This document shows, in pieces, positions 1 through 64,000 of a stretch of 64,000 nt of DNA. The number at the start of each line of letters is the position of its first letter. Within the stretch, counting starts at the first letter, position 1. Made by a program: the position numbers and the translations under genes. Source of the DNA: Morchella semilibera (taxonomy: Eukaryota; Ascomycota; Pezizomycetes; Pezizales; Morchellaceae); contig WBVU01000018.1 of assembly GCA_009192285.1 (NCBI GenBank), forward strand, positions 558,001 to 622,000. The letters run 5' to 3'. The notes under the pieces were generated by a model. It worked only from the letters and a program-made list of their open reading frames with translations, did not search any database and was not told the DNA's origin.

Positions 1-271
1 ACGTCTACGCCCACCACCAATCGTAGGGAGCAAAAGGGTATATAACGCCCCCAAACTTACCCCACTCTTCCTTTCCTTCTTTCCTTCCTCCCTTCACGCC
101 TAGATCAGCAATCAGCAAGAACGGAAAAAAAGGTCAAGAAACGGCCGAAAAGAAGAACGAAAAAGAAAAAAAAGAGAAAGAGAAAGAGAAAGAAAAAAAG
201 GGACGTAAGAGGAGCCAGGGTGATACGAGCCCAGCTCCCAACGAACCGTCGCAATTAATTGCCATTTATTT

Positions 272-1257
272 TTATTTTTTAAAAAAAGGGGGGCCCCATC
301 CCCTTCTAGCCAAGCACATTCCTCTCCTCCCCCTTTCCCTTCTTCTTCTTCTTCTTCTCGACGCGGCCCCCCACCACCCCTCCTTCCCCTTCCTCCCCTG
401 CCCCAGCACCACCGGCTTAATCTCCGTGTTGCTCCTCTTGAGCAGCACCGGGTGGGAGCCGATATACTTCCCATTCATCTCCCTGGCCGCACGGAAATAC
501 TCGTCCCCGTCCGAGAAGGCCACAAACCCGTAGCCCTTACTCTTGGTGGTCCGCTTGTCGCGGATCACGCGCGCCTTCTGCACGCTCGGATACTTTGCAA
601 AGGCCTTTAGCAGCGAGTCGTCCGTGACCTCGCCGGCCAGGTTGCCCACAAACAGCCGGAAGTGGCTGGGGTCCCATTCGAGCAGCGTCCCGTCCGTCCA
701 TGTCTGGCCGCCGCCCTGGCGCAGCACCGTCGGCGCGTTCTTGTTGTTGGCGTTGGTGCCGCCGCCCGCAGAGGGCTTGGGGTATTCGCTATCGGAGGGC
801 TTGAGGGAGGTGCCGGAGGCGCCCGTGGTGGTGGCCGCGGCTCGTGCAGCGGGGTCGTAGATGGATTGTTGCTGGGCGATCTGGGCTTGCAGCTCGGGGT
901 CGAGTCGGGGTAACGGGGGTCGCTGCGGCGGTAGGAGGTGGCGGGCTGCGGGATGGGGAAGGGGTTGATGATGTGGGGGGCAGCATTGGTGGTGGTGGGC
1001 GCGCTGTAGCTGGGGGTGGCATAGGCGGAGGCGGAGACGGAGACGGCGCCGGGGTAGCTTTGTTGTTGGTAGGTGGGCTGTTGGTAGGTGTGGTGCTGAG
1101 GCGCAGATACTATGGGGGAGGGGGCAGCGAGGGAGCGTGGACGGAAGCCGGAGAAGGTGGGGGCTGTGGGGGGGGACTGGTATGTTCGAACGGGGGGAGG
1201 CGGGCGCGGTGGCAGGGAGGAGGAGGAGGAAGTGCCAGGTGGCGGGGGGTACGACAT
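272..1257 (-). CDS. RBM42-like RNA-binding protein with one C-terminal RRM; one-base frameshift near 900
   Basis: Single-exon gene of about 328 codons once one missing base near 900 is allowed for. The N-terminal two thirds is proline-, serine- and glutamine-rich low complexity, starting MSYPPPPG at 1257. It is followed by one RRM at about residues 200-275, with the RNP2-like stretch LFVGNLAG and the RNP1-like stretch KGYGFVAF. A basic tail of arginine and lysine repeats ends at 272. The layout (low-complexity N-terminus, late single RRM) is that of RBM42 family proteins, which bind RNA in the nucleus and associate with the spliceosome; the role here is inferred. The reading frame changes by one base between residues YPD and DPELQ, with no intron-sized gap. 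An upstream ATG at 1482 is open in frame but encodes unlikely sequence. The end of the protein is uncertain because the tail is low complexity in all frames. It is divergent from the gene at 2050. Confidence 0.8.
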
Positions 1258-1876
1258 CGTGACGTTTGGTGTAAATAAGGGAAAGGCCTGTATTTGTCTG
1301 GCGGTGAGAGTCTGGTGATCGTGGTGGTGAGGAGGTGATGTTGAGGTTGAGATGTGTGGTGTTTGGTGATGAGAAGTGGAAATGATCGAAAGCTCAGGAG
1401 AATTCGAGTATGTTGTCACGTCGTGTCTTGGCACATGAACCGACAGGGTAAACACGCACGTGACACTGCATTCAGCCTCCACGATATCCAGAAGTGTACC
1501 TTACAGTACCTACATGTAGTGTAGAATAGATACCTCCATGTACCTTCCAAACTGGGCAATTCCCATGAATGCCGAGTCGTTACTCATGGTAGAGACTGGA
1601 TTATTGCAACCGATGTTCTATAAGACTATATCTTGTAGGGTATCGATCGTATCTAGAGCTGCATGGTGCCCAGAAGGGGATTCAGATTAACTTATGTGTA
1701 AATACCTTAGTGGAATACCCGCCCAATTCGTCCCAGCCGTGAAATAAGGCCCTGGCGCTAGCCGTACCCCGATGTACCCGGATGTGTGTATGCGTGGGTA
1801 TTTACATGAATGAAATCAACCAACGCCTGTCAATGACCAAGCTGTCGTTGCTTCCAATGACATCAGAGTCTCTCCA

Positions 1877-1887
1877 GGGTTAGGGTT
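1877..1887 (+). promoter_or_regulatory. Telobox-like GGGTTAGGGTT upstream of ZW10
   Basis: Two telomere-type repeat units, 163 bases before the ZW10 ATG. Teloboxes bind Tbf1-type factors in yeasts; a regulatory role here is an inference. Confidence 0.35.
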
Positions 1888-1947
1888 GCGAACATGCATG
1901 ACGATGATGATCTGGTCTAAAGTTATCGATAGCTTCCAAAAAGCTCC

Positions 1948-1980
1948 CCCACACACACACACACACGCATACACACACAC
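1948..1980. repeat. CA-dinucleotide microsatellite
   Basis: A CA tract of roughly 30 bases, interrupted once by GCATA, in the divergent promoter upstream of ZW10. Ordinary microsatellite. Confidence 0.8.
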
Positions 1981-2049
1981 CATCACCCCTCTGGTGTTTC
2001 AATAATCAACGAAACGGGAAACAAAGGTTCACGAAAACGAAAAAAACAG

Positions 2050-4718
2050 ATGACGGTGACAGCACAGCAGCTCGCTCACGCAGTTCATACCTCCGTCGTC
2101 GCTGGAACATACCCCGACTTGGATGAAGTCTACAGCGCCTCACTGCCCGCCGATGCGCTCCCAGAGATTGTGGAATACCTAGAGAAGGCGCGAGAGGAGG
2201 TCAATGTGTGTCTGCTCCCACTATAACGAGTGGCCCTCCCCTCCATCCAGAGTATCACTGTGCTGATGGGAGTGGATATGTAGAAAGAGATCCGGAAGGT
2301 CAGCCGTGCAAACGCCCCAGAGCTCGACTCCTGGATCCTGCAAGCCCGACGGCTCCAAGATGACATCGAGGCATCTAACGCCAAGGCCGACAACATACTA
2401 GAGCTCGCAGCGCAGGAAGAGGCACTGGAGAAGGAGCTGGAAGATGCAGAGGCACAACAAAGGTTCCTCGAGTCCGAGATACGGTTCAACGATGAGCTGT
2501 TGGGGCGTCTGGGACTGCTGCAGATGATAAATTCGACGCTGGGTCAGGTGGAGGCCTTGAGTGCTGGTGGGGAGCTGGCACAGGCTGTGGTGGTCCTGGA
2601 GGGCGCCGAGAGGGCCCTGGCCGAGATGAAGGGCGAGACCATCGTCGTGGAGCTGATGAGGGAGCGAGCAGCGGGATTGAGGAAGATGGTCATGGAGAGG
2701 GTTCAGTGGGGGTGGGCAGAGGTTGTGTGTATACGGAAGGAGGAAGGCGAGTTGCGCATTCGCCGGGAAATCACAGGTGGGGGGCCTCTTTTTCTCCCTT
2801 CCTTCTACCTGTTTGGTATGTGAGTTGGTTGAGTTGACGGACTGGCCACACCATAGAGGGCGACTCCACAATATCTAGCACCATTGTTGTTGAAGCTCTC
2901 CAAGCTCTCACCCTCCTCGACAGCAAAGTAGACCATCTACACCAGCAACTCGACACCCTCCTCATAATCCCCCTCCTCGACATCCGGCGCACCCATGCCC
3001 CCTCCTTCACAGTCTCCGGTGACACCCTGCGCATCACGGGCCACAGCACTGACCTCAGCGTCTCACTCATGTTCGCCGATCTCCGCCTCATCATCGACTT
3101 TCTTCACGCCCAGCTCCCCTCGGTCGTGACTTCCCCCCTCTCCCGTATCCTCGTCTCCAGCCTCATCACTCGCCTCATCTCCACGACCCTCTCCCACTCC
3201 GTCCCCAGCTCCCTCGACCACCTCCCCGAGTTCGAGGCCCTCCTCTCCGAGACCCGCCGCTTCGAGGACCACCTCCAATCCATCTGCTGGACGCGCGACA
3301 GTGAGCTGCGTGAGTGGGTCGACCGTGCCCCCCGTGTCTGGCTCGCAAAGCGCAAGGAAGCCTGCCTCGACAAGCTGCGGCAGACCGTCGCACAGGGAAT
3401 CCGCGAGACAAAGGTCGTCGAGCGCTCAGAGACCCAGAAGGTCTCAGTCCCCCCAAAGCACGAGCGCAAAGGTTCTGTCGACAACAGTGCATGGAATGAG
3501 GACTGGAAGGAGGAGGAGGAGACGCAGGCGGTAGCAAAGGAGGTTGCAAAGGGCCTCAATATGTCGGTCGAGGACGACGACGACGACGCCAGTGGCTGGG
3601 GACTCGACGAGGATCTCGACATCGACGACCCCGTGCCAGAAGCTGAGAACCGCCGCCCCCACCTCAGCAGCAGCAGCAGGAAACGCCCCCTGCGCCGGCC
3701 GCCGCTGCGCCCGAAGAGGAGCTCGACTGGGGTGAGTGGGGGGACGACGACGAGCCCGCTGTGCCCTCGACCCCAAAGACCGCAGACTACACGCCGACCA
3801 CCAGCGAGTCCGCGCACAGCGCCTCCCCCCGCAAGCCACATCCAAAGACGTCACCCTCAAGGAGACATACACAATCACCTCGATCCCCGACTCCATCCTC
3901 GCCCTCATTACCACCCTCACCAACGAGTCCACTACACTCAACCACCTCCCGCGCAACGCCATCACCCCGCCGCCGTAGACCTACACACCATCCCCCCGCT
4001 CCTCCTCGCCGCCTACCGCGCCCTCGCCCCCCTCCACTACACCCACCACCCGGGCGCCCTCATGCACCTATACAACGACTGCACACGGCTGACCTCCCTC
4101 CTCCCGCCCACCGTCCCCGCATCCGACATCACCCTCACCACCACCTTTGGCAAGCGTACCTACAGCCGCGAGCTCCACAGCCAACGCACAATCCTCACCG
4201 ACTACCTTGACTCCGCGCAGGGCTTCGTCAACAGCACAACCTACCCGCAGTCCACCGCATGCACCACAGCAATCACATCCACCCTCGCCCACATCACCCA
4301 ACTACACACCGTATGGTCATCGATCCTGTCCCACTCGGCGCTCTCCCAATCCCTCGGCTCCCTCCTGGCAACCGTGTGCGCCCGCCTCGTCTCGGACATC
4401 GAAGACATCGCCGACATCGCGGCGTCCGAGAGCGAGCGCCTCGCAGCGCTCTGCGAGCAGCTCGCGACCGGCGTGGAACCCCTCTTCCCCGTCTCCCCCG
4501 GCGGCGTCAGTATGGTGGCTGTCTACTGCGCGCCGTGGATAAAGTTCCGTGCCCTCCAGCAGGTCCTCGAGAGTAGCATGGTCGAGATCTGCTATCTGTG
4601 GAGGGAGGGCCTGGTGGCTGAGTTTGCGGCCCAGGAGCTGTGTGAGCTGGTTTGTGCACTGTTTCAGGATGGGGAGAACCGCAAGAGGTGTTTGGAGGAG
4701 ATTAGGGGGAGGAAGTAG
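2050..4718 (+). CDS. ZW10/Dsl1-family vesicle-tethering protein; three apparent one-base frameshifts in exon 3
   Basis: Three exons: 2050-2205, 2284-2776 and 2857-4718, about 837 codons, matching fungal ZW10 length. The N-terminal half is helical and coiled-coil-like (residues about 60-200). A central acidic segment at about residues 370-450 carries tryptophan motifs (SAWNEDW, SGWGLDEDLD, LDWGEWGDDDE). The conserved ZW10 core follows, from KETYTITSIP to the end. ZW10/Dsl1 is the ER-side tether (with Tip20/RINT1 and Sec39/NAG) that captures COPI vesicles; in yeast Dsl1 an acidic tryptophan-containing loop binds coatomer, so the tryptophan motifs here probably do the same. The frame shifts by one missing base near 3650, 3838 and 3975; together they restore frame. 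Each lies in a GC-rich run and adding one base recovers conserved sequence, so sequencing error is the simplest explanation. An unrecognised splice cannot be ruled out for the first two. Confidence 0.85.
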
Positions 4719-4881
4719 GGTGGTGTGGTTGTGGGGACGGGGAAGGTGGGGGGCGCTTTTGTTGTTTGTTTTTTGAGGATTGGGACATGTAGTTTTGTAG
4801 TAAAAAATACAATATACATTACATTACATATATAGCTAGTCCATCAAGCCAATACCCAAAGCCCATGAGAAGCCATGTGCC

Positions 4882-4900
4882 AATCACGACCCATCACTCG
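4882..4900 (-). repeat. Dispersed motif CGAGTGAYRNNNYRTGA
   Basis: Reads CGAGTGATGGGTCGTGATT on the minus strand. One of 13 intergenic copies. Confidence 0.6.
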
Positions 4901-5156
4901 CTCGCCACACGCACTACTACTGCCCGCCCTTACCCACACTGCATGCACACCACACATAGATACATCCCTCTACTTATCCCTCCATCTACCAACCCCCAGG
5001 TAGAGTTGCAGCTGTAGATAGATACATATACAATACTCACACCCACACCCACCCGCCGTAGGACCTACCACCGCTTTCCACGGCGGCGCGCGGGGGGCGG
5101 TGGGTGGGTGATATGGTAACACACATATACCCGTCATCTAGAGTATGTAGCGGACG

Positions 5157-5175
5157 GATCATGGGATGTCACTCG
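5157..5175 (-). repeat. Dispersed motif CGAGTGAYRNNNYRTGA
   Basis: Reads CGAGTGACATCCCATGATC on the minus strand. Confidence 0.6.
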
Positions 5176-5471
5176 TCCTGTCTGCACTACAACAGGGTTG
5201 GCTTGTGTTGGTACCGCCTGTTGTGGCAGGTCACAGAAGCCGCCGCAAACACCGATCGACTCATGAGGTGAGGTGGTGGTAAGGTAAGGTAATAGTTAAG
5301 ATGTAGTAGTTACTTAGTACTTTAAGTAAGAAAAGAAAAACAGGAGGTAAAAAAAAAAAAAGTAGTATACAGCAAAAAAAAAAACAGTATCCATAAAAAA
5401 AAAAAAGGCAATAAACATTTCTTTCCCTTTCTTTCTCTTCATCCGCAACCAGAACCAAAAAAAAAAAGATT

Positions 5472-7324
5472 TTAATCATAATTAGCATTCCTATGTCTTT
5501 TTGCCGCCCCACCCGTAGGGGATCTTTCCCTCTCCTGTAGGCCGTGCTTCTGTCCCGCCTTTTCGCCGGCCGCCTTCACGAACGCCTCCACACCGAAGGG
5601 GTCGGCGGTGTCTTTTTCAAACTGGACGGGGCCGTCGCGAGCCTAGAAAAAAGACACGCCAATTAGATCTTTCAAGCACTTAGGGTGTATATATATATGG
5701 TAAAAACTCACCTCCTGATCTCCGCTCCCCTTGAACCCCTGTGCCGCCCTCCCCAGCACCTCGAAGCGCCCGCTCTTCTTGATCCTCTCCATCTCGCCCT
5801 CCGCCGCGTCCTCGTCGTCCTCGACCGAGACCTTCGGGCGGTAGATACTATTCGCGGCCTCCTGCGCGGCAAATAGCGGCTTATCGTAGGGCTGGTCCTC
5901 ATTGAAGCCCACATCGAACCCACTGCTCTGGTTGAATAACCGACTATCCCACATCGTCTCCTGGCTCTGCGTTGGCTTCGCCAGCCCCAGCGCAATCTTC
6001 TCACCAATGTCTCTACCCTGCTCGCGGGCCAGCAGCGCAATCTTCCGCTCGGTACCCATGCGCTTCATGCGCAGCTCGCGCTCCGCCTCGCGCCGCCGCT
6101 CAGCACGCATGGCTGACCGCGCAGCAGCACTTGATGTGTCTGACCCGCGCGAAGATGACCGACTACGTGATGAGGCCGTTGAGCGGGAGTCTACGGAGCC
6201 GGACCGGGACCGCGTGCGGCTGCGACCACGGGTAGCGTCCTCACGGGCCTTCTGTGCGAGCGCGCGGAGGTTCTCCTCTTTCTGCATCTTCTCCTTCTCG
6301 GCGAGCTTCTGCTGCATCAGGGCGCGCTGCTTGACTTCCTCTCGGGCGTGGCGGTCCGCCGTGAAGAGGGCCTCGGCGAACTGGGCGAACTTGTCGTTGA
6401 TGGTTACGTCCTGGAGACCCCTTCCGTCGGCTGCCAGACGCTTATCAAGCGGGACAGTGTAACCCTTGGGATTCTTCCAGTTGGACACGGCGGGGGTATA
6501 GTCCACGCCTCTTGGTCCGCTGCTGTCAGTTTCCGCGGTGGCGAGTGCATGACCGGCGGTGGGGGACTGGGCGGTCCCCGGGGAATCTTCTTGTGCTTGA
6601 ATTTTGGTGGCTCCATAGGGTCCTGCTGGCGCTCAACGATCTTGATGATCTTGTCCGACCGCTTTGTGGTATCTCCGACCTGGTTACTAGGAGTATATCG
6701 GACATACTGCGCCTCCTTCCTGTTCGTGCCTTTTATCGTCTTTGGCTTCTGTGCGGCGACAGCACCAGACACGAGGGCGGCCAGCGCAGCCTTTGTCTTT
6801 TCCGTCGTTGCCTTTACATCCTCCTCTGACGGGCGCTCCAACGAGATCTCACCAACGTCGGCGCGTTGACGCAGCGGGATCAGGTCCTTGAACGACGCGT
6901 GGACAATTCTCGAGCTGTTGTGACCCTGGCGCGCGATAGCATCGTACTTGATCTTTCCGTCCGAGTCCACCTGCAGGGAAAGGGCTTTTGATGTTGTTGA
7001 GGAGCCCTTGCGACCCATGTCGAGTGGATACTGCGCGATGGGGATTTCTGGGAATGCGCCACCGTCGTTGAAGTCATCGGTAGATCTAGGACGCCATGAC
7101 GACCGCTTTCCGTATGGTGGAGGTGCGTTTTTCTATGCGGGTTAGCTTTGGAGGGGGAAGTGGGGGGAGGGAATGGAAGCTTAGCCCACCTTGAGAACTA
7201 GCTGTGCTTGCTCTGCATCACCACCGCCGAGGATACGGGCTCCATTAGGACGTGAGGGAGCTGACTCGTCGGGGGTATAACGAGGCGCTGGAAGAACCTT
7301 ACTGAGGCTTGCTGAAAGTGACAT
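5472..7324 (-). CDS. SNW1: SNW domain spliceosome protein (SNW1/SKIP, yeast Prp45); one-base frameshift near 6490
   Basis: Three exons on the minus strand: 7324-7190, 7132-5712 and 5642-5472, about 575 aa. The start MSLSASLSKVLPAPRY is typical of the family. The SNW core follows, including the landmarks PPYGKR, EIPIAQYPLDMG and the signature SNWKNPKG, then KRLAADGRG. A charged helical region with an RS-like stretch and the conserved C-terminus (DKPLFAAQ, DPFGVEAFV) complete the protein. The protein is a core component of the activated spliceosome (NTC-related) and a transcription co-regulator in other eukaryotes. The frame breaks inside the most conserved motif, between EAWTIPP and AVSNWKN, at about 6488-6496 in a run of C and G. 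One extra base restores it, and no intron can fit, so this is almost surely a sequence error or a true disabling mutation. Divergent from DCC1. Confidence 0.93.
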
Positions 7325-7847
7325 TATTTAGAGGTTTATCTGGGGGGGGGGGGGGGGAAGGGGAGAGGGAGGGGTGAGAGGGGGAGGGAGAAATTGCTGA
7401 AGGGTTGAATGAATGTTTGTGCAAAAGGATGCGTGGTTGGTTTTTTTGGTGATGTCGCTAAAATGCCAAGATATGCGCCAAGACCGATAATCATAGGGGG
7501 GAAGATCATTGACAGCTCGGTCGAGTTTGAATCAACGACCGTTAAAAGATCCGGTCCCCTGTCTGAATTGGGGTTCTATCGACACTCTCTGACTTATAAC
7601 TGCTAGGACGAATTATATAGTCTTTGACGATTCTGCTAACAATTAACTACAGAGTTAGATACATATATATACAGCTAATAAACCGCACTCACGTTCCTGT
7701 CAGCGTCGTGACAGAAATCGCGTCCCCCCGAGTCGGGTCGATATATTTTTTGATCCAACATCTGCAAACAGACGTAGACCTGCAAACGGGCCTACAAACG
7801 AACATACAAACGAAATTTAAGAAGAAAAAAAGAAAGAAAAAACCTCA
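7325..7847. promoter_or_regulatory. Divergent promoter region between SNW1 and DCC1
   Basis: A 523-base spacer between two divergent genes. It has a G tract of about 13 bases near 7342, directly upstream of the SNW1 start, and an AT-rich half toward DCC1 (ATATATAT near 7663). Short ORFs here are not credible. Confidence 0.5.
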
Positions 7848-8615
7848 ATGACGCAGAACAACACAGGAATACCTATTTCGTTCTCTCACAACCTTTCTCC
7901 AATTCGTTTGATTGAGCTTCCTCCCGCCCTCCTTCCTCTACTCAAAACCAGCAATGACTCCCCACGTCCCACGTAACAAATCCCTCTCCCAATTCAGCTC
8001 TTAAAAGCTACAATTATATATAAATATCTCTATTATATACTCATAACTAACAGCCACCCCCTCCCCACAGCCTCTATATCAAAGCTTCCTCCGCTCCAAC
8101 ATCAGACAACAGCAGCAGCAGCAGCACCCAACCCCCCACCAACCACGCCGTCCTCACAACTCCCACCCAAACCTACTCCCTCCGTCAAGTCTACTCCTCC
8201 AACTCCATCCTCCTCCTCCAACCCTCCTCCTCCAGCAACACAAACCTCACCGTCGTCTCCACCGTAAACAGCTATATGGAGCTCATCCCCGCTGCCTGTG
8301 ATGCTACTACCCTTATCCTACAGCACGTCCCTGTGTTCCCTCCCCCCGAGTCCGTCGCCCCCGTCACCCGTACCTCTCTCCTCTCATCCCTCCCCGTCTC
8401 CCCCGCCGAGTTCAACGCCGCCTGGACCAACCTCTGCTGCTTCGACTGCCCTGAGGGCTTCGCCTACCGCCCGCTGCCCTCCACAATCCTCGAGACCCTG
8501 AAGGCCATCTCCCTGATCAACTACCATGACTTTGACGACGGCGTGGATCTCGCCAAGTTCCTCCCCGAGGACATTATCGAGGCCATCGACCGCTACTACG
8601 CCTTGGCCCACGTCG

Positions 8616-8647
<32 letters not shown>

Positions 8648-9132
8648 CAGGATGAAGAGCCCCGACGCTGCGTCCCCGGCCTCGTCAAGTCCGTCCTCGC
8701 GGAGGTCAGCATGTGCGGCAGCCGTGGGCTCGGCGGCGACTACAGGGCAATCGTCGAGGACAAACTCATGGAGTGGGTCGGGAGACTGGTCCTGGAGGAC
8801 TGGGCCCTGAAGGGTAGGGGTGATATGCTCTACATATCCTTCATGACGAAGTGGAGGCAGGAGGTCCCGGATTGGTTGTCGGCGGTCGATTGCGAGCTGA
8901 AGCTTATTGAGGTAGCGTTCCCCCCCCCCCTCCTTTAATTCTCTGGATATCCTTTTATCGTGCTGACTCTTTTTATTTTGCCTGGGGACAGGGATGGTAT
9001 ATCCTTCCGACACCTAACACGATCCGTTTCGCTCCTGGAGGAAAGGTGACGCCTGCAGAGGCTGAGGCGGCCGCGAAGTCACAGAAGAGGAATAAGTGGC
9101 ATGAGAGGCTTGGGAAGGGTAAGAGACGCTGA
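7848..9132 (+). CDS. DCC1: Sister-chromatid cohesion protein Dcc1 (Ctf18-RFC subunit)
   Basis: Three exons: 7848-7972, 8071-8911 and 8992-9132, giving 368 aa. The N-terminus (ISFSHNLSPIRLIELP, then TLYIKAS) and the block TQTYSLRQVYSSNSILLLQP are characteristic of Dcc1. The C-terminal winged-helix region ends with the conserved LKLIEGWYILPTP and a basic tail. An acidic run of Glu/Asp lies near residue 195. Dcc1 works with Ctf8 and Ctf18 in an alternative PCNA loader at replication forks that supports cohesion. Exon boundaries all keep frame. Intron 1 has a long AT-rich body and a CCCCACAG acceptor. Exon 2 has strongly C-biased third positions, like the neighbouring ZW10. An ORF starting at 8276 covers only part of exon 2 and is not the true start. 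Confidence 0.9.
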
Positions 9133-9908
9133 TGAATCGCGGTAGATAGCAAAAGTGATATCATCATACCACAACTTTGTTATTTATTTATCCAATACAA
9201 TGTTCTCTAAGTCTCGCGGGTGCACTGAAAAACATGCTTCATCGATCATTGACTACTTGATCCCTATGAAAGAAAAAAAACCAGCAGCTACCCAGAGGTG
9301 GGATGCAAGTAGACCAGTTCCCCATGCGTTATTTTGATTAGCGTCTTGTATATTAATTACTTTCTCTGCTGTACGCTGGGTAAGGATGTAGAGTCATGGT
9401 GTATCACTCGATTCCCCTAGCCTCAACAATGCTAGCCTGGGAAAATATATCCTTACTGTAATAGTGCCATTACTGCTTCTCTACCAAGGAAAATATTCTC
9501 ACAAAAGGGCAGTCAACCCCCCTTCTGTATTAGAGGTAGATATAACAAGAACTATATCCACTGCCAGACTCAATATTGTGAACACAACACAAAGTGTTAG
9601 GAAATTATCCTAATCGTGTCGATACAAGGCTAATCTTTAAGGAGCATCTACTATGTAATTACTACTAACTATGCCCGAGCCAACTAAAACCCCCTCCTCA
9701 TCGATACTCTAGACACAAAACCCCTTTGGGATAAAAAAAAAAATCAGGCCCCCAGCAAAGAATACTCCAAACGCCAACAGACAGGTTGTAATGACGTGTA
9801 ACCCAACCGACAGCCCAGATCGATAATGGGTCCGCCTTAAAGGCAAGCAAGCACAACACTCCTCAAACACAGCGCACCCCGCCGGCTAACTAACGTCTGT
9901 GCGCCAAT
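9133..9908. other. Intergenic DNA, no gene seen
   Basis: About 780 bases downstream of DCC1. AT-rich, with no credible ORF. It contains one minus-strand copy of the dispersed CGAGTGAY...RTGA motif at 9393-9410. The right end leads into an inverted-repeat cluster. Confidence 0.5.
9393..9410 (-). repeat. Dispersed motif CGAGTGAYRNNNYRTGA
   Basis: Reads CGAGTGATACACCATGAC on the minus strand. Confidence 0.6.
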
Positions 9909-10029
9909 ACTCGTACTTTCCTGACGTCTGTGAAGGGGGCCACAATTACTGTACTAAATTTTGGACTCAGCACGTATTTGTATGGCATGCAATAGTGGTC
10001 CCCTTTACAGACGTCAGGAAAGTACGAGT
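9909..10029. repeat. Hairpin-forming inverted-repeat element, copy 1
   Basis: Two arms of about 39 bases (9909-9947 and 9991-10029) are near-perfect inverted repeats. Both begin ACTCGTACTTTCCTGACGTC when read inward, with about four mismatches. The centre includes TAAATTTTGGACTCAGCACG and TATTTGTATGGCATGCAATA. It has no coding capacity. The compact palindromic form resembles a MITE or foldback element. A diverged second copy lies at 10295-10432. Confidence 0.8.
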
Positions 10030-10187
10030 ACATACAGCTACAGGAATGGTCTATGGAAAAAGCAGTTATGCGGTGCACAGATATTTTTCCATACAATTTT
10101 GACCCCTGTCTTTCCATTGATCATTCCTATCGCTGTAGAGTGAGGGTGAATCAATGCACATGTACATATGTACTCGGGGGTAGGGGA

Positions 10188-10282
10188 AAGAACCAGAAAA
10201 TGCAATAGGGTTATTTGTATGGCAGAGCTCCGCCGCTCCATACAAATAATCCCTGTATTGTCACTTGCATTTTCTGGTTCTT
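10188..10282. repeat. Nested palindromic element between the two foldback copies
   Basis: Left arm begins AAGAACCAGAAAATGCAATA at 10188 and contains TTATTTGTATGG. The right arm is its inverse (CCATACAAATAA ... TGCATTTTCTGGTTCTT), ending at 10282. The right arm has an extra nine bases or so. It shares the TATTTGTATGG word with the flanking elements, so it may be a related family. No ORF. Confidence 0.7.
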
Positions 10283-10294
10283 ATTCCTGTACGC

Positions 10295-10432
10295 GAGTAC
10301 GTACTTTCCTGACGTTTGTAAAGGGGACCACTATTGCATACCATACTAAATTTTGGGCTTGGCGCGTATTTGTATGGCATGCAATAGCGGTCATTTTCAC
10401 AAACGTCAGGAACATACGAGTATGTGAACGCC
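10295..10432. repeat. Hairpin-forming inverted-repeat element, copy 2
   Basis: Arms of about 48 bases start GTACTTTCCTGACGTTTGTA on the left and read as the inverse on the right, ending near 10432. The centre TAAATTTTGGGCTTGGCGCG matches that of copy 1 with substitutions. The arms extend further inward than in copy 1 (CTATTGCATACCATA against TATGGCATGCAATAG). Copy 2 therefore looks more complete, and copy 1 has lost part of its left arm. Confidence 0.8.
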
Positions 10433-10500
10433 GCGGGCATTGCACCGTTGGTTTAGGACTATGTCGCCCGGTAAAGGCTATATACATGTAGCTATGGTGC

Positions 10501-10656
10501 CGTGATAAACCTGCGCAATCCAATCTTAGGGCACTGGTAGGTTTATAAACCTGGGCGTGTTTGGATCCCAAAAACCGCACCGAAAACCGTGGTTTTGGTG
10601 TGTAAATAAAACCCTACTTGACCCGACCTAACGGCGGCGACGGCAGGTTTATCACG
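10501..10656. repeat. 156-bp element with 14-bp terminal inverted repeats
   Basis: The termini CGTGATAAACCTGC (10501-10514) and GCAGGTTTATCACG (10643-10656) are exact inverse copies. A third related word, AGGTTTATAAACCT, lies inside at 10539-10552 and is itself palindromic. No ORF. It resembles a small non-autonomous DNA element, but target-site duplications are not obvious. Confidence 0.6.
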
Positions 10657-11201
10657 ACCAGTACCAACTAAGCGGGAGAAGAGTCTCTATTGTATGTTCT
10701 TTTTGAGTTGCATGTGCTGTTTTTACCCCTTCTTTCTTTCAGTCTTCTAGGCTTCAACCTAAAACCTATCTCCCCCGCAACCACCCTCTCAGTATATATA
10801 GTTAGATCCGAGTGGATCACAATAGTAGTACGAAGTGTTTCTGGCCATATCGCGCCGAACGGTTACGCAGCACTCTACGCAAGGGGTGTAAGAAGTAAAA
10901 TACCCCCAAAGGGTCCTAAATTCCTACCTTGGCCATCCCACGAGACCAAACCAATCATCCGAGTGATGAATCATGACTCATGACAGAGTTTATAAGCTCC
11001 CGCTAAAAAAAAGAACGAAGGAAGGCTTGAGTTTCGTACATACAGAAGCGAGAGGGAAATATTCCAAGTAAAGAAGACTTAAAAATACATGAATCCATAA
11101 AAAGAAAAGGAAAAGAACAGCTTAATTATCCCCCCAAAATCTCGTTTTCTCTTTTTCTATGCGCTCTCTGCCTTACACGCAACAGGCAAAGACAAGTTAC
11201 A
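10657..11201. other. Intergenic DNA upstream-distal to SPT5 3' end
   Basis: AT-rich 545 bases containing a plus-strand copy of the dispersed motif at 10960-10977 and A-rich sequence just downstream of the SPT5 stop. No credible gene. Confidence 0.45.
10960..10977 (+). repeat. Dispersed motif CGAGTGAYRNNNYRTGA
   Basis: Reads CGAGTGATGAATCATGAC on the plus strand. Followed by TCATGAC, making a near-palindrome. Confidence 0.6.
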
Positions 11202-14200
11202 TTAAGGTGTGGTCGGCTCCGCATACCTGACCTCATCATCATCGCCAGCCCACACGCCTGGTGTTCTGGGGTTTCCATATCCTGCGGCTGGCGTTGGGGC
11301 ACCTTGGTAATACCCACCTCTGGGATCCCTCGCGTATCCTGATGCTCCCGGTGTCGGTGCGGCACCGTATGGTGCAGGTGTAGGTGCAGTATCGGCCCAT
11401 CCGCCGCCAGAGTCCCTTGGTGTTGGCGCCGACATTGGGCCTGGGGTGGGTGCCGACATAGCACTAGGTGTAGGCGCGGACATAGGATTTCCAGGTGTAG
11501 GTGCGGACATCTCCTTTGATGAATATGAAGGTGGAACAAAATCAGGGGAGGCAGCATTATAGGCTCCAGGTGTGCGGGCACTGTAAGAAGATGTGGAGGG
11601 GCCATCCATGAATGGATCGAGACGGCCGGGCGTCTTAGAGCCGGCGTCCCAAGCGCTACGTTCCGAGTCACCAATATAAGGGGTACGTGAGGATGGATTC
11701 CAACTAGATAGTATGTTAGGTGTGTTCAGCAGTGTTAAATACGTCGCTAAGAAATAACTTACGCTGGAGTGCGGTTTCCGGCATATGATGTGCGACTGCC
11801 GTCCATGCCCCAAGCAGGTGTTTTCCCTCCAGCCGCATAGGCGGGTGTACGCCCACCGTCACCACCAGCCATCCAAGCTGGGGTTCTGGAGCCACCAGCC
11901 ATCCAGGCAGGTGTGCGACTACCACTGTGGTCAACCTGAGGTGTACGGCTGCCACTTTGGGAGGCCCATGATGGCTGGTCTCTGGGAGGACCATAGCCCC
12001 CGTGACCACCACGGTCTCCGCCACCACCACGCCCGCCACCGTCACCACGACCTCCTGGGCGGATGAACTCCTGGTAACTACGGATTGTACCAGTGATTGG
12101 ACTAGAGATCTCGTCAGTTAGATCATCTTGGGGGGGGGGGGGGGTTGTAGAGGGAATACTCTTTGAAACCCAACTTCTCTTTGTCAATAGAAATAGTCTT
12201 ATTTTTCGTATGCAGCTCTACCCTTGCCTGCAAGTCCGTGGCATCCTTTACAATTCCCATAAGACCTTTCTGGGGTCCCATTCTAATAATAATGGTCTGT
12301 CCAATAGTTCTATCCCTTCCCCCGATTTTTGGCGGTGGAGCCATAGGCGCATTCTGAGGTCTCCCATTTCTCTGAAGCGCTGGATTCATCTTTGTAAGAT
12401 CGGGTCCAGTCTGTGTGGCAACTCGACCACCCTTGGCAACGATCGTGGCAACAGCATTTTGTCTGGTCACAAAGACACCCGAGTTCTCGGCCTGTTCACG
12501 ATTGTGAAGAAATACGAAAGCTCGAAAGATATGCAAAATTACACCAGTACGGGTTTCTCCAGCAACTTCTTTCACAGTATCCCCTACACGGATCTCAGAG
12601 TTGTTGCGGTCCGTTGCAACTCCGTTTCGACGATTGTTGATTTTATTTGAGATCTGTGAAGGAACTATCATACGACTGTTGCCGTTTTGATCGAGTACGC
12701 GGAGAGAATCGCGGTCAACTTTGGTTACGCAGGCTACAGTAGCCATACTGGAGATAAATCAGTACAAGTTCGAAGTTTCGGGGATGGTGGAAAAGATCAT
12801 ACTCAAGCTGGACCAGGTCGTGCAAGTCGTATTTACCCGTTTGACTGATCCCACCAGCATCACTCGCCTCAGTCAAATCCTTTGAAAAGACTGTGATTTC
12901 GTTCATATTCAGATCGCTGAGGATAGTGACCTTGTCCTCAACCATTCTAACAACCATCCCTACTTCATCTCTGTATTTACTTCCGCCTGTAACCTTGACG
13001 TGGTCACCTTCTCTAAACTTCTTACGCAAACCTTTAGAAGGTATCTCAATTCGTTTCCCCCTAAGATCCCCTTCTGTCACATCCATGGTGACGATGTCGT
13101 TTTGGACACTAGTGACCTTTCCAATGACACCCTGTTGTTCACCGTCATAAACTTCGACAGTGTCTCCAGGTTGATAACTGGACTGTGTGTTTCTCAATGA
13201 TTGCGCGAGTGCTCCCAAATCCAGGTTCTCGGTCCCATCGTCACCGGTGGAGGACGCGAATTTTGACACCTCCTCAAGTGTTGGGTTGACATTCTCAGTC
13301 TGGACCAAACTGAGCTTCACGTCCTTGACAAGGAAACCATCTTCGTATTCGTCACCAAGATATGTGAAATTCTTCTTTCCAGCTGAGGTGGTAGTGCCAT
13401 TTTGAAGATATTTGGTATGGTTCTTCCGGGCATCAATCTCAGAGAAAAGTCTTTGTGGTGGCCGTCCAACAAGGGAATTCCCTTTGTTTCCGAAAGGATT
13501 TCGCTTTCTTTTTACACCGCCTGGTAGATTCTCGTTTTCGTCCGGATTGTTACCGTAATCGAGTCTAGGAACCATACGAATCCGAACTTCGAGACCACTG
13601 GCGAGAACATTTTCAACCTGCGCAAGATCGCCTTGGTATTTGCCGCGCTTAAAGCGGACCCAAGTTCCTGGAGTGATCTCGGCCTTCTTGACAACATACA
13701 ACAGATCAGGCATTTCCTTGATCGGAACTAATAAGATCTTTGTCATCGGGTATGCGAATGAAACACCTTTAAGAGCGTGCATAACATCCGCCTGTTTCCT
13801 CGCTTCAAGGTAAATATATCCCGGCATAGTATTTCCCCTCTCGAACGCGCTCGTGATCTGCAATGGCGACTTCGTCATCTCGCTCTCCTCCTGTTTTTTT
13901 AAGATAGAGAATATGATCTCCCTTTCTTTCCCTGGCTTACACTTGACGCCCCAGATACTATTATCCTGAACCGAGGGTAGCAGTAAACGTCTAGGTACCA
14001 CTTGAGAGTCCCCCAAGTTACGCCTAGAAGATCTTCCATGTCGCTCCTTGAACCCGGCCGCAAGTGCTTCCATGTCCTCCGTTTTTGCCTGCTCAAATTG
14101 CCGATCAAGCTCACGGTGACGGTCCTCGTCGGGTGGATACCTTCTCAGATCATTCAGTTCAGGATGATCCACATCATCAGCAATGAACCCGTCTTCGCGG

Positions 14201-14620
14201 TCTTCATCGTCCTCTTCGATATCGTCTTCATCCGCGTCGACTTCTGCTTCGACATCCAAGAACTGATTTCGCCGGACTTTACTGCGATGGCGTTTTCTTC
14301 GAGGTTCCTATGTCTAGAGTCAGTAAATGTATACCACCAATTTCAATTCCCCTGACCGCGGCGTGATGCTGGGTTACAGGGGCTTAACTTACGACCTCCT
14401 CGTCCTCTTCGTCCTCGTCCTCCTCATCTTCATCATCGTCGTCCTCTTCGTCGTCCTCTTCGTCCTCTTCTTCGTCGTCGACAGCCACGGGGGCTGCGTT
14501 GACCTCATCATCGGGCTCTCCTTCGGCATCCTGGTCGCCGTGCGCATTTTCGGCGCCGAAATCCTGGTCGTCTTCGTCAGATTCTTCGAGGTCGTGATCG
14601 TGCAAGTTTGATGTAGCCAT
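11202..14620 (-). CDS. SPT5: Transcription elongation factor Spt5
   Basis: Five exons on the minus strand: 14620-14393, 14307-12803, 12747-12160, 12101-11763 and 11703-11202, encoding 1053 aa with every junction in phase. Order of parts: an acidic Asp/Glu N-terminus, the Spt5 NGN domain (SIWGVKCKPGKEREII), several KOW motifs (GTWVRFKRGKYQGDLA, GDTVEVYDGEQQGVIG, FREGDHVKVTGG, RVGDTVKEVAG, RMGPQKGLMGIV), then a C-terminal region with SRTPAW and SAPTPG repeats. Spt5 pairs with Spt4 and binds Pol II; the repeats are the phosphorylated CTR. Intron 3 (12102-12159) contains a run of about 15 C but keeps normal GT-AG ends and joins GFK to DPITGTIRSYQEF. The start MATSNLHDHDL is used; an in-frame upstream Met at 14842 is unlikely. 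First of three minus-strand Pol II genes. Confidence 0.96.
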
Positions 14621-15298
14621 GGTGTCGAGTACTAGGCAAAGATGAGGGAAATAGACTGGGAGAGTATCAAGTACAGGCGGGGGGTGGGTTGCTCTTATAT
14701 ACTCGTGGGCAATGCGTGGAGCTTTTAGTGAACCGGAAAGGTCACGAAGGGCAAAACAAAGCTCGAGCTGTGGCGTCTGTCTTGGCGCATGCTGGCCGGC
14801 CTGGGGGCCTAGGCAGGGTAATAAGCTGGTACTCAATCCCAAACCTAACCCTGAGTCTTATACCGTTAGTAAAATGCTGACCCCCCCCCAAAAAAAGTAA
14901 CTTGGCGTGGCTTTACTAACAGATCTTGTTATCTCTCTGATTGAAATAATAGATCTCCATGCAAATTTAATCCCTCTACTATAGGAGGTCAGTATTGACG
15001 GGCCATGAAAACACTTATATCCTTAAAAGTGAACTTGAGTACAACATCTACTACAGCCGGTGCACCGACAGAACGATCCCACCAAGAATTAGCTCCCGCA
15101 GTTTATGAACCAATTTGCCCTAAGCTTCGTAGTTGAAAAAATATCGTAAAGTACAAGAAGTCTCCCCGCCAAAACGCCCTGTTCGAATCTGCGAAAACGA
15201 ATCTGAATATACCTATACAAGTGCATTTCGTCCAATTTATCCGAACAAGTCAAAGCACTACCCAACGTAAAAGCTTGCACATATACAGACCTCTTTCT
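14621..15298. promoter_or_regulatory. Spacer between SPT5 start and TFG2 stop
   Basis: This 678-base stretch contains the SPT5 promoter and the TFG2 3' end. It is GC-rich near SPT5 and AT-rich farther away, with a C-run and A-run near 14880-14897. No credible gene. Confidence 0.45.
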
Positions 15299-16621
15299 CT
15301 ACATTGGTACGTCCTCCATCTCCACGAGATCATCATCGTCATCGTCATCATCAATCTGGATAACATCCCCAGTACCTCCAGTTACCTCTCCTCCTTTGCC
15401 GGATTCCTTTTGGTTATCGGGCTTATACTCGTCCTTCAGTTGCCACTTTCCAACATATGGTCCGTTTCGATTAATTTGCGCAATCTCTTCGAGAACCGAC
15501 TTGAGGTACTGTTCAGGCTGTACAAGCCTCTCACGGAGACCCTTCATCGACCAATATTCGTGCTCGCCGAAGCAAGTAAAAAGAGCGGAAACGAGCTCGG
15601 CGTGCGGAATACGTGCAGCCTTATTATCGGTAGGTTTTCGTACTTTTTCGGTTTGTTTCTAAAGTAAAAAGTTAGAAGGGAAACAAGGGCGAAGTACCGC
15701 ACAGTAGATGGCATACAATAAATGCGCTGAAACCCTTTGAAGTACCAGTACCTGTAGTACCCGGCGCCAATAAATTTCCACCAATATGTTGATCGTCCAA
15801 AAACTTTGTCGTAACTCTCGGGGTATTTGCCTGGTCAAATTTGGAAGCTTGAAACGCCTTGTACTCAGAATTCAAGACAGGGCTCATGGAGCACTCGTGT
15901 CTGACCGTCCCCGCCAATGCCGTCCGTTCTAAACCCCCATCAATAAATGTACCGGCCCTAAGTAATGGCAGGAAGCAGAAACATACTCGGTATAGCCTTC
16001 CTTATATACGGCTGAAATCTCTGTGGTTTCCCCCAACTTCCTTTTCCGCCTCCTCCACCACCACCTTTGTCACCACCCTCCCTATTCCGGTCCTGATAGA
16101 GAAATCTAGGCGGCATTGGCGGCTCTCCCTCTTTCACTCCTCCCGTATTCATTTTACTAGAAAATCCTGGCATATCTTTTTCCGTAAACACAAATGTATT
16201 CGTGACTTCCATGTTCGTAATCCGGAGGTCATACTCTGTAGGCACCTCCCCATTCACCTCATTTCGTTCCAAAGATAATTTGAGCTAGTTTATGTTAGTG
16301 AGCCAACTCTCTGCAATTTTTTCCTTTTTTTTTTTAAGAAAAAAAAAAACGAACCTGTTCGTTGTTGTTCGGATTGACTTTCACCACACCCAATACGATC
16401 TCTTCGTCCTCATCAATATCGTTCCAGCGCTCCGCTACAAAGCTTGGGAGCTTAACAAGCCAAACAGCTTTACTACCCTCGCTCATGTCAAGGTCTCCGG
16501 CATCCTCGTATAGTTCATCGTCGGACTCGGGCTTTATCGACGGAATGCTAGTCATATCGATATCTTGGTTCTCAGATTTTGGCTCGAGCTTTGTGCCTGG
16601 TTCGGGTTTGACGGTAGCCAT
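15299..16621 (-). CDS. TFG2: Transcription initiation factor IIF subunit beta (Tfg2/RAP30)
   Basis: Four exons on the minus strand: 16621-16355, 16284-15987, 15928-15717 and 15658-15299, 378 aa, all junctions in phase. The N-terminal dimerisation region has the conserved VWLVKLPSFVAERW. The family block IPKRTALAGTVRHECSMSPV and the C-terminal winged helix follow (RIPHAELVSALFTCF, HEYWSMKGLRERL, QPEQYLKSVLEEIA). The last residues are acidic (eight consecutive Asp). TFIIF-beta pairs with TFIIF-alpha and brings Pol II to the preinitiation complex. A glycine-rich insert (seven Gly in a row) sits between the dimerisation and winged-helix regions. The first intron holds T/A runs only. Divergent from the F-box gene. 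Confidence 0.95.
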
Positions 16622-17217
16622 TATCGCGAGTAATTGTAAGGTCTCAGGGAGTTGTAAATGCTGGATGGGCGGGAGTGGTAGTCAGTAGATAGGTGGCGGT
16701 CGACTTAAATAGTATTAATTCTTTGTCTGCGCGTTAGATGTTCATTGCATCCTGTGCACTACCTCACGCGTCTAGCTTAGGGCATTGTGTCACTGATACT
16801 ATTTCTTCGCTAGGTAAGAGTACAGCTGATACCATGCTCCACACCAATCATTGATAGGCTAATACACTCACATGCACCTACATGTATGTAGGTACCTGCC
16901 AGCTCGCTCTACTCTACTCTAGATCTTAAGTATGTACGTACATACATGTAGGTATCTGGTATCAAAACAGTGGAGAATCATACTTGCCTACATGTATGTA
17001 CCACTGGAGTAAGAGCACCCGTAAGACCTCTCTGCTTGGCTCATATCAAGGGATCAATGAGATGTGCAGATCAAAAATACATCATATTCTATGCAGGTGG
17101 GATGTGCATGAGGTCTAACACAGGGATCCTTGGCGGACATTTTAAAGAATTGCATGCCGGGTTTGTAACAGCACCAAACAATCCCCAAACTACATATATT
17201 TGAGATCCTGAGCGTAA
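16622..17217. promoter_or_regulatory. Divergent region rich in TACATGTA palindromes
   Basis: A 596-base spacer between TFG2 and the F-box gene. It has a cluster of the recurrent palindromic words: CCTACATGTATGTAGG at 16877-16892, TACATACATGTAGGTA near 16940, and CCTACATGTATG near 16987. These also occur in other gene-free regions. No credible gene. Confidence 0.55.
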
Positions 17218-18864
17218 ATGCAATTAGCCATGGAAATAGGGGCTCAAGCTCTTCCAATCGAGGTGAGTTTATCTCCACGCCCCCTGTATACACATCTCCA
17301 ACTGCGAATATCTGCATTCTATATATCTGTATCCATTATATATAAGTTTAACTATTCTAACATACACATCACGGCCCATCCGCAGCTAATTCAACAGATA
17401 GCTACCAATCTCACTACTATCAACGACCTAAATAGCTTCTCGCTCACTTCTCGTGCTTTCCATGCCGCACTCCAGCCCCAATTTGTCTACCGCAAGCTCT
17501 TCCTAAGGGCCTACGACAATCCAGTGAATGAAAATGAAGAGTACAACTATAAACATGTCTACCGCTGGCGAAAGACTGTGCTCGAAAAAATCATAAAATC
17601 TAACCCCGACAGTATCAAAAGCTTAAAGCAAGAGATAATAAACGGCAATGTCGTAGAAGATATACCACTACCGATGAAAGTTCTTGAAGGAGTCCGACAG
17701 CTTATCTTTGGTCTATCCGCTCTTTCCCGTATAATATTACAATCAACTAACACATATCACAGAGGCAACTTCGAAGAATTTCGTTCAACTCGAAAGCTAT
17801 GCCTTTAAATCTCGGAACCTCCTTGTTTCTTGCAATCTTAGATCTCCTGAGGCCCAATACTTCATGCTGCTACAAATCCTACTTACTAATATTGCCCTTA
17901 CCAAGCACCTAGTTTGGCTCGATACTTGTGAGTGCGGCAGCGCACATGCCTACACCCAAGCCCTCGCATACGGTCCGCCAGAAAGGCAACTCTTTGCAAA
18001 TAATTACATGGATGAGGATGATATAATTCAGATATGGGGCACTGCGAATCTTTTTTTATTACATCTAGCGAAGTACCGAAGCCGTATTGCTGGTCCTGAG
18101 AGCTCGAGTTGGGGTTTGAAATTGATATTTGATGAAATTTGTGGAGAAGAACGAGGGGCACCGGGCTTGTGGGAGAACAACCTGTGGGTTGAGGTAGAGC
18201 CGGAATTTCCCAGATATTGGTTCGGATTTTTTGGTAAGTCATATCATTAATAAAAAAAAAAGTTTGGTAGTTGGAATTTTGCGGTCAAGATAGGCTAAGC
18301 CGTGCTCCTACGTTAATGTATGGCGCAATAGTGGGTCTTATGGAATTCGATTTGGCCATGGTTCATGTGCGCCCGAATATTGGCGAAGTGAGGCTTCAGG
18401 AAGACCAATTTGATGGGAAACTAACTGTAGTACCCTGATCTCCCTCGTTCCACGCGTGGCAGTGCTGACCCCCCCCCCCCCCCTTTCAATAGATAATAGA
18501 ATTTCTTGCTAAAACACCAACAACTTTAATTGGTACTGGCACCGACGCGTCCCACCCTTTCACCATAAAAGGCAGCATTAGGCCACTCACAACCTTTTAC
18601 TCAAATTTCAAATTTCGCCGTGTCTCTTTCATAACTAACTCCGGCACCGAAGATACCTGTGCATACGAAGGATGCTTGCTACCGAATTCACAAACTATCC
18701 TTGGAGGCTGGTCTGTTACGCCAGATGATTTATCTGAGGACCGCACGTTTCCCCGAGGTCCATTTATCATGTGGGCGGTTGAGAAAGAGGACTGGGAGTA
18801 TGAGAAGATACTTAGGAATGATGAGGGTAAATCAGGGGAAGAAGACGACTTTTTGAACCTTTAG
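17218..18864 (+). CDS. F-box protein, five exons, one 34-nt intron
   Basis: Exons 17218-17262, 17386-17728, 17763-18233, 18290-18426 and 18493-18864 give 455 aa in continuous frame. The N-terminus carries an F-box: LPIELIQQIATNL, LNSFSLTSRAFHAAL. F-box proteins bring substrates to SCF ubiquitin ligases through Skp1. No LRR or WD repeats are seen; the C-terminal part is unlike anything I recognise, so the substrate is unknown. Intron 2 (17729-17762) would be only 34 nt, with GT-AG ends and an ACTAAC branch word; without it translation stops at 17808, and with it the frame runs on. Intron 4 (18427-18492) holds a run of about 18 C. The gene is AT-richer than its neighbours. The start could also be the Met at 17230. 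Family-level call sure; exon 2/3 junction less so. Confidence 0.75.
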
Positions 18865-19666
18865 CAAAGCGGGAGCGATCTATTGTTATGTTTAATATAA
18901 GTCTTGTATTATGGCTGCGGGCCCTTAGAACCACTGGCAATCACATACTAAAATTACACATGAAACGAACAATATAAAAATAGCGAACAATAAAGCCCAG
19001 CCCAAGAAGAAAGAAAAGATTGCAAAAAGAAGGACGGGTTAGGGCTTACATCGTGCCCTACCCCTAGCTCCATCACCACTAACCCCATTGCCAAGTTTTA
19101 ACAAGAAACGAAACAAAGCTTAAGCATATGAGAAAGACAAGATACATAGAAATGAATGTAGTTTTACGTTGTAAAAACCGGTATGATAATAGAGCTAGAG
19201 AAGGGGTTGTATATCGGTCCAGCGAAGAGTAAAATGGTACAAGAAATTGGATTTCCACATCTCAAAAAAGCTTTCTTTTCATATCCCTTCTCGATCTCAG
19301 AATATGTTGTTCTAGTGTGGATCACATAAGGGGTTGACCGATTTTTCTTTTTTTGAAATTTGAAAAGCGGAATTGAAGAGAATTGAAGATAAGGAAAAAG
19401 GGAAATGAAAAAAAGAAGAAAAACGAAGTTACAAACCCCGACGGTTCTTTTGCGCCCCAAAACGCCTTGTATAGTCAACTTTCCTTTTCCCTCTGTTTTT
19501 TAAAATTCGTATGTGTTATTAATGGAAAGGGTTGGGGTAAACCCGATAACTTTTCTTTTTCACCGGAACGAGCAAGGCAAGCATGAGAACATGGTGGTGT
19601 GATGGTGTGGGAGGAACATAGAAATTTGTTTACATCACGCTTTGTTTAGTTTTGTTTTTGTTTTCT
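18865..19666. other. Convergent 3' intergenic region
   Basis: About 800 bases between the F-box gene and the PCF11 stop. AT-rich, with A- and T-runs and several poor ORFs. No credible gene or repeat seen. Confidence 0.45.
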
Positions 19667-22213
19667 TCACGGCTCTCGCTTTATCTTGATTTTAGGGTTG
19701 ATATCGACATCCTACAAGAAGCATTAGTACAAAACATTAACAGCGAACGAAGTTAGAAGGCATTACAAGAGGACTACTCACGTCCGCCTTCCTCTTCACT
19801 CCACCGACACCCACATCCGGAGTCCCCGCTCTACTCCGTGGGGTACCTGCGGCCTTGTCTTTACTTGCCTCAGCATGGCAGCTGGCATGGAATATGCGGC
19901 CTCCAACCTGCTTCGCATCCATAAATACGAACTCCTCTGTTTCCTCGTGCCACTGATACTTGAGTTCTTCTTGACAGATGGGGCACACAGTACGGGTAGG
20001 AGAGGTTTCGGAAACCACTACATATTGTTCCTTTGGGTCTTGCTCTGGCTTCCCTGTGGCCGAGAACTCGGCATTTTCGGGGCCACCGGGCGCGAGCGAA
20101 GAGCTGTCTTCACCGTCGTCGCGCGATTTTATCCATTCCTGTTGGTTGGTCAGTGCGTTTCATAGACATAAATGAGACACTTAGTTGTCCGGGCTATTAC
20201 CTCTTCACCTAAATACCAACTTCTATGCTGACCACGCTTGATGGACTCAGCCATTCTCTGGTGTACTCGGAAATGCCAATCGAGATGAGAGGCTTTCTCC
20301 TTTTTTCCCTGTTCAGTATCTGCGAAACGTTTGGCGCAGGAACTGCACTGATTCGGTAGAGCTTCGTTCAGCATTGGGAGTAGGTGTGGTCGTGGTCTTT
20401 AATATGAAGCAAAAAAATGATCAATCACCAACTTTCATCAGCATACGTCTTTCTACGAGGCAAATAATCTATAGAACTAGCCCTTCCACGAAAACAAAGA
20501 AAATTGAACGAAAAATCATGGGAGAGAGTGCACCGCGTAGCTATTACATTTTAAGGGACATAGATTTCATTTCTACGTCTATTGAGCGCCAGTCCAGTTT
20601 TCCCTGCCTTTGCGGGGGTGTCTGGGTCAATGGCGGGGGTATAAAATTGCTTCCAGGTGGGGGGAAAAGAAAAGAAGGTAGTGCTGATGGCGGCGGAGGC
20701 GGCGGAGGCGGTGGTGGGACAGCACCTCCCATCATTCCTGAGATTAAACCTGCTTTTTGGAGTGATGCTATTAACGAAGCGGTATCTCCATTTAACGCCA
20801 TTGAGAAGTTGGGAAGCTGTGGTATTCCTTGAGCTATTGGCACTGGTGGTGGAGGTGGCGGCGGCGGGGGAGGGAGATTCATGAATGTCTTCTGTGTTGC
20901 AGTCGCCAATAATGCTGCAAGGTCTTGTGACGAAAAAGGCAATTGAACCGGCGGTGGTGGGGGAGGTGGAGGCGGCGGCGGTGGTAAAGCCATCACGGGA
21001 GGAGGGGGTGTTGGATTGGCCAATCTTTTAACTTGATCCCTGACTGATGCCAGTTGCGCCGGAGGCAGTTGTTGGGTCTTTAAAATATGCTGTAAATCAA
21101 GTAACGCTTTCAATCTTTTCTGGATATCTTGGTTAAGTGGATCTTCTGCAAAGCGTTTCTGCGATGTTTCAATTAGACCAGATATATCACTATGCAAACT
21201 GTCTACACTAGCAACAGGGGGCAGCTGCTGAGACATTCCAGCAGATGGCGTGAGATGGTGGTTTGCCGGCGGCTGGGACACATGAAGATAAGAATTTATA
21301 CTGGAATGATTTTGATGATTGCTGTTTCCACCCACCGTACTTCGATTATATGCTCCTAGACCATTCTGACTATACTCATAAGCTTGTCCATTAGGGTACT
21401 GCTGGGCAGCACCATTCATGACAGGGGGAGTACCCCGATACTGTGGTGGTGGGGGCGTTGGAACACCTGGACGATTATAACCTTTTGGATCTTGGGCCTG
21501 TTTCATTTGCTTTTGTTGAGTCTGAAGCGCCACTGTGCGAGCTTTGATCAAGGCATTGTCGATTTTCCGGGTGACTTCTGACGAGAAAACCGGAGACGTG
21601 GATGATGAATTTGGCACTGGCTGCTTCCAAGTATGCAGCATTTCCTCAAGTTTGCGTCTGATTTGGGGGTCCACCTTGGAATATGCGCCCATAAATGTAG
21701 AATACAGATCTCTCTGGAAGAATAGAGTATATGGAGTCCCAACATTCTTTGCTATAGAATCCAACAGATACAGCGCCGGGAGTTTTTTAGCTGGGGCCGC
21801 CTATTTTGAGGGGAGTGAATGTTAGCATTCTAGCTGCGCATCGCATTTGTTTACGGGAAAGATCATGGACAAGAAATATAATGACAACTATGAATCTTGA
21901 GCCATGCTACTCATAATTATGTGAGGCAGAGGGATAAAGTAAGACGCGTCGCATATATCGAGGCAGGAAGCCTGGGTGTCGACAGAGAGAGTGCACGATA
22001 TAGACCAGACCGCCTTAAATTAAGGAAATTTGGGAGGCTTACTTTGTTGATATGATCTTCGATGGACCGGGCGATTGCCTGCGCCGCGTGAATGTTTTCC
22101 TTTGCGATGACCGTAAGATTGCTGATTTCATATCTCGAGTTGAAATGCAAATCCTCCAATGATGACTTATAATCTTCAGCTATCTCCTCGGAAGAGAGTT
22201 GTGTGGAAGACAT
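19667..22213 (-). CDS. PCF11: mRNA cleavage and polyadenylation factor Pcf11
   Basis: Five certain exons on the minus strand: 22213-22043, 21800-20548, 20396-20201, 20139-19782 and 19711-19667. The N-terminal CTD-interaction domain spans exons 1-2 (LYLLDSIAKNVGTPY). A long linker has three polyproline runs of 10-12 residues. Then come zinc finger 1 (CSSC, HLDWHFRVHQR), the Clp1-binding block RGQHRSWYLGEEEWIKSR, and zinc finger 2 (CPIC, HASC). Pcf11 is part of cleavage factor IA; it binds the Pol II CTD and promotes 3'-end cleavage and termination. Within exon 4 the frame needs a shift between DDGEDSS and the second finger: either an extra T near 20100 or a 61-nt intron at 20054-20114 (GTGAAG...CCACAG), which would restore frame. 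Size is about 653 or 673 aa accordingly. The C-terminus KIKIKREP resembles a SUMO-type sequence by eye only. Confidence 0.93.
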
Positions 22214-23476
22214 CGGGGATGATGGCTGACAATAAAATAAAAGATTGTAAAGTGGAAATGTTCGCGCGAAAATGCAGACAAACAGGCAGGTAGCAGCGCA
22301 CAACACACTCTCTTGAACTTCCTTTTCTCTCTTGATCTTCAAGTCTTTTGGTAGATGTCTCTAACTATTCACTTTCACAAAAAGGAAAAGCAATACGAGA
22401 CTCCGAAGCCGAATCAAAACACACGCGATCCACTTCTGTTTGTCCCGCCGTTCTCCTTTGTTCCTTGTGGCCTTGAGTCCCTCCCTCCTTTTCCGAAGTT
22501 TTCTTCCCTTTTTTTCCTTTTTTTTTTCTCTCTCTCACACTTCCTTGTTACCCAACAAAATTAACACCAGTATCACCTTCTTGTATTGATCGGCGAGAGA
22601 GAAGAAGAATGCTGGTATCGCTTCACTTCACGATGTTGCGGAAGCGGATATATAGGTTTGGTGTTGAAGAGTTGATGTTGGATGTCGTCGTCGCCGTCGG
22701 GAAAGATGGGGAGAGAGGTTGGGACGTGAGCGCTGGCCTCCGCCCAAGGGTTGAAACGGTGATACAAGGTTATGATTGGTTGCGGTGAGTCAAGGGGAGA
22801 AAAAGCTTTAGCTGCGATCTGATAAGATTGACCCAGACACAGCCACTGAATGGAATTATTATTATTATACCTACTGGGCTTTTAGTCAGGCTCTCATTAA
22901 ATACTATGTATAGTACTTTTGTCTTTCTTCACAGAACGCTTAAACCTTTGCATGTAGTACATGCACTTGTAGTCTCGGGGCTACTACGTGACGTTGAACG
23001 TAGACACCTCGGCTAGGGATTATAACTACATGTACATACATGTACCTACATGTATCTCCTGTTCTACCAAAGACCTCACTGAACGGTAATCTGGTCCACT
23101 GCGTTGCGAAAATGTAGCCTTCTGCCCAATTACATCAACTTACATGTAGTCATCAGGCCTGAGAATTGGGAATTACTGCTACCGAGGAGGATTTATCATT
23201 ATTAGGGGCGGTTCTCTCTCCTGTTTGTAACACACCTCCATTGATACCCTTCGATGAAGTAACCCAGGACCCAACTTAGTACTAGTACGTGCAAGAGCTA
23301 CTATCATACGCACATATAGGGGGGGAAGGAGAAAATCGGTTGGGCTAGAGCACCTTTTGATAGACCGAGTGACATTCCATGATATAAATGCAGCTCAACA
23401 ATTCCAGTTTATTTCATATATCTTTAGTCTACCAAAGATTCTACCCTAGTCTATGTCTATTCTTGTAGACTGGTAT
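22214..23476. other. Spacer between PCF11 start and CCT3 stop
   Basis: A 1.26-kb stretch. The PCF11 promoter side is C/T-rich near 22430-22560. TACATGTA-type palindromes lie at 23026-23052. A plus-strand copy of the dispersed CGAGTGAY...RTGA motif lies at 23366-23383, just beyond CCT3. No credible gene. Confidence 0.5.
23366..23383 (+). repeat. Dispersed motif CGAGTGAYRNNNYRTGA
   Basis: Reads CGAGTGACATTCCATGAT on the plus strand, about 95 bases from the CCT3 stop. Confidence 0.6.
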
Positions 23477-25441
23477 TTATTCTCCCTGACCTCCACCACC
23501 CTGCCTGGCACCCTTAGCACCGCATATCTCATCAACACGAAGTAAGAGGCAGGCAGACTATTGTACAATCATTAGCCACCCTCTTAAAAAAAATCAATAG
23601 TTTATCAAGGGCAGGATTAGAAACTCACTTCAATAGCAGTCTTGATGCTCTGTAACTTGACCGCCTCGGGTTCCCAAACACCATATTCCTTCATATCTAC
23701 GATCTTGCCAGCCTCGCCATCGATTCCAAAAGTATACTCTTTCTGTGCATGTTTTGCCCTCAGCTGAGTGAGTACCCTAATCGGAGACGCACCACAGTTC
23801 TGAATAAGTGTTCTTGGAATTACTTCCATTGCTTCAGCAACGCTACGGTAGGGCCACTGCTCCACACCCTCCACTGACTTTCCAAGCTCAGCGAGACGGA
23901 CAGAAACAGCCATTTCGGTGGCACCCCCCCCAGGAGAGAGACGAGGATGAAAAAAGACGTTGCGGGCAACAGACATGGCATCTTGAAGGTTGCGCTCTAT
24001 CTCGTTAAGAATATCCTTTGAGGGACCGCGGAGGAGGATAGTGCAGGCCTTAGGATCGGCACATTTAGTAAGGAAAGTGAAATATCTAGTGGCAGTGTTA
24101 AATAGAGAACATTGATAGCGAATCGGGAAATAGTTCATACTCATCACCAATCTTCTCGATCTCGAAGAGGCCACAGCCAGTCCCAACATCAGACTCGGCG
24201 ATATCATCGACGCGATTAACAATGGTGGCGCCAGTAGCACGTGCGATACGGTTGTTATCAGTCTTTCGAACACGGCGAAGAGCGGTAACGTTACCCTTGA
24301 GAAGGTAGTGTTGAGCAAGATCTTTTGGATTATTAGCTCATCTAAATTATAGCATCTCCCTTAGAAGTGAGTATTTGGACACGCACCAGAAACACCCTTC
24401 TCGGTAATTACCAGATCTGGCTTGACGGCCAGAATGTGATCACACATAGCCTTAACCTGTTGTTCTTCAATCTCCAAGATTTTGCTCCAATCCTCCTCCT
24501 TTGATATTTCAATATTTGTTTGTGACTCCCCCTTTTTGTATTCGAGCGGGCAATCCAACAATACAACCCTGGGGTTCTCAATTCTTCTCCTCATCTTTGG
24601 GTGAGTGATATCCTTGTTGAGCATGACGCCATCAAGCACCCTTGAATCCTCTATTTCTCCACCAGGAACCTTCTCAACTTTGGCATAACGTTTGATATCC
24701 ACCTCAGTCTTCTCTCCAACCTGTCTTGCCACAGTACGAACAGCCTGGAGGGCAAGACCGCACATCAATTTTGACCACCTAGAGACGAACTTTGTACCGA
24801 TTGAAGATGAAATTAACTGATACATTGCCTCATCATCAGAGGTGTCGATGGGAATTGAGACATCCTCGATGATCTGGAGGGCATCGGCGAGGGCACGTTT
24901 GAACGCTGAGATGATGACAACCGGGTGGATATTGCGCTGAAGGTGAGGAAGTGCCTGGGCAAGGATCTCTCCAGCAAGAATAATAACAGTTGTGGTCCCA
25001 TCACCGACTTCTTCATCCTGTTATCCGGATAGCAGAGTTAGTATCTGCTTTAAAGCTAGGTAAGGGGATAGCTCTATTGGTGGGGCTAGGTTCCGTGAAA
25101 CTAACTTGTGTCCTGCTCAACTCGATCATGCTCTTAGCAGCCGGATGCGCAACTTCAATTTCCCTCAGGATCGCATGTCCGTCGTTTGTCAACACAATCC
25201 CGCCCATTGGATCCAACAGCATCTTCAGCATGGCCTTTGGACCCAAACACGACCGAATAATATCGGCAACAGTCTTAGCAGCCGTAATGTTTGAGATTTG
25301 GGCTTTGCGTCCTATTTTCGAAGACCTATCAGTAATTATCATTTTATTGATAGCTAATCACGGTTATAGTATTAGAATTAACGAACCAGTTTGACGCTCT
25401 CCCGCCCCGGTGTTCACCACCATCACTGGTGCCTGCATCAT
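23477..25441 (-). CDS. CCT3: T-complex protein 1 subunit gamma (CCT3)
   Basis: Six exons on the minus strand: 25441-25387, 25311-25106, 25017-24387, 24321-24141, 24085-23629 and 23557-23477, 536 aa with all phases correct. Hallmarks of group II chaperonins are present: GPKAMLKMLLDPMGG, TNDGHAILREI, the ATP-binding GDGTTTVIILAGEIL, KGVSDLAQHYL, RGPSKDILNEIERN and the C-terminal IKTAIESACLLLRVDEI. The protein is one of eight subunits of the cytosolic TRiC/CCT ring that folds actin, tubulin and WD proteins. The glycine-rich end is usual for the gamma subunit. The start is MMQAPVMVVN; the second Met is equally likely. Divergent from the membrane protein at 25693. Confidence 0.97.
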
Positions 25442-25692
25442 TAAATTATTTAGGCTACTTGAGCTAAAATTTGGAAACCCTTTCTAAGAAAACGAAAATT
25501 TGTGTAGGTGAGAGAATGGAGGTTGTAGAGGTGTTGATGGTGGGGGGGTTGAGGTCGCCCGGGGGGGGGATGCGGGGGATGAATAATTTGGATAGTTTTT
25601 CCTATTGTTGGTTGCCGCCAAGGCTGTCTGAGTAGGGTCCACGAGGATTTCCTTAGAGCTCTTATCTACCACTGTTGTTCTTACATACTGCA
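25442..25692. promoter_or_regulatory. Short divergent promoter, CCT3 / membrane protein
   Basis: Only 251 bases separate the two start codons, so the promoters must overlap. The region has a G/C-rich block near 25540-25570 (GGGGGGTTGAGG, CCCGGGGGGGGGATG). No TATA box was seen. Confidence 0.6.
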
Positions 25693-26754
25693 ATGGTGTC
25701 TTGGTCCACGCTCCAGACACTCCTTCTCCTCTTTGGACCTATTCTATATACCAGAGGCAAAGCCTTCTACCAATCAATCAAGTCTCGTGGCCCTCCTCAA
25801 CCACTACCTAAAGCTTCTAAGCGTCTTCTCAATGTCCTTTTCGTTACTGCCCTTATTGCGCTCGCCTCAACGTTTGAATATTTTGCTCCTGAAAACATCT
25901 TCACGTTGACAGATTCTCGTCTTCTACAAACCCCAACAGACGTCCTGTTCAACCGCGTGTCTCACATTCGCAACCTTACTCCACCGGATGAAGTTCTGCG
26001 CCGACGCCTAAGCAGCAAAGAAGGCCGGCTTCTCTACGCAACCTATGGGCCTGGCCCGCTTTCAGAATGCACCTGGTGTAAAGTTGATGATCCAAATACC
26101 TTCTTTCTCTATACACTCCCAATGATGGCGCTACCACACCTTCTTCACATTGCTGTCATTGGAATTGTGACATCATCATTTCTCTCTCGCCATGGAGTCA
26201 TCTGGAGGACTCAAGCTACTATTGCCGGTGTTGCGTTACTTCTGGCCGAAACCTACATGGTCGGCATCTCTACCTCTGCGCATACGCTCAACACTATGGC
26301 CAAAACTCAGCAGGAAATCAAATGGACACATTGGAGCCTGTTATTGTACCGCGGTATAGCCATGGCCGCTTTGGACGGAATCCTTGGTTACTTTGTCTTC
26401 CTGTCCGGAACAGGCCGCTGGACTCTTGGTCTCGAAGGTGCCCGAGTAGAAGAAAGACTTGAGACCCTTACGAAATCGATCGAAATCGTGGCGTCTAGAA
26501 TTCATGCGGACAACTTATTACGCCAGACCATACTCCGCAATAAAGCCCTTCGAGAAAGAATGGTCGATCATTGGACAAACGAAGAGAGTGTCGCGCGCGA
26601 GATCATGGAGGACGAGGAAGTTCAACAGAGTAGGATAAACTTTGCTACCAATAGATCTAACTTGGATAAGCTTGAAGACGAAGCAAGGAAAAAGAGCGAG
26701 GGGGTGGTGGATAGAATCAGCGCATGGAGGGGGTTTCCAGCTGGAAGGGCATAA
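25693..26754 (+). CDS. Multi-pass membrane protein of unknown function
   Basis: Intronless ORF of 353 aa starting MVSWSTLQTLLLLFGP. Four or five hydrophobic segments are visible: around residues 5-18, 46-65 (VLFVTALIALASTFEYF), 133-160 (LPMMALPHLLHIAVIGIVTS), 172-190 and 214-235. A GPGPLSECTWC block precedes the third and could lie in a lumen. The C-terminal 110 residues are hydrophilic and helix- or coiled-coil-prone. The layout is that of conserved fungal proteins of unknown role; I do not recognise a named family. An upstream in-frame TTG at 25675 is not a start. It shares a promoter with CCT3, which says little about function. Confidence 0.8.
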   Translation: MVSWSTLQTLLLLFGPILYTRGKAFYQSIKSRGPPQPLPKASKRLLNVLFVTALIALASTFEYFAPENIFTLTDSRLLQTPTDVLFNRVSHIRNLTPPDEVLRRRLSSKEGRLLYATYGPGPLSECTWCKVDDPNTFFLYTLPMMALPHLLHIAVIGIVTSSFLSRHGVIWRTQATIAGVALLLAETYMVGISTSAHTLNTMAKTQQEIKWTHWSLLLYRGIAMAALDGILGYFVFLSGTGRWTLGLEGARVEERLETLTKSIEIVASRIHADNLLRQTILRNKALRERMVDHWTNEESVAREIMEDEEVQQSRINFATNRSNLDKLEDEARKKSEGVVDRISAWRGFPAGRA

Positions 26755-27655
26755 ATTGGTTAAGGGCGCACCCACAGTGACTTGAGGCAATTCGTGTATG
26801 TCGGTTTGTTCTAGGGCAAGGCGCTTTTAAACCACCTTGGACTCTGGACTCCAGGTCACTCATGCCCGGAATGCGACTAGTCCACTTCGGAATGCTTGGC
26901 ATATAAACTGCACATGTCATGCTCTACATGTGTAATAAATGTAGGATAGTTTACAAAGCGTTGTAGCTGATTTAGGTTCGGTTGACACAAAAATCCATAG
27001 ATTGGGCCTAATAAAATACATGTACTCGTTCCCTGAGCAAGTGCATTCATGTACCCCGGGGATCCCCAAAATGATGCAACGGCGACAAAAACCGACAGCT
27101 ACTGGCTACCGTGCCCAAAGGTTGGGAAGTAATTTATATATATATCGAATTGCATCAGGCGGAGCTATATAATAATTAGTAAAATGGAAATACAAATGAA
27201 AAACTGACTGGGTCTAGCTTTGATGGTGGTCGCGACACCAGAATATTGAGCCCGTTGCATCACTTCAAGGACATGTATTTTATTTTTGTGTCTAGGGGTG
27301 AAGTACACTATATGGACTGGATATACTCTATGTAGCCAATAGTATAAAATCATTCTGCAATGGAGTCTGACGAAACCCGAACCAAAAACCTTGATGCGAA
27401 CCACCATTTCCAGATAAAATAAGATCGCAGTGCTGTAGGTGTAAGCAAGTGATCCTAGCGAAGTGAGCACATACATGTATGTACATGTAGTATCAGGAAT
27501 GAAAGCAAAACCATATACTCTACTCTAATTCCATCTTCATATTTTGATACTCACTCAGTCACATAAAATAACTGCCAGATTTGGTCACATGACCCATGAC
27601 TTTCGATATCATATGTATTTCATCAGCGATTAAATACATGTATGTACCGTCAATA
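26755..27655. other. Intergenic DNA
   Basis: About 900 bases with no credible ORF. TACATGTA palindromes cluster at 27470-27490 and 27634-27648. The right end borders an inverted-repeat element. Confidence 0.45.
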
Positions 27656-27782
27656 TTATTCCACTGGAAGAGACCAGTGGCAATCACGCTCTCCGCGGCG
27701 TAAGCCACAGAAACTAGCATCCATTTGAAGTGGCTTACGCTATAATCTTGCCCGAAGAGACCAGTCTCTTTCGGTGGAATAA
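27656..27782. repeat. 127-bp inverted-repeat element
   Basis: Outer ends TTATTCCAC and GTGGAATAA are inverse copies (27656-27664 and 27774-27782). An inner pair GCGTAAGCCAC / GTGGCTTACGC (27698-27708 and 27730-27740) is exact. AGAGACCAGT occurs near both ends in direct orientation. The whole can fold back on itself and has no ORF. Possible small foldback or MITE-type element, about 260 bases upstream of BZZ1. Confidence 0.7.
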
Positions 27783-27812
27783 GACGGTATACGCCTATGA
27801 TCCTTGGTGTGC

Positions 27813-27823
27813 GGGTTAGGGTT
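27813..27823 (+). promoter_or_regulatory. Telobox-like GGGTTAGGGTT upstream of BZZ1
   Basis: The same 11-base word as at 1877, 215 bases before the BZZ1 ATG, just beyond the 127-bp inverted repeat. Confidence 0.35.
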
Positions 27824-28037
27824 GGCGGTAAATGTAGGTACGTAACAGCCGCATAAGTGTATCGCGGGCCTACCGTTTATCCTAAGCTGCCACCCCTCAT
27901 CTCGTAGGAAATCACTCCTTCCCCGGTACCGGTACCTACATATCTGTACCCCACATTCGCACTTATAAACACCCGCTGTTGTTGGGTTCCTATCCTCTAA
28001 TCCAGACTTCTCTGTTCACCTCCGTCCAGACTAGGCA

Positions 28038-30669
28038 ATGGACGGACCTACAGTTAACTTCGGCGAAGAGCTGAAAGTATGCCCCGCCTCCAACTCTGAA
28101 GCTTATGTTGCACGTGTTATATAATGCTAATACTTGAACCTATCGCGCAGGACGCCTTCAAACCTGTCTATGCATGGGTACGTGCTTGACTCGAAACGCC
28201 ACAGATGGAATACATTTACTTATAACTACGGGTAGACTGGGAATGGAATCGAATTTTTGGACGATGCCCAAGCCTTTTACCGCGAACGGGCTGCATTAGA
28301 GAAGGATTATGCTACAAAGCTGAGCGCATTAACGAAGAGATTTCTTGATAGGAAAGCTAAAAAGGCTTCAACTTTAAGCGTGGGGGATACGCCTCAAATG
28401 ACACCAGGAAGTTTGGAAAGGTGTGTCGCAAAATATAGTCTATAGCATTGGATTCTAAACCAGATCCCTCAGAAGAACGTGCTAATAGAATTCACCCATG
28501 TAGTGCTTCAGTGACTACTTGGTCAACCATACTCACCAGCCACGACTCACTAGCGAGAGAGCACGAGAACTTGTCTAACGCGCTGATTACTCAGATTTCG
28601 GAACCCTTAAAAGCTATCGCAACTCGATATGAAGAGTACCGGAAGTTGTATAACACTTTGAATATGAGGGTCATGGCCGATAGGGATGGTGTATACAGCG
28701 AGTTGAAAAAGAGCAAAGGGAGCTACGATACCGAGTGTAAACAAGTTGAGGAGAAGAGAGCGAAAGTTGATAAATCTTTTGACGCGGGTAAAACCAAGGC
28801 CGAAAAATCCTATAGCCAAGAGCTGATAGAGATGCATAATATTAAGGTCAGTAAACGTGCGAGATCTTTGGCTTATCATGATTTCCTAACGCCGAATTCA
28901 ATGGGGTTAGAACACATATTTAATAAAAATCAACGTTGCAAACCGACACAAGCAAAAGTACTACCATGAGGATATTCCTGATATATTAAACGTTTGTATC
29001 TTTCTCGTCAAAAAGTTATAGTGGGCAACAGCTGAATATTTGGTAGTCTCTTCAAGACCTCAACGAGACTCGTGTCAATAAATTAAATAGCATCTGGACC
29101 CTGGGTTGTCAACTCGACATGAACTGCAGGCAGAGCTCTATTACAGTTCTCACCGACACCATGAACGAAATTGCTAGAAATCTCCCAAGTCTTGACTCAG
29201 CAATGTTTTCCAGGCATAACATGGGTGGCTGGGTCGAGCCGAACAATTTTGAGTTTGAGCCAAGTCAGATATGGCACGATACTAGTGACATCGTAGTTGA
29301 TGATCTTGCTACAGTATTTCTACGAAACATACTAGGGAAGAGTAGAAAGGAACTCGAGGGAGCAAAGGCTCAAGTAGATGCGAGAAATCGAGAAATCGAA
29401 GCCCTGAGAAAAACAAGGGATAGCATTAAATTCAATGAAGAGATGCAACAAAAAGAAGCCGAGGTTACTAGGGTAGGTGCTGAACGTTTCCAAGGCACCA
29501 TTATCTAGCGGCTAATCACTTTCAACAGAGTCTATTAAATCATCAAGAGCAACTCGTTCCTCACTCGTCTAAACTTACAACCCTTCAGGTTGAAATCAGC
29601 ACGGTTCTCAACGCTGTCGGTGATGTTGAGCGTGGAACACAAACACATAAATTTAAGTCAAAAACTTTCACAATCCCAACCACCTGTGACCTCTGTGGTG
29701 AGCGAGCATGGCGTCTTACAGGTGCAGGCTTTTCATGTCAGGACTGCGGATACACCTGCCATGCAAAATGCGAAATGAAAGTCCCTGCACAATGCCCTGG
29801 CGTTTTGGATAAAGCGGGGAAGAGAGCCCTCAAGGAGGAAATGAAAGCTACATCTCCTGCGACTGGTGGTGATAGTGGTGTAGCATTAAGTAGGAGCAAT
29901 ACCATGAATTCACTATCATCATCTTATGCAGCAGGGGGCGGCGGGGCCGCAGTGCCTCAGCGGACGGGATCAACTTTGTCGGGGGCGACTTCTTCGACTG
30001 CCAATACACCTGCAGAAACCACTGCCCCCGCCGCATCAAGTTTGAGTACAGCGGCTGCAGTTCCTACCCCTGCCGTCCGGGAGAAATCGCGTGATCGCAC
30101 CGCCACCAGAACGCTATGTTGCTGCCCCACCTCCAGAGCAAGTACCTGAGCCATCAGCAAGTAAAGATGAAGTGATAGGTCGCATGCTTTACGCATACTC
30201 TGCGAATGGCGCTGGTGAAATTAGCGTCGAAAGCGGGCAAGAAGTTACAATTATCGAACCCGATGATGGTTCCGGCTGGATTCAGGTTCAAGTAGGTTCT
30301 TTGAGCGGACTTGTCCCAGCCTCCTATGTTGATGCATCCCCACCCCCATCAACGCCTATAGCAGGTAGACCTGACAGTAGACATTCTTCCTCCAACGTAT
30401 CGATTTCAAATTCGATAGTTGGAAGCATGGCGGGTAGCGGGACAATAAAAAAGAAGGGGCCGGCTGTAAAGCCAAAGAGAGGGGCAAAGAGGGTGAAGCA
30501 CGTTGAAGCATTATATGAATATTCTGCAAGATCAGATCTTGAATGGGATATGGTGGAAGGCGATCGTTTTGTGTTAGTAAAGGAAGATGGTGGGGATGGG
30601 TGGTGTGAAGTAGAGAAAGGCGGGGTTACTAAAAGTGTTCCATCGGCCTATGTGCAAGTCATCGATTAG
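28038..30669 (+). CDS. BZZ1: Bzz1-like F-BAR / C1 / double-SH3 actin-regulatory protein; frame break near 30085
   Basis: Seven exons. Exon 2 is a 27-nt microexon (28151-28177, DAFKPVYAW). The F-BAR region runs over about the first 340 residues (FGEELKDAFKPVYAW, EFLDDAQAFYRERAALEKDYA). A C1-type zinc finger follows (HKFKSKTFTIPTTCDLCG, CxxC and HAKC pairs). Then come a Ser/Thr/Ala-rich linker and two SH3 domains (MLYAYSANGAGEIS and ALYEYSARSDLEW, each ending in PxxY). Bzz1 binds Las17/WASP and membranes at endocytic and actin sites. The frame changes by one between the linker (AVREKS) and APPPERYVAAPPPEQ. One extra base near 30085 explains it, or a 64-nt intron 30046-30109 (GTACAG...CCACCAG), which would delete part of the linker. 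Telobox at 27813-27823 upstream. Confidence 0.9.
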
Positions 30670-31867
30670 GACTAATCGCAGCATTGGTTGAGAGATTCTT
30701 TGACTTTCTTTTCTTTTTGCGAAAATAAAGTAGATCTTTCACCGCACAAAGAGTTGCCCTTTTTCTTTCCTATTGTGTTGGTGTTTCTGTCCTTGTATTT
30801 TGCGTTTCTTTCTCTCTGAATGGAAGCTGTATGACAAATCCGATGTCCACTTTTAGACTTGCTAAGAGGGCCTTGGTGAACCATTGTTTGTGAGTTTTAT
30901 GGAGGCGTTTCTGACATTTTGTATTGCAAATCCTATTCAGGTTTTTTTATACCTATCGTAAAGTTCGTTGTTCTTCATAGAAATTCAGGCCGATAACTAA
31001 AGTCTGATTGTGTTTGCTTTCAACTAGTTTGATATGCATTCACCGTTGGCCGGGCCTGAACCATTCCTATGAATACTAGAGGCTCATTATTACTTATATT
31101 GACGAACTAGGTGGGATACGTAAGTACCTACATATTTAGAATTCCGCAAGCAAAGGCCTTTTATACCATGGTTTCTGAAGAAACTGATTCGGATACCACA
31201 TCAATAAACGCTACATATTGTCAGTAAACAAATACAGGTTCTCCAACCTTAGTGTACACTCTTGTTCCCATATTTTTACCTCCTGTCCTTAAAATTCTGT
31301 CATCCGTTCCCGAACATTTATCGTACCATACCCTGACCGGTCCCATTAGGCAATCTTTAATTTGGAATCCCACCCACCAATTAATTAACACAGTAATGTT
31401 TAACGTGTGAGTAGACAAGACACGAAAACTACTTATCGTGAACAAATTCAATAGGATGAGTATTTTGGACATGACAGATGTCATAGAAGATTGTAGGTAT
31501 GAATAGGACGGGGTCTTTACCCCTTATCAACCCCCAACCCCTTTGAAACTTCAATTGGGTACAAGGTGGGTGCTATTCATCTCATCAGTCCCGGGTTTTC
31601 ACTTTGTAATGGTAGTAGCCGAATCCATGTTGTAACTAGTTGTGAGACCTCTAACATAATTGCCCCTGTGGGACAAGTTTATTAAAAAGAAATTGTGGTA
31701 TTCGAGTATCGGAATACAAAGATCCGCTGTAGTTCGTTGTGTACGGTCTGGGTACCTCCCCGCCAAGCATATCTAAGTCAATGATTCAAATCCCCACAAA
31801 TACTAACCTTACTATAATATGATAGAGGGATACGCAACAACCCCTCTATAAAATTTAAGTCACTATA
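30670..31867. other. Convergent 3' intergenic region
   Basis: Roughly 1.2 kb between BZZ1 and CCE1 stops. AT-rich. A minus-strand ORF at 31221-31484 has no recognisable features. No repeat family was seen. Confidence 0.45.
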
Positions 31868-33253
31868 TTATGAATCTCTATCTTGACACGATGTACACTT
31901 GCATGGCAAAAGCTCAGGAGTCAACCTCCCTTCAGCTAAACTCTTTCGATTTTCTTCCCAGCGCAACCACGCAACCCCTTGTAGCAAACAGTCTGCAAGA
32001 TCATCTAACTTCTTCCTAGGTGCCCCCTTTGCCTTTTTCCTATTCACCGCCCCGTACGGAACAAAGTTACCAACTGTATCTTCTACCTCCTTGTTAAATG
32101 ATATCACATCTCCATTCTTGATCCATTCAGATACCAGAAATACTTTTGCTTGCTTTATGTTCCCAAATGCTTTCTTCTCCCCCAGCCCCGTGTTCATATC
32201 TTTGTTTACCACCCCCAAACTTCCATCTACCTCCGCCTCCACCTCCTCTTTCTTCTCTCTCTCCTTCCCCTCTCCATCCTTCTCCACCTCCACCTCCACC
32301 TCCACCTCCCCCACACCCATCTCCTTGACCCCAGATACCCCCCCTACCGCCTCCTGCCCCTTGGGTTCACTCTCTACAACCTTCACCACGTTGCGGGATT
32401 CACCGTCACGTGACCTATCACTCTTCATTTCAAACGTTTTACCAACTCTGTCGATCCAGAATCCACTGACCCTACTAGGAGAAATACTCTCTGCTGCTGG
32501 ACTCTTCCTCCGCACATCTTCCCCACACCCTACACATCCCACTGAGTAGAAAAGAGCGTGAAGCATAGCTTCAAACATATTAACCCTGATCGTCCACTGC
32601 TGAATTGCGGAAGCCCCTTGTGATCTATATCGCTGTTGCTCGATAAGAATCGCGTCCGGAGAGAACCGAGATAGTGTTGTGTGAACAAAGTTATTGGCTA
32701 TAACCGCAAACTTAGAAGGTTCGAAGGACTCTTTTTTCTCCTTGGGTTTCCGAGGTTTTTCTGTAATTATCGGTTCGTCCAAATCTGGGCTTGCTGATTT
32801 CCGTCTTTTACTTTTTTTCGTGGGTGTGGACTCTGTCTCTGGGGCTGATTCCTCCAATCCAATTGGCTCTTCTACCAGCTGTTCAGAAACGGCAATAGTT
32901 TCCCAGGCAATTACTTTTGGAAGTGCTTCGCCAACCGGATTCTTCCCTCCAGTGGGAACCTCTATCACGCACAATGCCAGATTCCTAATCCCCATATCAA
33001 TACTCAGGACTCTCTTCACCTTCTGCCCTATTCCCGCGTTTGATCCTCTCATTTCAGCTTCCTTCTGAGGGTTTCTCTTCTCGCAGCATTTGTGGGACCT
33101 GTCGAAAAACCCAACATCTTCGCAACAAGATTTTGCAATCCTGGCCGCAATCTGCGCTTTCGCACCGGTGGAGTTGACACCAATCGCCACTGCAAGAGAC
33201 CTGAGCGCACTGGCCTTTAATCCGAGGAGCAAGGTGGAGAGGTGAGACGCCAT
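31868..33253 (-). CDS. CCE1: Mitochondrial Holliday-junction resolvase (Cce1/Ydc2 family)
   Basis: Single exon, 461 aa, starting MASHLSTLLLGLK. An N-terminal SAP-like motif (LLLGLKASALRSLAVAIGV) is followed by a spacer and the RNase-H-like Ydc2 catalytic fold: LSIDMGIRNLA with Asp86, ILIEQQRYRSQ with Glu205, and KKLDDLADCLLQGVAW with Asp417 and Asp418. All four acidic residues expected in the active site are present. Members cleave four-way junctions in fungal mitochondrial DNA. The core is split by a long, charged, low-complexity insert (residues about 260-360) with a repeated GEVEVEVEVE stretch, encoded by a CCACCT repeat near 32285-32315. C-terminal CKCTSC is a cysteine cluster of unknown meaning. 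Upstream in-frame codons to 33316 exist, but no better start was seen. Confidence 0.93.
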   Translation of the reverse strand: MASHLSTLLLGLKASALRSLAVAIGVNSTGAKAQIAARIAKSCCEDVGFFDRSHKCCEKRNPQKEAEMRGSNAGIGQKVKRVLSIDMGIRNLALCVIEVPTGGKNPVGEALPKVIAWETIAVSEQLVEEPIGLEESAPETESTPTKKSKRRKSASPDLDEPIITEKPRKPKEKKESFEPSKFAVIANNFVHTTLSRFSPDAILIEQQRYRSQGASAIQQWTIRVNMFEAMLHALFYSVGCVGCGEDVRRKSPAAESISPSRVSGFWIDRVGKTFEMKSDRSRDGESRNVVKVVESEPKGQEAVGGVSGVKEMGVGEVEVEVEVEKDGEGKEREKKEEVEAEVDGSLGVVNKDMNTGLGEKKAFGNIKQAKVFLVSEWIKNGDVISFNKEVEDTVGNFVPYGAVNRKKAKGAPRKKLDDLADCLLQGVAWLRWEENRKSLAEGRLTPELLPCKCTSCQDRDS

Positions 33254-34185
33254 AATAACTCTCCATAAGCTGACACCAGTAAAGTATATTTCTTGATGTT
33301 TGCAAGGAACGCACAAATTCTTACACCGGCTGACTAAGCTATAGAGTCACATTTATGTTAATTAATTACGGAATTTGGACACTTTCAGGCAAGACAACGG
33401 CTGTAGGGCGGGGTTTGCTGGATGGTAGGTAATTATAGCCCAACTCTACGATATGCATGATTGTGGTTAATTACATGTACTGATAGCAAATCATCGTAAT
33501 ATGCAGGGACCATGAATAGAGTACCTACATGTAGGTACATACATGTATCTATGTTTTGCATGTTGATCGTGTTCATACTCTTCGCATACTCCCTGCTCAG
33601 CACTAAATATAAACAGCACCTAACTGTTGTGAATGCATACAGCAGGTTCTTGAATTTGATGGTAAACCAAATTGAATATATTCTCTAACAATATGAGCTC
33701 TACTTTACAGCGGTGCACAACTCGGGGCTTGACATAGCTACCATACCTACAACCTAACCTTAAGACACGAAGTCAAAGTATGGTGGTCGGGGAGTTTAAT
33801 TCTCCAGATCGACATCTTGGCAGGATGAGGCTCGGCGGGATCAATGTTAGTGCTTTGCAGTAGGTAATCACGTTCCCGCGCCCTTCGGGAATGACATAAT
33901 TCGGGCATCTAGGGACATGACGTATGTCCTCATGTTGGGATAGCACTTTAATATATAAACAAGATTTTCATTACTTTGTCTCTAGATGTTCCCCCAAAAT
34001 AAATTTCTTACACAAAAATCGACATCGCAGGCATCACTCAGTGAGTGCCGGGCATTACGTTGTTGAGTATCCACAAAGAAAGAAAAGGAAATACAAGCGA
34101 GCGCAGAATTTCAACAAATAAAACATGAAGCGAAAGTGCAGATCAACCAACTTTTCGCCCTTTCATCTCCTGCAAACAGAAATAC
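33254..34185. other. Intergenic DNA between CCE1 start and ALR1 stop
   Basis: About 930 bases. It contains an 18-bp perfect palindrome GTACCTACATGTAGGTAC at 33521-33538, followed by ACATACATGTAT. No credible gene. Confidence 0.5.
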
Positions 34186-36140
34186 CTAGATAAATCTCCA
34201 CCTCTTTGCAAGAAAGAATGAAACCATCACAAAGGTGAAAATAACACCGAGAATCCCAAAAAACCAGTAGTAGCTATCCTCCTCATTTTGTCCTGGCACA
34301 TGAACGTTCATTCCAAACAGACCACAAATCAGGTTCAGTGGAACGAGAATAGTCGCGATCGTGGTGATCTTTCCAAGAACCTCGTTCGCACGACTGCTAG
34401 CCATTACTGAATCGACTGAGAGCTGAGCAAGGTAGTTGGAGTGCGACCGAGACAGCATCTTCTCGAAATGGGAAAGATTGCTCATCATAGTGATAACGTG
34501 ATCTAGAAATCATTAGCTTTTGTTCGCCTGTAACTAATTTGGTTAAAACATACCTTGGATATCACCGAGATAGAGGCCGATCTCGCCACGAGGAGTAACC
34601 TGGTACTGTTCGTTGCACCTCTTTGCAAAACCCTTGATGACGTCGGCCTTGCCCCCTAGCAGTCTCATGAGACCCATACACTTCTTACGACACTCGCCGA
34701 TCTGCTTGAGCAGTTCGGTGTAGTCATCCGTCCGCGCAATGAAGACAGCATCCTCAATAGCATCGGACTCCTTCTCAATATCATGGATGGATGGGCCGAA
34801 CGAATCAGTGATATCGTCACTACAAGTTTAGTTAGTATACTTCATGAAATATGAGGTCTATGTTTAGATGAAACCTACATCAAAGCATAGCAGATCCAGT
34901 CCGATGACAAAGCTACATAATCCCTCAATTGTCTTATACGCTTGCGTACTTGGGCACTGTGCTTGCAAGGGTTGAAGTGGAAGCTCAGTACTCCTTCGCG
35001 GAACACAATAATATAGATGTTGACAGGCTCCATAAAGTCTGGGGAATCCCTGTCCTGGATAAACGACCGAAAACAGACAAAGTAGTAAGAGTGGAAAAGC
35101 TCCACCTTCTCACGGGTCTCCTGGACACGAATATCCTCAGCCGTCAAAGGATGAATCGCGAATGCCTTCATGAGCATGCTCAATTCCTCGGTGTTTGGGT
35201 TGAAGCAGTCAAGCCACCAAACACCCTGACCGCCCCGGAAAAGGTCGTGAAAGTTCTCGCCGTCGCAGAGAAGGTCGCCGATTTCGGGGGCATGAATTGT
35301 AGAATCCATCTCCGAAGAGAAGAAGCTGAAGCGATCAGGGTTGCTCATTCGCTGGTTGCGAGATCCTGGCACCAAAAGATCGACCTTTTCGTCAATCACC
35401 GAGGATACATCGTTATCCTTAGACACCGGAGCCGGAGTGTTTGTATTCTTTGGTGTCAACTTATTTTTGAAACCCTCAAAGTACCTCTCCGCCTTCAAAG
35501 AGGAACAGCTGCTCATCTTTCTCCTCTTGGTTTGGGACCTCCCTCGGTTTTGGTTAGCCACAAAGTCATCCATCTCCTCAAAGTCGATGCCACCCCGGAC
35601 CCTAGTCTCTTCAGGCGGGGGGAAGCAAACATCCTCCTCCGCCTTCTGTGAAGCCTCATCGCCGGAATTAACAACGGATCCTTCATCCTGATTGGTGAAA
35701 GTTGGACGACGGGACATTGTCCGCCTAAGTCCCAAGACAAGCTCCGAAGGAGCTTGGCTGGTGATAGTTGCAGACCTTTCTTGACGACGGCGGTGCTCAG
35801 GATTTGCGAATGCATTAACCGAATTTGGGGGGGATGGCGAGCGGGAAGAAGCGCGAGACGGATAGCGAACGCTATATCGACCTGTATCGTTGTTGGGGTC
35901 GGAGGAACGAGGTGACAGGTTGTCCTGGGCATCGTCATCAACAATTGCGTGTTCGTAGTCCCTGTGGATAGGGCTATGACTATCCCCAATTATGATCGCG
36001 ATATCGGGACGATCACGAATATCTTCAACACTCCTGCTTATCGTGTTCGAGCGTGGGAGGGAGTGTGCCTGCAGGCGGTGGTCATCCAGTTCAGCCGCGG
36101 GAACTCCAAAAGGAGGTGAGTCAGAGCGTGGGGTTTCCAT
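34186..36140 (-). CDS. CorA-type magnesium transporter of the Alr1/Mnr2 family
   Basis: Three exons on the minus strand: 36140-34879, 34819-34554 and 34502-34186, 614 aa in phase. A long Ser/Arg-rich cytosolic N-terminus (about 270 residues) precedes the CorA fold (WWLDCFNPNTEELSMLMKAF, HPLTAEDI, ETREKVELFHSYYFVCFRSF). Two C-terminal membrane helices follow; the first ends in the signature GMNVHVPG, and the last is WFFGILGVIFTFVMVSFFLAKR. This is the Mg2+ channel signature (GMN). The long N-terminus matches Alr1/Alr2 (plasma membrane) and Mnr2 (vacuole) rather than bacterial CorA or mitochondrial Mrs2; which of the two cannot be told from the sequence. Confidence 0.93.
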
Positions 36141-39100
36141 TTCGGCGAGAATTTAGTGTGCTAAAAACTGTACTACTCCTTCTTTTTTTTTTTTCTCGTA
36201 CTGTTTTATGACCTTATTTTTTGGTGGCAATATTAGACGGTGGGTATTTTTATGGTGTAACGACAAAAAAACAATTCTACAAATTAAAACGCAAGTCTAT
36301 CAAGATGTGTCAGTAGCCGTCTTAATGCCAAAATAGGACCTAGGCCACTTACCTATAAAATAAACAAGCTAAGTGCGATGCACTATGGCGAGCCGCCCTA
36401 TGCGCTCACCGCGGTAGTTGCAATCAATTTGAATGCCGTTGTGGGGTGAGCTTGTACCCCTCAAAGAAAACTATGTTTTCGAGGAGGCGGGAAGCGAAGG
36501 TAGAAGGGACCGGTGAGAACGATATCAGGGTACGTTATCCTAAAGAGAGACCGAGCGGTGACAGACAGAACTTGGCAAATAACACAGGCGATTAAGTTTT
36601 ATAGTTATGAACCAAAGGTCAATTATGGGGGTTTCTCGGATACTCCGTAGACCCAGAATGGACCGAGGAGAGGGTAGGCGAAGGAGAACTTGAAGCTGGT
36701 GGATCCCGCCAACTTGGTGGTTTCTGGTGAAGAAGGGTGATGGGGTGTCGGGATCTCGTGATCGACGGGAGTAGTTTCGGGACCGTACGATGAGACTGTA
36801 GGCGATGAGAAGAGTAGAGTGGCTGATGTGGCTGGAGGTGAGAGGGAGAAGCTTAGAGCTGGAACTTTTTCAGGGCTGGGCAGTAGGAGGAGGGGGCTAG
36901 ATAGTCAATGCGAAAGAGGACGTTGAGTTTCCATGTGGGTGAAGGAGGAAGATGGGGGGGGGGGGGCTAGCGTGTGTAGTGGCCGGAGCAGATAGCTACT
37001 ACGAGAGGAGGTACGACAATGCCGAGACGGTCCAGGGCAGAGGGACCGCGATAAATGGAAAGTAGGTTGTGTGTGGCTGGAGCAGAAGGACAGACACAAA
37101 CAAAACAGAACCGACAGACTGGCAAGATGGATGGTACCGGAGTGTAGGATGTAAGTTGAGAGGAGGACAGTCAAGGCAAGACAAGACGTTAAATGTGTTC
37201 TCGTGGAGAGAGGGGGAAGTGGTGTGTGTGGTGAGTCTGTGTGAGTGTGTGAGGTTGGGAGAGGAGTAAGTAAAGAAGAGGACTGGCGCCAAAGAAGTAG
37301 CAAAAAGGAAAGAAAAAAAAAAAAGGGACAGTCCAGGAAAACAAGAACGCCCACCCACACACAACCTCCATTGGTCACATCCCCCTCCCCAAATCTCGAC
37401 TAGGTACCTCTAACCCTAACCCGGCAAATCACTCAGAGCGAGAGCGATTTATGCACGCTCTCCCGCCACCTTGGTCCCTTTTCTACAACTCTGATCTCCT
37501 CCCCAGACCCAGACCTCTCTCTCCTCCTTCCAGTCCTGCTCTGAATGACCCACGGGACCCTCTGCCGCTGAGCGTGAGGAGTTAGTAATAAATAGTGTCA
37601 GTGTAACATAAGGTTTGCCCGGGAATATCCCTCAGCTTCCAGTAATTTATGACCCACGCAGTGGTTGTTCATTGCTCTGGTTGGGTTTATTCAAAATAGA
37701 GGTAGAGTTTGCCCGCGTCGATACCTCCACTCTCTCCGCACGAGGGACTCCAAGCAACGACAACACCAAAACAACAGGTAATCGTGAGACGAGGCCAACG
37801 CAAAATAAATAAATGCTATCTCTTATTTAAAGCGAGCCCATCGCAGTCCTATCAGTTTGGGCTATCTATGCCCACTTTCCCACCTATCTCAGCTGAAATA
37901 AAGGCTTTCGATTGATTGAATTTGCGGCACCAGCACTGACATCACTTTTACACCAACAAATTTCATGGCCAGGCTTCAGCGAAAGAAAGAAAAAACTTGA
38001 AGCGGTTACCACCTAGAGAGGTCCTGTTAGTCTATAGTGGAGCCATACAATTCTTTCTTCACATGTCCCTTTTTTTTTTTCTAGGTACCGAAATCTCCCA
38101 CGTAATTTTTTTTCTTCTTAGATATCCATGTCCTTGCATATGGGTTCGCTTCAAGGAACGACGAGTTTTTCCGTTATCGCTTGAAAGTTGCACCATCCCC
38201 CTAGTTCCCAGTGGATTTTTTTTAAAAAATGGAAGCACTGTGGTTGGATGTTAGCTTTGGCTTGAATTTTTCTGGGATATCAAATTTACAAGAGTCAGCA
38301 GCACCAAACAAAATGACCGTGCTATACCGCCCTCCTCGTTCCTGAGCACCGACGCCTGGAAATGAATACCTTACCTACATACACATACCTGCACCCTACT
38401 TCTCGAGTACCCACCTATCCGCACCTGTACACAATATAATATCCGTGGATCCTGCAACATGCAATGCCATGTGGGCATAATACATCACCTACCAATATCA
38501 CTATCCCGCGTTCCCCAACCCATGCGCTATACTAGACACGGAAACAGGTCGCGAGGACACCACTCTCCTCATACTGAGTGAAGCCATCTGCAGAGCAATA
38601 TCTACTGCCACATTCTCGAGAGAAGCTGATGGAAGGGCAGAAGCATTTTTAGTGAGTGTCCTGCACAAAGTACTCCGTGCGACAGACACTGCATTGCATT
38701 ACATACACATATGATGGAGTGCTCCATTGGGCCCATCAATTATATGCTTATTTCTTTTTGCGAATAATGGCAAAAACAATAAATACATAGATAAAAAATC
38801 GACCTCTCCCTTTATTTACTCAATCTGGGGTGTGCCCAGCAATAGCCGAGAGGGTTGTGTGCAGGCGTCCCTGAAAATTTATGTATGTAGCAGGGAAGTG
38901 CTTGTGCAGAATGGATAGCGCGCAGGAGACAAAAAAAAGTATATATGTAAGTAGGTAGGCGGCAGCGGCAAGCACAATGCCTTAAGGGCTTGCTTACATT
39001 GACCCTGGAAAATTAAAAGCAAGTCAATCTGTAATTCGGCGTACGCCTGTTGCTACCACATACTTCAAAGACCTTCTGAGTTTCAGGATTGCAGAAATAA

Positions 39101-40986
39101 GGAGTTTAAATTGTTAATCGGAATATTTTCTGGGGGGGGGGGACAAAGAATAGGCAAGCTGATTGATCGCTGCGAAATGAGGAATAGTCGTTATGTGTAT
39201 ACAACGTTAGTAAGCTTGGGCTTTTCACCAGTTAGGACTGAGTCACCTGTTCCCGGTAATGATAAGGGTGCAACTTTTTCTTAGACAACCTAAGAGCTTC
39301 TCAGGTCGCGCGCTGGAACATGAGTCATCAGTCCGTGGGGTGCGTTACGTCTAGACCAATGAAGCATCGCCTATGCCACACTCCAGCATGTACGGGCGTT
39401 GGAGTTATATGGTTGGAGCAGTGGTATAGAGATACCTAGTCGCCAGATCTAGAGCTGACTACAATTGCAACCATAAGCTTTTGTAGCACCGTGACATCTA
39501 CCGTGTAGCGGTCGAGGTAGGTCAATGCAGAAAATAACTCAGATCAGGTTAACCTCCCAGCAATAATGACACCTTGAAACATGGGTCTTTCTTTCTATGC
39601 ACTGATCAACATACTCGGTAGTCTACCCTCCAAAATCACAGATATATACAACATATCCCTCTCAGACCACCCAATCTAAGTTTCAGGCAAAAATCTTGGA
39701 GACGAGATCCCGAGAGAATGGCTCGGCGCTCCTGTTGCGGGGAATCATAGATACATGTAGATACGATATATGGACAACGCATGTGCGGGCATTGGGTGGT
39801 GTTGTAGCGATAAGAAAGTTTGATTAAGGTTTAGTGGAGGGCTCCGGAAGGGGTTATACTTCTTGTAGACCCTGGAGAAAACTCGTGGTGTTTGTGGTTT
39901 TGACATGGTAAAGTAAGTTATGGTATTTACGTTAACACTTTTATGCAATAAATGAAGTAAACAAAAAAAACGTTAACATTTTTTATGGTTTTGATGTGGC
40001 TGGTGGGCGAGTGAGATTCTGTGATTCTGAGAGTTGTTTCGTAAGCCGGTTCTGGGAACGAGACTAATCAACCCCATATTTATCTCTAGAATAAAGGTCA
40101 TCGACCTTGGTACAATTGCAATACTCGAGAGCCCCATCTCTTCTCCCCCACCGCTTTACGCCAACAAGCTAGCGTACTAAGTAAGGGATATGCACCACAT
40201 GCAAAGCGGCGAAGTGGTGCCTACACAAACGTAAAAAGCGTACCATACAGAGAATGGACTATACCCGATCTACAAATACCATATTAGTTGAAGTCGTGCA
40301 TGCACATCGATCCCCGACAAGCCAAGATCTAGCCATGTATGTAGCGTAGATGCCGTACATAGCCGGCCCTCATAGCTCATTGCATTAATGTTACGTGTAA
40401 TATGTGTAATATCGTGGAGCGGACGGGAGAGTACGTCTGCACCTCGGGCTCAACTTTGGTAATGGGACTTGGCTATGGTACGCCAGAGTCGCGAGAATGT
40501 GGTGCGCCCTGTGAAATGTCATATACGGGAAATAGGCGCGCTCCGAGTAACGGCGCTAAACATACCGTGTACTGTTCCCCGGAAACCCCACCGCATAAAG
40601 ACAAGCAAGACATTGACTACATTACATGTAGTAACATTACTGGTGAAATTAATTGAGCGCTAGCGCTAGTAGCCGCTGGCGTGTAAACAAAACTAAAACC
40701 ACTGTGATAAACCAATTAAAGGCTAAATCTAATGCGCACATGTACCTACATGTATGTACATACAGTATCCGGTAAAACTACCACGAAAGGTTCTCTGTGA
40801 CCCAATAGCCCTATTGGCCCTTAAAAGGTTTTTGCTGCGAGAAGACTAGTAAATCCACTCTTTTAGTTCTGGCCTTCGTAATAATTCTATTGGGTACTGT
40901 ATATGTAAAGACTCACTGTTTTTGGCTTAGCTAATATCCTAGCTAGCTCACCAATAATCGTGTCTCGGATCAGCCATTATGCCAGG

Positions 40987-41005
40987 GTGAGTGATATTCT
41001 ATGAA
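40987..41005 (+). repeat. Dispersed motif, first base changed
   Basis: Reads GTGAGTGATATTCTATGAA on the plus strand; the first motif base is T rather than C. Confidence 0.55.
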
Positions 41006-41822
41006 GAGAGACCTAGCTAGGGATGCCGAATTCCGAATGAAAATTGGGACCAGATGCTAACACCCTATTTTCTTTCTTTTTTTAGATTGTAATTGTTTTA
41101 TTTACATCAACATAAAGGTAATTATCTCACTCGAGGCCGCGCGGCCTTTGTCAAAAAAAATAAAAAGGGAAAAAACCTGTAAATCATTACATATTTCTTA
41201 ATACAGCCCAAAACCGGCCGCGGCAGCATCGTAACTTTTTCTTAATTACCTGCGACGACACTACATGTAACTATGATGCTACGCTATTAAAAAAAATATG
41301 AGTGACGTAACGGTACGGTATTCTTTCTATAATGCCCAGTTACTACGATATTCCTCAAAGTTTTTAATGGCGGTGATTCTAGAAAGAAGAGCTAGTACTA
41401 GCACTAAATTGGTTTTGACCATGGCCGGATTTTAATCTTATTTCCTAGAATAGGCGGTGTGCTCAAAGGTAACAGGTTTTTTATAACCGTTAAACAGCGG
41501 AGAACTGAAGCTCGCTGCACTGTAAGATTTCCGTTTTCAAAAGCTAAAGAGCAATTACTACCAGGCCTAGGTTTAGTTGTGCTGGTGCACGGTGTTAGTT
41601 CCGAAGTAGTCTGTATTTATAAGGATTTGGTTGCAAGAGGCCCAGTGACTTAATGACCACATCGGCCTAGTGATTTTAACGTTCTCCGCGTTATGTATCA
41701 TTGACCCCCCACCCCCGTCGTTTATAAAACACCTGTCCCACCCCGGTATTCTTTCAAAAAAAAAAAAAAAACCGTCTACTTCATTTCATACTCGTTAAAC
41801 AACGTGACACAAATTACAAGAT

Positions 41823-41833
41823 AACCCTAACCC
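41823..41833 (-). promoter_or_regulatory. Telobox-like AACCCTAACCC upstream of DBP5
   Basis: Reverse orientation, 191 bases before the DBP5 ATG. Comparable distance to that at ZW10 and BZZ1. A related word occurs at 37411-37422. Confidence 0.35.
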
Positions 41834-42023
41834 ACATACATTAAGACTATTTCTGATATAGTTCTTAGCGGCTCTCTTGAACCCCGCAGACCCCCCACCA
41901 CCACAACATCGCGTCTTCCTGTGTTAGTAACACGTTGACTCTATAATCGTCTGTAGCCACACAACTCCTCCTTTTTTTTACATATCAAAAAATTCCCCTT
42001 GTTTCACGATCTTCGAATTCACA

Positions 42024-43661
42024 ATGGCTACACCTGTCGCGTCGCTCGAGTCTCGCATGGGTCCAGTCCCTACTGAAGCGACTCCTGCTGCCAGTGCTGC
42101 TGCCAGTGCTGCTGCCGCCCCCAAGATTACAGTCCAAGGCGCTACTCCTGCCCCTACTGCTGAGGCCTCCGATGAGCCTAGCGATCTTGTAGAAAGCAAC
42201 TATGAGGTCGCTGTGAAGCTCGTGAACATGCAGGGAGACCCTAACAGTCCCCTGTACTCGGTCAAGCGATTTGAAGATTTGGGAATGTAAGTTTCTTTTT
42301 ATCTGGTCTTCGTGAGACCGAGTTATCCTTATTTAATATGAGATCCTGTTCTAATGTCTCTTTTATCAAAGATCGAAGGAGCTTCTGGAGGGAATCTACT
42401 TCATGAACTTCAAGAAGCCTTCCAAGATCCAGGAGCGCGCGCTTCCGCTCTTGCTCTCAAATCCCCCCACGAATATGATTGGACAGTCGCAATCTGGGAC
42501 AGGAAAGACAGCTGCCTTCGTTCTCACCATGTTGACTCGTGTTGATATGTCCGTCAACCAAGTCCAAGCTCTGTGTCTTGCCCCATCACGAGAGCTTGCA
42601 AGACAGATCATGAGCGTCGTTCAGACTATGGGTCAATTCACAGAAATCAAGACCCAATTCGCCATTCCTAATATGGTAGCTAGGGGGCAGCGAATTGATG
42701 CCCAGATTGTTATTGGTACCCCAGGTACAGTTTTAGATTTGATTAAGAGGAGGCAGCTTCCCGTTGATGGGATTAAGGTCTTCGTTCTAGATGAAGCAGA
42801 TAACATGCTGGACCAGCAAGGCCTTGGAGATCAGTGTATCCGTGTTAAAGGGTGAGTTTTATATCCTCAAATAGTATTGACCATTGGCGCTAATTTCACT
42901 AGTACTGTCCCACAAACGGCGCAGATCGTACTCTTCTCCGCCACCTTTCCTGATCAAGTTGTCCAATATGCCAACCGATTCGCCCCAAACGCGAATCAGA
43001 TCACACTAAGGCACGAGGAGCTTACCGTCGACGGGATCAAGCAGCTCTACATGGACTGTGAAAACGAAGAAGACAAATACCGCGTTCTTGTTGAGCTTTA
43101 CCATATCCTCACAATTGGTTCCTCAATCATCTTCGTTAAGAAGCGCGAAACCGCCTCCGAGATCCAGCGACGTATGGAAGCCGATGGCCACAAAGTTGCT
43201 GCTCTTCACAGTGCTTTCGATGGTAATGAGCGTGACAGAGTTATCGACGACTTCCGTTCTGGAAAATCCAAGGTCCTTATCACAACCAACGTGCTCGCAC
43301 GTGGTATTGATGTCGCAACAGTCTCTCTTGTAGTTAACTATGATATTCCGCTCGACTCAAACGGCAAACCTGATCCCCAGACTTACCTTCACCGTATCGG
43401 GAGAACCGGCCGATTTGGACGTGTCGGTGTTTCCATCTCGTTTGTGCACGATAAGAACAGTTGGGGTGAGTTAAACGCGATATCGACGTATTTCGGTGTG
43501 GAAATGACTAGGGTGCCAACTAATGATGTTGATGTAAGTTTACCCCTCACATCCCATCCTTTCATCTAGTCGTGATGACTAACAGCCTGTAGGAAGTTGA
43601 AATGATCATCAAGAAGGCGCTCAAGAGCAAGACTGCGGGTGTCTCAAAGGCCGAGTCTTAG
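42024..43661 (+). CDS. DBP5: DEAD-box RNA helicase Dbp5 (mRNA export)
   Basis: Four exons, 42024-42286, 42372-42851, 42903-43533 and 43593-43661, 480 aa in phase. The DEAD-box motif set is complete: IQ-type upstream element, SGTGKT at residues 129-134, PSRELA, GTPG, DEAD at 228-231, SAT, then in the second RecA domain [16 protein letters not shown] and HRIGRTGR. The divergent N-terminus has an Ala/Thr-rich stretch, and [30 protein letters not shown] is the Dbp5/DDX19-type N-terminal extension just before the core. Dbp5 remodels mRNPs at the cytosolic face of the nuclear pore with Gle1 and Nup159, and acts in translation termination. A purine-poor leader lies upstream, and the 3' region is T-rich. 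Confidence 0.96.
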
Positions 43662-44401
43662 TTCGCAAAATCTGTTTTTGGGTTTTGTTGGTGTTTTTTC
43701 CATTTTGTTTTATTTGCAGCGGAGGGGTACTGTGATGCGATTGAATGGATGTACAGAGATATATCAACGAGTGACGAAATCTTATAGGGCATGCGTTTGA
43801 GATGGGAAAATGACCACCTTATTTCTACTTTTCTTTCTTCTTTTCTTTCTTCCTATCTCCTTTCACTTCATAGTCTTTGGAGTCTGTATTATATATCTTT
43901 TAAGTCTTTTTTCTCTTTCCTTTTTGTGGTCTTATTTTATGAATGAGAAAAGAAAAGTGGCCGGGTTTGAGACTATTAGAACATTAGTTGAAATAAATGC
44001 CGGGGAGTGAAAATTGGTCATTCTATATTTACTCTACCTACGTCGTCCTGATTGCCGTTAAAATTAGAAGTGAAAGGTACCGTGGCTGTATGTGATATAT
44101 ATTCTCTCTAATATCAGCCCACTTAGGCCATATTCCTTGGTGATTCCGTGGTGATGAGAATACAAGGAGGCAACGCATGATTACCTGAGGCCGACACGAC
44201 GGGGCCCACACCTCGATGGGTTGCAGAGGGATACGCTGTTAGATTCTGCAAGATTAGTATGTCATGTACTCGCGCGTTAACTAAGTCGTCGGATATCGTT
44301 GTAACCAAACGCTTATCAAAAATTCCGACTTTTTAATTAACGACTGAGTATATTGGGACTATTTCCTCTAGGAAGCGCTCATCACTCTCCGACCCGAGTA
44401 C

Positions 44402-44418
44402 CGAGTGATATCCTATGC
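44402..44418 (+). repeat. Dispersed motif CGAGTGAYRNNNYRTGA
   Basis: Reads CGAGTGATATCCTATGC on the plus strand; the last A is C. Confidence 0.55.
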
Positions 44419-45061
44419 CATAAGTTGTCGTTCTCGTAGTTATTGTTACGCGGTACATGTACCTACTGTTGGGGGGTTATGTTGGATTCAGAATTCAAGA
44501 GTGTGAATGGCTAGGCTTACATCTCCCTCTACTAGAGGTTATGGGGCGTTTGTCGTTTTGGCGGGAGGGTGCTGAAGGGGGATGTGTATGTGATGGGTCT
44601 TTGGTGAGTTGGAAGAGTTGGATGGAAGCTTTGATTTAGTTATGTTAGAGATCGAAAGAGGAAGAGGGTTGGGTGGTGATATTAAATTGCTTTGAGTTTT
44701 GTGTGGAGGGGACATGCGGTAGGAGCGGCTGGTGGAGGAGCGTGCCGTGTCATGCTGAAACTTTTTAGCCTGACAATAGTGTGGTCCTCAAGGACACTGT
44801 CTGCTCTCCCCTCAAGATCATCCAAGGATATTCCTTGGAAACAAACATACCTCCACAGCTGCAGGACCATCTCCTTTTATTATCCTCGAGCTACGTCTCG
44901 AGGCCAGACAAGCGCAAAGATTAGCAAGGGCAAGAACACTCAAGAACACGCCAAGATTCGCCTTGGGCGTCTTAATTAAACACACCGTACATCAACAGAG
45001 GCGTAATTCTGTTACTATACCGAGCGTGAGACCAGTGTGTATAGGTTGACGGAATGTACTA

Positions 45062-45079
45062 GTCATGAAATATCACTCG
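45062..45079 (-). repeat. Dispersed motif CGAGTGAYRNNNYRTGA
   Basis: Reads CGAGTGATATTTCATGAC on the minus strand. Confidence 0.6.
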
Positions 45080-45435
45080 TGATGAAGGTTACTTAGTACT
45101 ACCGTCTGTTTTTTGTTTCTTTCTTTTTTTTGTTTGATTTATTAATTGTATGAAGCACTGCAGTCCCCTTCCTCCTTGTTGGATTTATTAATTACATGTA
45201 GATTTTCGGCTATGGTAATAGAAGCGCTGCCGTTCTGTGTTGCTTGCTAACCTCTCTGTGCAGCGCCGCAGCATGCAGCATGTGTATGGAGCGGTAAATA
45301 TTAATGTGCCAAAATAATTTTACCAACGATGGTATAGGCACTGAATTTCAGTCCTTATGCCAATACAAATGCTGAATTATGCTGCGCTATACTATATTAA
45401 TCATTACATGTAGTGCCAATACTTGTGGAGGTTTC

Positions 45436-45592
45436 CCGCCGGTGGTGGTAAAATGCTTGCCACCGGTGGTGAAATTCCCCACCGGTGGACAATTGGACTC
45501 ATAAATTGGCATTATATAGCCCCTTTGGCCAAAGGGTCTGTGCTTTTATCCGTTTTAAGTATAAATATTAGTATTGTTTCCACCACCGGTGG
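45436..45592. repeat. Cluster of CCACCGGTGG palindromes
   Basis: CCACCGGTGG occurs exactly at 45460-45469, 45479-45488 and 45583-45592, with a degenerate copy CCGCCGGTGGTGG near 45438. Each is usually followed by TAAAAT or GAAAT. Related words (TTTTACCAACGATGGTA near 45318, TTTTACCATTGTTGGTAAAA near 45602) flank them. This is far denser than chance for a 10-bp palindrome. No gene nearby; function unknown. Confidence 0.7.
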
Positions 45593-48500
45593 TAAAATAA
45601 TTTTTACCATTGTTGGTAAAATTACCTTTGACACACTTACCGCACCTGTGTGATTTTTATCAGCAATTTTACAGTCACCGATATAATATTTTTTGTATCT
45701 TTTAGAACCGGGGGCAGTTTCGCCTTGAGCCCCTTGCAGGACTTAAACCAAGGGTTGAAAGCTCAAGCTGCACAAATAGTTACCGTGAATTTAAGGTTTA
45801 ATTTTTTGATGACATGGCGTTGCATAATATAGAATTTAGGTAGACGATGGGACTGGACGTCTGCCCTTGAGAGATGTCGACAAGAAGGACTCCACTAATA
45901 TAATGGGTACCTTATATTTCGTACCGGTGTTCATCTTCTGTACCAATCTTTAAGATGGCTGTATTTGAGCCAACACACAGAAATACAGTTCATTGAGAGA
46001 CAATAATGATATAGCCCCCTTAGAGACGCGCCCTCAGCCCCTCGCTAGCGCTCGCAACATCTAGCAGCAGGATTATGTGAACTGGAGCACAATTTCGGAC
46101 CTATTCGCTAGAAATGGACCGCAAGTCTTGAGACTATGATATGAGGGCATAACTTGAACTGGAATGGCGAGTGAGCGAGTGAGGTACCACTCAGCAAAGA
46201 GGCAAAACAAAACATATGCACACAACAGCACACAGGAATTGACTTGGGTTGAACCTGGCCCGGAGTCGTGGTTTTACTTAATGTGTCAGCTATATCATGT
46301 CATAGCATGTTAGAGTTATAAACTTACAGATCCTCTGCATATTAGTCTGTTGAGTTTGGATTCGGATTCATCCACGGCTCTTTAACCGCCGGCGACGGCG
46401 GAAAGGTGCGGAATATTATTATCTTCTTTGCTAGAGTTGGTTAATTTGTCGATCCCAGGCCTACCCCGTGCTTTGCACAAATAGCCCGAGTCAATGTCCT
46501 GACTGCGGAATTAGAGAGCGGGTTGGGCAGACTTGAGCAGACCTACGATAACTCCGACAGATCATGTTAAATACAGGAACAAAATGGCCTTATTTATGTC
46601 AGAGGTAATTTGACCTAGCAAGATCAATGAATCTCGGATGTCCGGTACGCGGTCCCTACCTGTGCTCTCTGGGCTAGCTAAGATGGGCCGTACTATTTAT
46701 ATGGCTGGCCTGAGGTATTGGTTAGGAGGCTGGTTAGGAAGGAAGAAATATAAATAAAATTAGAGGGGCGACAAAAGGAACCCACAGCTACAGGGTGGAT
46801 ACTAGAATTCTAGAATATTTCTCAGTGGGTTTGCAAGCGGCTAGCTAGGAGTGGTTTCACAGTTAGTTAAACAAACACAATAGGGCGTATTGGCCAAGAA
46901 CTTCTGAGTCTAAATATTTAGTTCTTGGCGACTGGTTTTTGGTGTGGATAGCCCGCCAAGAGCTCGAAATTCCAACTCAAAATTTGAAAATATGAGTGTG
47001 GCCAACACGCTCTAATTCCACCCCAGAATCAGAAATCACATTTGTTGTGGGGTTAGGATCCGCAACTGGAATTGCTGAACCGTCGCTCAACAGCATTATC
47101 AAAAGTTAAAGGGACAAGCCCAGTTCCGTGTTTACTGTAGAATGATAACCATTAGATAATGGTTATAAAGTAGACAGCGTATATATAAATGCAAACATAA
47201 AGACTTTTGTTGCCTACCGCCACGTGTAAGCTGCAGGCCGGTCGGTCAATTCAGTTATAGTTATTGTCGCTGGTATAGTCAAAATCTACACCGATGCAGT
47301 TTTGTTACACACCAGGTTTGACAGTCGACTAGCAGTGCTCTCGAGAAAACATCCTATGCTGGCTTGATTAAGCCTAATACATGTACTTTCAGTTAACGAA
47401 AACTTATTGCTGGTCCTTGCTCCAAGGACACCAATGATCGCCTATTAACGAAGTCTAACGGGGTCGAATGAAGCTCGTGTATGCAGTTATTCTTGTGATA
47501 GAAGCTGAGGGTACTATGGAAGTTTTAAAGGAACTTACACTACTGACGTGATCGTGACTCTTCGGAATACTGTTAATCGTTAGTATATATCGTTTAAAGC
47601 ACCTGCACTAATATGTTTTATAGTCGGTACCCACAACTACGTGGAGTACGTTTAGATATCCGTAACCTCATGCATGGCCTATAAGAATTTTTGGACTGGA
47701 CTAGATATCTGTGTACCGCAAATTCCTATACACAGTTCTTAAGTTGTATGTAAAGATAATCTAGTCTATGCTAGAAACTTCTTGAGGTTATTTTTACGCG
47801 CGGTAAGCCTAGCTTGTAGATGCCCGGATCTTTATCTTAGAGCTACTGTAATGCAGTTATATAGGCGGACTGAGCTAAGCTCAATCAATATAATATAACA
47901 AGGCACACGCGCACGCGTACGATAATGACGATTGATGGTAAGCTTTTCCGCCTGGAGATCTCAAAGAACCGTTGATGATATCATCATAAAAAAAAAGTGA
48001 GAGGGGTAGAGAGGGAAAGAGGGTCCATGAATTCCCTACTTGTCGCCCTACTAGCTATAGTTCTTTCTCGACCTCGGCCTCTTGATTATCGATCTTCTCT
48101 CCACCCACTCTTTCAACCTTCCCCCCAGTACTATTTCTGCGCCGCATTTTTTTTCTCATTGCGAGAGAGGTACTTACCATACTGCGTACACAAATTCAAC
48201 CATTCTTTTTTACGAAATTTAGTTCCACGGACAGCTTGATCGTTCTCGCGCGCGAGAATATACCAAAAGCTTCGAATATATTCAGTCCAACTAAAACACA
48301 ATATACGTTACAATATATATATATAGGTACATATATATTAATAATTAACTTCCAGAACGCAATTGCAGAGAAATTGAGGGGTTCTATCAAGTACATATAT
48401 ATATATTACCCCACGATCAGTACAAATTCACAGTCCGATATATCGAGCTTCCTAGATCTCTGAAAGTATGAGTAGAAAACAAACCTCAATATCTATAGGT

Positions 48501-48956
48501 ACATTAATTCTATATACATACCTCAAATCATAAGCAAGCATCGATCTAATACATGGAACTATCAATTATCTACCCGCAGCTGCACATCAATTGGGGCTTC
48601 GGCAAGCTCCGTCGGACCCCTGCACTCAGGCAATCATCTCAGCCAATGCCGTCCCGACGACCCACATTATTGAATGTGTGACCACAACTACAACCAGGGG
48701 ACCCTCCGAGCCAGCACTTCCACCATCACCACCCCCATCATCACCACCGCCACTACAATCACCTCCACCACCACCATCACCTCTACTATCACCTCAGCTA
48801 GAACTATACCTAAAGTCACACCCTCACAACGGTCTTAATTGTTCTCGTGCACCACGTCCCTTCAAAAGTACTAAAAACCACCACTCAGTCTTCTACCAGG
48901 CCCTTAAGAGTGCTGAACAGCAGGAACGCGAGCCAAAAGGAGTAGTAGCCAGAAAT
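45593..48956. other. Gene-poor DNA upstream of EAF gene
   Basis: About 3.4 kb without a recognised gene. Mostly AT-rich with short ORFs only. The last 350 bases are CA/CT-rich and open in frame with the EAF start, but encode Pro/Thr repeats unlike a conserved protein, so they are taken as leader. Confidence 0.5.
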
Positions 48957-50415
48957 ATGCCTGCTGCTGCTGCTGCTTCGGGTGTCAAGCAGACGGTGGA
49001 GGTTGGCAAACCGGGGGAGTACAAGATAGTTATCGGGGACAGCTTGAAACGGAATGCAGATGCCTCGTCGGACGACGATGCCGCTTCGTCCCCCATCGGC
49101 GATATCTTTACGAGCGTAAAGTGTACGTGAATAGCTAAAGCTCTCTCTCTTTCTTTCTCTATTGTGTTTACAGCTATACTGACTCTGGACGCCTGCCAAT
49201 AGATAACTACAAGCCCAATACCTCATTGTCGAACCCCACGCCCCCCCGCCTCACCAAACACGCCCCGACCGGTCCCGCCCCGTACACGCTGTCGCTCTCA
49301 CCGCCTGGCAGCTCCTCCAAGACCATCACCTACACCGGCAGTCAGCACGTGCACCCCCACGCAAAACAGAATGCATACTCCTCTTCGACCCAGCCACGCA
49401 GTCCTTTACCCTCGAGAAGCTCTCAAGTACATTCACTTTCAACGCCAAGGTCTTCGCGCCCGCGCATCCCGCGCTACCACTCCGCCCCCCAATCCCAGAC
49501 GGTGAAGAGACGGACGAGGAGGAGCGTGAGGAGGATAACCCCTTCGACTACCGCCACTTTATCAATAAGAAGCCCACCACAAAGTCCCGCGCAGAGCAGA
49601 AGAAGGAGCGCGAGCAGCGCCGGAAGGAGGCGCTGAAGCGCGCAGGCAAGGACGTGCCGGAAGACGAACCGGAGGAGGAGGAAGATGAAGAGGACCTCGG
49701 CCTCGGCATCTCGTATAATGGCCGACCTGCCGTCAGCGGGAAAGGGTTCCTGGCCGCGTCGCCTGCCATCGGGCCCAGGAGGAATGTTGGTGGAAAGTCG
49801 CCGTTTGCTGGGAAGAAGCCTGTGGGAATGTCTCCGGGTGTGCGGGCGCCTAGTCCCGGCCGCGAGAGCGAGAGTGATGAGGATGAGTCTGATGAGGCTG
49901 ACGATGAGGAGGAGGAGGACGAAGAGATGGCTGCACCGCCGCCACCACCGCCCGTGCCAGCGTCGAAGCGCAAGGCCCCCATGCAGAAGAAGAAGGCGGC
50001 GGCCGCTGCTGCTGCGGCCTTGGTGGTCGAGGACCCGGATCCGGATGTGCTGGAGTTTCCCGAGCCGATGGTGATCGTGGAACCGTCGGATGAAGAAATC
50101 AGCGACGTTGACGAGAGTGACGAGGACGCTCCCCCGCCGCCGCCGCCGAAACCGTTGGCGCCGCCCGTGGTTGAGGAGGAAGATGATGAGGAGGGGGATG
50201 ATCTTGCGAAGCTGCTGGAGATGGAGCTGGGCGATGCGGATGCAGATGGTGACGGGGATGAGATCATCATTGATGATGATGGGGAGGTCCGGGGCGGCGG
50301 AACCGCGATGGATAGTGGGTGGGAGGGCACGGGGGCGGCGAACGGAGGGGGCCCGATCAGTCTTGCGGGGATTATGGGGGCTGATGATGATAGTGAGACG
50401 AGTGAGGAGGAGTAG
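48957..50415 (+). CDS. EAF-family Pol II elongation factor (ELL-associated); one-base frameshift near 49368
   Basis: Two exons, 48957-49122 and 49203-50415, about 459 aa after restoring one base. The N-terminal EAF domain is evident: GEYKIVIGDSLKR, FTSVKYNYKPNT, and after the break CILLFDPATQSFTLEKLSST. The rest is acidic and low complexity, with polyproline, a basic alanine-rich patch and runs of Asp/Glu, as in this family. EAF proteins stabilise ELL and stimulate Pol II elongation; fission yeast has an Eaf1-Ell1 pair. The frame breaks between HAKQ and ECILLFD; a G lost from CAGGAATGC would explain it exactly. The start is the Met before PAAAAASGVKQ. The upstream open stretch from 48591 is not included. 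Confidence 0.85.
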
Positions 50416-51231
50416 CTTTCTTGCTCTTGAGTGCTGAGTCTCTGCCCTCCTCTCCTCGCCGGCCTCATTTTTCAACATGGTTTTCTTTTCTTTGTTATTT
50501 TATAAAATGATTTCTTTATATACTCTTTTTGTGTTATGTTTTTTTTTTTGTTGGATCTTGCTGGTTCGGTGGTTTCGGGGTTTCCTTCGGTGTTTTGTTT
50601 TTATTTTCATCTTTATTTTCGTTCCCGCTTTCTCTTCTTAACCAGTGTTTATTTCTATTATGAGGTAAAGGTTGTTTTTATACTACACTACACTATAAAT
50701 CTACCCGCCCGGCCGCCCGGTTGGCCCCCCTTCTGGCTGGCTGGGTTGGTTTTGGAGGGGAGATCTGGGGGGGAGGGAGGGGGACGATTTTGCGAGCCGG
50801 TTATGGTAGCAGTGGTCTGTTTGGGATAGGACAAGATAAACCTGGCCCCTAAAGTGGTAGGTTATATGTTTTTTTTTTTTTTTAAAAAAAAAAGTGAATG
50901 ATGCGAGGGGATTTTATTTTTGTGTCGCCCCCCCCTTTTTGATCTATGTTTCTTTCTCTTTCTTTTATGTGTACGTGTGTTGGTTTTTGTGCTGAACTGT
51001 TTCAGGCCTTGTGAAAACGAAGATATGTCATAGTGTATAGTAGAGGCGCGACTGTAGGTTAGCTAAATAAGTATCTTTATGGGCGGCTTTCTTGATTAAA
51101 TGCGGTTATTATTATTTTTTCCTCTTGGGGGGCGGTGCTGTGAGATGTATATGTAGCTACACAGGTGGGGGGAGTGGGAGTGGGAGTGGGGCGGAGGTGG
51201 AATTGTGTGCTGGTGTGGTTTTGGTGTTGGT

Positions 51232-51248
51232 GCATGAGATATCACTCG
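51232..51248 (-). repeat. Dispersed motif CGAGTGAYRNNNYRTGA
   Basis: Reads CGAGTGATATCTCATGC on the minus strand. Confidence 0.6.
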
Positions 51249-52302
51249 ATCTACCCACGGTGCCGCCCAGGAACCCGCCCCCCGTAGGGTATGAGCGAAT
51301 TGCGTAAATGCATGCAAGCGGCGCCTTAGCGCTGTAATATAATGCGGGGGCATGCGTTTGCCGACGCCGTCTTGTACTTTGGTGTTGCGGTAACATATAG
51401 GGTTTGGGACTGAATCTCTAGTACATACGGGTTGTTGCTACAATCGCTGACGGTGGCCTGGTAATCTAGGTTCCTCACCGGTAAATATGTTGCCTACTGA
51501 GGTCTCGAGCTATGTCGGTGCTGTAAGTCCGCCCTCGGCACTATTTCTTTCTCACTTTCTTTTTGGACTGTATATAATGTACTACGTAACTTTACTTACC
51601 TCCGCTACTTTGTGGGCCGTTGGTGGATATTGCGGGGTAGGACTATGTAGGTAATGGTGTTGACCATGTTCTGCCTAGGAGACGATGTTCACCCCGCCCA
51701 GGCTGCTTCATCACATCAACTAGCAGGTTGGTCTTCTCAGAAGACGCATATACTAACCCTGAATGGAGTCGACTCACCCTAGGTCTTTTTCACGAGGTAC
51801 GTTAAGAAGCTCGGGAGTTGTTGTATTACTGGCCTAACAATACATTCGCTGACTGTGCTGTGGTCTAATGTCCTTCATCATCATTTTAATTAGTAGCGGT
51901 TTTATCCCCTGGTGTTTAGGCGGAGGGGGATGCCCGTATGAGGGGTCTGTGTGGGGTGCAGCGGTGATTTAGATTTCGTGAGCTTGCTCTTTCAACGCAG
52001 CGTTTCTCCCTCTGGGTGCTCTGACAAGTAACCTCGCGTTGGGCGTTTCGTATACACCGATATCCCTCGTACGTGTCGAGGTGCGCCCTTCGTTTGCCAC
52101 TTGGCTTTTAGTGGCCAGGTCAGCTTTGTGTGAACCTCTTCGCATATGGCCTCCGAAAACAGCTATCCTATCGAGACTATCCTACCTGTGTAGGATCCTA
52201 GCGGGCTCTTCGAGGCCGGGCGTTGCTACATTTTGGCATTGGTCGCAGAAAGAAGTGCGATATCTGGAGATAGCGCTCGGGGTTGTTGTGGTGCTGGTTT
52301 GC

Positions 52303-52320
52303 CGAGTGATATCTCGTGAG
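52303..52320 (+). repeat. Dispersed motif CGAGTGAYRNNNYRTGA
   Basis: Reads CGAGTGATATCTCGTGAG on the plus strand. Confidence 0.6.
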
Positions 52321-52629
52321 CAAACCCCCCCCCCCCCCACCCCACCAACACCACCGCACTCCCACCCGCCAGCAGGGAATGCCAAGCACAAATTGAGGGA
52401 GTTGGGGAGTTTGTCGCGGCGAATTCTCCAGCCCGCTCCCAAAGCCAAGTCCCTACCTACGAATTGTAAGAAAAATAAAATTAGGGCTTGGCACAGTCTC
52501 CATCTTGCTATATAAGACCATCTTTCCCCCCCTCCTCCAGCTCTTTTCTTTCACCATCAACCTGAACCTCCCGGAGGCAGAGGGGGGGCTCCCTCGCCTC
52601 CTCTCCTCCCTTCTGCCTCTCTCTCCCCC

Positions 52630-53235
52630 TCTGCCTCTCTCCCCCTTCCTGGCTCTTCCTTCCCCCTTTGGCTCTTCCCTTCCCTTCTGGCTCTCTTCCC
52701 TTCCCTCTGGCTCTCCTCCCTTCCCTCTGGCTCTTCCCTTCCTTCTGGCTCTTCCCTTCCCTCTTCCTCTTCCTTCCCCTCTGCCTCTTCCTTCCCCTCT
52801 GGCTCTTCCTTCCCTCTGGCTCTTCCTTCCCTCCCTCTGGCTCTTCCTTCCCTCCCTCTGGCTCTTCCTTCCCTCCCTCTGGCTCTTCTTCCCTTCCCTC
52901 TTGGCTCTTCCCTTCCCTCTGGCTCTTCTTCCCTTCCCTCTTGGCTCTTCCCTTCCCTCTGGCTCTTCCTTCCCCTCTGGCTCTTCCTCCCTGGCTCTTC
53001 CTCCCTCCCTGGCTCTTTCCCTTGCCTGCCCCTTCTGAGGGGCAGGCACGTAACTCAGGCCTCTCCTGGTCCTTGGGCAAAAAGCCCAAGGACCAGGAGA
53101 GGCCTGAGTTGCGTTAGGACCCCCTACCCTCTGGCTCTTCCTTCCCCTGGCTCTTCTTTCCCCTCTGGCTCTTCCTCCCTGGCTCTTTCTCCCTGGCTCT
53201 TCCTCCCTCCCTGGCTCTTTCCCTTGCCTGCCCCT
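52630..53235. repeat. C/T-rich minisatellite (CTGGCTCTTCCTTCCC-type units)
   Basis: About 600 bases of tandem, length-variable units built on CTCTGGCTCTTCCTTCCCTC, interrupted at 53023-53110 by two hairpins. One strand is almost free of purines other than the GG of TGGC. Long ORFs in several frames on both strands (up to 265 codons) are products of the repeat and encode only Ser/Leu/Pro or Gly/Arg/Glu runs; I do not regard them as genes. Confidence 0.85.
53052..53110. repeat. Hairpin 1 of array, perfect 27-bp arms
   Basis: Arms 53052-53078 and 53084-53110 are exact inverse copies (AACTCAGGCCTCTCCTGGTC ...), with a 5-base AAAAA loop. It is followed by GCGTTAGGAC. A smaller hairpin with 11-bp arms (TGCCTGCCCCT / AGGGGCAGGCA) lies just upstream at 53023-53048. 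Confidence 0.9.
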
Positions 53236-53252
53236 CAGAGGGGCAGGCACGT

Positions 53253-53312
53253 AACTCAGGCCTCTCCTGGTCCTTGGGCTTTTTTGCCCAAGGACTAGGA
53301 GGGGCCTGAGTT
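53253..53312. repeat. Hairpin 2 of array
   Basis: Arms of 27 bp (53253-53279, 53286-53312) with two mismatches and a loop of six T. It is followed by GCGTTAGGAC. The small TGCCTGCCCCT hairpin precedes it at 53225-53249. Same left arm sequence as hairpin 1. Confidence 0.9.
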
Positions 53313-53340
53313 GCGTTAGGACCCCCTACCCTCTCTTCAT

Positions 53341-53389
53341 AGGCCCTTCCTGGCCCCTAGGCTTCATGCCTTGGGACCAGGAGGGGCCT
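53341..53389. repeat. Hairpin 3 of array
   Basis: Arms 53341-53362 and 53368-53389 (AGGCCCTTCCTGGCCCCTAG...), 22 bp with about three mismatches and a TTCAT loop. A T-run and ACGTTAGGAC follow. Shorter than hairpins 1-2 and spaced about 85 bases from hairpins 4 and 5. Confidence 0.85.
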
Positions 53390-53428
53390 TTTTTACGTTA
53401 GGACCCCCCCGGGCCACCTCTCGCTCAT

Positions 53429-53476
53429 AGGCCTCTCTTGGTCCCTAGCTTTATGCCTGAGGACCAGGAGAGGCCT
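53429..53476. repeat. Hairpin 4 of array
   Basis: Left arm AGGCCTCTCTTGGTCCCTAG at 53429, right arm ending GACCAGGAGAGGCCT at 53476, loop TTTAT. It is followed by TTTTTTGCGTTAGGAC. A few mismatches are present. Confidence 0.85.
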
Positions 53477-53509
53477 TTTTTGCGTTAGGACACCCCATCC
53501 CCTCCTCAT

Positions 53510-53558
53510 AGGCCCTTCCTGGCCCCTAGGCTTCGTGCCTGGGGACCAGGAGGGGCCT
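53510..53558. repeat. Hairpin 5 of array
   Basis: Arms 53510-53531 and 53537-53558 (AGGCCCTTCCTGGCCCCTAG...), loop TTCGT. A run of six T and GCGTTAAGTCC follow. It closely matches hairpin 3. Confidence 0.85.
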
Positions 53559-54213
53559 TTTTTGCGTTAAGTCCTCCTCGCCCTCTTCCCCCCTCGCCCC
53601 GCCCTGTACTGCTATCGAACTCTGGGCGCAGCCGAGGGTTCGAAAGTGGTTTCTCTTCCCCAAGCTAGCTGCCATTATCCTCCCCGACCTAATAACCATG
53701 TGGGCAGAGTGTAAATATAAGCTATACGCTTAATTCCTTTATCTAATATTCATAGATGTGGGCCCTAGAGCCAGATAGGGTAATGATAAAAACTCTCTCT
53801 TATAGGATATTGAGCGTTGTAGGCCCATATCGAAGATAGATAACTCAATATCAAGGGAGAACGCCGTATTTTGGTCGCGAGCGCAGGGAGTGCATTGCCG
53901 AGTGATATTCTGTGATCTGGAGATCTTACTCGCCCGAAAATATACTTTATGTGGTAACCGCACCTAAACCGTCAACAGACCTTAATTTCTTTGGGGGGGG
54001 GGGGGGGTCCTTACGCGATATGCTTTGCTTTGGTGTTAATATTATCATAGGAAACCAATCTGCGTACTAGGCTCAAACTCTCAGTCATTACATTCGCTAC
54101 GATCTAGATTCGCTATCCATTTATTTACAAAAGAAATAGGCCAAAGAAACCCAATTCACCCAATAAAAACTCCATCCCAAGCACATCTGCCCATTACCCA
54201 TCCTCATTAGTAC
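53559..54213. other. Intergenic DNA before COG8 stop
   Basis: About 650 bases with a plus-strand copy of the dispersed motif at 53899-53916 and a G tract near 53992-54007. GATATTGAG and CTCAATATC form a loose inverted pair near 53806-53855. No credible gene. Confidence 0.45.
53899..53916 (+). repeat. Dispersed motif CGAGTGAYRNNNYRTGA
   Basis: Reads CGAGTGATATTCTGTGAT on the plus strand. Confidence 0.6.
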
Positions 54214-55548
54214 CTATGTTCTTCCAGCCAGCGTCTCTAGTCTTCCAGCAAGCACTTTGTGCTTTGCTACGACGCCGACCCATTCTTCACCCTCGCCGCC
54301 GCCTCCACCACCGCCAAAACACTCGACTACGCCCAACATGGCCCCAAACTCTCCGCCCAGTCTTCCCAGACTTCCTGCCGCATACAAAACTTGAGTCAAT
54401 AGACTCTCTCTGCCACTCTTGTCCTCAACCCCACTAAGGTACTCTCCCAACACCCCAGTGAGCAGTCCTACAAGGTGCAGAACAAACGAAGCAAGTGGGT
54501 CTGGCGGCTGTCCTCCCTCTGGATCATCTTCATCCCTGCTAGAGCTCAACGTGCTCGATGAGCGAGATCTAAGTGTCTCCGTGCGCGAGGTGAAGGTAGG
54601 AGGCGAGGAGATTGTCGGTGATGCAGATGCAGATGCGGTCGACTCCGCCGGCAGAGAGTTTGGGAAGATACTCCTGTACATGCCAACGACCGCAAAGCTC
54701 TGCTCACGGAATACCTCGATCCAGCGCTTGAGATAGCGCTCTTTCCCGGCAGCACCCGTTGCTAACTCCTTCAATGGCTCAAGGGCGTCCAGCAAACCCG
54801 TCAAATATGCAGCGCGACACACAAGAAAGAGGCCTCGTAGTCCGCGCTCGTCAAGCGTTTGTCCGGAGGTACATCTACGTAGGAAGCCAATTGTCTTCAT
54901 TGCTGTGGGGAGCTTTAAGGGGCCGCGGAGCGTTGTGATAAGGTTGGTGACCATGGTTTGCTGTAGAGCTGCGCAGGCGGTTGCGACAGAGGCGATGGTG
55001 GGTGAGTTGGGGTGAAGAGCATGGAGACGACGTACATGTGCGAGTAGATCGAGAGCTGTTGGGTGTGAGGAGGAGGCAATGAGGGTTTGGAGTTGTGTAG
55101 GGAGGTGAAGTATGTCAAGTATGCGGTCGAGGTTTCGGGAAAGCAGATGTGTAGAGGCCCGGGTGGTAAGGTGAGGGCCATCGCGTGTAAAGGTAGTGGT
55201 GAAGTGGGTTATCTGATCATCGACTGCAGGTAGGGCGGTGGTAAGGGCATCGAGAGAGGCAGTCAAGGAAGTAATGGCCTCCGGAACGGAGGAGAGGTGG
55301 TTCGAGGAGGCGATCAGCTGCTTGTGGGAGCGCGAGGAGAGCTTCTGGAGATTGAGGGTAAGGCTATGGAGAGATGTGGAGAGGGATGAAGGCTCAGTTT
55401 CGAGTATTGAACTCAGTGGGAGAGAGCTGAGACGGGTGAGATAAGTGCTGGACGTGGTGGGGTCTGGTGGGAGCGCTGTAGACGGCATGTGAGGGAGCAG
55501 GAGTTCTAGGAGAGGATCAGTAGTCGATGTGCTTAATGGGGCCGCCAT
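54214..55548 (-). CDS. COG8: Conserved oligomeric Golgi complex subunit 8 (Dor1 family)
   Basis: Single exon, 444 aa, starting MAAPLSTSTTDPLLELL. The Dor1/COG8 signature region is clear: GLRGLFLVCRAAYLTGLLDAL, then KERYLKRWIEVFREQSFAVVGMYRSIFP. The N-terminal half is helical (ILETEPSSLSTSLHSLTLNLQKLSSRSHKQ), as in COG subunits. A Ser/Thr-rich linker and a glycine run lie in the C-terminal third. COG8 belongs to lobe B of the COG tether, which recycles Golgi enzymes by intra-Golgi retrograde transport. An in-frame Met 14 codons upstream (55590) is possible but less likely. Divergent from NAA15. Confidence 0.9.
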   Translation of the reverse strand: MAAPLSTSTTDPLLELLLPHMPSTALPPDPTTSSTYLTRLSSLPLSSILETEPSSLSTSLHSLTLNLQKLSSRSHKQLIASSNHLSSVPEAITSLTASLDALTTALPAVDDQITHFTTTFTRDGPHLTTRASTHLLSRNLDRILDILHLPTQLQTLIASSSHPTALDLLAHVRRLHALHPNSPTIASVATACAALQQTMVTNLITTLRGPLKLPTAMKTIGFLRRCTSGQTLDERGLRGLFLVCRAAYLTGLLDALEPLKELATGAAGKERYLKRWIEVFREQSFAVVGMYRSIFPNSLPAESTASASASPTISSPPTFTSRTETLRSRSSSTLSSSRDEDDPEGGQPPDPLASFVLHLVGLLTGVLGEYLSGVEDKSGRESLLTQVLYAAGSLGRLGGEFGAMLGVVECFGGGGGGGEGEEWVGVVAKHKVLAGRLETLAGRT

Positions 55549-56582
55549 TGTGGTATATTTGGAGCTGTGGAGGGCGTAAGTAATGTTCACAGATTCCGAG
55601 TGCTTACTGATGTCTGTAGCTTTAGGTTCCGAATAGGTTGTCCGTGTCCCGCGGCCGTTACCCGGACGAGTAGCGGGGTTAAGATGAAGACTGTAAGTAC
55701 TACACGAAGAGGATACGTGAGCTGTCTGAAACTAAAGTTACATGCATGTACTAACTCCTTTTCTGATTATTTGGGTTAATTGTTTTCGAATATGTACTGG
55801 TTATAAAAAATTTTGCTGAAGCATGACAGGCAACTGTGATTTGATTAATGAACGCGGAGACTTGCTAGCTCATGCCTTGGAGTCAAACAGAGCAATTAAT
55901 TTTCCGTCTGGCAATGCGTCACGGTCCAAAGCTGCTTGAATCAATATACGAGATATTCGGTATTAATATCATTCATAGATACTATCTTACCGAGTGATAT
56001 ATCATGACTCACTGCTGTCTCAGTCTCCCGCTTAGTAAAGCACACACCCGAAATCTGATCCGGAGAATCAACACCTAGAAGAAGCATGGGTGAAATAGAA
56101 CAAAGGCTCCCATAATTAAGGCCGGTATTCTACTAAAAACAATCCCTCCAACACCCCAGTTTTATCCAATTCTATCCCATAGTATTTGAAGCAAGGCAAA
56201 TTCTACAGACCTATCCCCATACCATGTGCCAGAGTGAGCATACAGACCAAAAAAAAAAAAGGTTCCCGACTGTAAGTACATACATGTAACAGTCTTGGCA
56301 CTAGCACAACCCCACCAAAAGTGATTCGATCCTAGCTCTAACCCCAACCCACACAACGACCTCACCTCCACAAAAGAAAAGTAACACACCTTCCCTTTCA
56401 CCATCCTTCTATCAATTGCCGGTTTCCCATCTTGCTTCCTGGTGTTAGAAAGCTTAGAGACCTGAGAGAAGTACGGGTGTTCCCTTGTCCCCCATCAGCT
56501 GACTGACCCCTCCTCTCCTCCGGCTGGCTGCAAACTAAACTTCAGTTACAGTAATACAGACCCCACAAACCTTTCGCCCATC
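55549..56582. promoter_or_regulatory. Divergent region between COG8 and NAA15
   Basis: About 1.03 kb. A plus-strand copy of the dispersed motif lies at 55991-56008, and a TACATACATGTA word near 56277. C/T-rich sequence lies just before NAA15. A minus-strand ORF at 56162-56404 is not credible. Confidence 0.5.
55991..56008 (+). repeat. Dispersed motif CGAGTGAYRNNNYRTGA
   Basis: Reads CGAGTGATATATCATGAC on the plus strand, between COG8 and NAA15. Confidence 0.6.
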
Positions 56583-59329
56583 ATGCCACAGGCTCCTCTC
56601 CAGACAAAAGACGCAGCTCTTTTCCGACAAGTCCTGAAATGTTACGAAACCAAGCAATACAAAAAGGGTCTTAAAGCTGCCGAAGTCTACTCCCCCCTCC
56701 CCCCCAGCACGCGCACATCAAAACTAATCCCTCTTAGCAAATCCTCAAGCGTAACCCAAACCACGGCGAGACGCTTGCTATGAAAGGTCTGATTACCAAC
56801 TCCCTCGGCCGCACCACCGAAGCCTTCGCTATCGCCAAAGAGGCATTGAGACAAGACATGAAATCGCACGTCTGCTGGCATGTCTACGGTCTCCTCTACC
56901 GGTCCACGAAGAATTTTGAGGAGTCTATCAAGGCCTATAAAATGGCGCTGCGCTATGAGCCAGAATCCCAACAGATCCTACGTGACCTTGCGCTTCTCCA
57001 GATTCAAATGCGCGACTATGCAGGTTACATTGAATCGCGGCGGCAGATCTTGCAGGGGCGACCACAGCTCCGGCAAAACTGGACCGGTCTGGCAATTGCG
57101 CAGCATTTGTCAGGAAACTATGCAGAAGCCGAGAATGTCATGGCAAAATTTGAAGAAACGCTGAAGGTGCCAATAGGAAAGGGCGATGTAGAGCATAGTG
57201 AGGCGGGGCTATACAAGAATATGATTATTGAGGAATCTGGGGATATTGAGCGGGCACTAGCGGATTTAGAGAAGATCTCAAAGACTACATTGGATAAGAT
57301 CTCAGTGCTAGAAAAGCGGGCGGAGTATCTACTAAAGCTTGAGAGGAAGGAGGAGGCCGCAGCGGCGTACAAGGTGCTATTAGAGAGGAATCCAGAGAAA
57401 AGGGCGTATTACCAAGGTCTAGAGAAGGTAATGGGATGCGAGGGAGACACAGCGGCACGAAAAGCGCTGTATGCGGAGTATGCGGAGAAATACCAGAAGA
57501 GTGATGCGCCCAGGCGGATCCCACTAGATTTTCTAAGTGGGGATGAGTTTAAAGAGGCTGCAGATGCTTATCTGTCGAAGTTGCTCAAGAAGGGAGTGCC
57601 ATCGTCTTTCGCGAACGTTAAAGCACTCTATGCTGATGCCGAAAAGCGTGCGATCATTCTCGACCTTGTCCAAGGATACGCTGAATCGCTCGATAATGAG
57701 GAGCCGCAAGTCGTCGAAACCCCTACCAATGGAGATACGAATGGTAGTGGGGTAGCAAAGACCACCAAGTCAAGCGAATTCAAACTATGGACTCTCTATT
57801 TCCTAGGGCAGCATTACGACCATTACCGCACACGCAACACAGAAAAGTCTTTGGAGTATATCAACAAAGCCCTTGAAATTAAACCGGAGCAAGTAGAATT
57901 TCACATGGCACTTGCACGCATCTACAAGCATTCCGGAAATCTACAAAAAGCTATGGAGAAAATGGACGAGGCCCGCAATCTTGACAAAAAAGACCGCTAC
58001 ATTAATACAAAATGTGCCAAGTATCAACTCCGCAATGACCACAACGAGGAGGCCCTCGAGACCATGAGTTTGTTTACAAGAGTACATCCCTAACCCCCAC
58101 CTGGTCCACTGCAGAGACCTGACAGGAAAACTAACTGTCCTGTAGAACGATGCACATGGTGGTCCTCTCGGCGACCTCCTCGAAATGCAATGCGTATGGT
58201 TTATCACAGAGGATGGCGAGTCATACCTTCGCCAAAGAAAATTCGGTCTGGCTTTGAAACGCTTCCACGCTATTCTCAAGATCTTTGAGGACTGGACCGA
58301 TGACCAATTCGATTTCCACAGCTTCTCGCTCCGGAAAGGGCAGATCCGCTCATATGTTGAGATGCTCCGATGGGAAGACACCCTGCGCTCCCACCCCTTC
58401 TTCACTCGCGCCGCGCTCGGGGCCATCAGAGCCTACATCATGCTATCCGATAGACCTTACCTCGCACATTCGTCCCTCTCAAATGGAAACAATGACAGTT
58501 TCGACTTCGAGGGTCTTTCGGCCGCAGACCGCAAGAAGGCCCTTAAGAAAGCCAAGCGCGAGGCTCAAAGGGCACAAGAAAGAGCTGTTGAGGCCGCTGC
58601 AAAAGCAAAGGAAGAAAAGGCGAAGAATGCTCAGGTTGCCAATCTCGACGATGAGAAGAAAAAGGATGATACCGATCCCCTGGGAACAGAACTTGCACAG
58701 ACCAAAGAGCCCTTGGAAGATGCTCTCAAGTTTTTGAACCCACTGCTTGAGTACTCACCAGGCGGGCTGGAAGTCCAGACAAATGGTTTTGAAATCCACT
58801 CGAGGCGGAAGAAGTGGCTCTTGGCAGTAAAATGCCTCCGTGCTGCACAGAAAATTGATCCAGAGAGCCCTGTAGTACATTATCAGATCATACGCTTCCG
58901 AACAATGGTCTCAAAGCTTTCTGACGAGGATATCAAAGCCCCCTCTAAGGAAGTACTCATCTCAACACTTGAGGAGATCCTCCCCGCAGCTACCGACCTA
59001 GCTGTTTACAATGATGAGTTTACGGCTAAACATTCTCAGAGCGCCCCTCACATACGTGGAGGTACTTCTCCCTCCTCTTTTCTCTATTAGACATATACTA
59101 ATTCATTGTAGCACTACGAGCCCGCAAGTTCTTGAACGCTGATGCACCTACCACACCGCTGTTTGATGCACTGGATCTGGGAGGGATATCTTTTCGCGAT
59201 GTATTGGAGGGACAGTCGCTACTCCAGGAACTGAGGGTATCGGAAGAGCAGATTAACAAATACAATCAGAAGGCTGCTACGATGTTTCCTGACGCAGTAG
59301 CATTCAAGGAGAAGGCAGTGGCGGAGTAG
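56583..59329 (+). CDS. NAA15: N-terminal acetyltransferase A auxiliary subunit (Naa15/Nat1)
   Basis: Four exons: 56583-56684, 56738-58081, 58146-59061 and 59112-59329, 859 aa in phase. The whole protein is TPR-like helical repeats, opening MPQAPLQTKDAALFRQVLKCYETKQYKKGLK, with family blocks NPNHGETLAMKGL, LRQDMKSHVCWHVYGLLYRS, RRIPLDFLSGDEFK and VWFITEDGESYLRQ. A lysine/glutamate-rich charged segment (AADRKKALKKAKREAQRAQE) lies near residue 620, as in other Naa15. Naa15 anchors the catalytic Naa10 to the ribosome and shapes the NatA active site. Intron 1 has an unusual GTCTAC donor but is required to join GLKAAE to QILKRNPNH. Divergent from COG8. Confidence 0.96.
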
Positions 59330-60061
59330 AGATATTATTTAAGCTTTCACCGGAAAGGGTGGGGGTTGGAGGAATATAGTTAGTCAAAAAGCCGGGATTT
59401 ATGGTTTGGGGGGAAAAATTGCATGTATATTTTCTTCTTTCATTTCTTCCCGTCTGAATATTGAGTGTTAGTTCAGCAAAAGTTTGGGGGCTTAGAAAAA
59501 AAGTGTTTAAATTTTTTGTGGGGATAAGTACTTGGGTGGCCAATATTCGAGGGTGATGAGAATGGATTTTGAGTAGATGGGTACAATGCACTCGACCCTA
59601 ACTTAGGTCCATGAATGTATAAAATGGTTTGATGTGCGCCTAGTGCTTTCGGCGAAACATTCCCAACGTATTGATGGACCGAGGAAGCTTCATCATCTTC
59701 GGGGTATTCACCAGTATCCAGGAATAACTTGCACCCCACCCCCAGTCGGCATCATTTATTGTCGTTAAATCGTTAATTGTACGTAGCCCAAATCGACATC
59801 ATAGTTGATTGATCAATTCATTAAGTACATGCATTCAATCAACGTTATAGATAAAGTAAAAATTAACTACCACATACACGCTAGCATGAGCTAACATAAT
59901 TTATAGCTCAGAGCCAGTATATGGTAACTACATGTATAGGTTTACTTGAGAGACAAAAGAAGGCAGAAAACCCCACGGCTGGGCCCGCTACCCAAACAAG
60001 AAAGACATCCCCCATCGCTGAATACGCCTACCATAAGAAGACCTAGTTGGCAAAGAGTAGG
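59330..60061. other. Intergenic DNA
   Basis: About 730 bases downstream of NAA15. AT-rich with an ACTACATGTATAGG word near 59927. No credible gene. Confidence 0.45.
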
Positions 60062-60634
60062 TTAGTATACCCGCAATAAAAAGAAATATGACACGGGCAT
60101 CGGTGAACTTGCATGACATGTAGAGCTGCGGTTAGGACCTGCAACATACGGCACCGACGGATCGTAAACGTCGCGACGGAATTCTACTGGGATGTGCAGA
60201 TGACTCTGGTCCTGGTGACTGTATCGGCCGCTCAAAACAACAGTTGTGACATCGAGGGGCAAGATATCGCTCCGAGACTCGGTCTGGACTTGATATTGGG
60301 CTCGGACCAAGGAAGCCTGAGCCTGGGCCAGGGCAGTCTGGGCTTTAATCAGAGCGCTTTGAGTCTCGATCTGGACACGGCACTGGGCATGGGCCAAGGA
60401 GGCCTGGGCCTGGGCCAGAGTGGTCTGAGCTTTAGTCAGAGCACTGGTTGTCTCAACTTGAGACCGCGCTTCTTCGAAAAGGTGTTCGTTAGCTGCATGA
60501 TCTCCCGGGAGTATCCCATGGACTACAATTCGTCGTTCATGCTGGGGTGGGTGGGGTCTGTGGGTGATAGACACACGAAACCCTCTGGGGGGCGCGTAGG
60601 TTTCAACTTGCTCACAGTAGCCGTAGGTCTCCAT
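60062..60634 (-). CDS. Orphan ORF, 190 aa, with a duplicated Ala/Gln helical repeat
   Basis: A single-exon minus-strand ORF starting METYGYCEQVETYAPPRGF. Its centre contains two near-identical units of about 29 residues (SALTKAQTTLAQAQASLAHA and SALIKAQTALAQAQASLVRA). They have alanine and leucine at regular spacing, suggesting a coiled coil or amphipathic helix. No known domain was recognised. The opposite strand is also open for 178 codons over the same bases, and the repetition is visible in the DNA, so the ORF might be a chance product of a tandem duplication. No introns, no obvious promoter. Could be a lineage-specific gene, or not a gene. Confidence 0.4.
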   Translation of the reverse strand: METYGYCEQVETYAPPRGFRVSITHRPHPPQHERRIVVHGILPGDHAANEHLFEEARSQVETTSALTKAQTTLAQAQASLAHAQCRVQIETQSALIKAQTALAQAQASLVRAQYQVQTESRSDILPLDVTTVVLSGRYSHQDQSHLHIPVEFRRDVYDPSVPYVAGPNRSSTCHASSPMPVSYFFLLRVY

Positions 60635-61915
60635 GGTGGTGTTGGTTAATTTCTTCGAGACTAGAGGGGGTAAACGTCTTCGGGAGGTGTTAAGTATTAC
60701 TCTAAGTATCTGGGTTGATAAATTTCGAAATTCTTATAGTGAAAATATGGAAGGAGAGATTGTGTAGTATGTAGTTAGGGTGATTTTTTGACCTCATAGA
60801 AATAATCTGAGTTCCGGTCCCCCTATACTCTTTTCATTTATTCACGCCTTTTTGAATAATTATGTATACCCATTTGATTCCGAATTAGGCTTTTCTATAC
60901 ACCCGGCCCGGGCCCATGGAGTTACAACTTAACTTGTATATAATATATCTTATCAGCTGTGCCTTTCACGCGTTCAGGACATACGGCAATATCACAATGG
61001 CTTACGGATAATAGAAATGTGATAGTACATGTAGTATCCTCACATATAAGTGTAACCTATCTGTAAGTTAACCAAATCCACATAGCTACATGTACTTACT
61101 ATACCGCTACGTAACTACCAGAACCACTCGCAAAATAGTAGGCCTATGTCTGGATAAGCTGTAATATTTCCCTACATATGATGAGAATCCCCAACTAATA
61201 CTAAATTTACTCTTCTTTAAGCTCGAGAATACTGCTTTAATTCGGCATCCCTACAAACTTCAATGGTTGCACGGTGCCAACCCTACATGTAAAAGTCACT
61301 GGCATAAACACACTACATGTATCAAACCTAAAAGTTGATAATACCTACAAATTTTTATAACCGTAAAGCCAGACAGCTATGTACTTAATGAATCAATTAG
61401 TCAATTAAATCAAAACCCCATAGTCTGTAGTTTTAAAGAGTCGAGTGATAGTTTGTGATCCATATAAGTAATGATCGCTTAGGCGCCTAACCATCCACAG
61501 AAACCTTGTAACTAGCAGCTCTCGGTTATAGCCTTACAGGGTATATTGGATACATGTAACTTAGCTAATTAATGGATGTGGTTAGTGGTGGGCACACCAT
61601 GACCGCCACTGAAAAATTAAAGGCCCATTTAGTAGCTACATACATGTAGATAAGACAGAGGATCAAGGCCTAACAGATCGTTGAAGCGGAGTTTACAACC
61701 CCGTTTTGGCCTGTTGCCAAACGGGCCCTAAGACACATATCAGTGGGTTATAGAGTTGGTATTGAATAAATTCAAAAACGAAACAAAAAAAACGCAAATG
61801 AACTACTAAGGAAAACGGTTCAGCTCTGTATATGTAGTTGCTGACACCAGCTCATCGCTCTAAAACAATCTAACATAAAGAAACTCATTATACGTAGGGG
61901 CTGTTTGGTTGAAAT
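60635..61915. other. Gene-poor DNA
   Basis: About 1.28 kb, AT-rich. It contains a plus-strand copy of the dispersed motif at 61442-61459 and several TACATGTA words (near 61028, 61090, 61285, 61315, 61552 and 61640). No credible gene. Confidence 0.5.
61442..61459 (+). repeat. Dispersed motif CGAGTGAYRNNNYRTGA
   Basis: Reads CGAGTGATAGTTTGTGAT on the plus strand. Confidence 0.6.
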
Positions 61916-64000
61916 TTAAGCCCTACCCTTGCCTTTGCCTTTTCCAAAATCATCTTCTTCAGCCAAAGCCGCCATGATTGACCTCCTTTCCTCCTCCTCT
62001 ATCAAACTCAGACGAATTGCCATCTCTATCTCATCCTCAAAATCTTTCTCTTCCTTAACATTACTCTCGTATCTTCCTTTCCCTTTCCCAATAATCGGCC
62101 GGCCGTCTATCTTATCCAAGGGGAGTCTTTCCCATCCCCGACCCCGCGAGGGAGTCATAGGGGAAGCATATGCTCCCGTTGAATTACTGTTTTCTGGCCT
62201 GGAGGAAGATGAAGATGCCTCTGTGTGGTGATAGGGCGAGTAGTGACCAGTGGAGTGGTTGATATTTGAACCAAAGTCAGAGTAAAGATAGTCGGCATCT
62301 TCCCATACACCATCATTTGGCCCGGAGACCCCAGAATCTTCAAGACCATTTTCTAAAAGGCTTAACCTCAATGCCTCTGCTAAATCCATATCTAGATCGT
62401 CGTGGGCATCCTCGGTGGGGGTCTTGTACTCGTCCGCAGTGTCATAACTGCTCACAGAGAGCGCTGCGTCGGGCGTGACAGTCCTGCTGCTAGTAGCGCC
62501 TTCCCCCAGGTCTGCAGGAGTTGAACCGGTTTCACGCTCGAAAGTTTCGCGGCTGATCATTGTTGCATATTCGACCATTTCCTCTTCACTCAGAGCCGCC
62601 CTACCACTGGTTATACCATAACGGTTCTTTAAATCCTCTTTCTCTTTACGTTCCTGTTCCTTCTCTTTGAGGAGGTGCTTTCTTTCCGATTCAATCACTG
62701 CCTTTATTGCGCCACCATTTCTAGAGTGTGCTCCTCCAGCTCCAGCTCCATATCTCGTGCCTTGTTTACGCCGCTTTCTTTCCCCTTCAGGTGAAAAGCT
62801 CCAATAGCGAATATGGGCACCCAAAGCTACTGCTCCACGAAGAGACGTTGCATCCGGGTCTAGGACGATGCACCGCGCGGCAAACTGGTTATCCCCGGCG
62901 CCAAACTCATCTTGAGCGCCAGCATCAGCTTGGGCCAACCTACGCCTAGCACGCAAGGAAAACCGAGAATGAATATCGCGTATCCGCGAAAGTGTAGATC
63001 CTAGTGGATCCCAAGCCTGGACCAAACCGTCTGTACCACCATGAACCAAATACAGAGACGAGAGAGCCAGACTTGCGATCTGAGGAGAGTCGGTGTGTAT
63101 AACTCTTAATGGCTCGTGAGCCCCAACACCCGTAATACCCGGAAGTATAGGACTACGGATATTCCAAATAAAAATAGATCCCATAGAAGTACCAACGGCG
63201 AACAGCCTTGCGTTTCCTCCGGGCACGTCCACATCCGCTCCGGATTCCTCGCGATCGGATAGAAGTGCGAGATTAGAGTTATCTATTGCCGTGGCTGTGA
63301 TGATATGAATCCCTCTTTCTTTAAGTTTGAGCTGCGCAGCGACCCACTCATCCGTGACGTTCTCGGCCGAATTCAGACCCTCATCCGTATTGTCTTCCAT
63401 TTTTGTTGTATTTATAACTCTCTCGGCCGGATCTTCAATAGGGCCCCCAAAAAGAGAATCCTCCGGGGCGCCGATCTCCTCCGTAGGACTTAGTACCAAT
63501 AGCCCTCGAATAAAATCATTCTTGACCCCAGAACGCGATGTGCGGGAGGCTAGATGATACCTGTACAGAACCGAGTCTACATCATCCTTAGGCCGATGTG
63601 GCCTCTCGATGCTCTGTTTTCTCCCAATGAGAACATTTTGATCAGGCCAATCCACCTCAACGAACCAATCCATCCCCCAGCCCTCCCACAATCCCTTTAC
63701 CTCCCCATAACTCATTCTCATCAACCTTTCATCCCTTTCATTATCCCATTTGACCTGATCCTCTGTTAGGGATGTTTCGGGCATAGTGAAAGTTGAGTTG
63801 TACAAAACAGTTGGGGTTCGTGCTGTTTGCGGTATTATTTCCCATCTATCAGGCGAGTCCCTAAGGTAGTAAACTTCACCAAGAGCATTGACGATCACCA
63901 TCCAGACGTTCTTTTGTTTCATTCTCTTAATTGAATAGTCGTCATCCACTTTTATCGACACAATTGGTATGCCGGGAGAAACAGTAAATTTCTTGGCGTG
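61916..64000 (-). CDS. WD-repeat-like protein with two C-terminal ubiquitin-interacting motifs, partial
   Basis: Minus-strand ORF open to the right edge of the window, so the N-terminus is missing; about 694 codons are present. The middle has WD-repeat-like blades (NARLFAVGTSMGSIFIWNI, LYLVHGGTDGLVQAWDP). Near the end two ubiquitin-interacting motifs are clear: DMDLAEALRLSLLENG and DEIEMAIRLSLIEEEE, each with the EAL/IRLSL core. Low-complexity GKGKGKGRA closes it. Fungal proteins that join an F-box, WD-like blades and UIMs are known; an F-box, if there is one, would lie beyond the window. The likely role is ubiquitin-dependent recognition, inferred from the UIMs. I cannot name a gene. The GTG codon near 63961 is not a start; the frame continues past it. 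Confidence 0.8.
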   Translation of the reverse strand, partial: HAKKFTVSPGIPIVSIKVDDDYSIKRMKQKNVWMVIVNALGEVYYLRDSPDRWEIIPQTARTPTVLYNSTFTMPETSLTEDQVKWDNERDERLMRMSYGEVKGLWEGWGMDWFVEVDWPDQNVLIGRKQSIERPHRPKDDVDSVLYRYHLASRTSRSGVKNDFIRGLLVLSPTEEIGAPEDSLFGGPIEDPAERVINTTKMEDNTDEGLNSAENVTDEWVAAQLKLKERGIHIITATAIDNSNLALLSDREESGADVDVPGGNARLFAVGTSMGSIFIWNIRSPILPGITGVGAHEPLRVIHTDSPQIASLALSSLYLVHGGTDGLVQAWDPLGSTLSRIRDIHSRFSLRARRRLAQADAGAQDEFGAGDNQFAARCIVLDPDATSLRGAVALGAHIRYWSFSPEGERKRRKQGTRYGAGAGGAHSRNGGAIKAVIESERKHLLKEKEQERKEKEDLKNRYGITSGRAALSEEEMVEYATMISRETFERETGSTPADLGEGATSSRTVTPDAALSVSSYDTADEYKTPTEDAHDDLDMDLAEALRLSLLENGLEDSGVSGPNDGVWEDADYLYSDFGSNINHSTGHYSPYHHTEASSSSSRPENSNSTGAYASPMTPSRGRGWERLPLDKIDGRPIIGKGKGRYESNVKEEKDFEDEIEMAIRLSLIEEEERRSIMAALAEEDDFGKGKGKGRA

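Follow-up and report, generated by a model that had tools for sequence, protein, structure and literature searches.

A sharply defined bipartite motif dispersed between predicted genes of Morchella semilibera, a candidate protein-binding site

The window, a stretch of 64,000 nucleotides of Morchella semilibera DNA, carries a short word that recurs between predicted genes in otherwise unrelated surroundings, which raises the question of what keeps this word intact. An abundant, sharply defined site would offer a direct handle on a candidate binding protein and on whether its role lies in transcription ends, replication, boundaries or the organisation of nucleosomes. Should the motif turn out to serve no protein, it would be an example, rare among eukaryotes, of a word kept up by drive. 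The motif is not named in the literature searched by topic and by GAGTGA, GAGTGAT, CGAGTGAT and ATCACTCG, among the matches listed, and its half-site letters are absent from the main text of a paper on Fusarium motifs (PMC2853525) and of a DNA language-model paper (PMC10985990).

Copies and anatomy of the motif in the window

The initial annotation described 13 copies of a 17-base pattern, all intergenic and with dissimilar flanks. A scan with GAGTGAYRNNNYRTG recovered exactly 13 matches at the same places, eight on the plus and five on the minus strand, compared to a mean of 0.12 and a maximum of 2 in 100 dinucleotide-shuffled versions of the window. GAGTGAYRNNNYRTG is exact in all 13 copies and the full 17-mer CGAGTGAYRNNNYRTGA in 10 of them, the departures being a first-base T at 40988 and a last-base C at 44402 and 51232. 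A 14th site, at 40008, is a near-copy in which G replaces Y.

Two minus-strand copies, CGAGTGATGGGTCGTGA (4884..4900) and CGAGTGACATCCCATGA (5159..5175), share the convergent gap between a predicted ZW10-like gene (stop at 4718) and an SNW1-like gene (stop at 5472). The gap between convergent Dcc1-like and Spt5-like genes contains CGAGTGATACACCATGA on the minus strand (9394..9410) and CGAGTGATGAATCATGA on the plus strand (10960..10976), while CGAGTGACATTCCATGA (23366..23382, plus) lies in the tandem gap between a CID-domain gene and a TCP-1 chaperonin gene. The near-copy CGAGTGAGATTCTGTGA (40008..40024, plus) retains core and spacing and stands outside the 13 exact matches. The gap of a divergent gene pair harbors TGAGTGATATTCTATGA (40988..41004, plus). 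Downstream of a helicase gene, a single gap holds CGAGTGATATCCTATGC (44402..44418, plus), which differs in its last base, and CGAGTGATATTTCATGA (45063..45079, minus). Another convergent gap is common to CGAGTGATATCTCATGC (51232..51248, minus), again with a different last base, and CGAGTGATATCTCGTGA (52303..52319, plus). In addition, CGAGTGATATTCTGTGA (53899..53915, plus) is located in a tandem gap, 306 bp from the stop of a COG8/Dor1-like gene, and CGAGTGATATATCATGA (55991..56007, plus) between the divergent COG8/Dor1-like and NatA-auxiliary-subunit genes. The last copy, CGAGTGATAGTTTGTGA (61442..61458, plus), is intergenic, in a tandem gap under one gene-model setting and a convergent gap under the other. 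All 14 window copies, the near-copy included, are intergenic in both settings, in agreement with the initial annotation.

The motif reads C-GAGTGA-N6-RTGA, with preferences within the spacer and no conservation outside. Its two parts have the word (A)GTGA/RTGA in common, in the same direction and ten base pairs apart, or about one helical turn. The flanks are indeed dissimilar, carrying at most 0.24 bit per position and no common sequence over 20 to 24 bases on each side. The GC content of the spacer tracks local GC content (rho 0.39, p 0.0005, n=75), as expected if the spacer is free.

These features make it highly improbable that the copies are scars or terminal pieces of a mobile or satellite repeat. 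One locus does point that way: at C21/C22, a 31-bp minisatellite of facing GAGTGA half-sites contains the motif four times, as exact or near copies. However, the exact unit pattern, a query that could miss diverged units, is confined to this locus and a near-duplicate contig (24/24 matches). In 264 kb of C15, the stretch closest to the unit core has 6 mismatches out of 24; five stretches there show 6 to 7 mismatches, three of them at motif copies. A BLAST search of L035 gave no more than two matches, both short and weak, and these lie away from the motif copies. The dispersed copies have nothing in common outside the 17 bp, and core mutations are rare; tests for a mobile element or repeat end found no flank information over 20 to 24 bases, no terminal repeats and no uniform sequence. 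The scar of a tiny mobile sequence, one of three readings offered by the initial annotation, was rejected on the basis of the free spacer that follows local GC content, the nearly invariant core and the unrelated flanks.

A short word with thousands of copies and unrelated flanks is also characteristic of the nematode piRNA upstream motif, to which the present motif is alike in these respects. A comparable role, as the promoter element driving small non-coding RNA genes in their thousands, would fit the short conserved word, random orientation and unrelated flanks, but seems very unlikely. No second conserved position occurs within 20 to 24 bases on either side, so that, unlike at the nematode motif, no second element is seen nearby. 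Moreover, the window contains no Rfam family at gathering score and no tRNA, and to our knowledge no small-RNA promoter motif of this kind exists in fungi.

Abundance and sharpness across the genome

In the 56.8-Mb genome containing the window, whose protein matches indicate a Pezizomycotina-like ascomycete, GAGTGAYRNNNYRTGA occurs 5,386 times, compared to 17 times for the backward-read control. The minimal form GAGTGA-N6-RTGA occurs 9,924 times, against 366 for its backward control. The initial annotation had called the pattern far more frequent than chance and had proposed a genome-wide scan against a control as the test; its wording proves to be an understatement, and the near-shuffled frequency that it had named as refuting is not observed. 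These counts leave out a search allowing up to one mismatch, which looks incomplete, as it misses exact copies at about 1 to 2.4 Mb of C1.

The spacing is fixed. When gap lengths from 0 to 15 were tested in the 264 kb, N6 gave 52 copies and every other gap 0 to 6. Genome-wide, N5 spacers number 463 (control, 359) and N7 spacers 361 (control, 304). Core changes were counted genome-wide for GAATGA, found 60 times (control, 27), and GAGCGA, found 27 times (control, 20). With both neighboring spacers and both tested core changes near background, recognition looks all-or-none. The 264 kb contain 24 one-mismatch sites, of which 2 break the invariant core.

Placement relative to genes

Placement was studied for 57 sites in the 264 kb of C15, using our own gene finder at two settings, which yield about 2 introns per gene; sites beyond the outermost predicted genes were dropped (4 of 57 in the first setting and 6 of 57 in the second). 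None of the placed copies falls within a predicted exon of these models (0/53 and 0/51), where 25.9 and 23.6, respectively, are expected by length (27.9 and 26.3 for all 57). The equal density in coding sequence that the initial annotation had named as grounds for abandoning its view is therefore not seen in this region. This exon exclusion depends on our own gene models, and looser ones place some copies in exons. The models used here replaced earlier, over-splicing ones (about 1,300 introns in 62 to 72 genes; 473 introns in 70 genes). An over-splicing setting with 6.8 introns per gene gave the contrary result: of 39 strict copies, it assigned 7 to exons and 5 to introns. In 30 kb of chromosome C1, three of 14 copies lie in introns and one in an exon, that of a 168-aa gene whose prediction is weak.

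Gap types were counted for 50 copies per setting, leaving out the 3 and 1 copies in predicted introns. The first setting yields 12 copies in ++ gaps, 10 in -- gaps, 20 in convergent and 8 in divergent gaps, compared to random expectations of 12.4, 7.5, 17.5 and 12.6; in the second setting, 19 are convergent and 15 divergent. No concentration in promoters was found. Depletion from them is not established by these counts either, given a Fisher p of 0.19 in the first setting and the 15 of 50 divergent copies in the second. Copies in tandem gaps have a mean relative position of 0.45 (second setting, 0.38), not near the downstream ATG. A transcription factor of the ordinary, promoter-bound kind whose regulon is very large would account for a bipartite, intergenic motif on both strands, but is unlikely in view of the many convergent and few divergent copies, the position in tandem gaps and the total of about 10,000 copies. 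A promoter-only role was rejected on the same evidence. An RNA-level signal in 3' UTRs or processing was also rejected, as 10 of 22 tandem-gap copies in the first setting, and 7 of 16 in the second, lie on the strand of the genes.

The nearest ~100 bp around genes are weakly avoided (2 copies versus 7.0 expected; 3 versus 5.8 in the second setting), and no positional preference was found in this sample beyond this and the exon avoidance. AT content around the copies is flat (0.49 to 0.58), lacking an AT-rich collar. In the 264 kb, copies are on average 4.4 kb apart with Poisson-like gaps (CV, 0.99). Neighboring copies share a strand in 30 of 56 cases, close to the shuffle mean of 27.6, so a CTCF-like orientation rule between neighbors was not found. 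A boundary or silencing signal, also proposed by the initial annotation, would have to tolerate this random strand order.

The copies could instead mark replication origins, cohesin-loading sites or loop boundaries, since they are orientation-free and intergenic outside promoters, convergent gaps included. This reading is quite unlikely. The copies are randomly spaced, their neighborhood is not AT-rich and they follow no strand rule; at 4.4 kb they are also denser than usual origins, which are spaced more widely. They are likewise denser than fungal globules, given as ~40 to 80 kb in a review (PMC10246852). The review describes the elements limiting fungal chromatin loops as not fully characterized. 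It adds that in some fungi heterochromatin anchors may remove the need for CTCF-like boundaries, and that results from Neurospora speak against an insulation of internal euchromatin by proteins (PMC10246852).

A candidate binding protein, known systems and possible drive

Among the readings proposed by the initial annotation, the binding site of an abundant factor is best supported at the sequence level, by the bipartite core, fixed spacing, free spacer, unconserved flanks, both orientations and exon exclusion. We propose, with a probability of roughly 0.5, that one abundant, sequence-specific DNA-binding protein recognizes C-GAGTGA-N6-RTGA as a bipartite site and putatively acts in general regulation or in chromatin organisation. 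An ordinary promoter element, an RNA-level signal, the end of a repeat and a mobile scar are all disfavored by the occurrence on both strands, in any gene arrangement and at random spacing. One face of the DNA would be contacted twice, either by a single protein or by two similar domains, as suggested by the (A)GTGA/RTGA word being repeated in the same direction about one helical turn apart. Since sites occur in promoter gaps and terminator (convergent) gaps alike, such a protein would clear nucleosomes or separate neighboring transcription units. The sites would be held by weak but genome-wide selection: with intact copies ~300-fold over chance and the tested one-step core variants near chance, the scaled benefit would be about ln(317), or ~6, per site, assuming mutation-selection-drift balance. 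Against a single factor stands the near absence of weaker sites, many of which an ordinary factor usually leaves.

Among the closest parallels are the sites of the budding-yeast general regulatory factors Abf1 (RTCRYNNNNNACG), Reb1 and Rap1, which are likewise long, partly bipartite, intergenic, abundant and present on both strands; the Abf1 site also has two fixed parts flanking a free spacer. As is characteristic of such sites, the present motif is a high-information motif found in intergenic DNA on both strands. It differs in sequence and spacing, in its far higher copy number, in having almost no weaker variants and in lacking the concentration in promoters seen for the yeast sites. A search for PF04684 (ABF1) gave no matches in this genome, nor in any of 14 control genomes. 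The CENP-B box resembles the motif in length (17 bp) and in its two contact blocks. It has another sequence, and the motif occurs as single dispersed intergenic copies and not in satellite arrays, except for one local 31-bp array. CTCF and other animal insulator motifs are similar in being long, asymmetric and scattered in their thousands through non-coding DNA, but the copies here follow no strand rule between neighbors. According to the review cited above, only higher metazoans have the CTCF gene, and fungi lack it (PMC10246852).

Bacterial DNA uptake sequences and cyanobacterial HIP1 share the huge excess of an exact word, the random spacing, the presence on both strands and the scarcity of decayed copies. 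Those words occur inside genes too, whereas the predicted exons are avoided here, and no HIP1-like excess inside coding DNA was found in either setting (0/53 and 0/51). More tentatively, and with less likelihood than the single-protein proposal, the motif could be either the site of the master chromatin-organising protein of this lineage, a fungal protein functionally equivalent to CTCF or Abf1 that would mark promoter and terminator gaps alike, or the first eukaryotic example of an iterated word kept by drive.

Regularity would be expected of a positional regulator, yet the gaps are Poisson-like, which leaves room for drive at the sequence level. Under such drive, a word of no local use would be favored whenever it arises, for instance through biased gene conversion between alleles or protection from an enzyme. 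The random strand, the near absence of decayed copies and the presence in the same DNA of another word, unrelated but almost as sharply defined, are consistent with this account. It is nonetheless improbable, given the exclusion from predicted exons and the slight shortage of copies within ~100 bp of genes, and we know of no drive mechanism of this kind in fungi. The second word, TACATGTA, is a palindrome and is itself near all-or-none and intergenic in this genome.

Copy number of the motif in the window and in the genome

All 13 copies of the motif listed in the initial annotation were recovered in the window, 8 on the plus strand and 5 on the minus strand. Shuffled windows gave a mean of 0.12 and a maximum of 2 copies, confirming that the number is far above chance. 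Ten of the 13 match the full 17-base form exactly, and a further near-copy lies at window position 40008. The excess holds across the genome (56,756,124 bases, 23 contigs), where the 15-base pattern GAGTGAYRNNNYRTGA has 2,648 copies on one strand and 2,738 on the other (5,386 in all), compared to 17 for the same pattern read backwards, and the minimal form GAGTGA-N6-RTGA occurs 9,924 times, compared to 366 for its control, in counts that are somewhat inflated by near-duplicate contig pairs. In each pair, C12/C13 and C21/C22, the two contigs share rare motif variants at almost identical offsets, and the pairs are haplotypes or duplicated contigs of the assembly; a 3,000-bp sample of C21 and C22 shows one gap and no mismatch.

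The 264 kb of contig C15 (WBVU01000018.1) used for position statistics contain 39 copies of the 15-base pattern and, in a wider set, 57 sites, a mean of one per 4.4 kb. Density varies along the genome, since 30 kb of contig C1 (C1:2200001-2230000, pieces L029 to L031) contain no copies despite 11 predicted genes. Genes in the window, at C15:558001-622000, encode the Pfam domains ZW10, SNW1, Dcc1, Spt5, TFIIF-beta, TCP-1 chaperonin, Ydc2, CorA, helicase, EAF, COG8/Dor1, and NatA auxiliary subunit. The NatA subunit best matches the Chaetomium entries 5nnp/5nnr (519 bits), followed by 9fpz (370 bits, human) and 4kvo/4kvm (366 bits, fission yeast), and the organism is accordingly described as Pezizomycotina-like. 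The window also holds an imperfect repeat block of CCCTCTGGCTCTTCC-like units at 52604-53569, with periods of 14 to 202.

Anatomy and sharpness of the motif

An alignment of 52 GAGTGA-N6-RTGA copies of C15, in which GAGTGA, R, and TGA are fixed by the selection of copies, was used to describe the remaining positions. The base before GAGTGA is C in 48 of 52 copies. The spacer begins with T or C (47/52), followed by A in 33 copies and two nearly free bases, and its last two places are mostly pyrimidines (41/52 and 45/52). Over approximately 20 bases on either side, conservation does not exceed 0.24 bit per position, in agreement with the dissimilar flanks described initially. A mobile piece was considered and rejected, as its copies would bring their own spacer; instead, the GC content of the spacer rises with that of the ~500 bp around it (Spearman 0.39, p 0.0005; n = 75 copies, all loci sampled).

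When gaps of 0 to 15 were scanned in the 264 kb, 52 copies were found at gap 6 and 0 to 6 at each other gap; genome-wide, gap 5 yields 463 matches (control, 359) and gap 7 yields 361 (control, 304). The two parts, (A)GTGA and RTGA, are direct repeats offset by 10 bp, or about one DNA turn. The core is also sharply defined. Exact sites of the 17-mer number 31 in the 264 kb, and sites with one, two, and three mismatches number 24, 25, and 122, compared to 0, 0.95, 15.4, and 145 for 60 permuted patterns, and 22 of the 24 single-mismatch sites are altered at degenerate or edge positions, leaving 2 changed in the invariant core. Genome-wide core changes were counted for GAATGA (60 sites, 5 of them one repeated sequence; control, 27) and GAGCGA (27; control, 20), against 5,386 intact copies. 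On these two counts and the 264-kb mismatch spectrum, recognition of the motif looks all-or-none.

The theory of mutation-selection-drift balance links the ratio of intact to chance copies to a scaled advantage. Under it, 5,386/17 would correspond to an advantage of approximately ln(317) = 5.8 for intact copies, and one-step variants, being near chance level, would have little or no advantage. A sequence-level drive maintaining the motif would yield identical copy-number ratios.

Placement relative to genes

As no annotation was at hand, genes were predicted with a gene finder written for this analysis (third-order coding Markov model, GT-AG introns). Two settings gave 78 genes with 2.28 introns per gene and 71 genes with 1.99 in the 264 kb of C15, the one contig that, with a small check on C1, supplies the position statistics. 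Predicted exons contain 0 of 53 placed copies in the first setting (25.9 expected by length; P about 3e-16) and 0 of 51 in the second (23.6 expected), and 14 of 14 window copies lie outside genes in both, in line with the intergenic location proposed earlier. However, over-spliced models place 7 of 39 copies in exons and 5 in introns, and in 30 kb of C1, 1 of 14 copies lies in a predicted exon and 3 in predicted introns. The 11 copies on pieces L001 to L008, 3-kb pieces picked for the motif and gene-poor in predictions, are all outside predicted genes.

In the first setting, tandem gaps hold 12 (++) and 10 (--) copies, convergent gaps 20, and divergent gaps 8 (random, 12.4, 7.5, 17.5, and 12.6); the corresponding counts in the second are 10, 6, 19, and 15 (random, 15.7, 5.8, 14.5, and 14.0). 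The depletion in divergent gaps is not significant (Fisher p 0.19) and, given the differing counts, depends on the gene models; convergent gaps are no poorer in copies than other gaps in either setting. Copies tend to be scarce within 100 bp of genes (2 versus 7.0 expected; second setting, 3 versus 5.8) and frequent at distances of 200 to 400 bp (16 versus 9.6; 14 versus 8.9). Gaps of <500 bp hold no copies, but comprise just 16 gaps and 5.6 kb (second setting, 12 gaps and 4.3 kb). Within tandem gaps, the mean relative position is central (0.45 and 0.38), and strand relative to the tandem genes is random (10/22 and 7/16). Relative strand is likewise random between neighboring copies (30 of 56 on the same strand; shuffle mean, 27.6). 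AT content around copies is flat (0.49 to 0.58). Inter-copy distances are Poisson-like (CV 0.99), and because of this random spacing, sequence-level drive stays a serious rival to the protein-binding reading set out below.

Putative role and other repeated words

Taken together, these sequence features fit a putative bipartite protein-binding site that would be maintained throughout non-coding DNA. Because copies sit in convergent gaps as in other gaps and in both orientations, a general or architectural role is favored over promoter control. A search for the ABF1 family gave no match in the genome, and its controls likewise gave none. A review confines CTCF to higher metazoans and describes the elements that bound fungal loops as incompletely characterized; it adds that heterochromatin may allow some fungi to do without such boundaries, and that data from Neurospora speak against insulating proteins inside euchromatin (PMC10246852).

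The palindrome TACATGTA and the GAGTGA-N6-RTGA motif, both dispersed, are the two families that dominate the top ranks when 4-mer/gap/4-mer pairs are scanned in 142 kb of C15 non-coding DNA; weaker pairs include GTAGGTAC and CTAGCTAG. After masking of these two families and of simple repeats, the highest-ranking pair left reaches 6.6 on a stricter, bin-based score, whose scale differs from that of the unmasked scan. TACATGTA occurs 159 times in the 264 kb, compared to 4 for the median 8-base palindrome and 5 to 47 for each one-step variant, and 2 of the 159 are in predicted exons. One cluster of this second hyper-abundant intergenic word lies at 23027-23148 of the window. The long form of the palindrome, TANNTACATGTANNTA, has 3,317 genome-wide matches (backward control, 251). 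The two families are not clustered together (median distance, 659; random, 495, sd 132).

A 31-bp minisatellite of about 23 units in four blocks, whose GAGTGA half-sites face each other, spans positions 369-2547 of piece L035 (C21:530001-533000) and is also present on L036 (C22). All 24 genome-wide matches to the exact unit pattern fall at this locus on C21 and C22, and the closest approach to the unit core in the 264 kb of C15 still has 6 mismatches of 24. We read the minisatellite as sites amplified locally rather than as the origin of the copies dispersed elsewhere. The same stretch also holds telomere-like CCCTAACCCT pieces.
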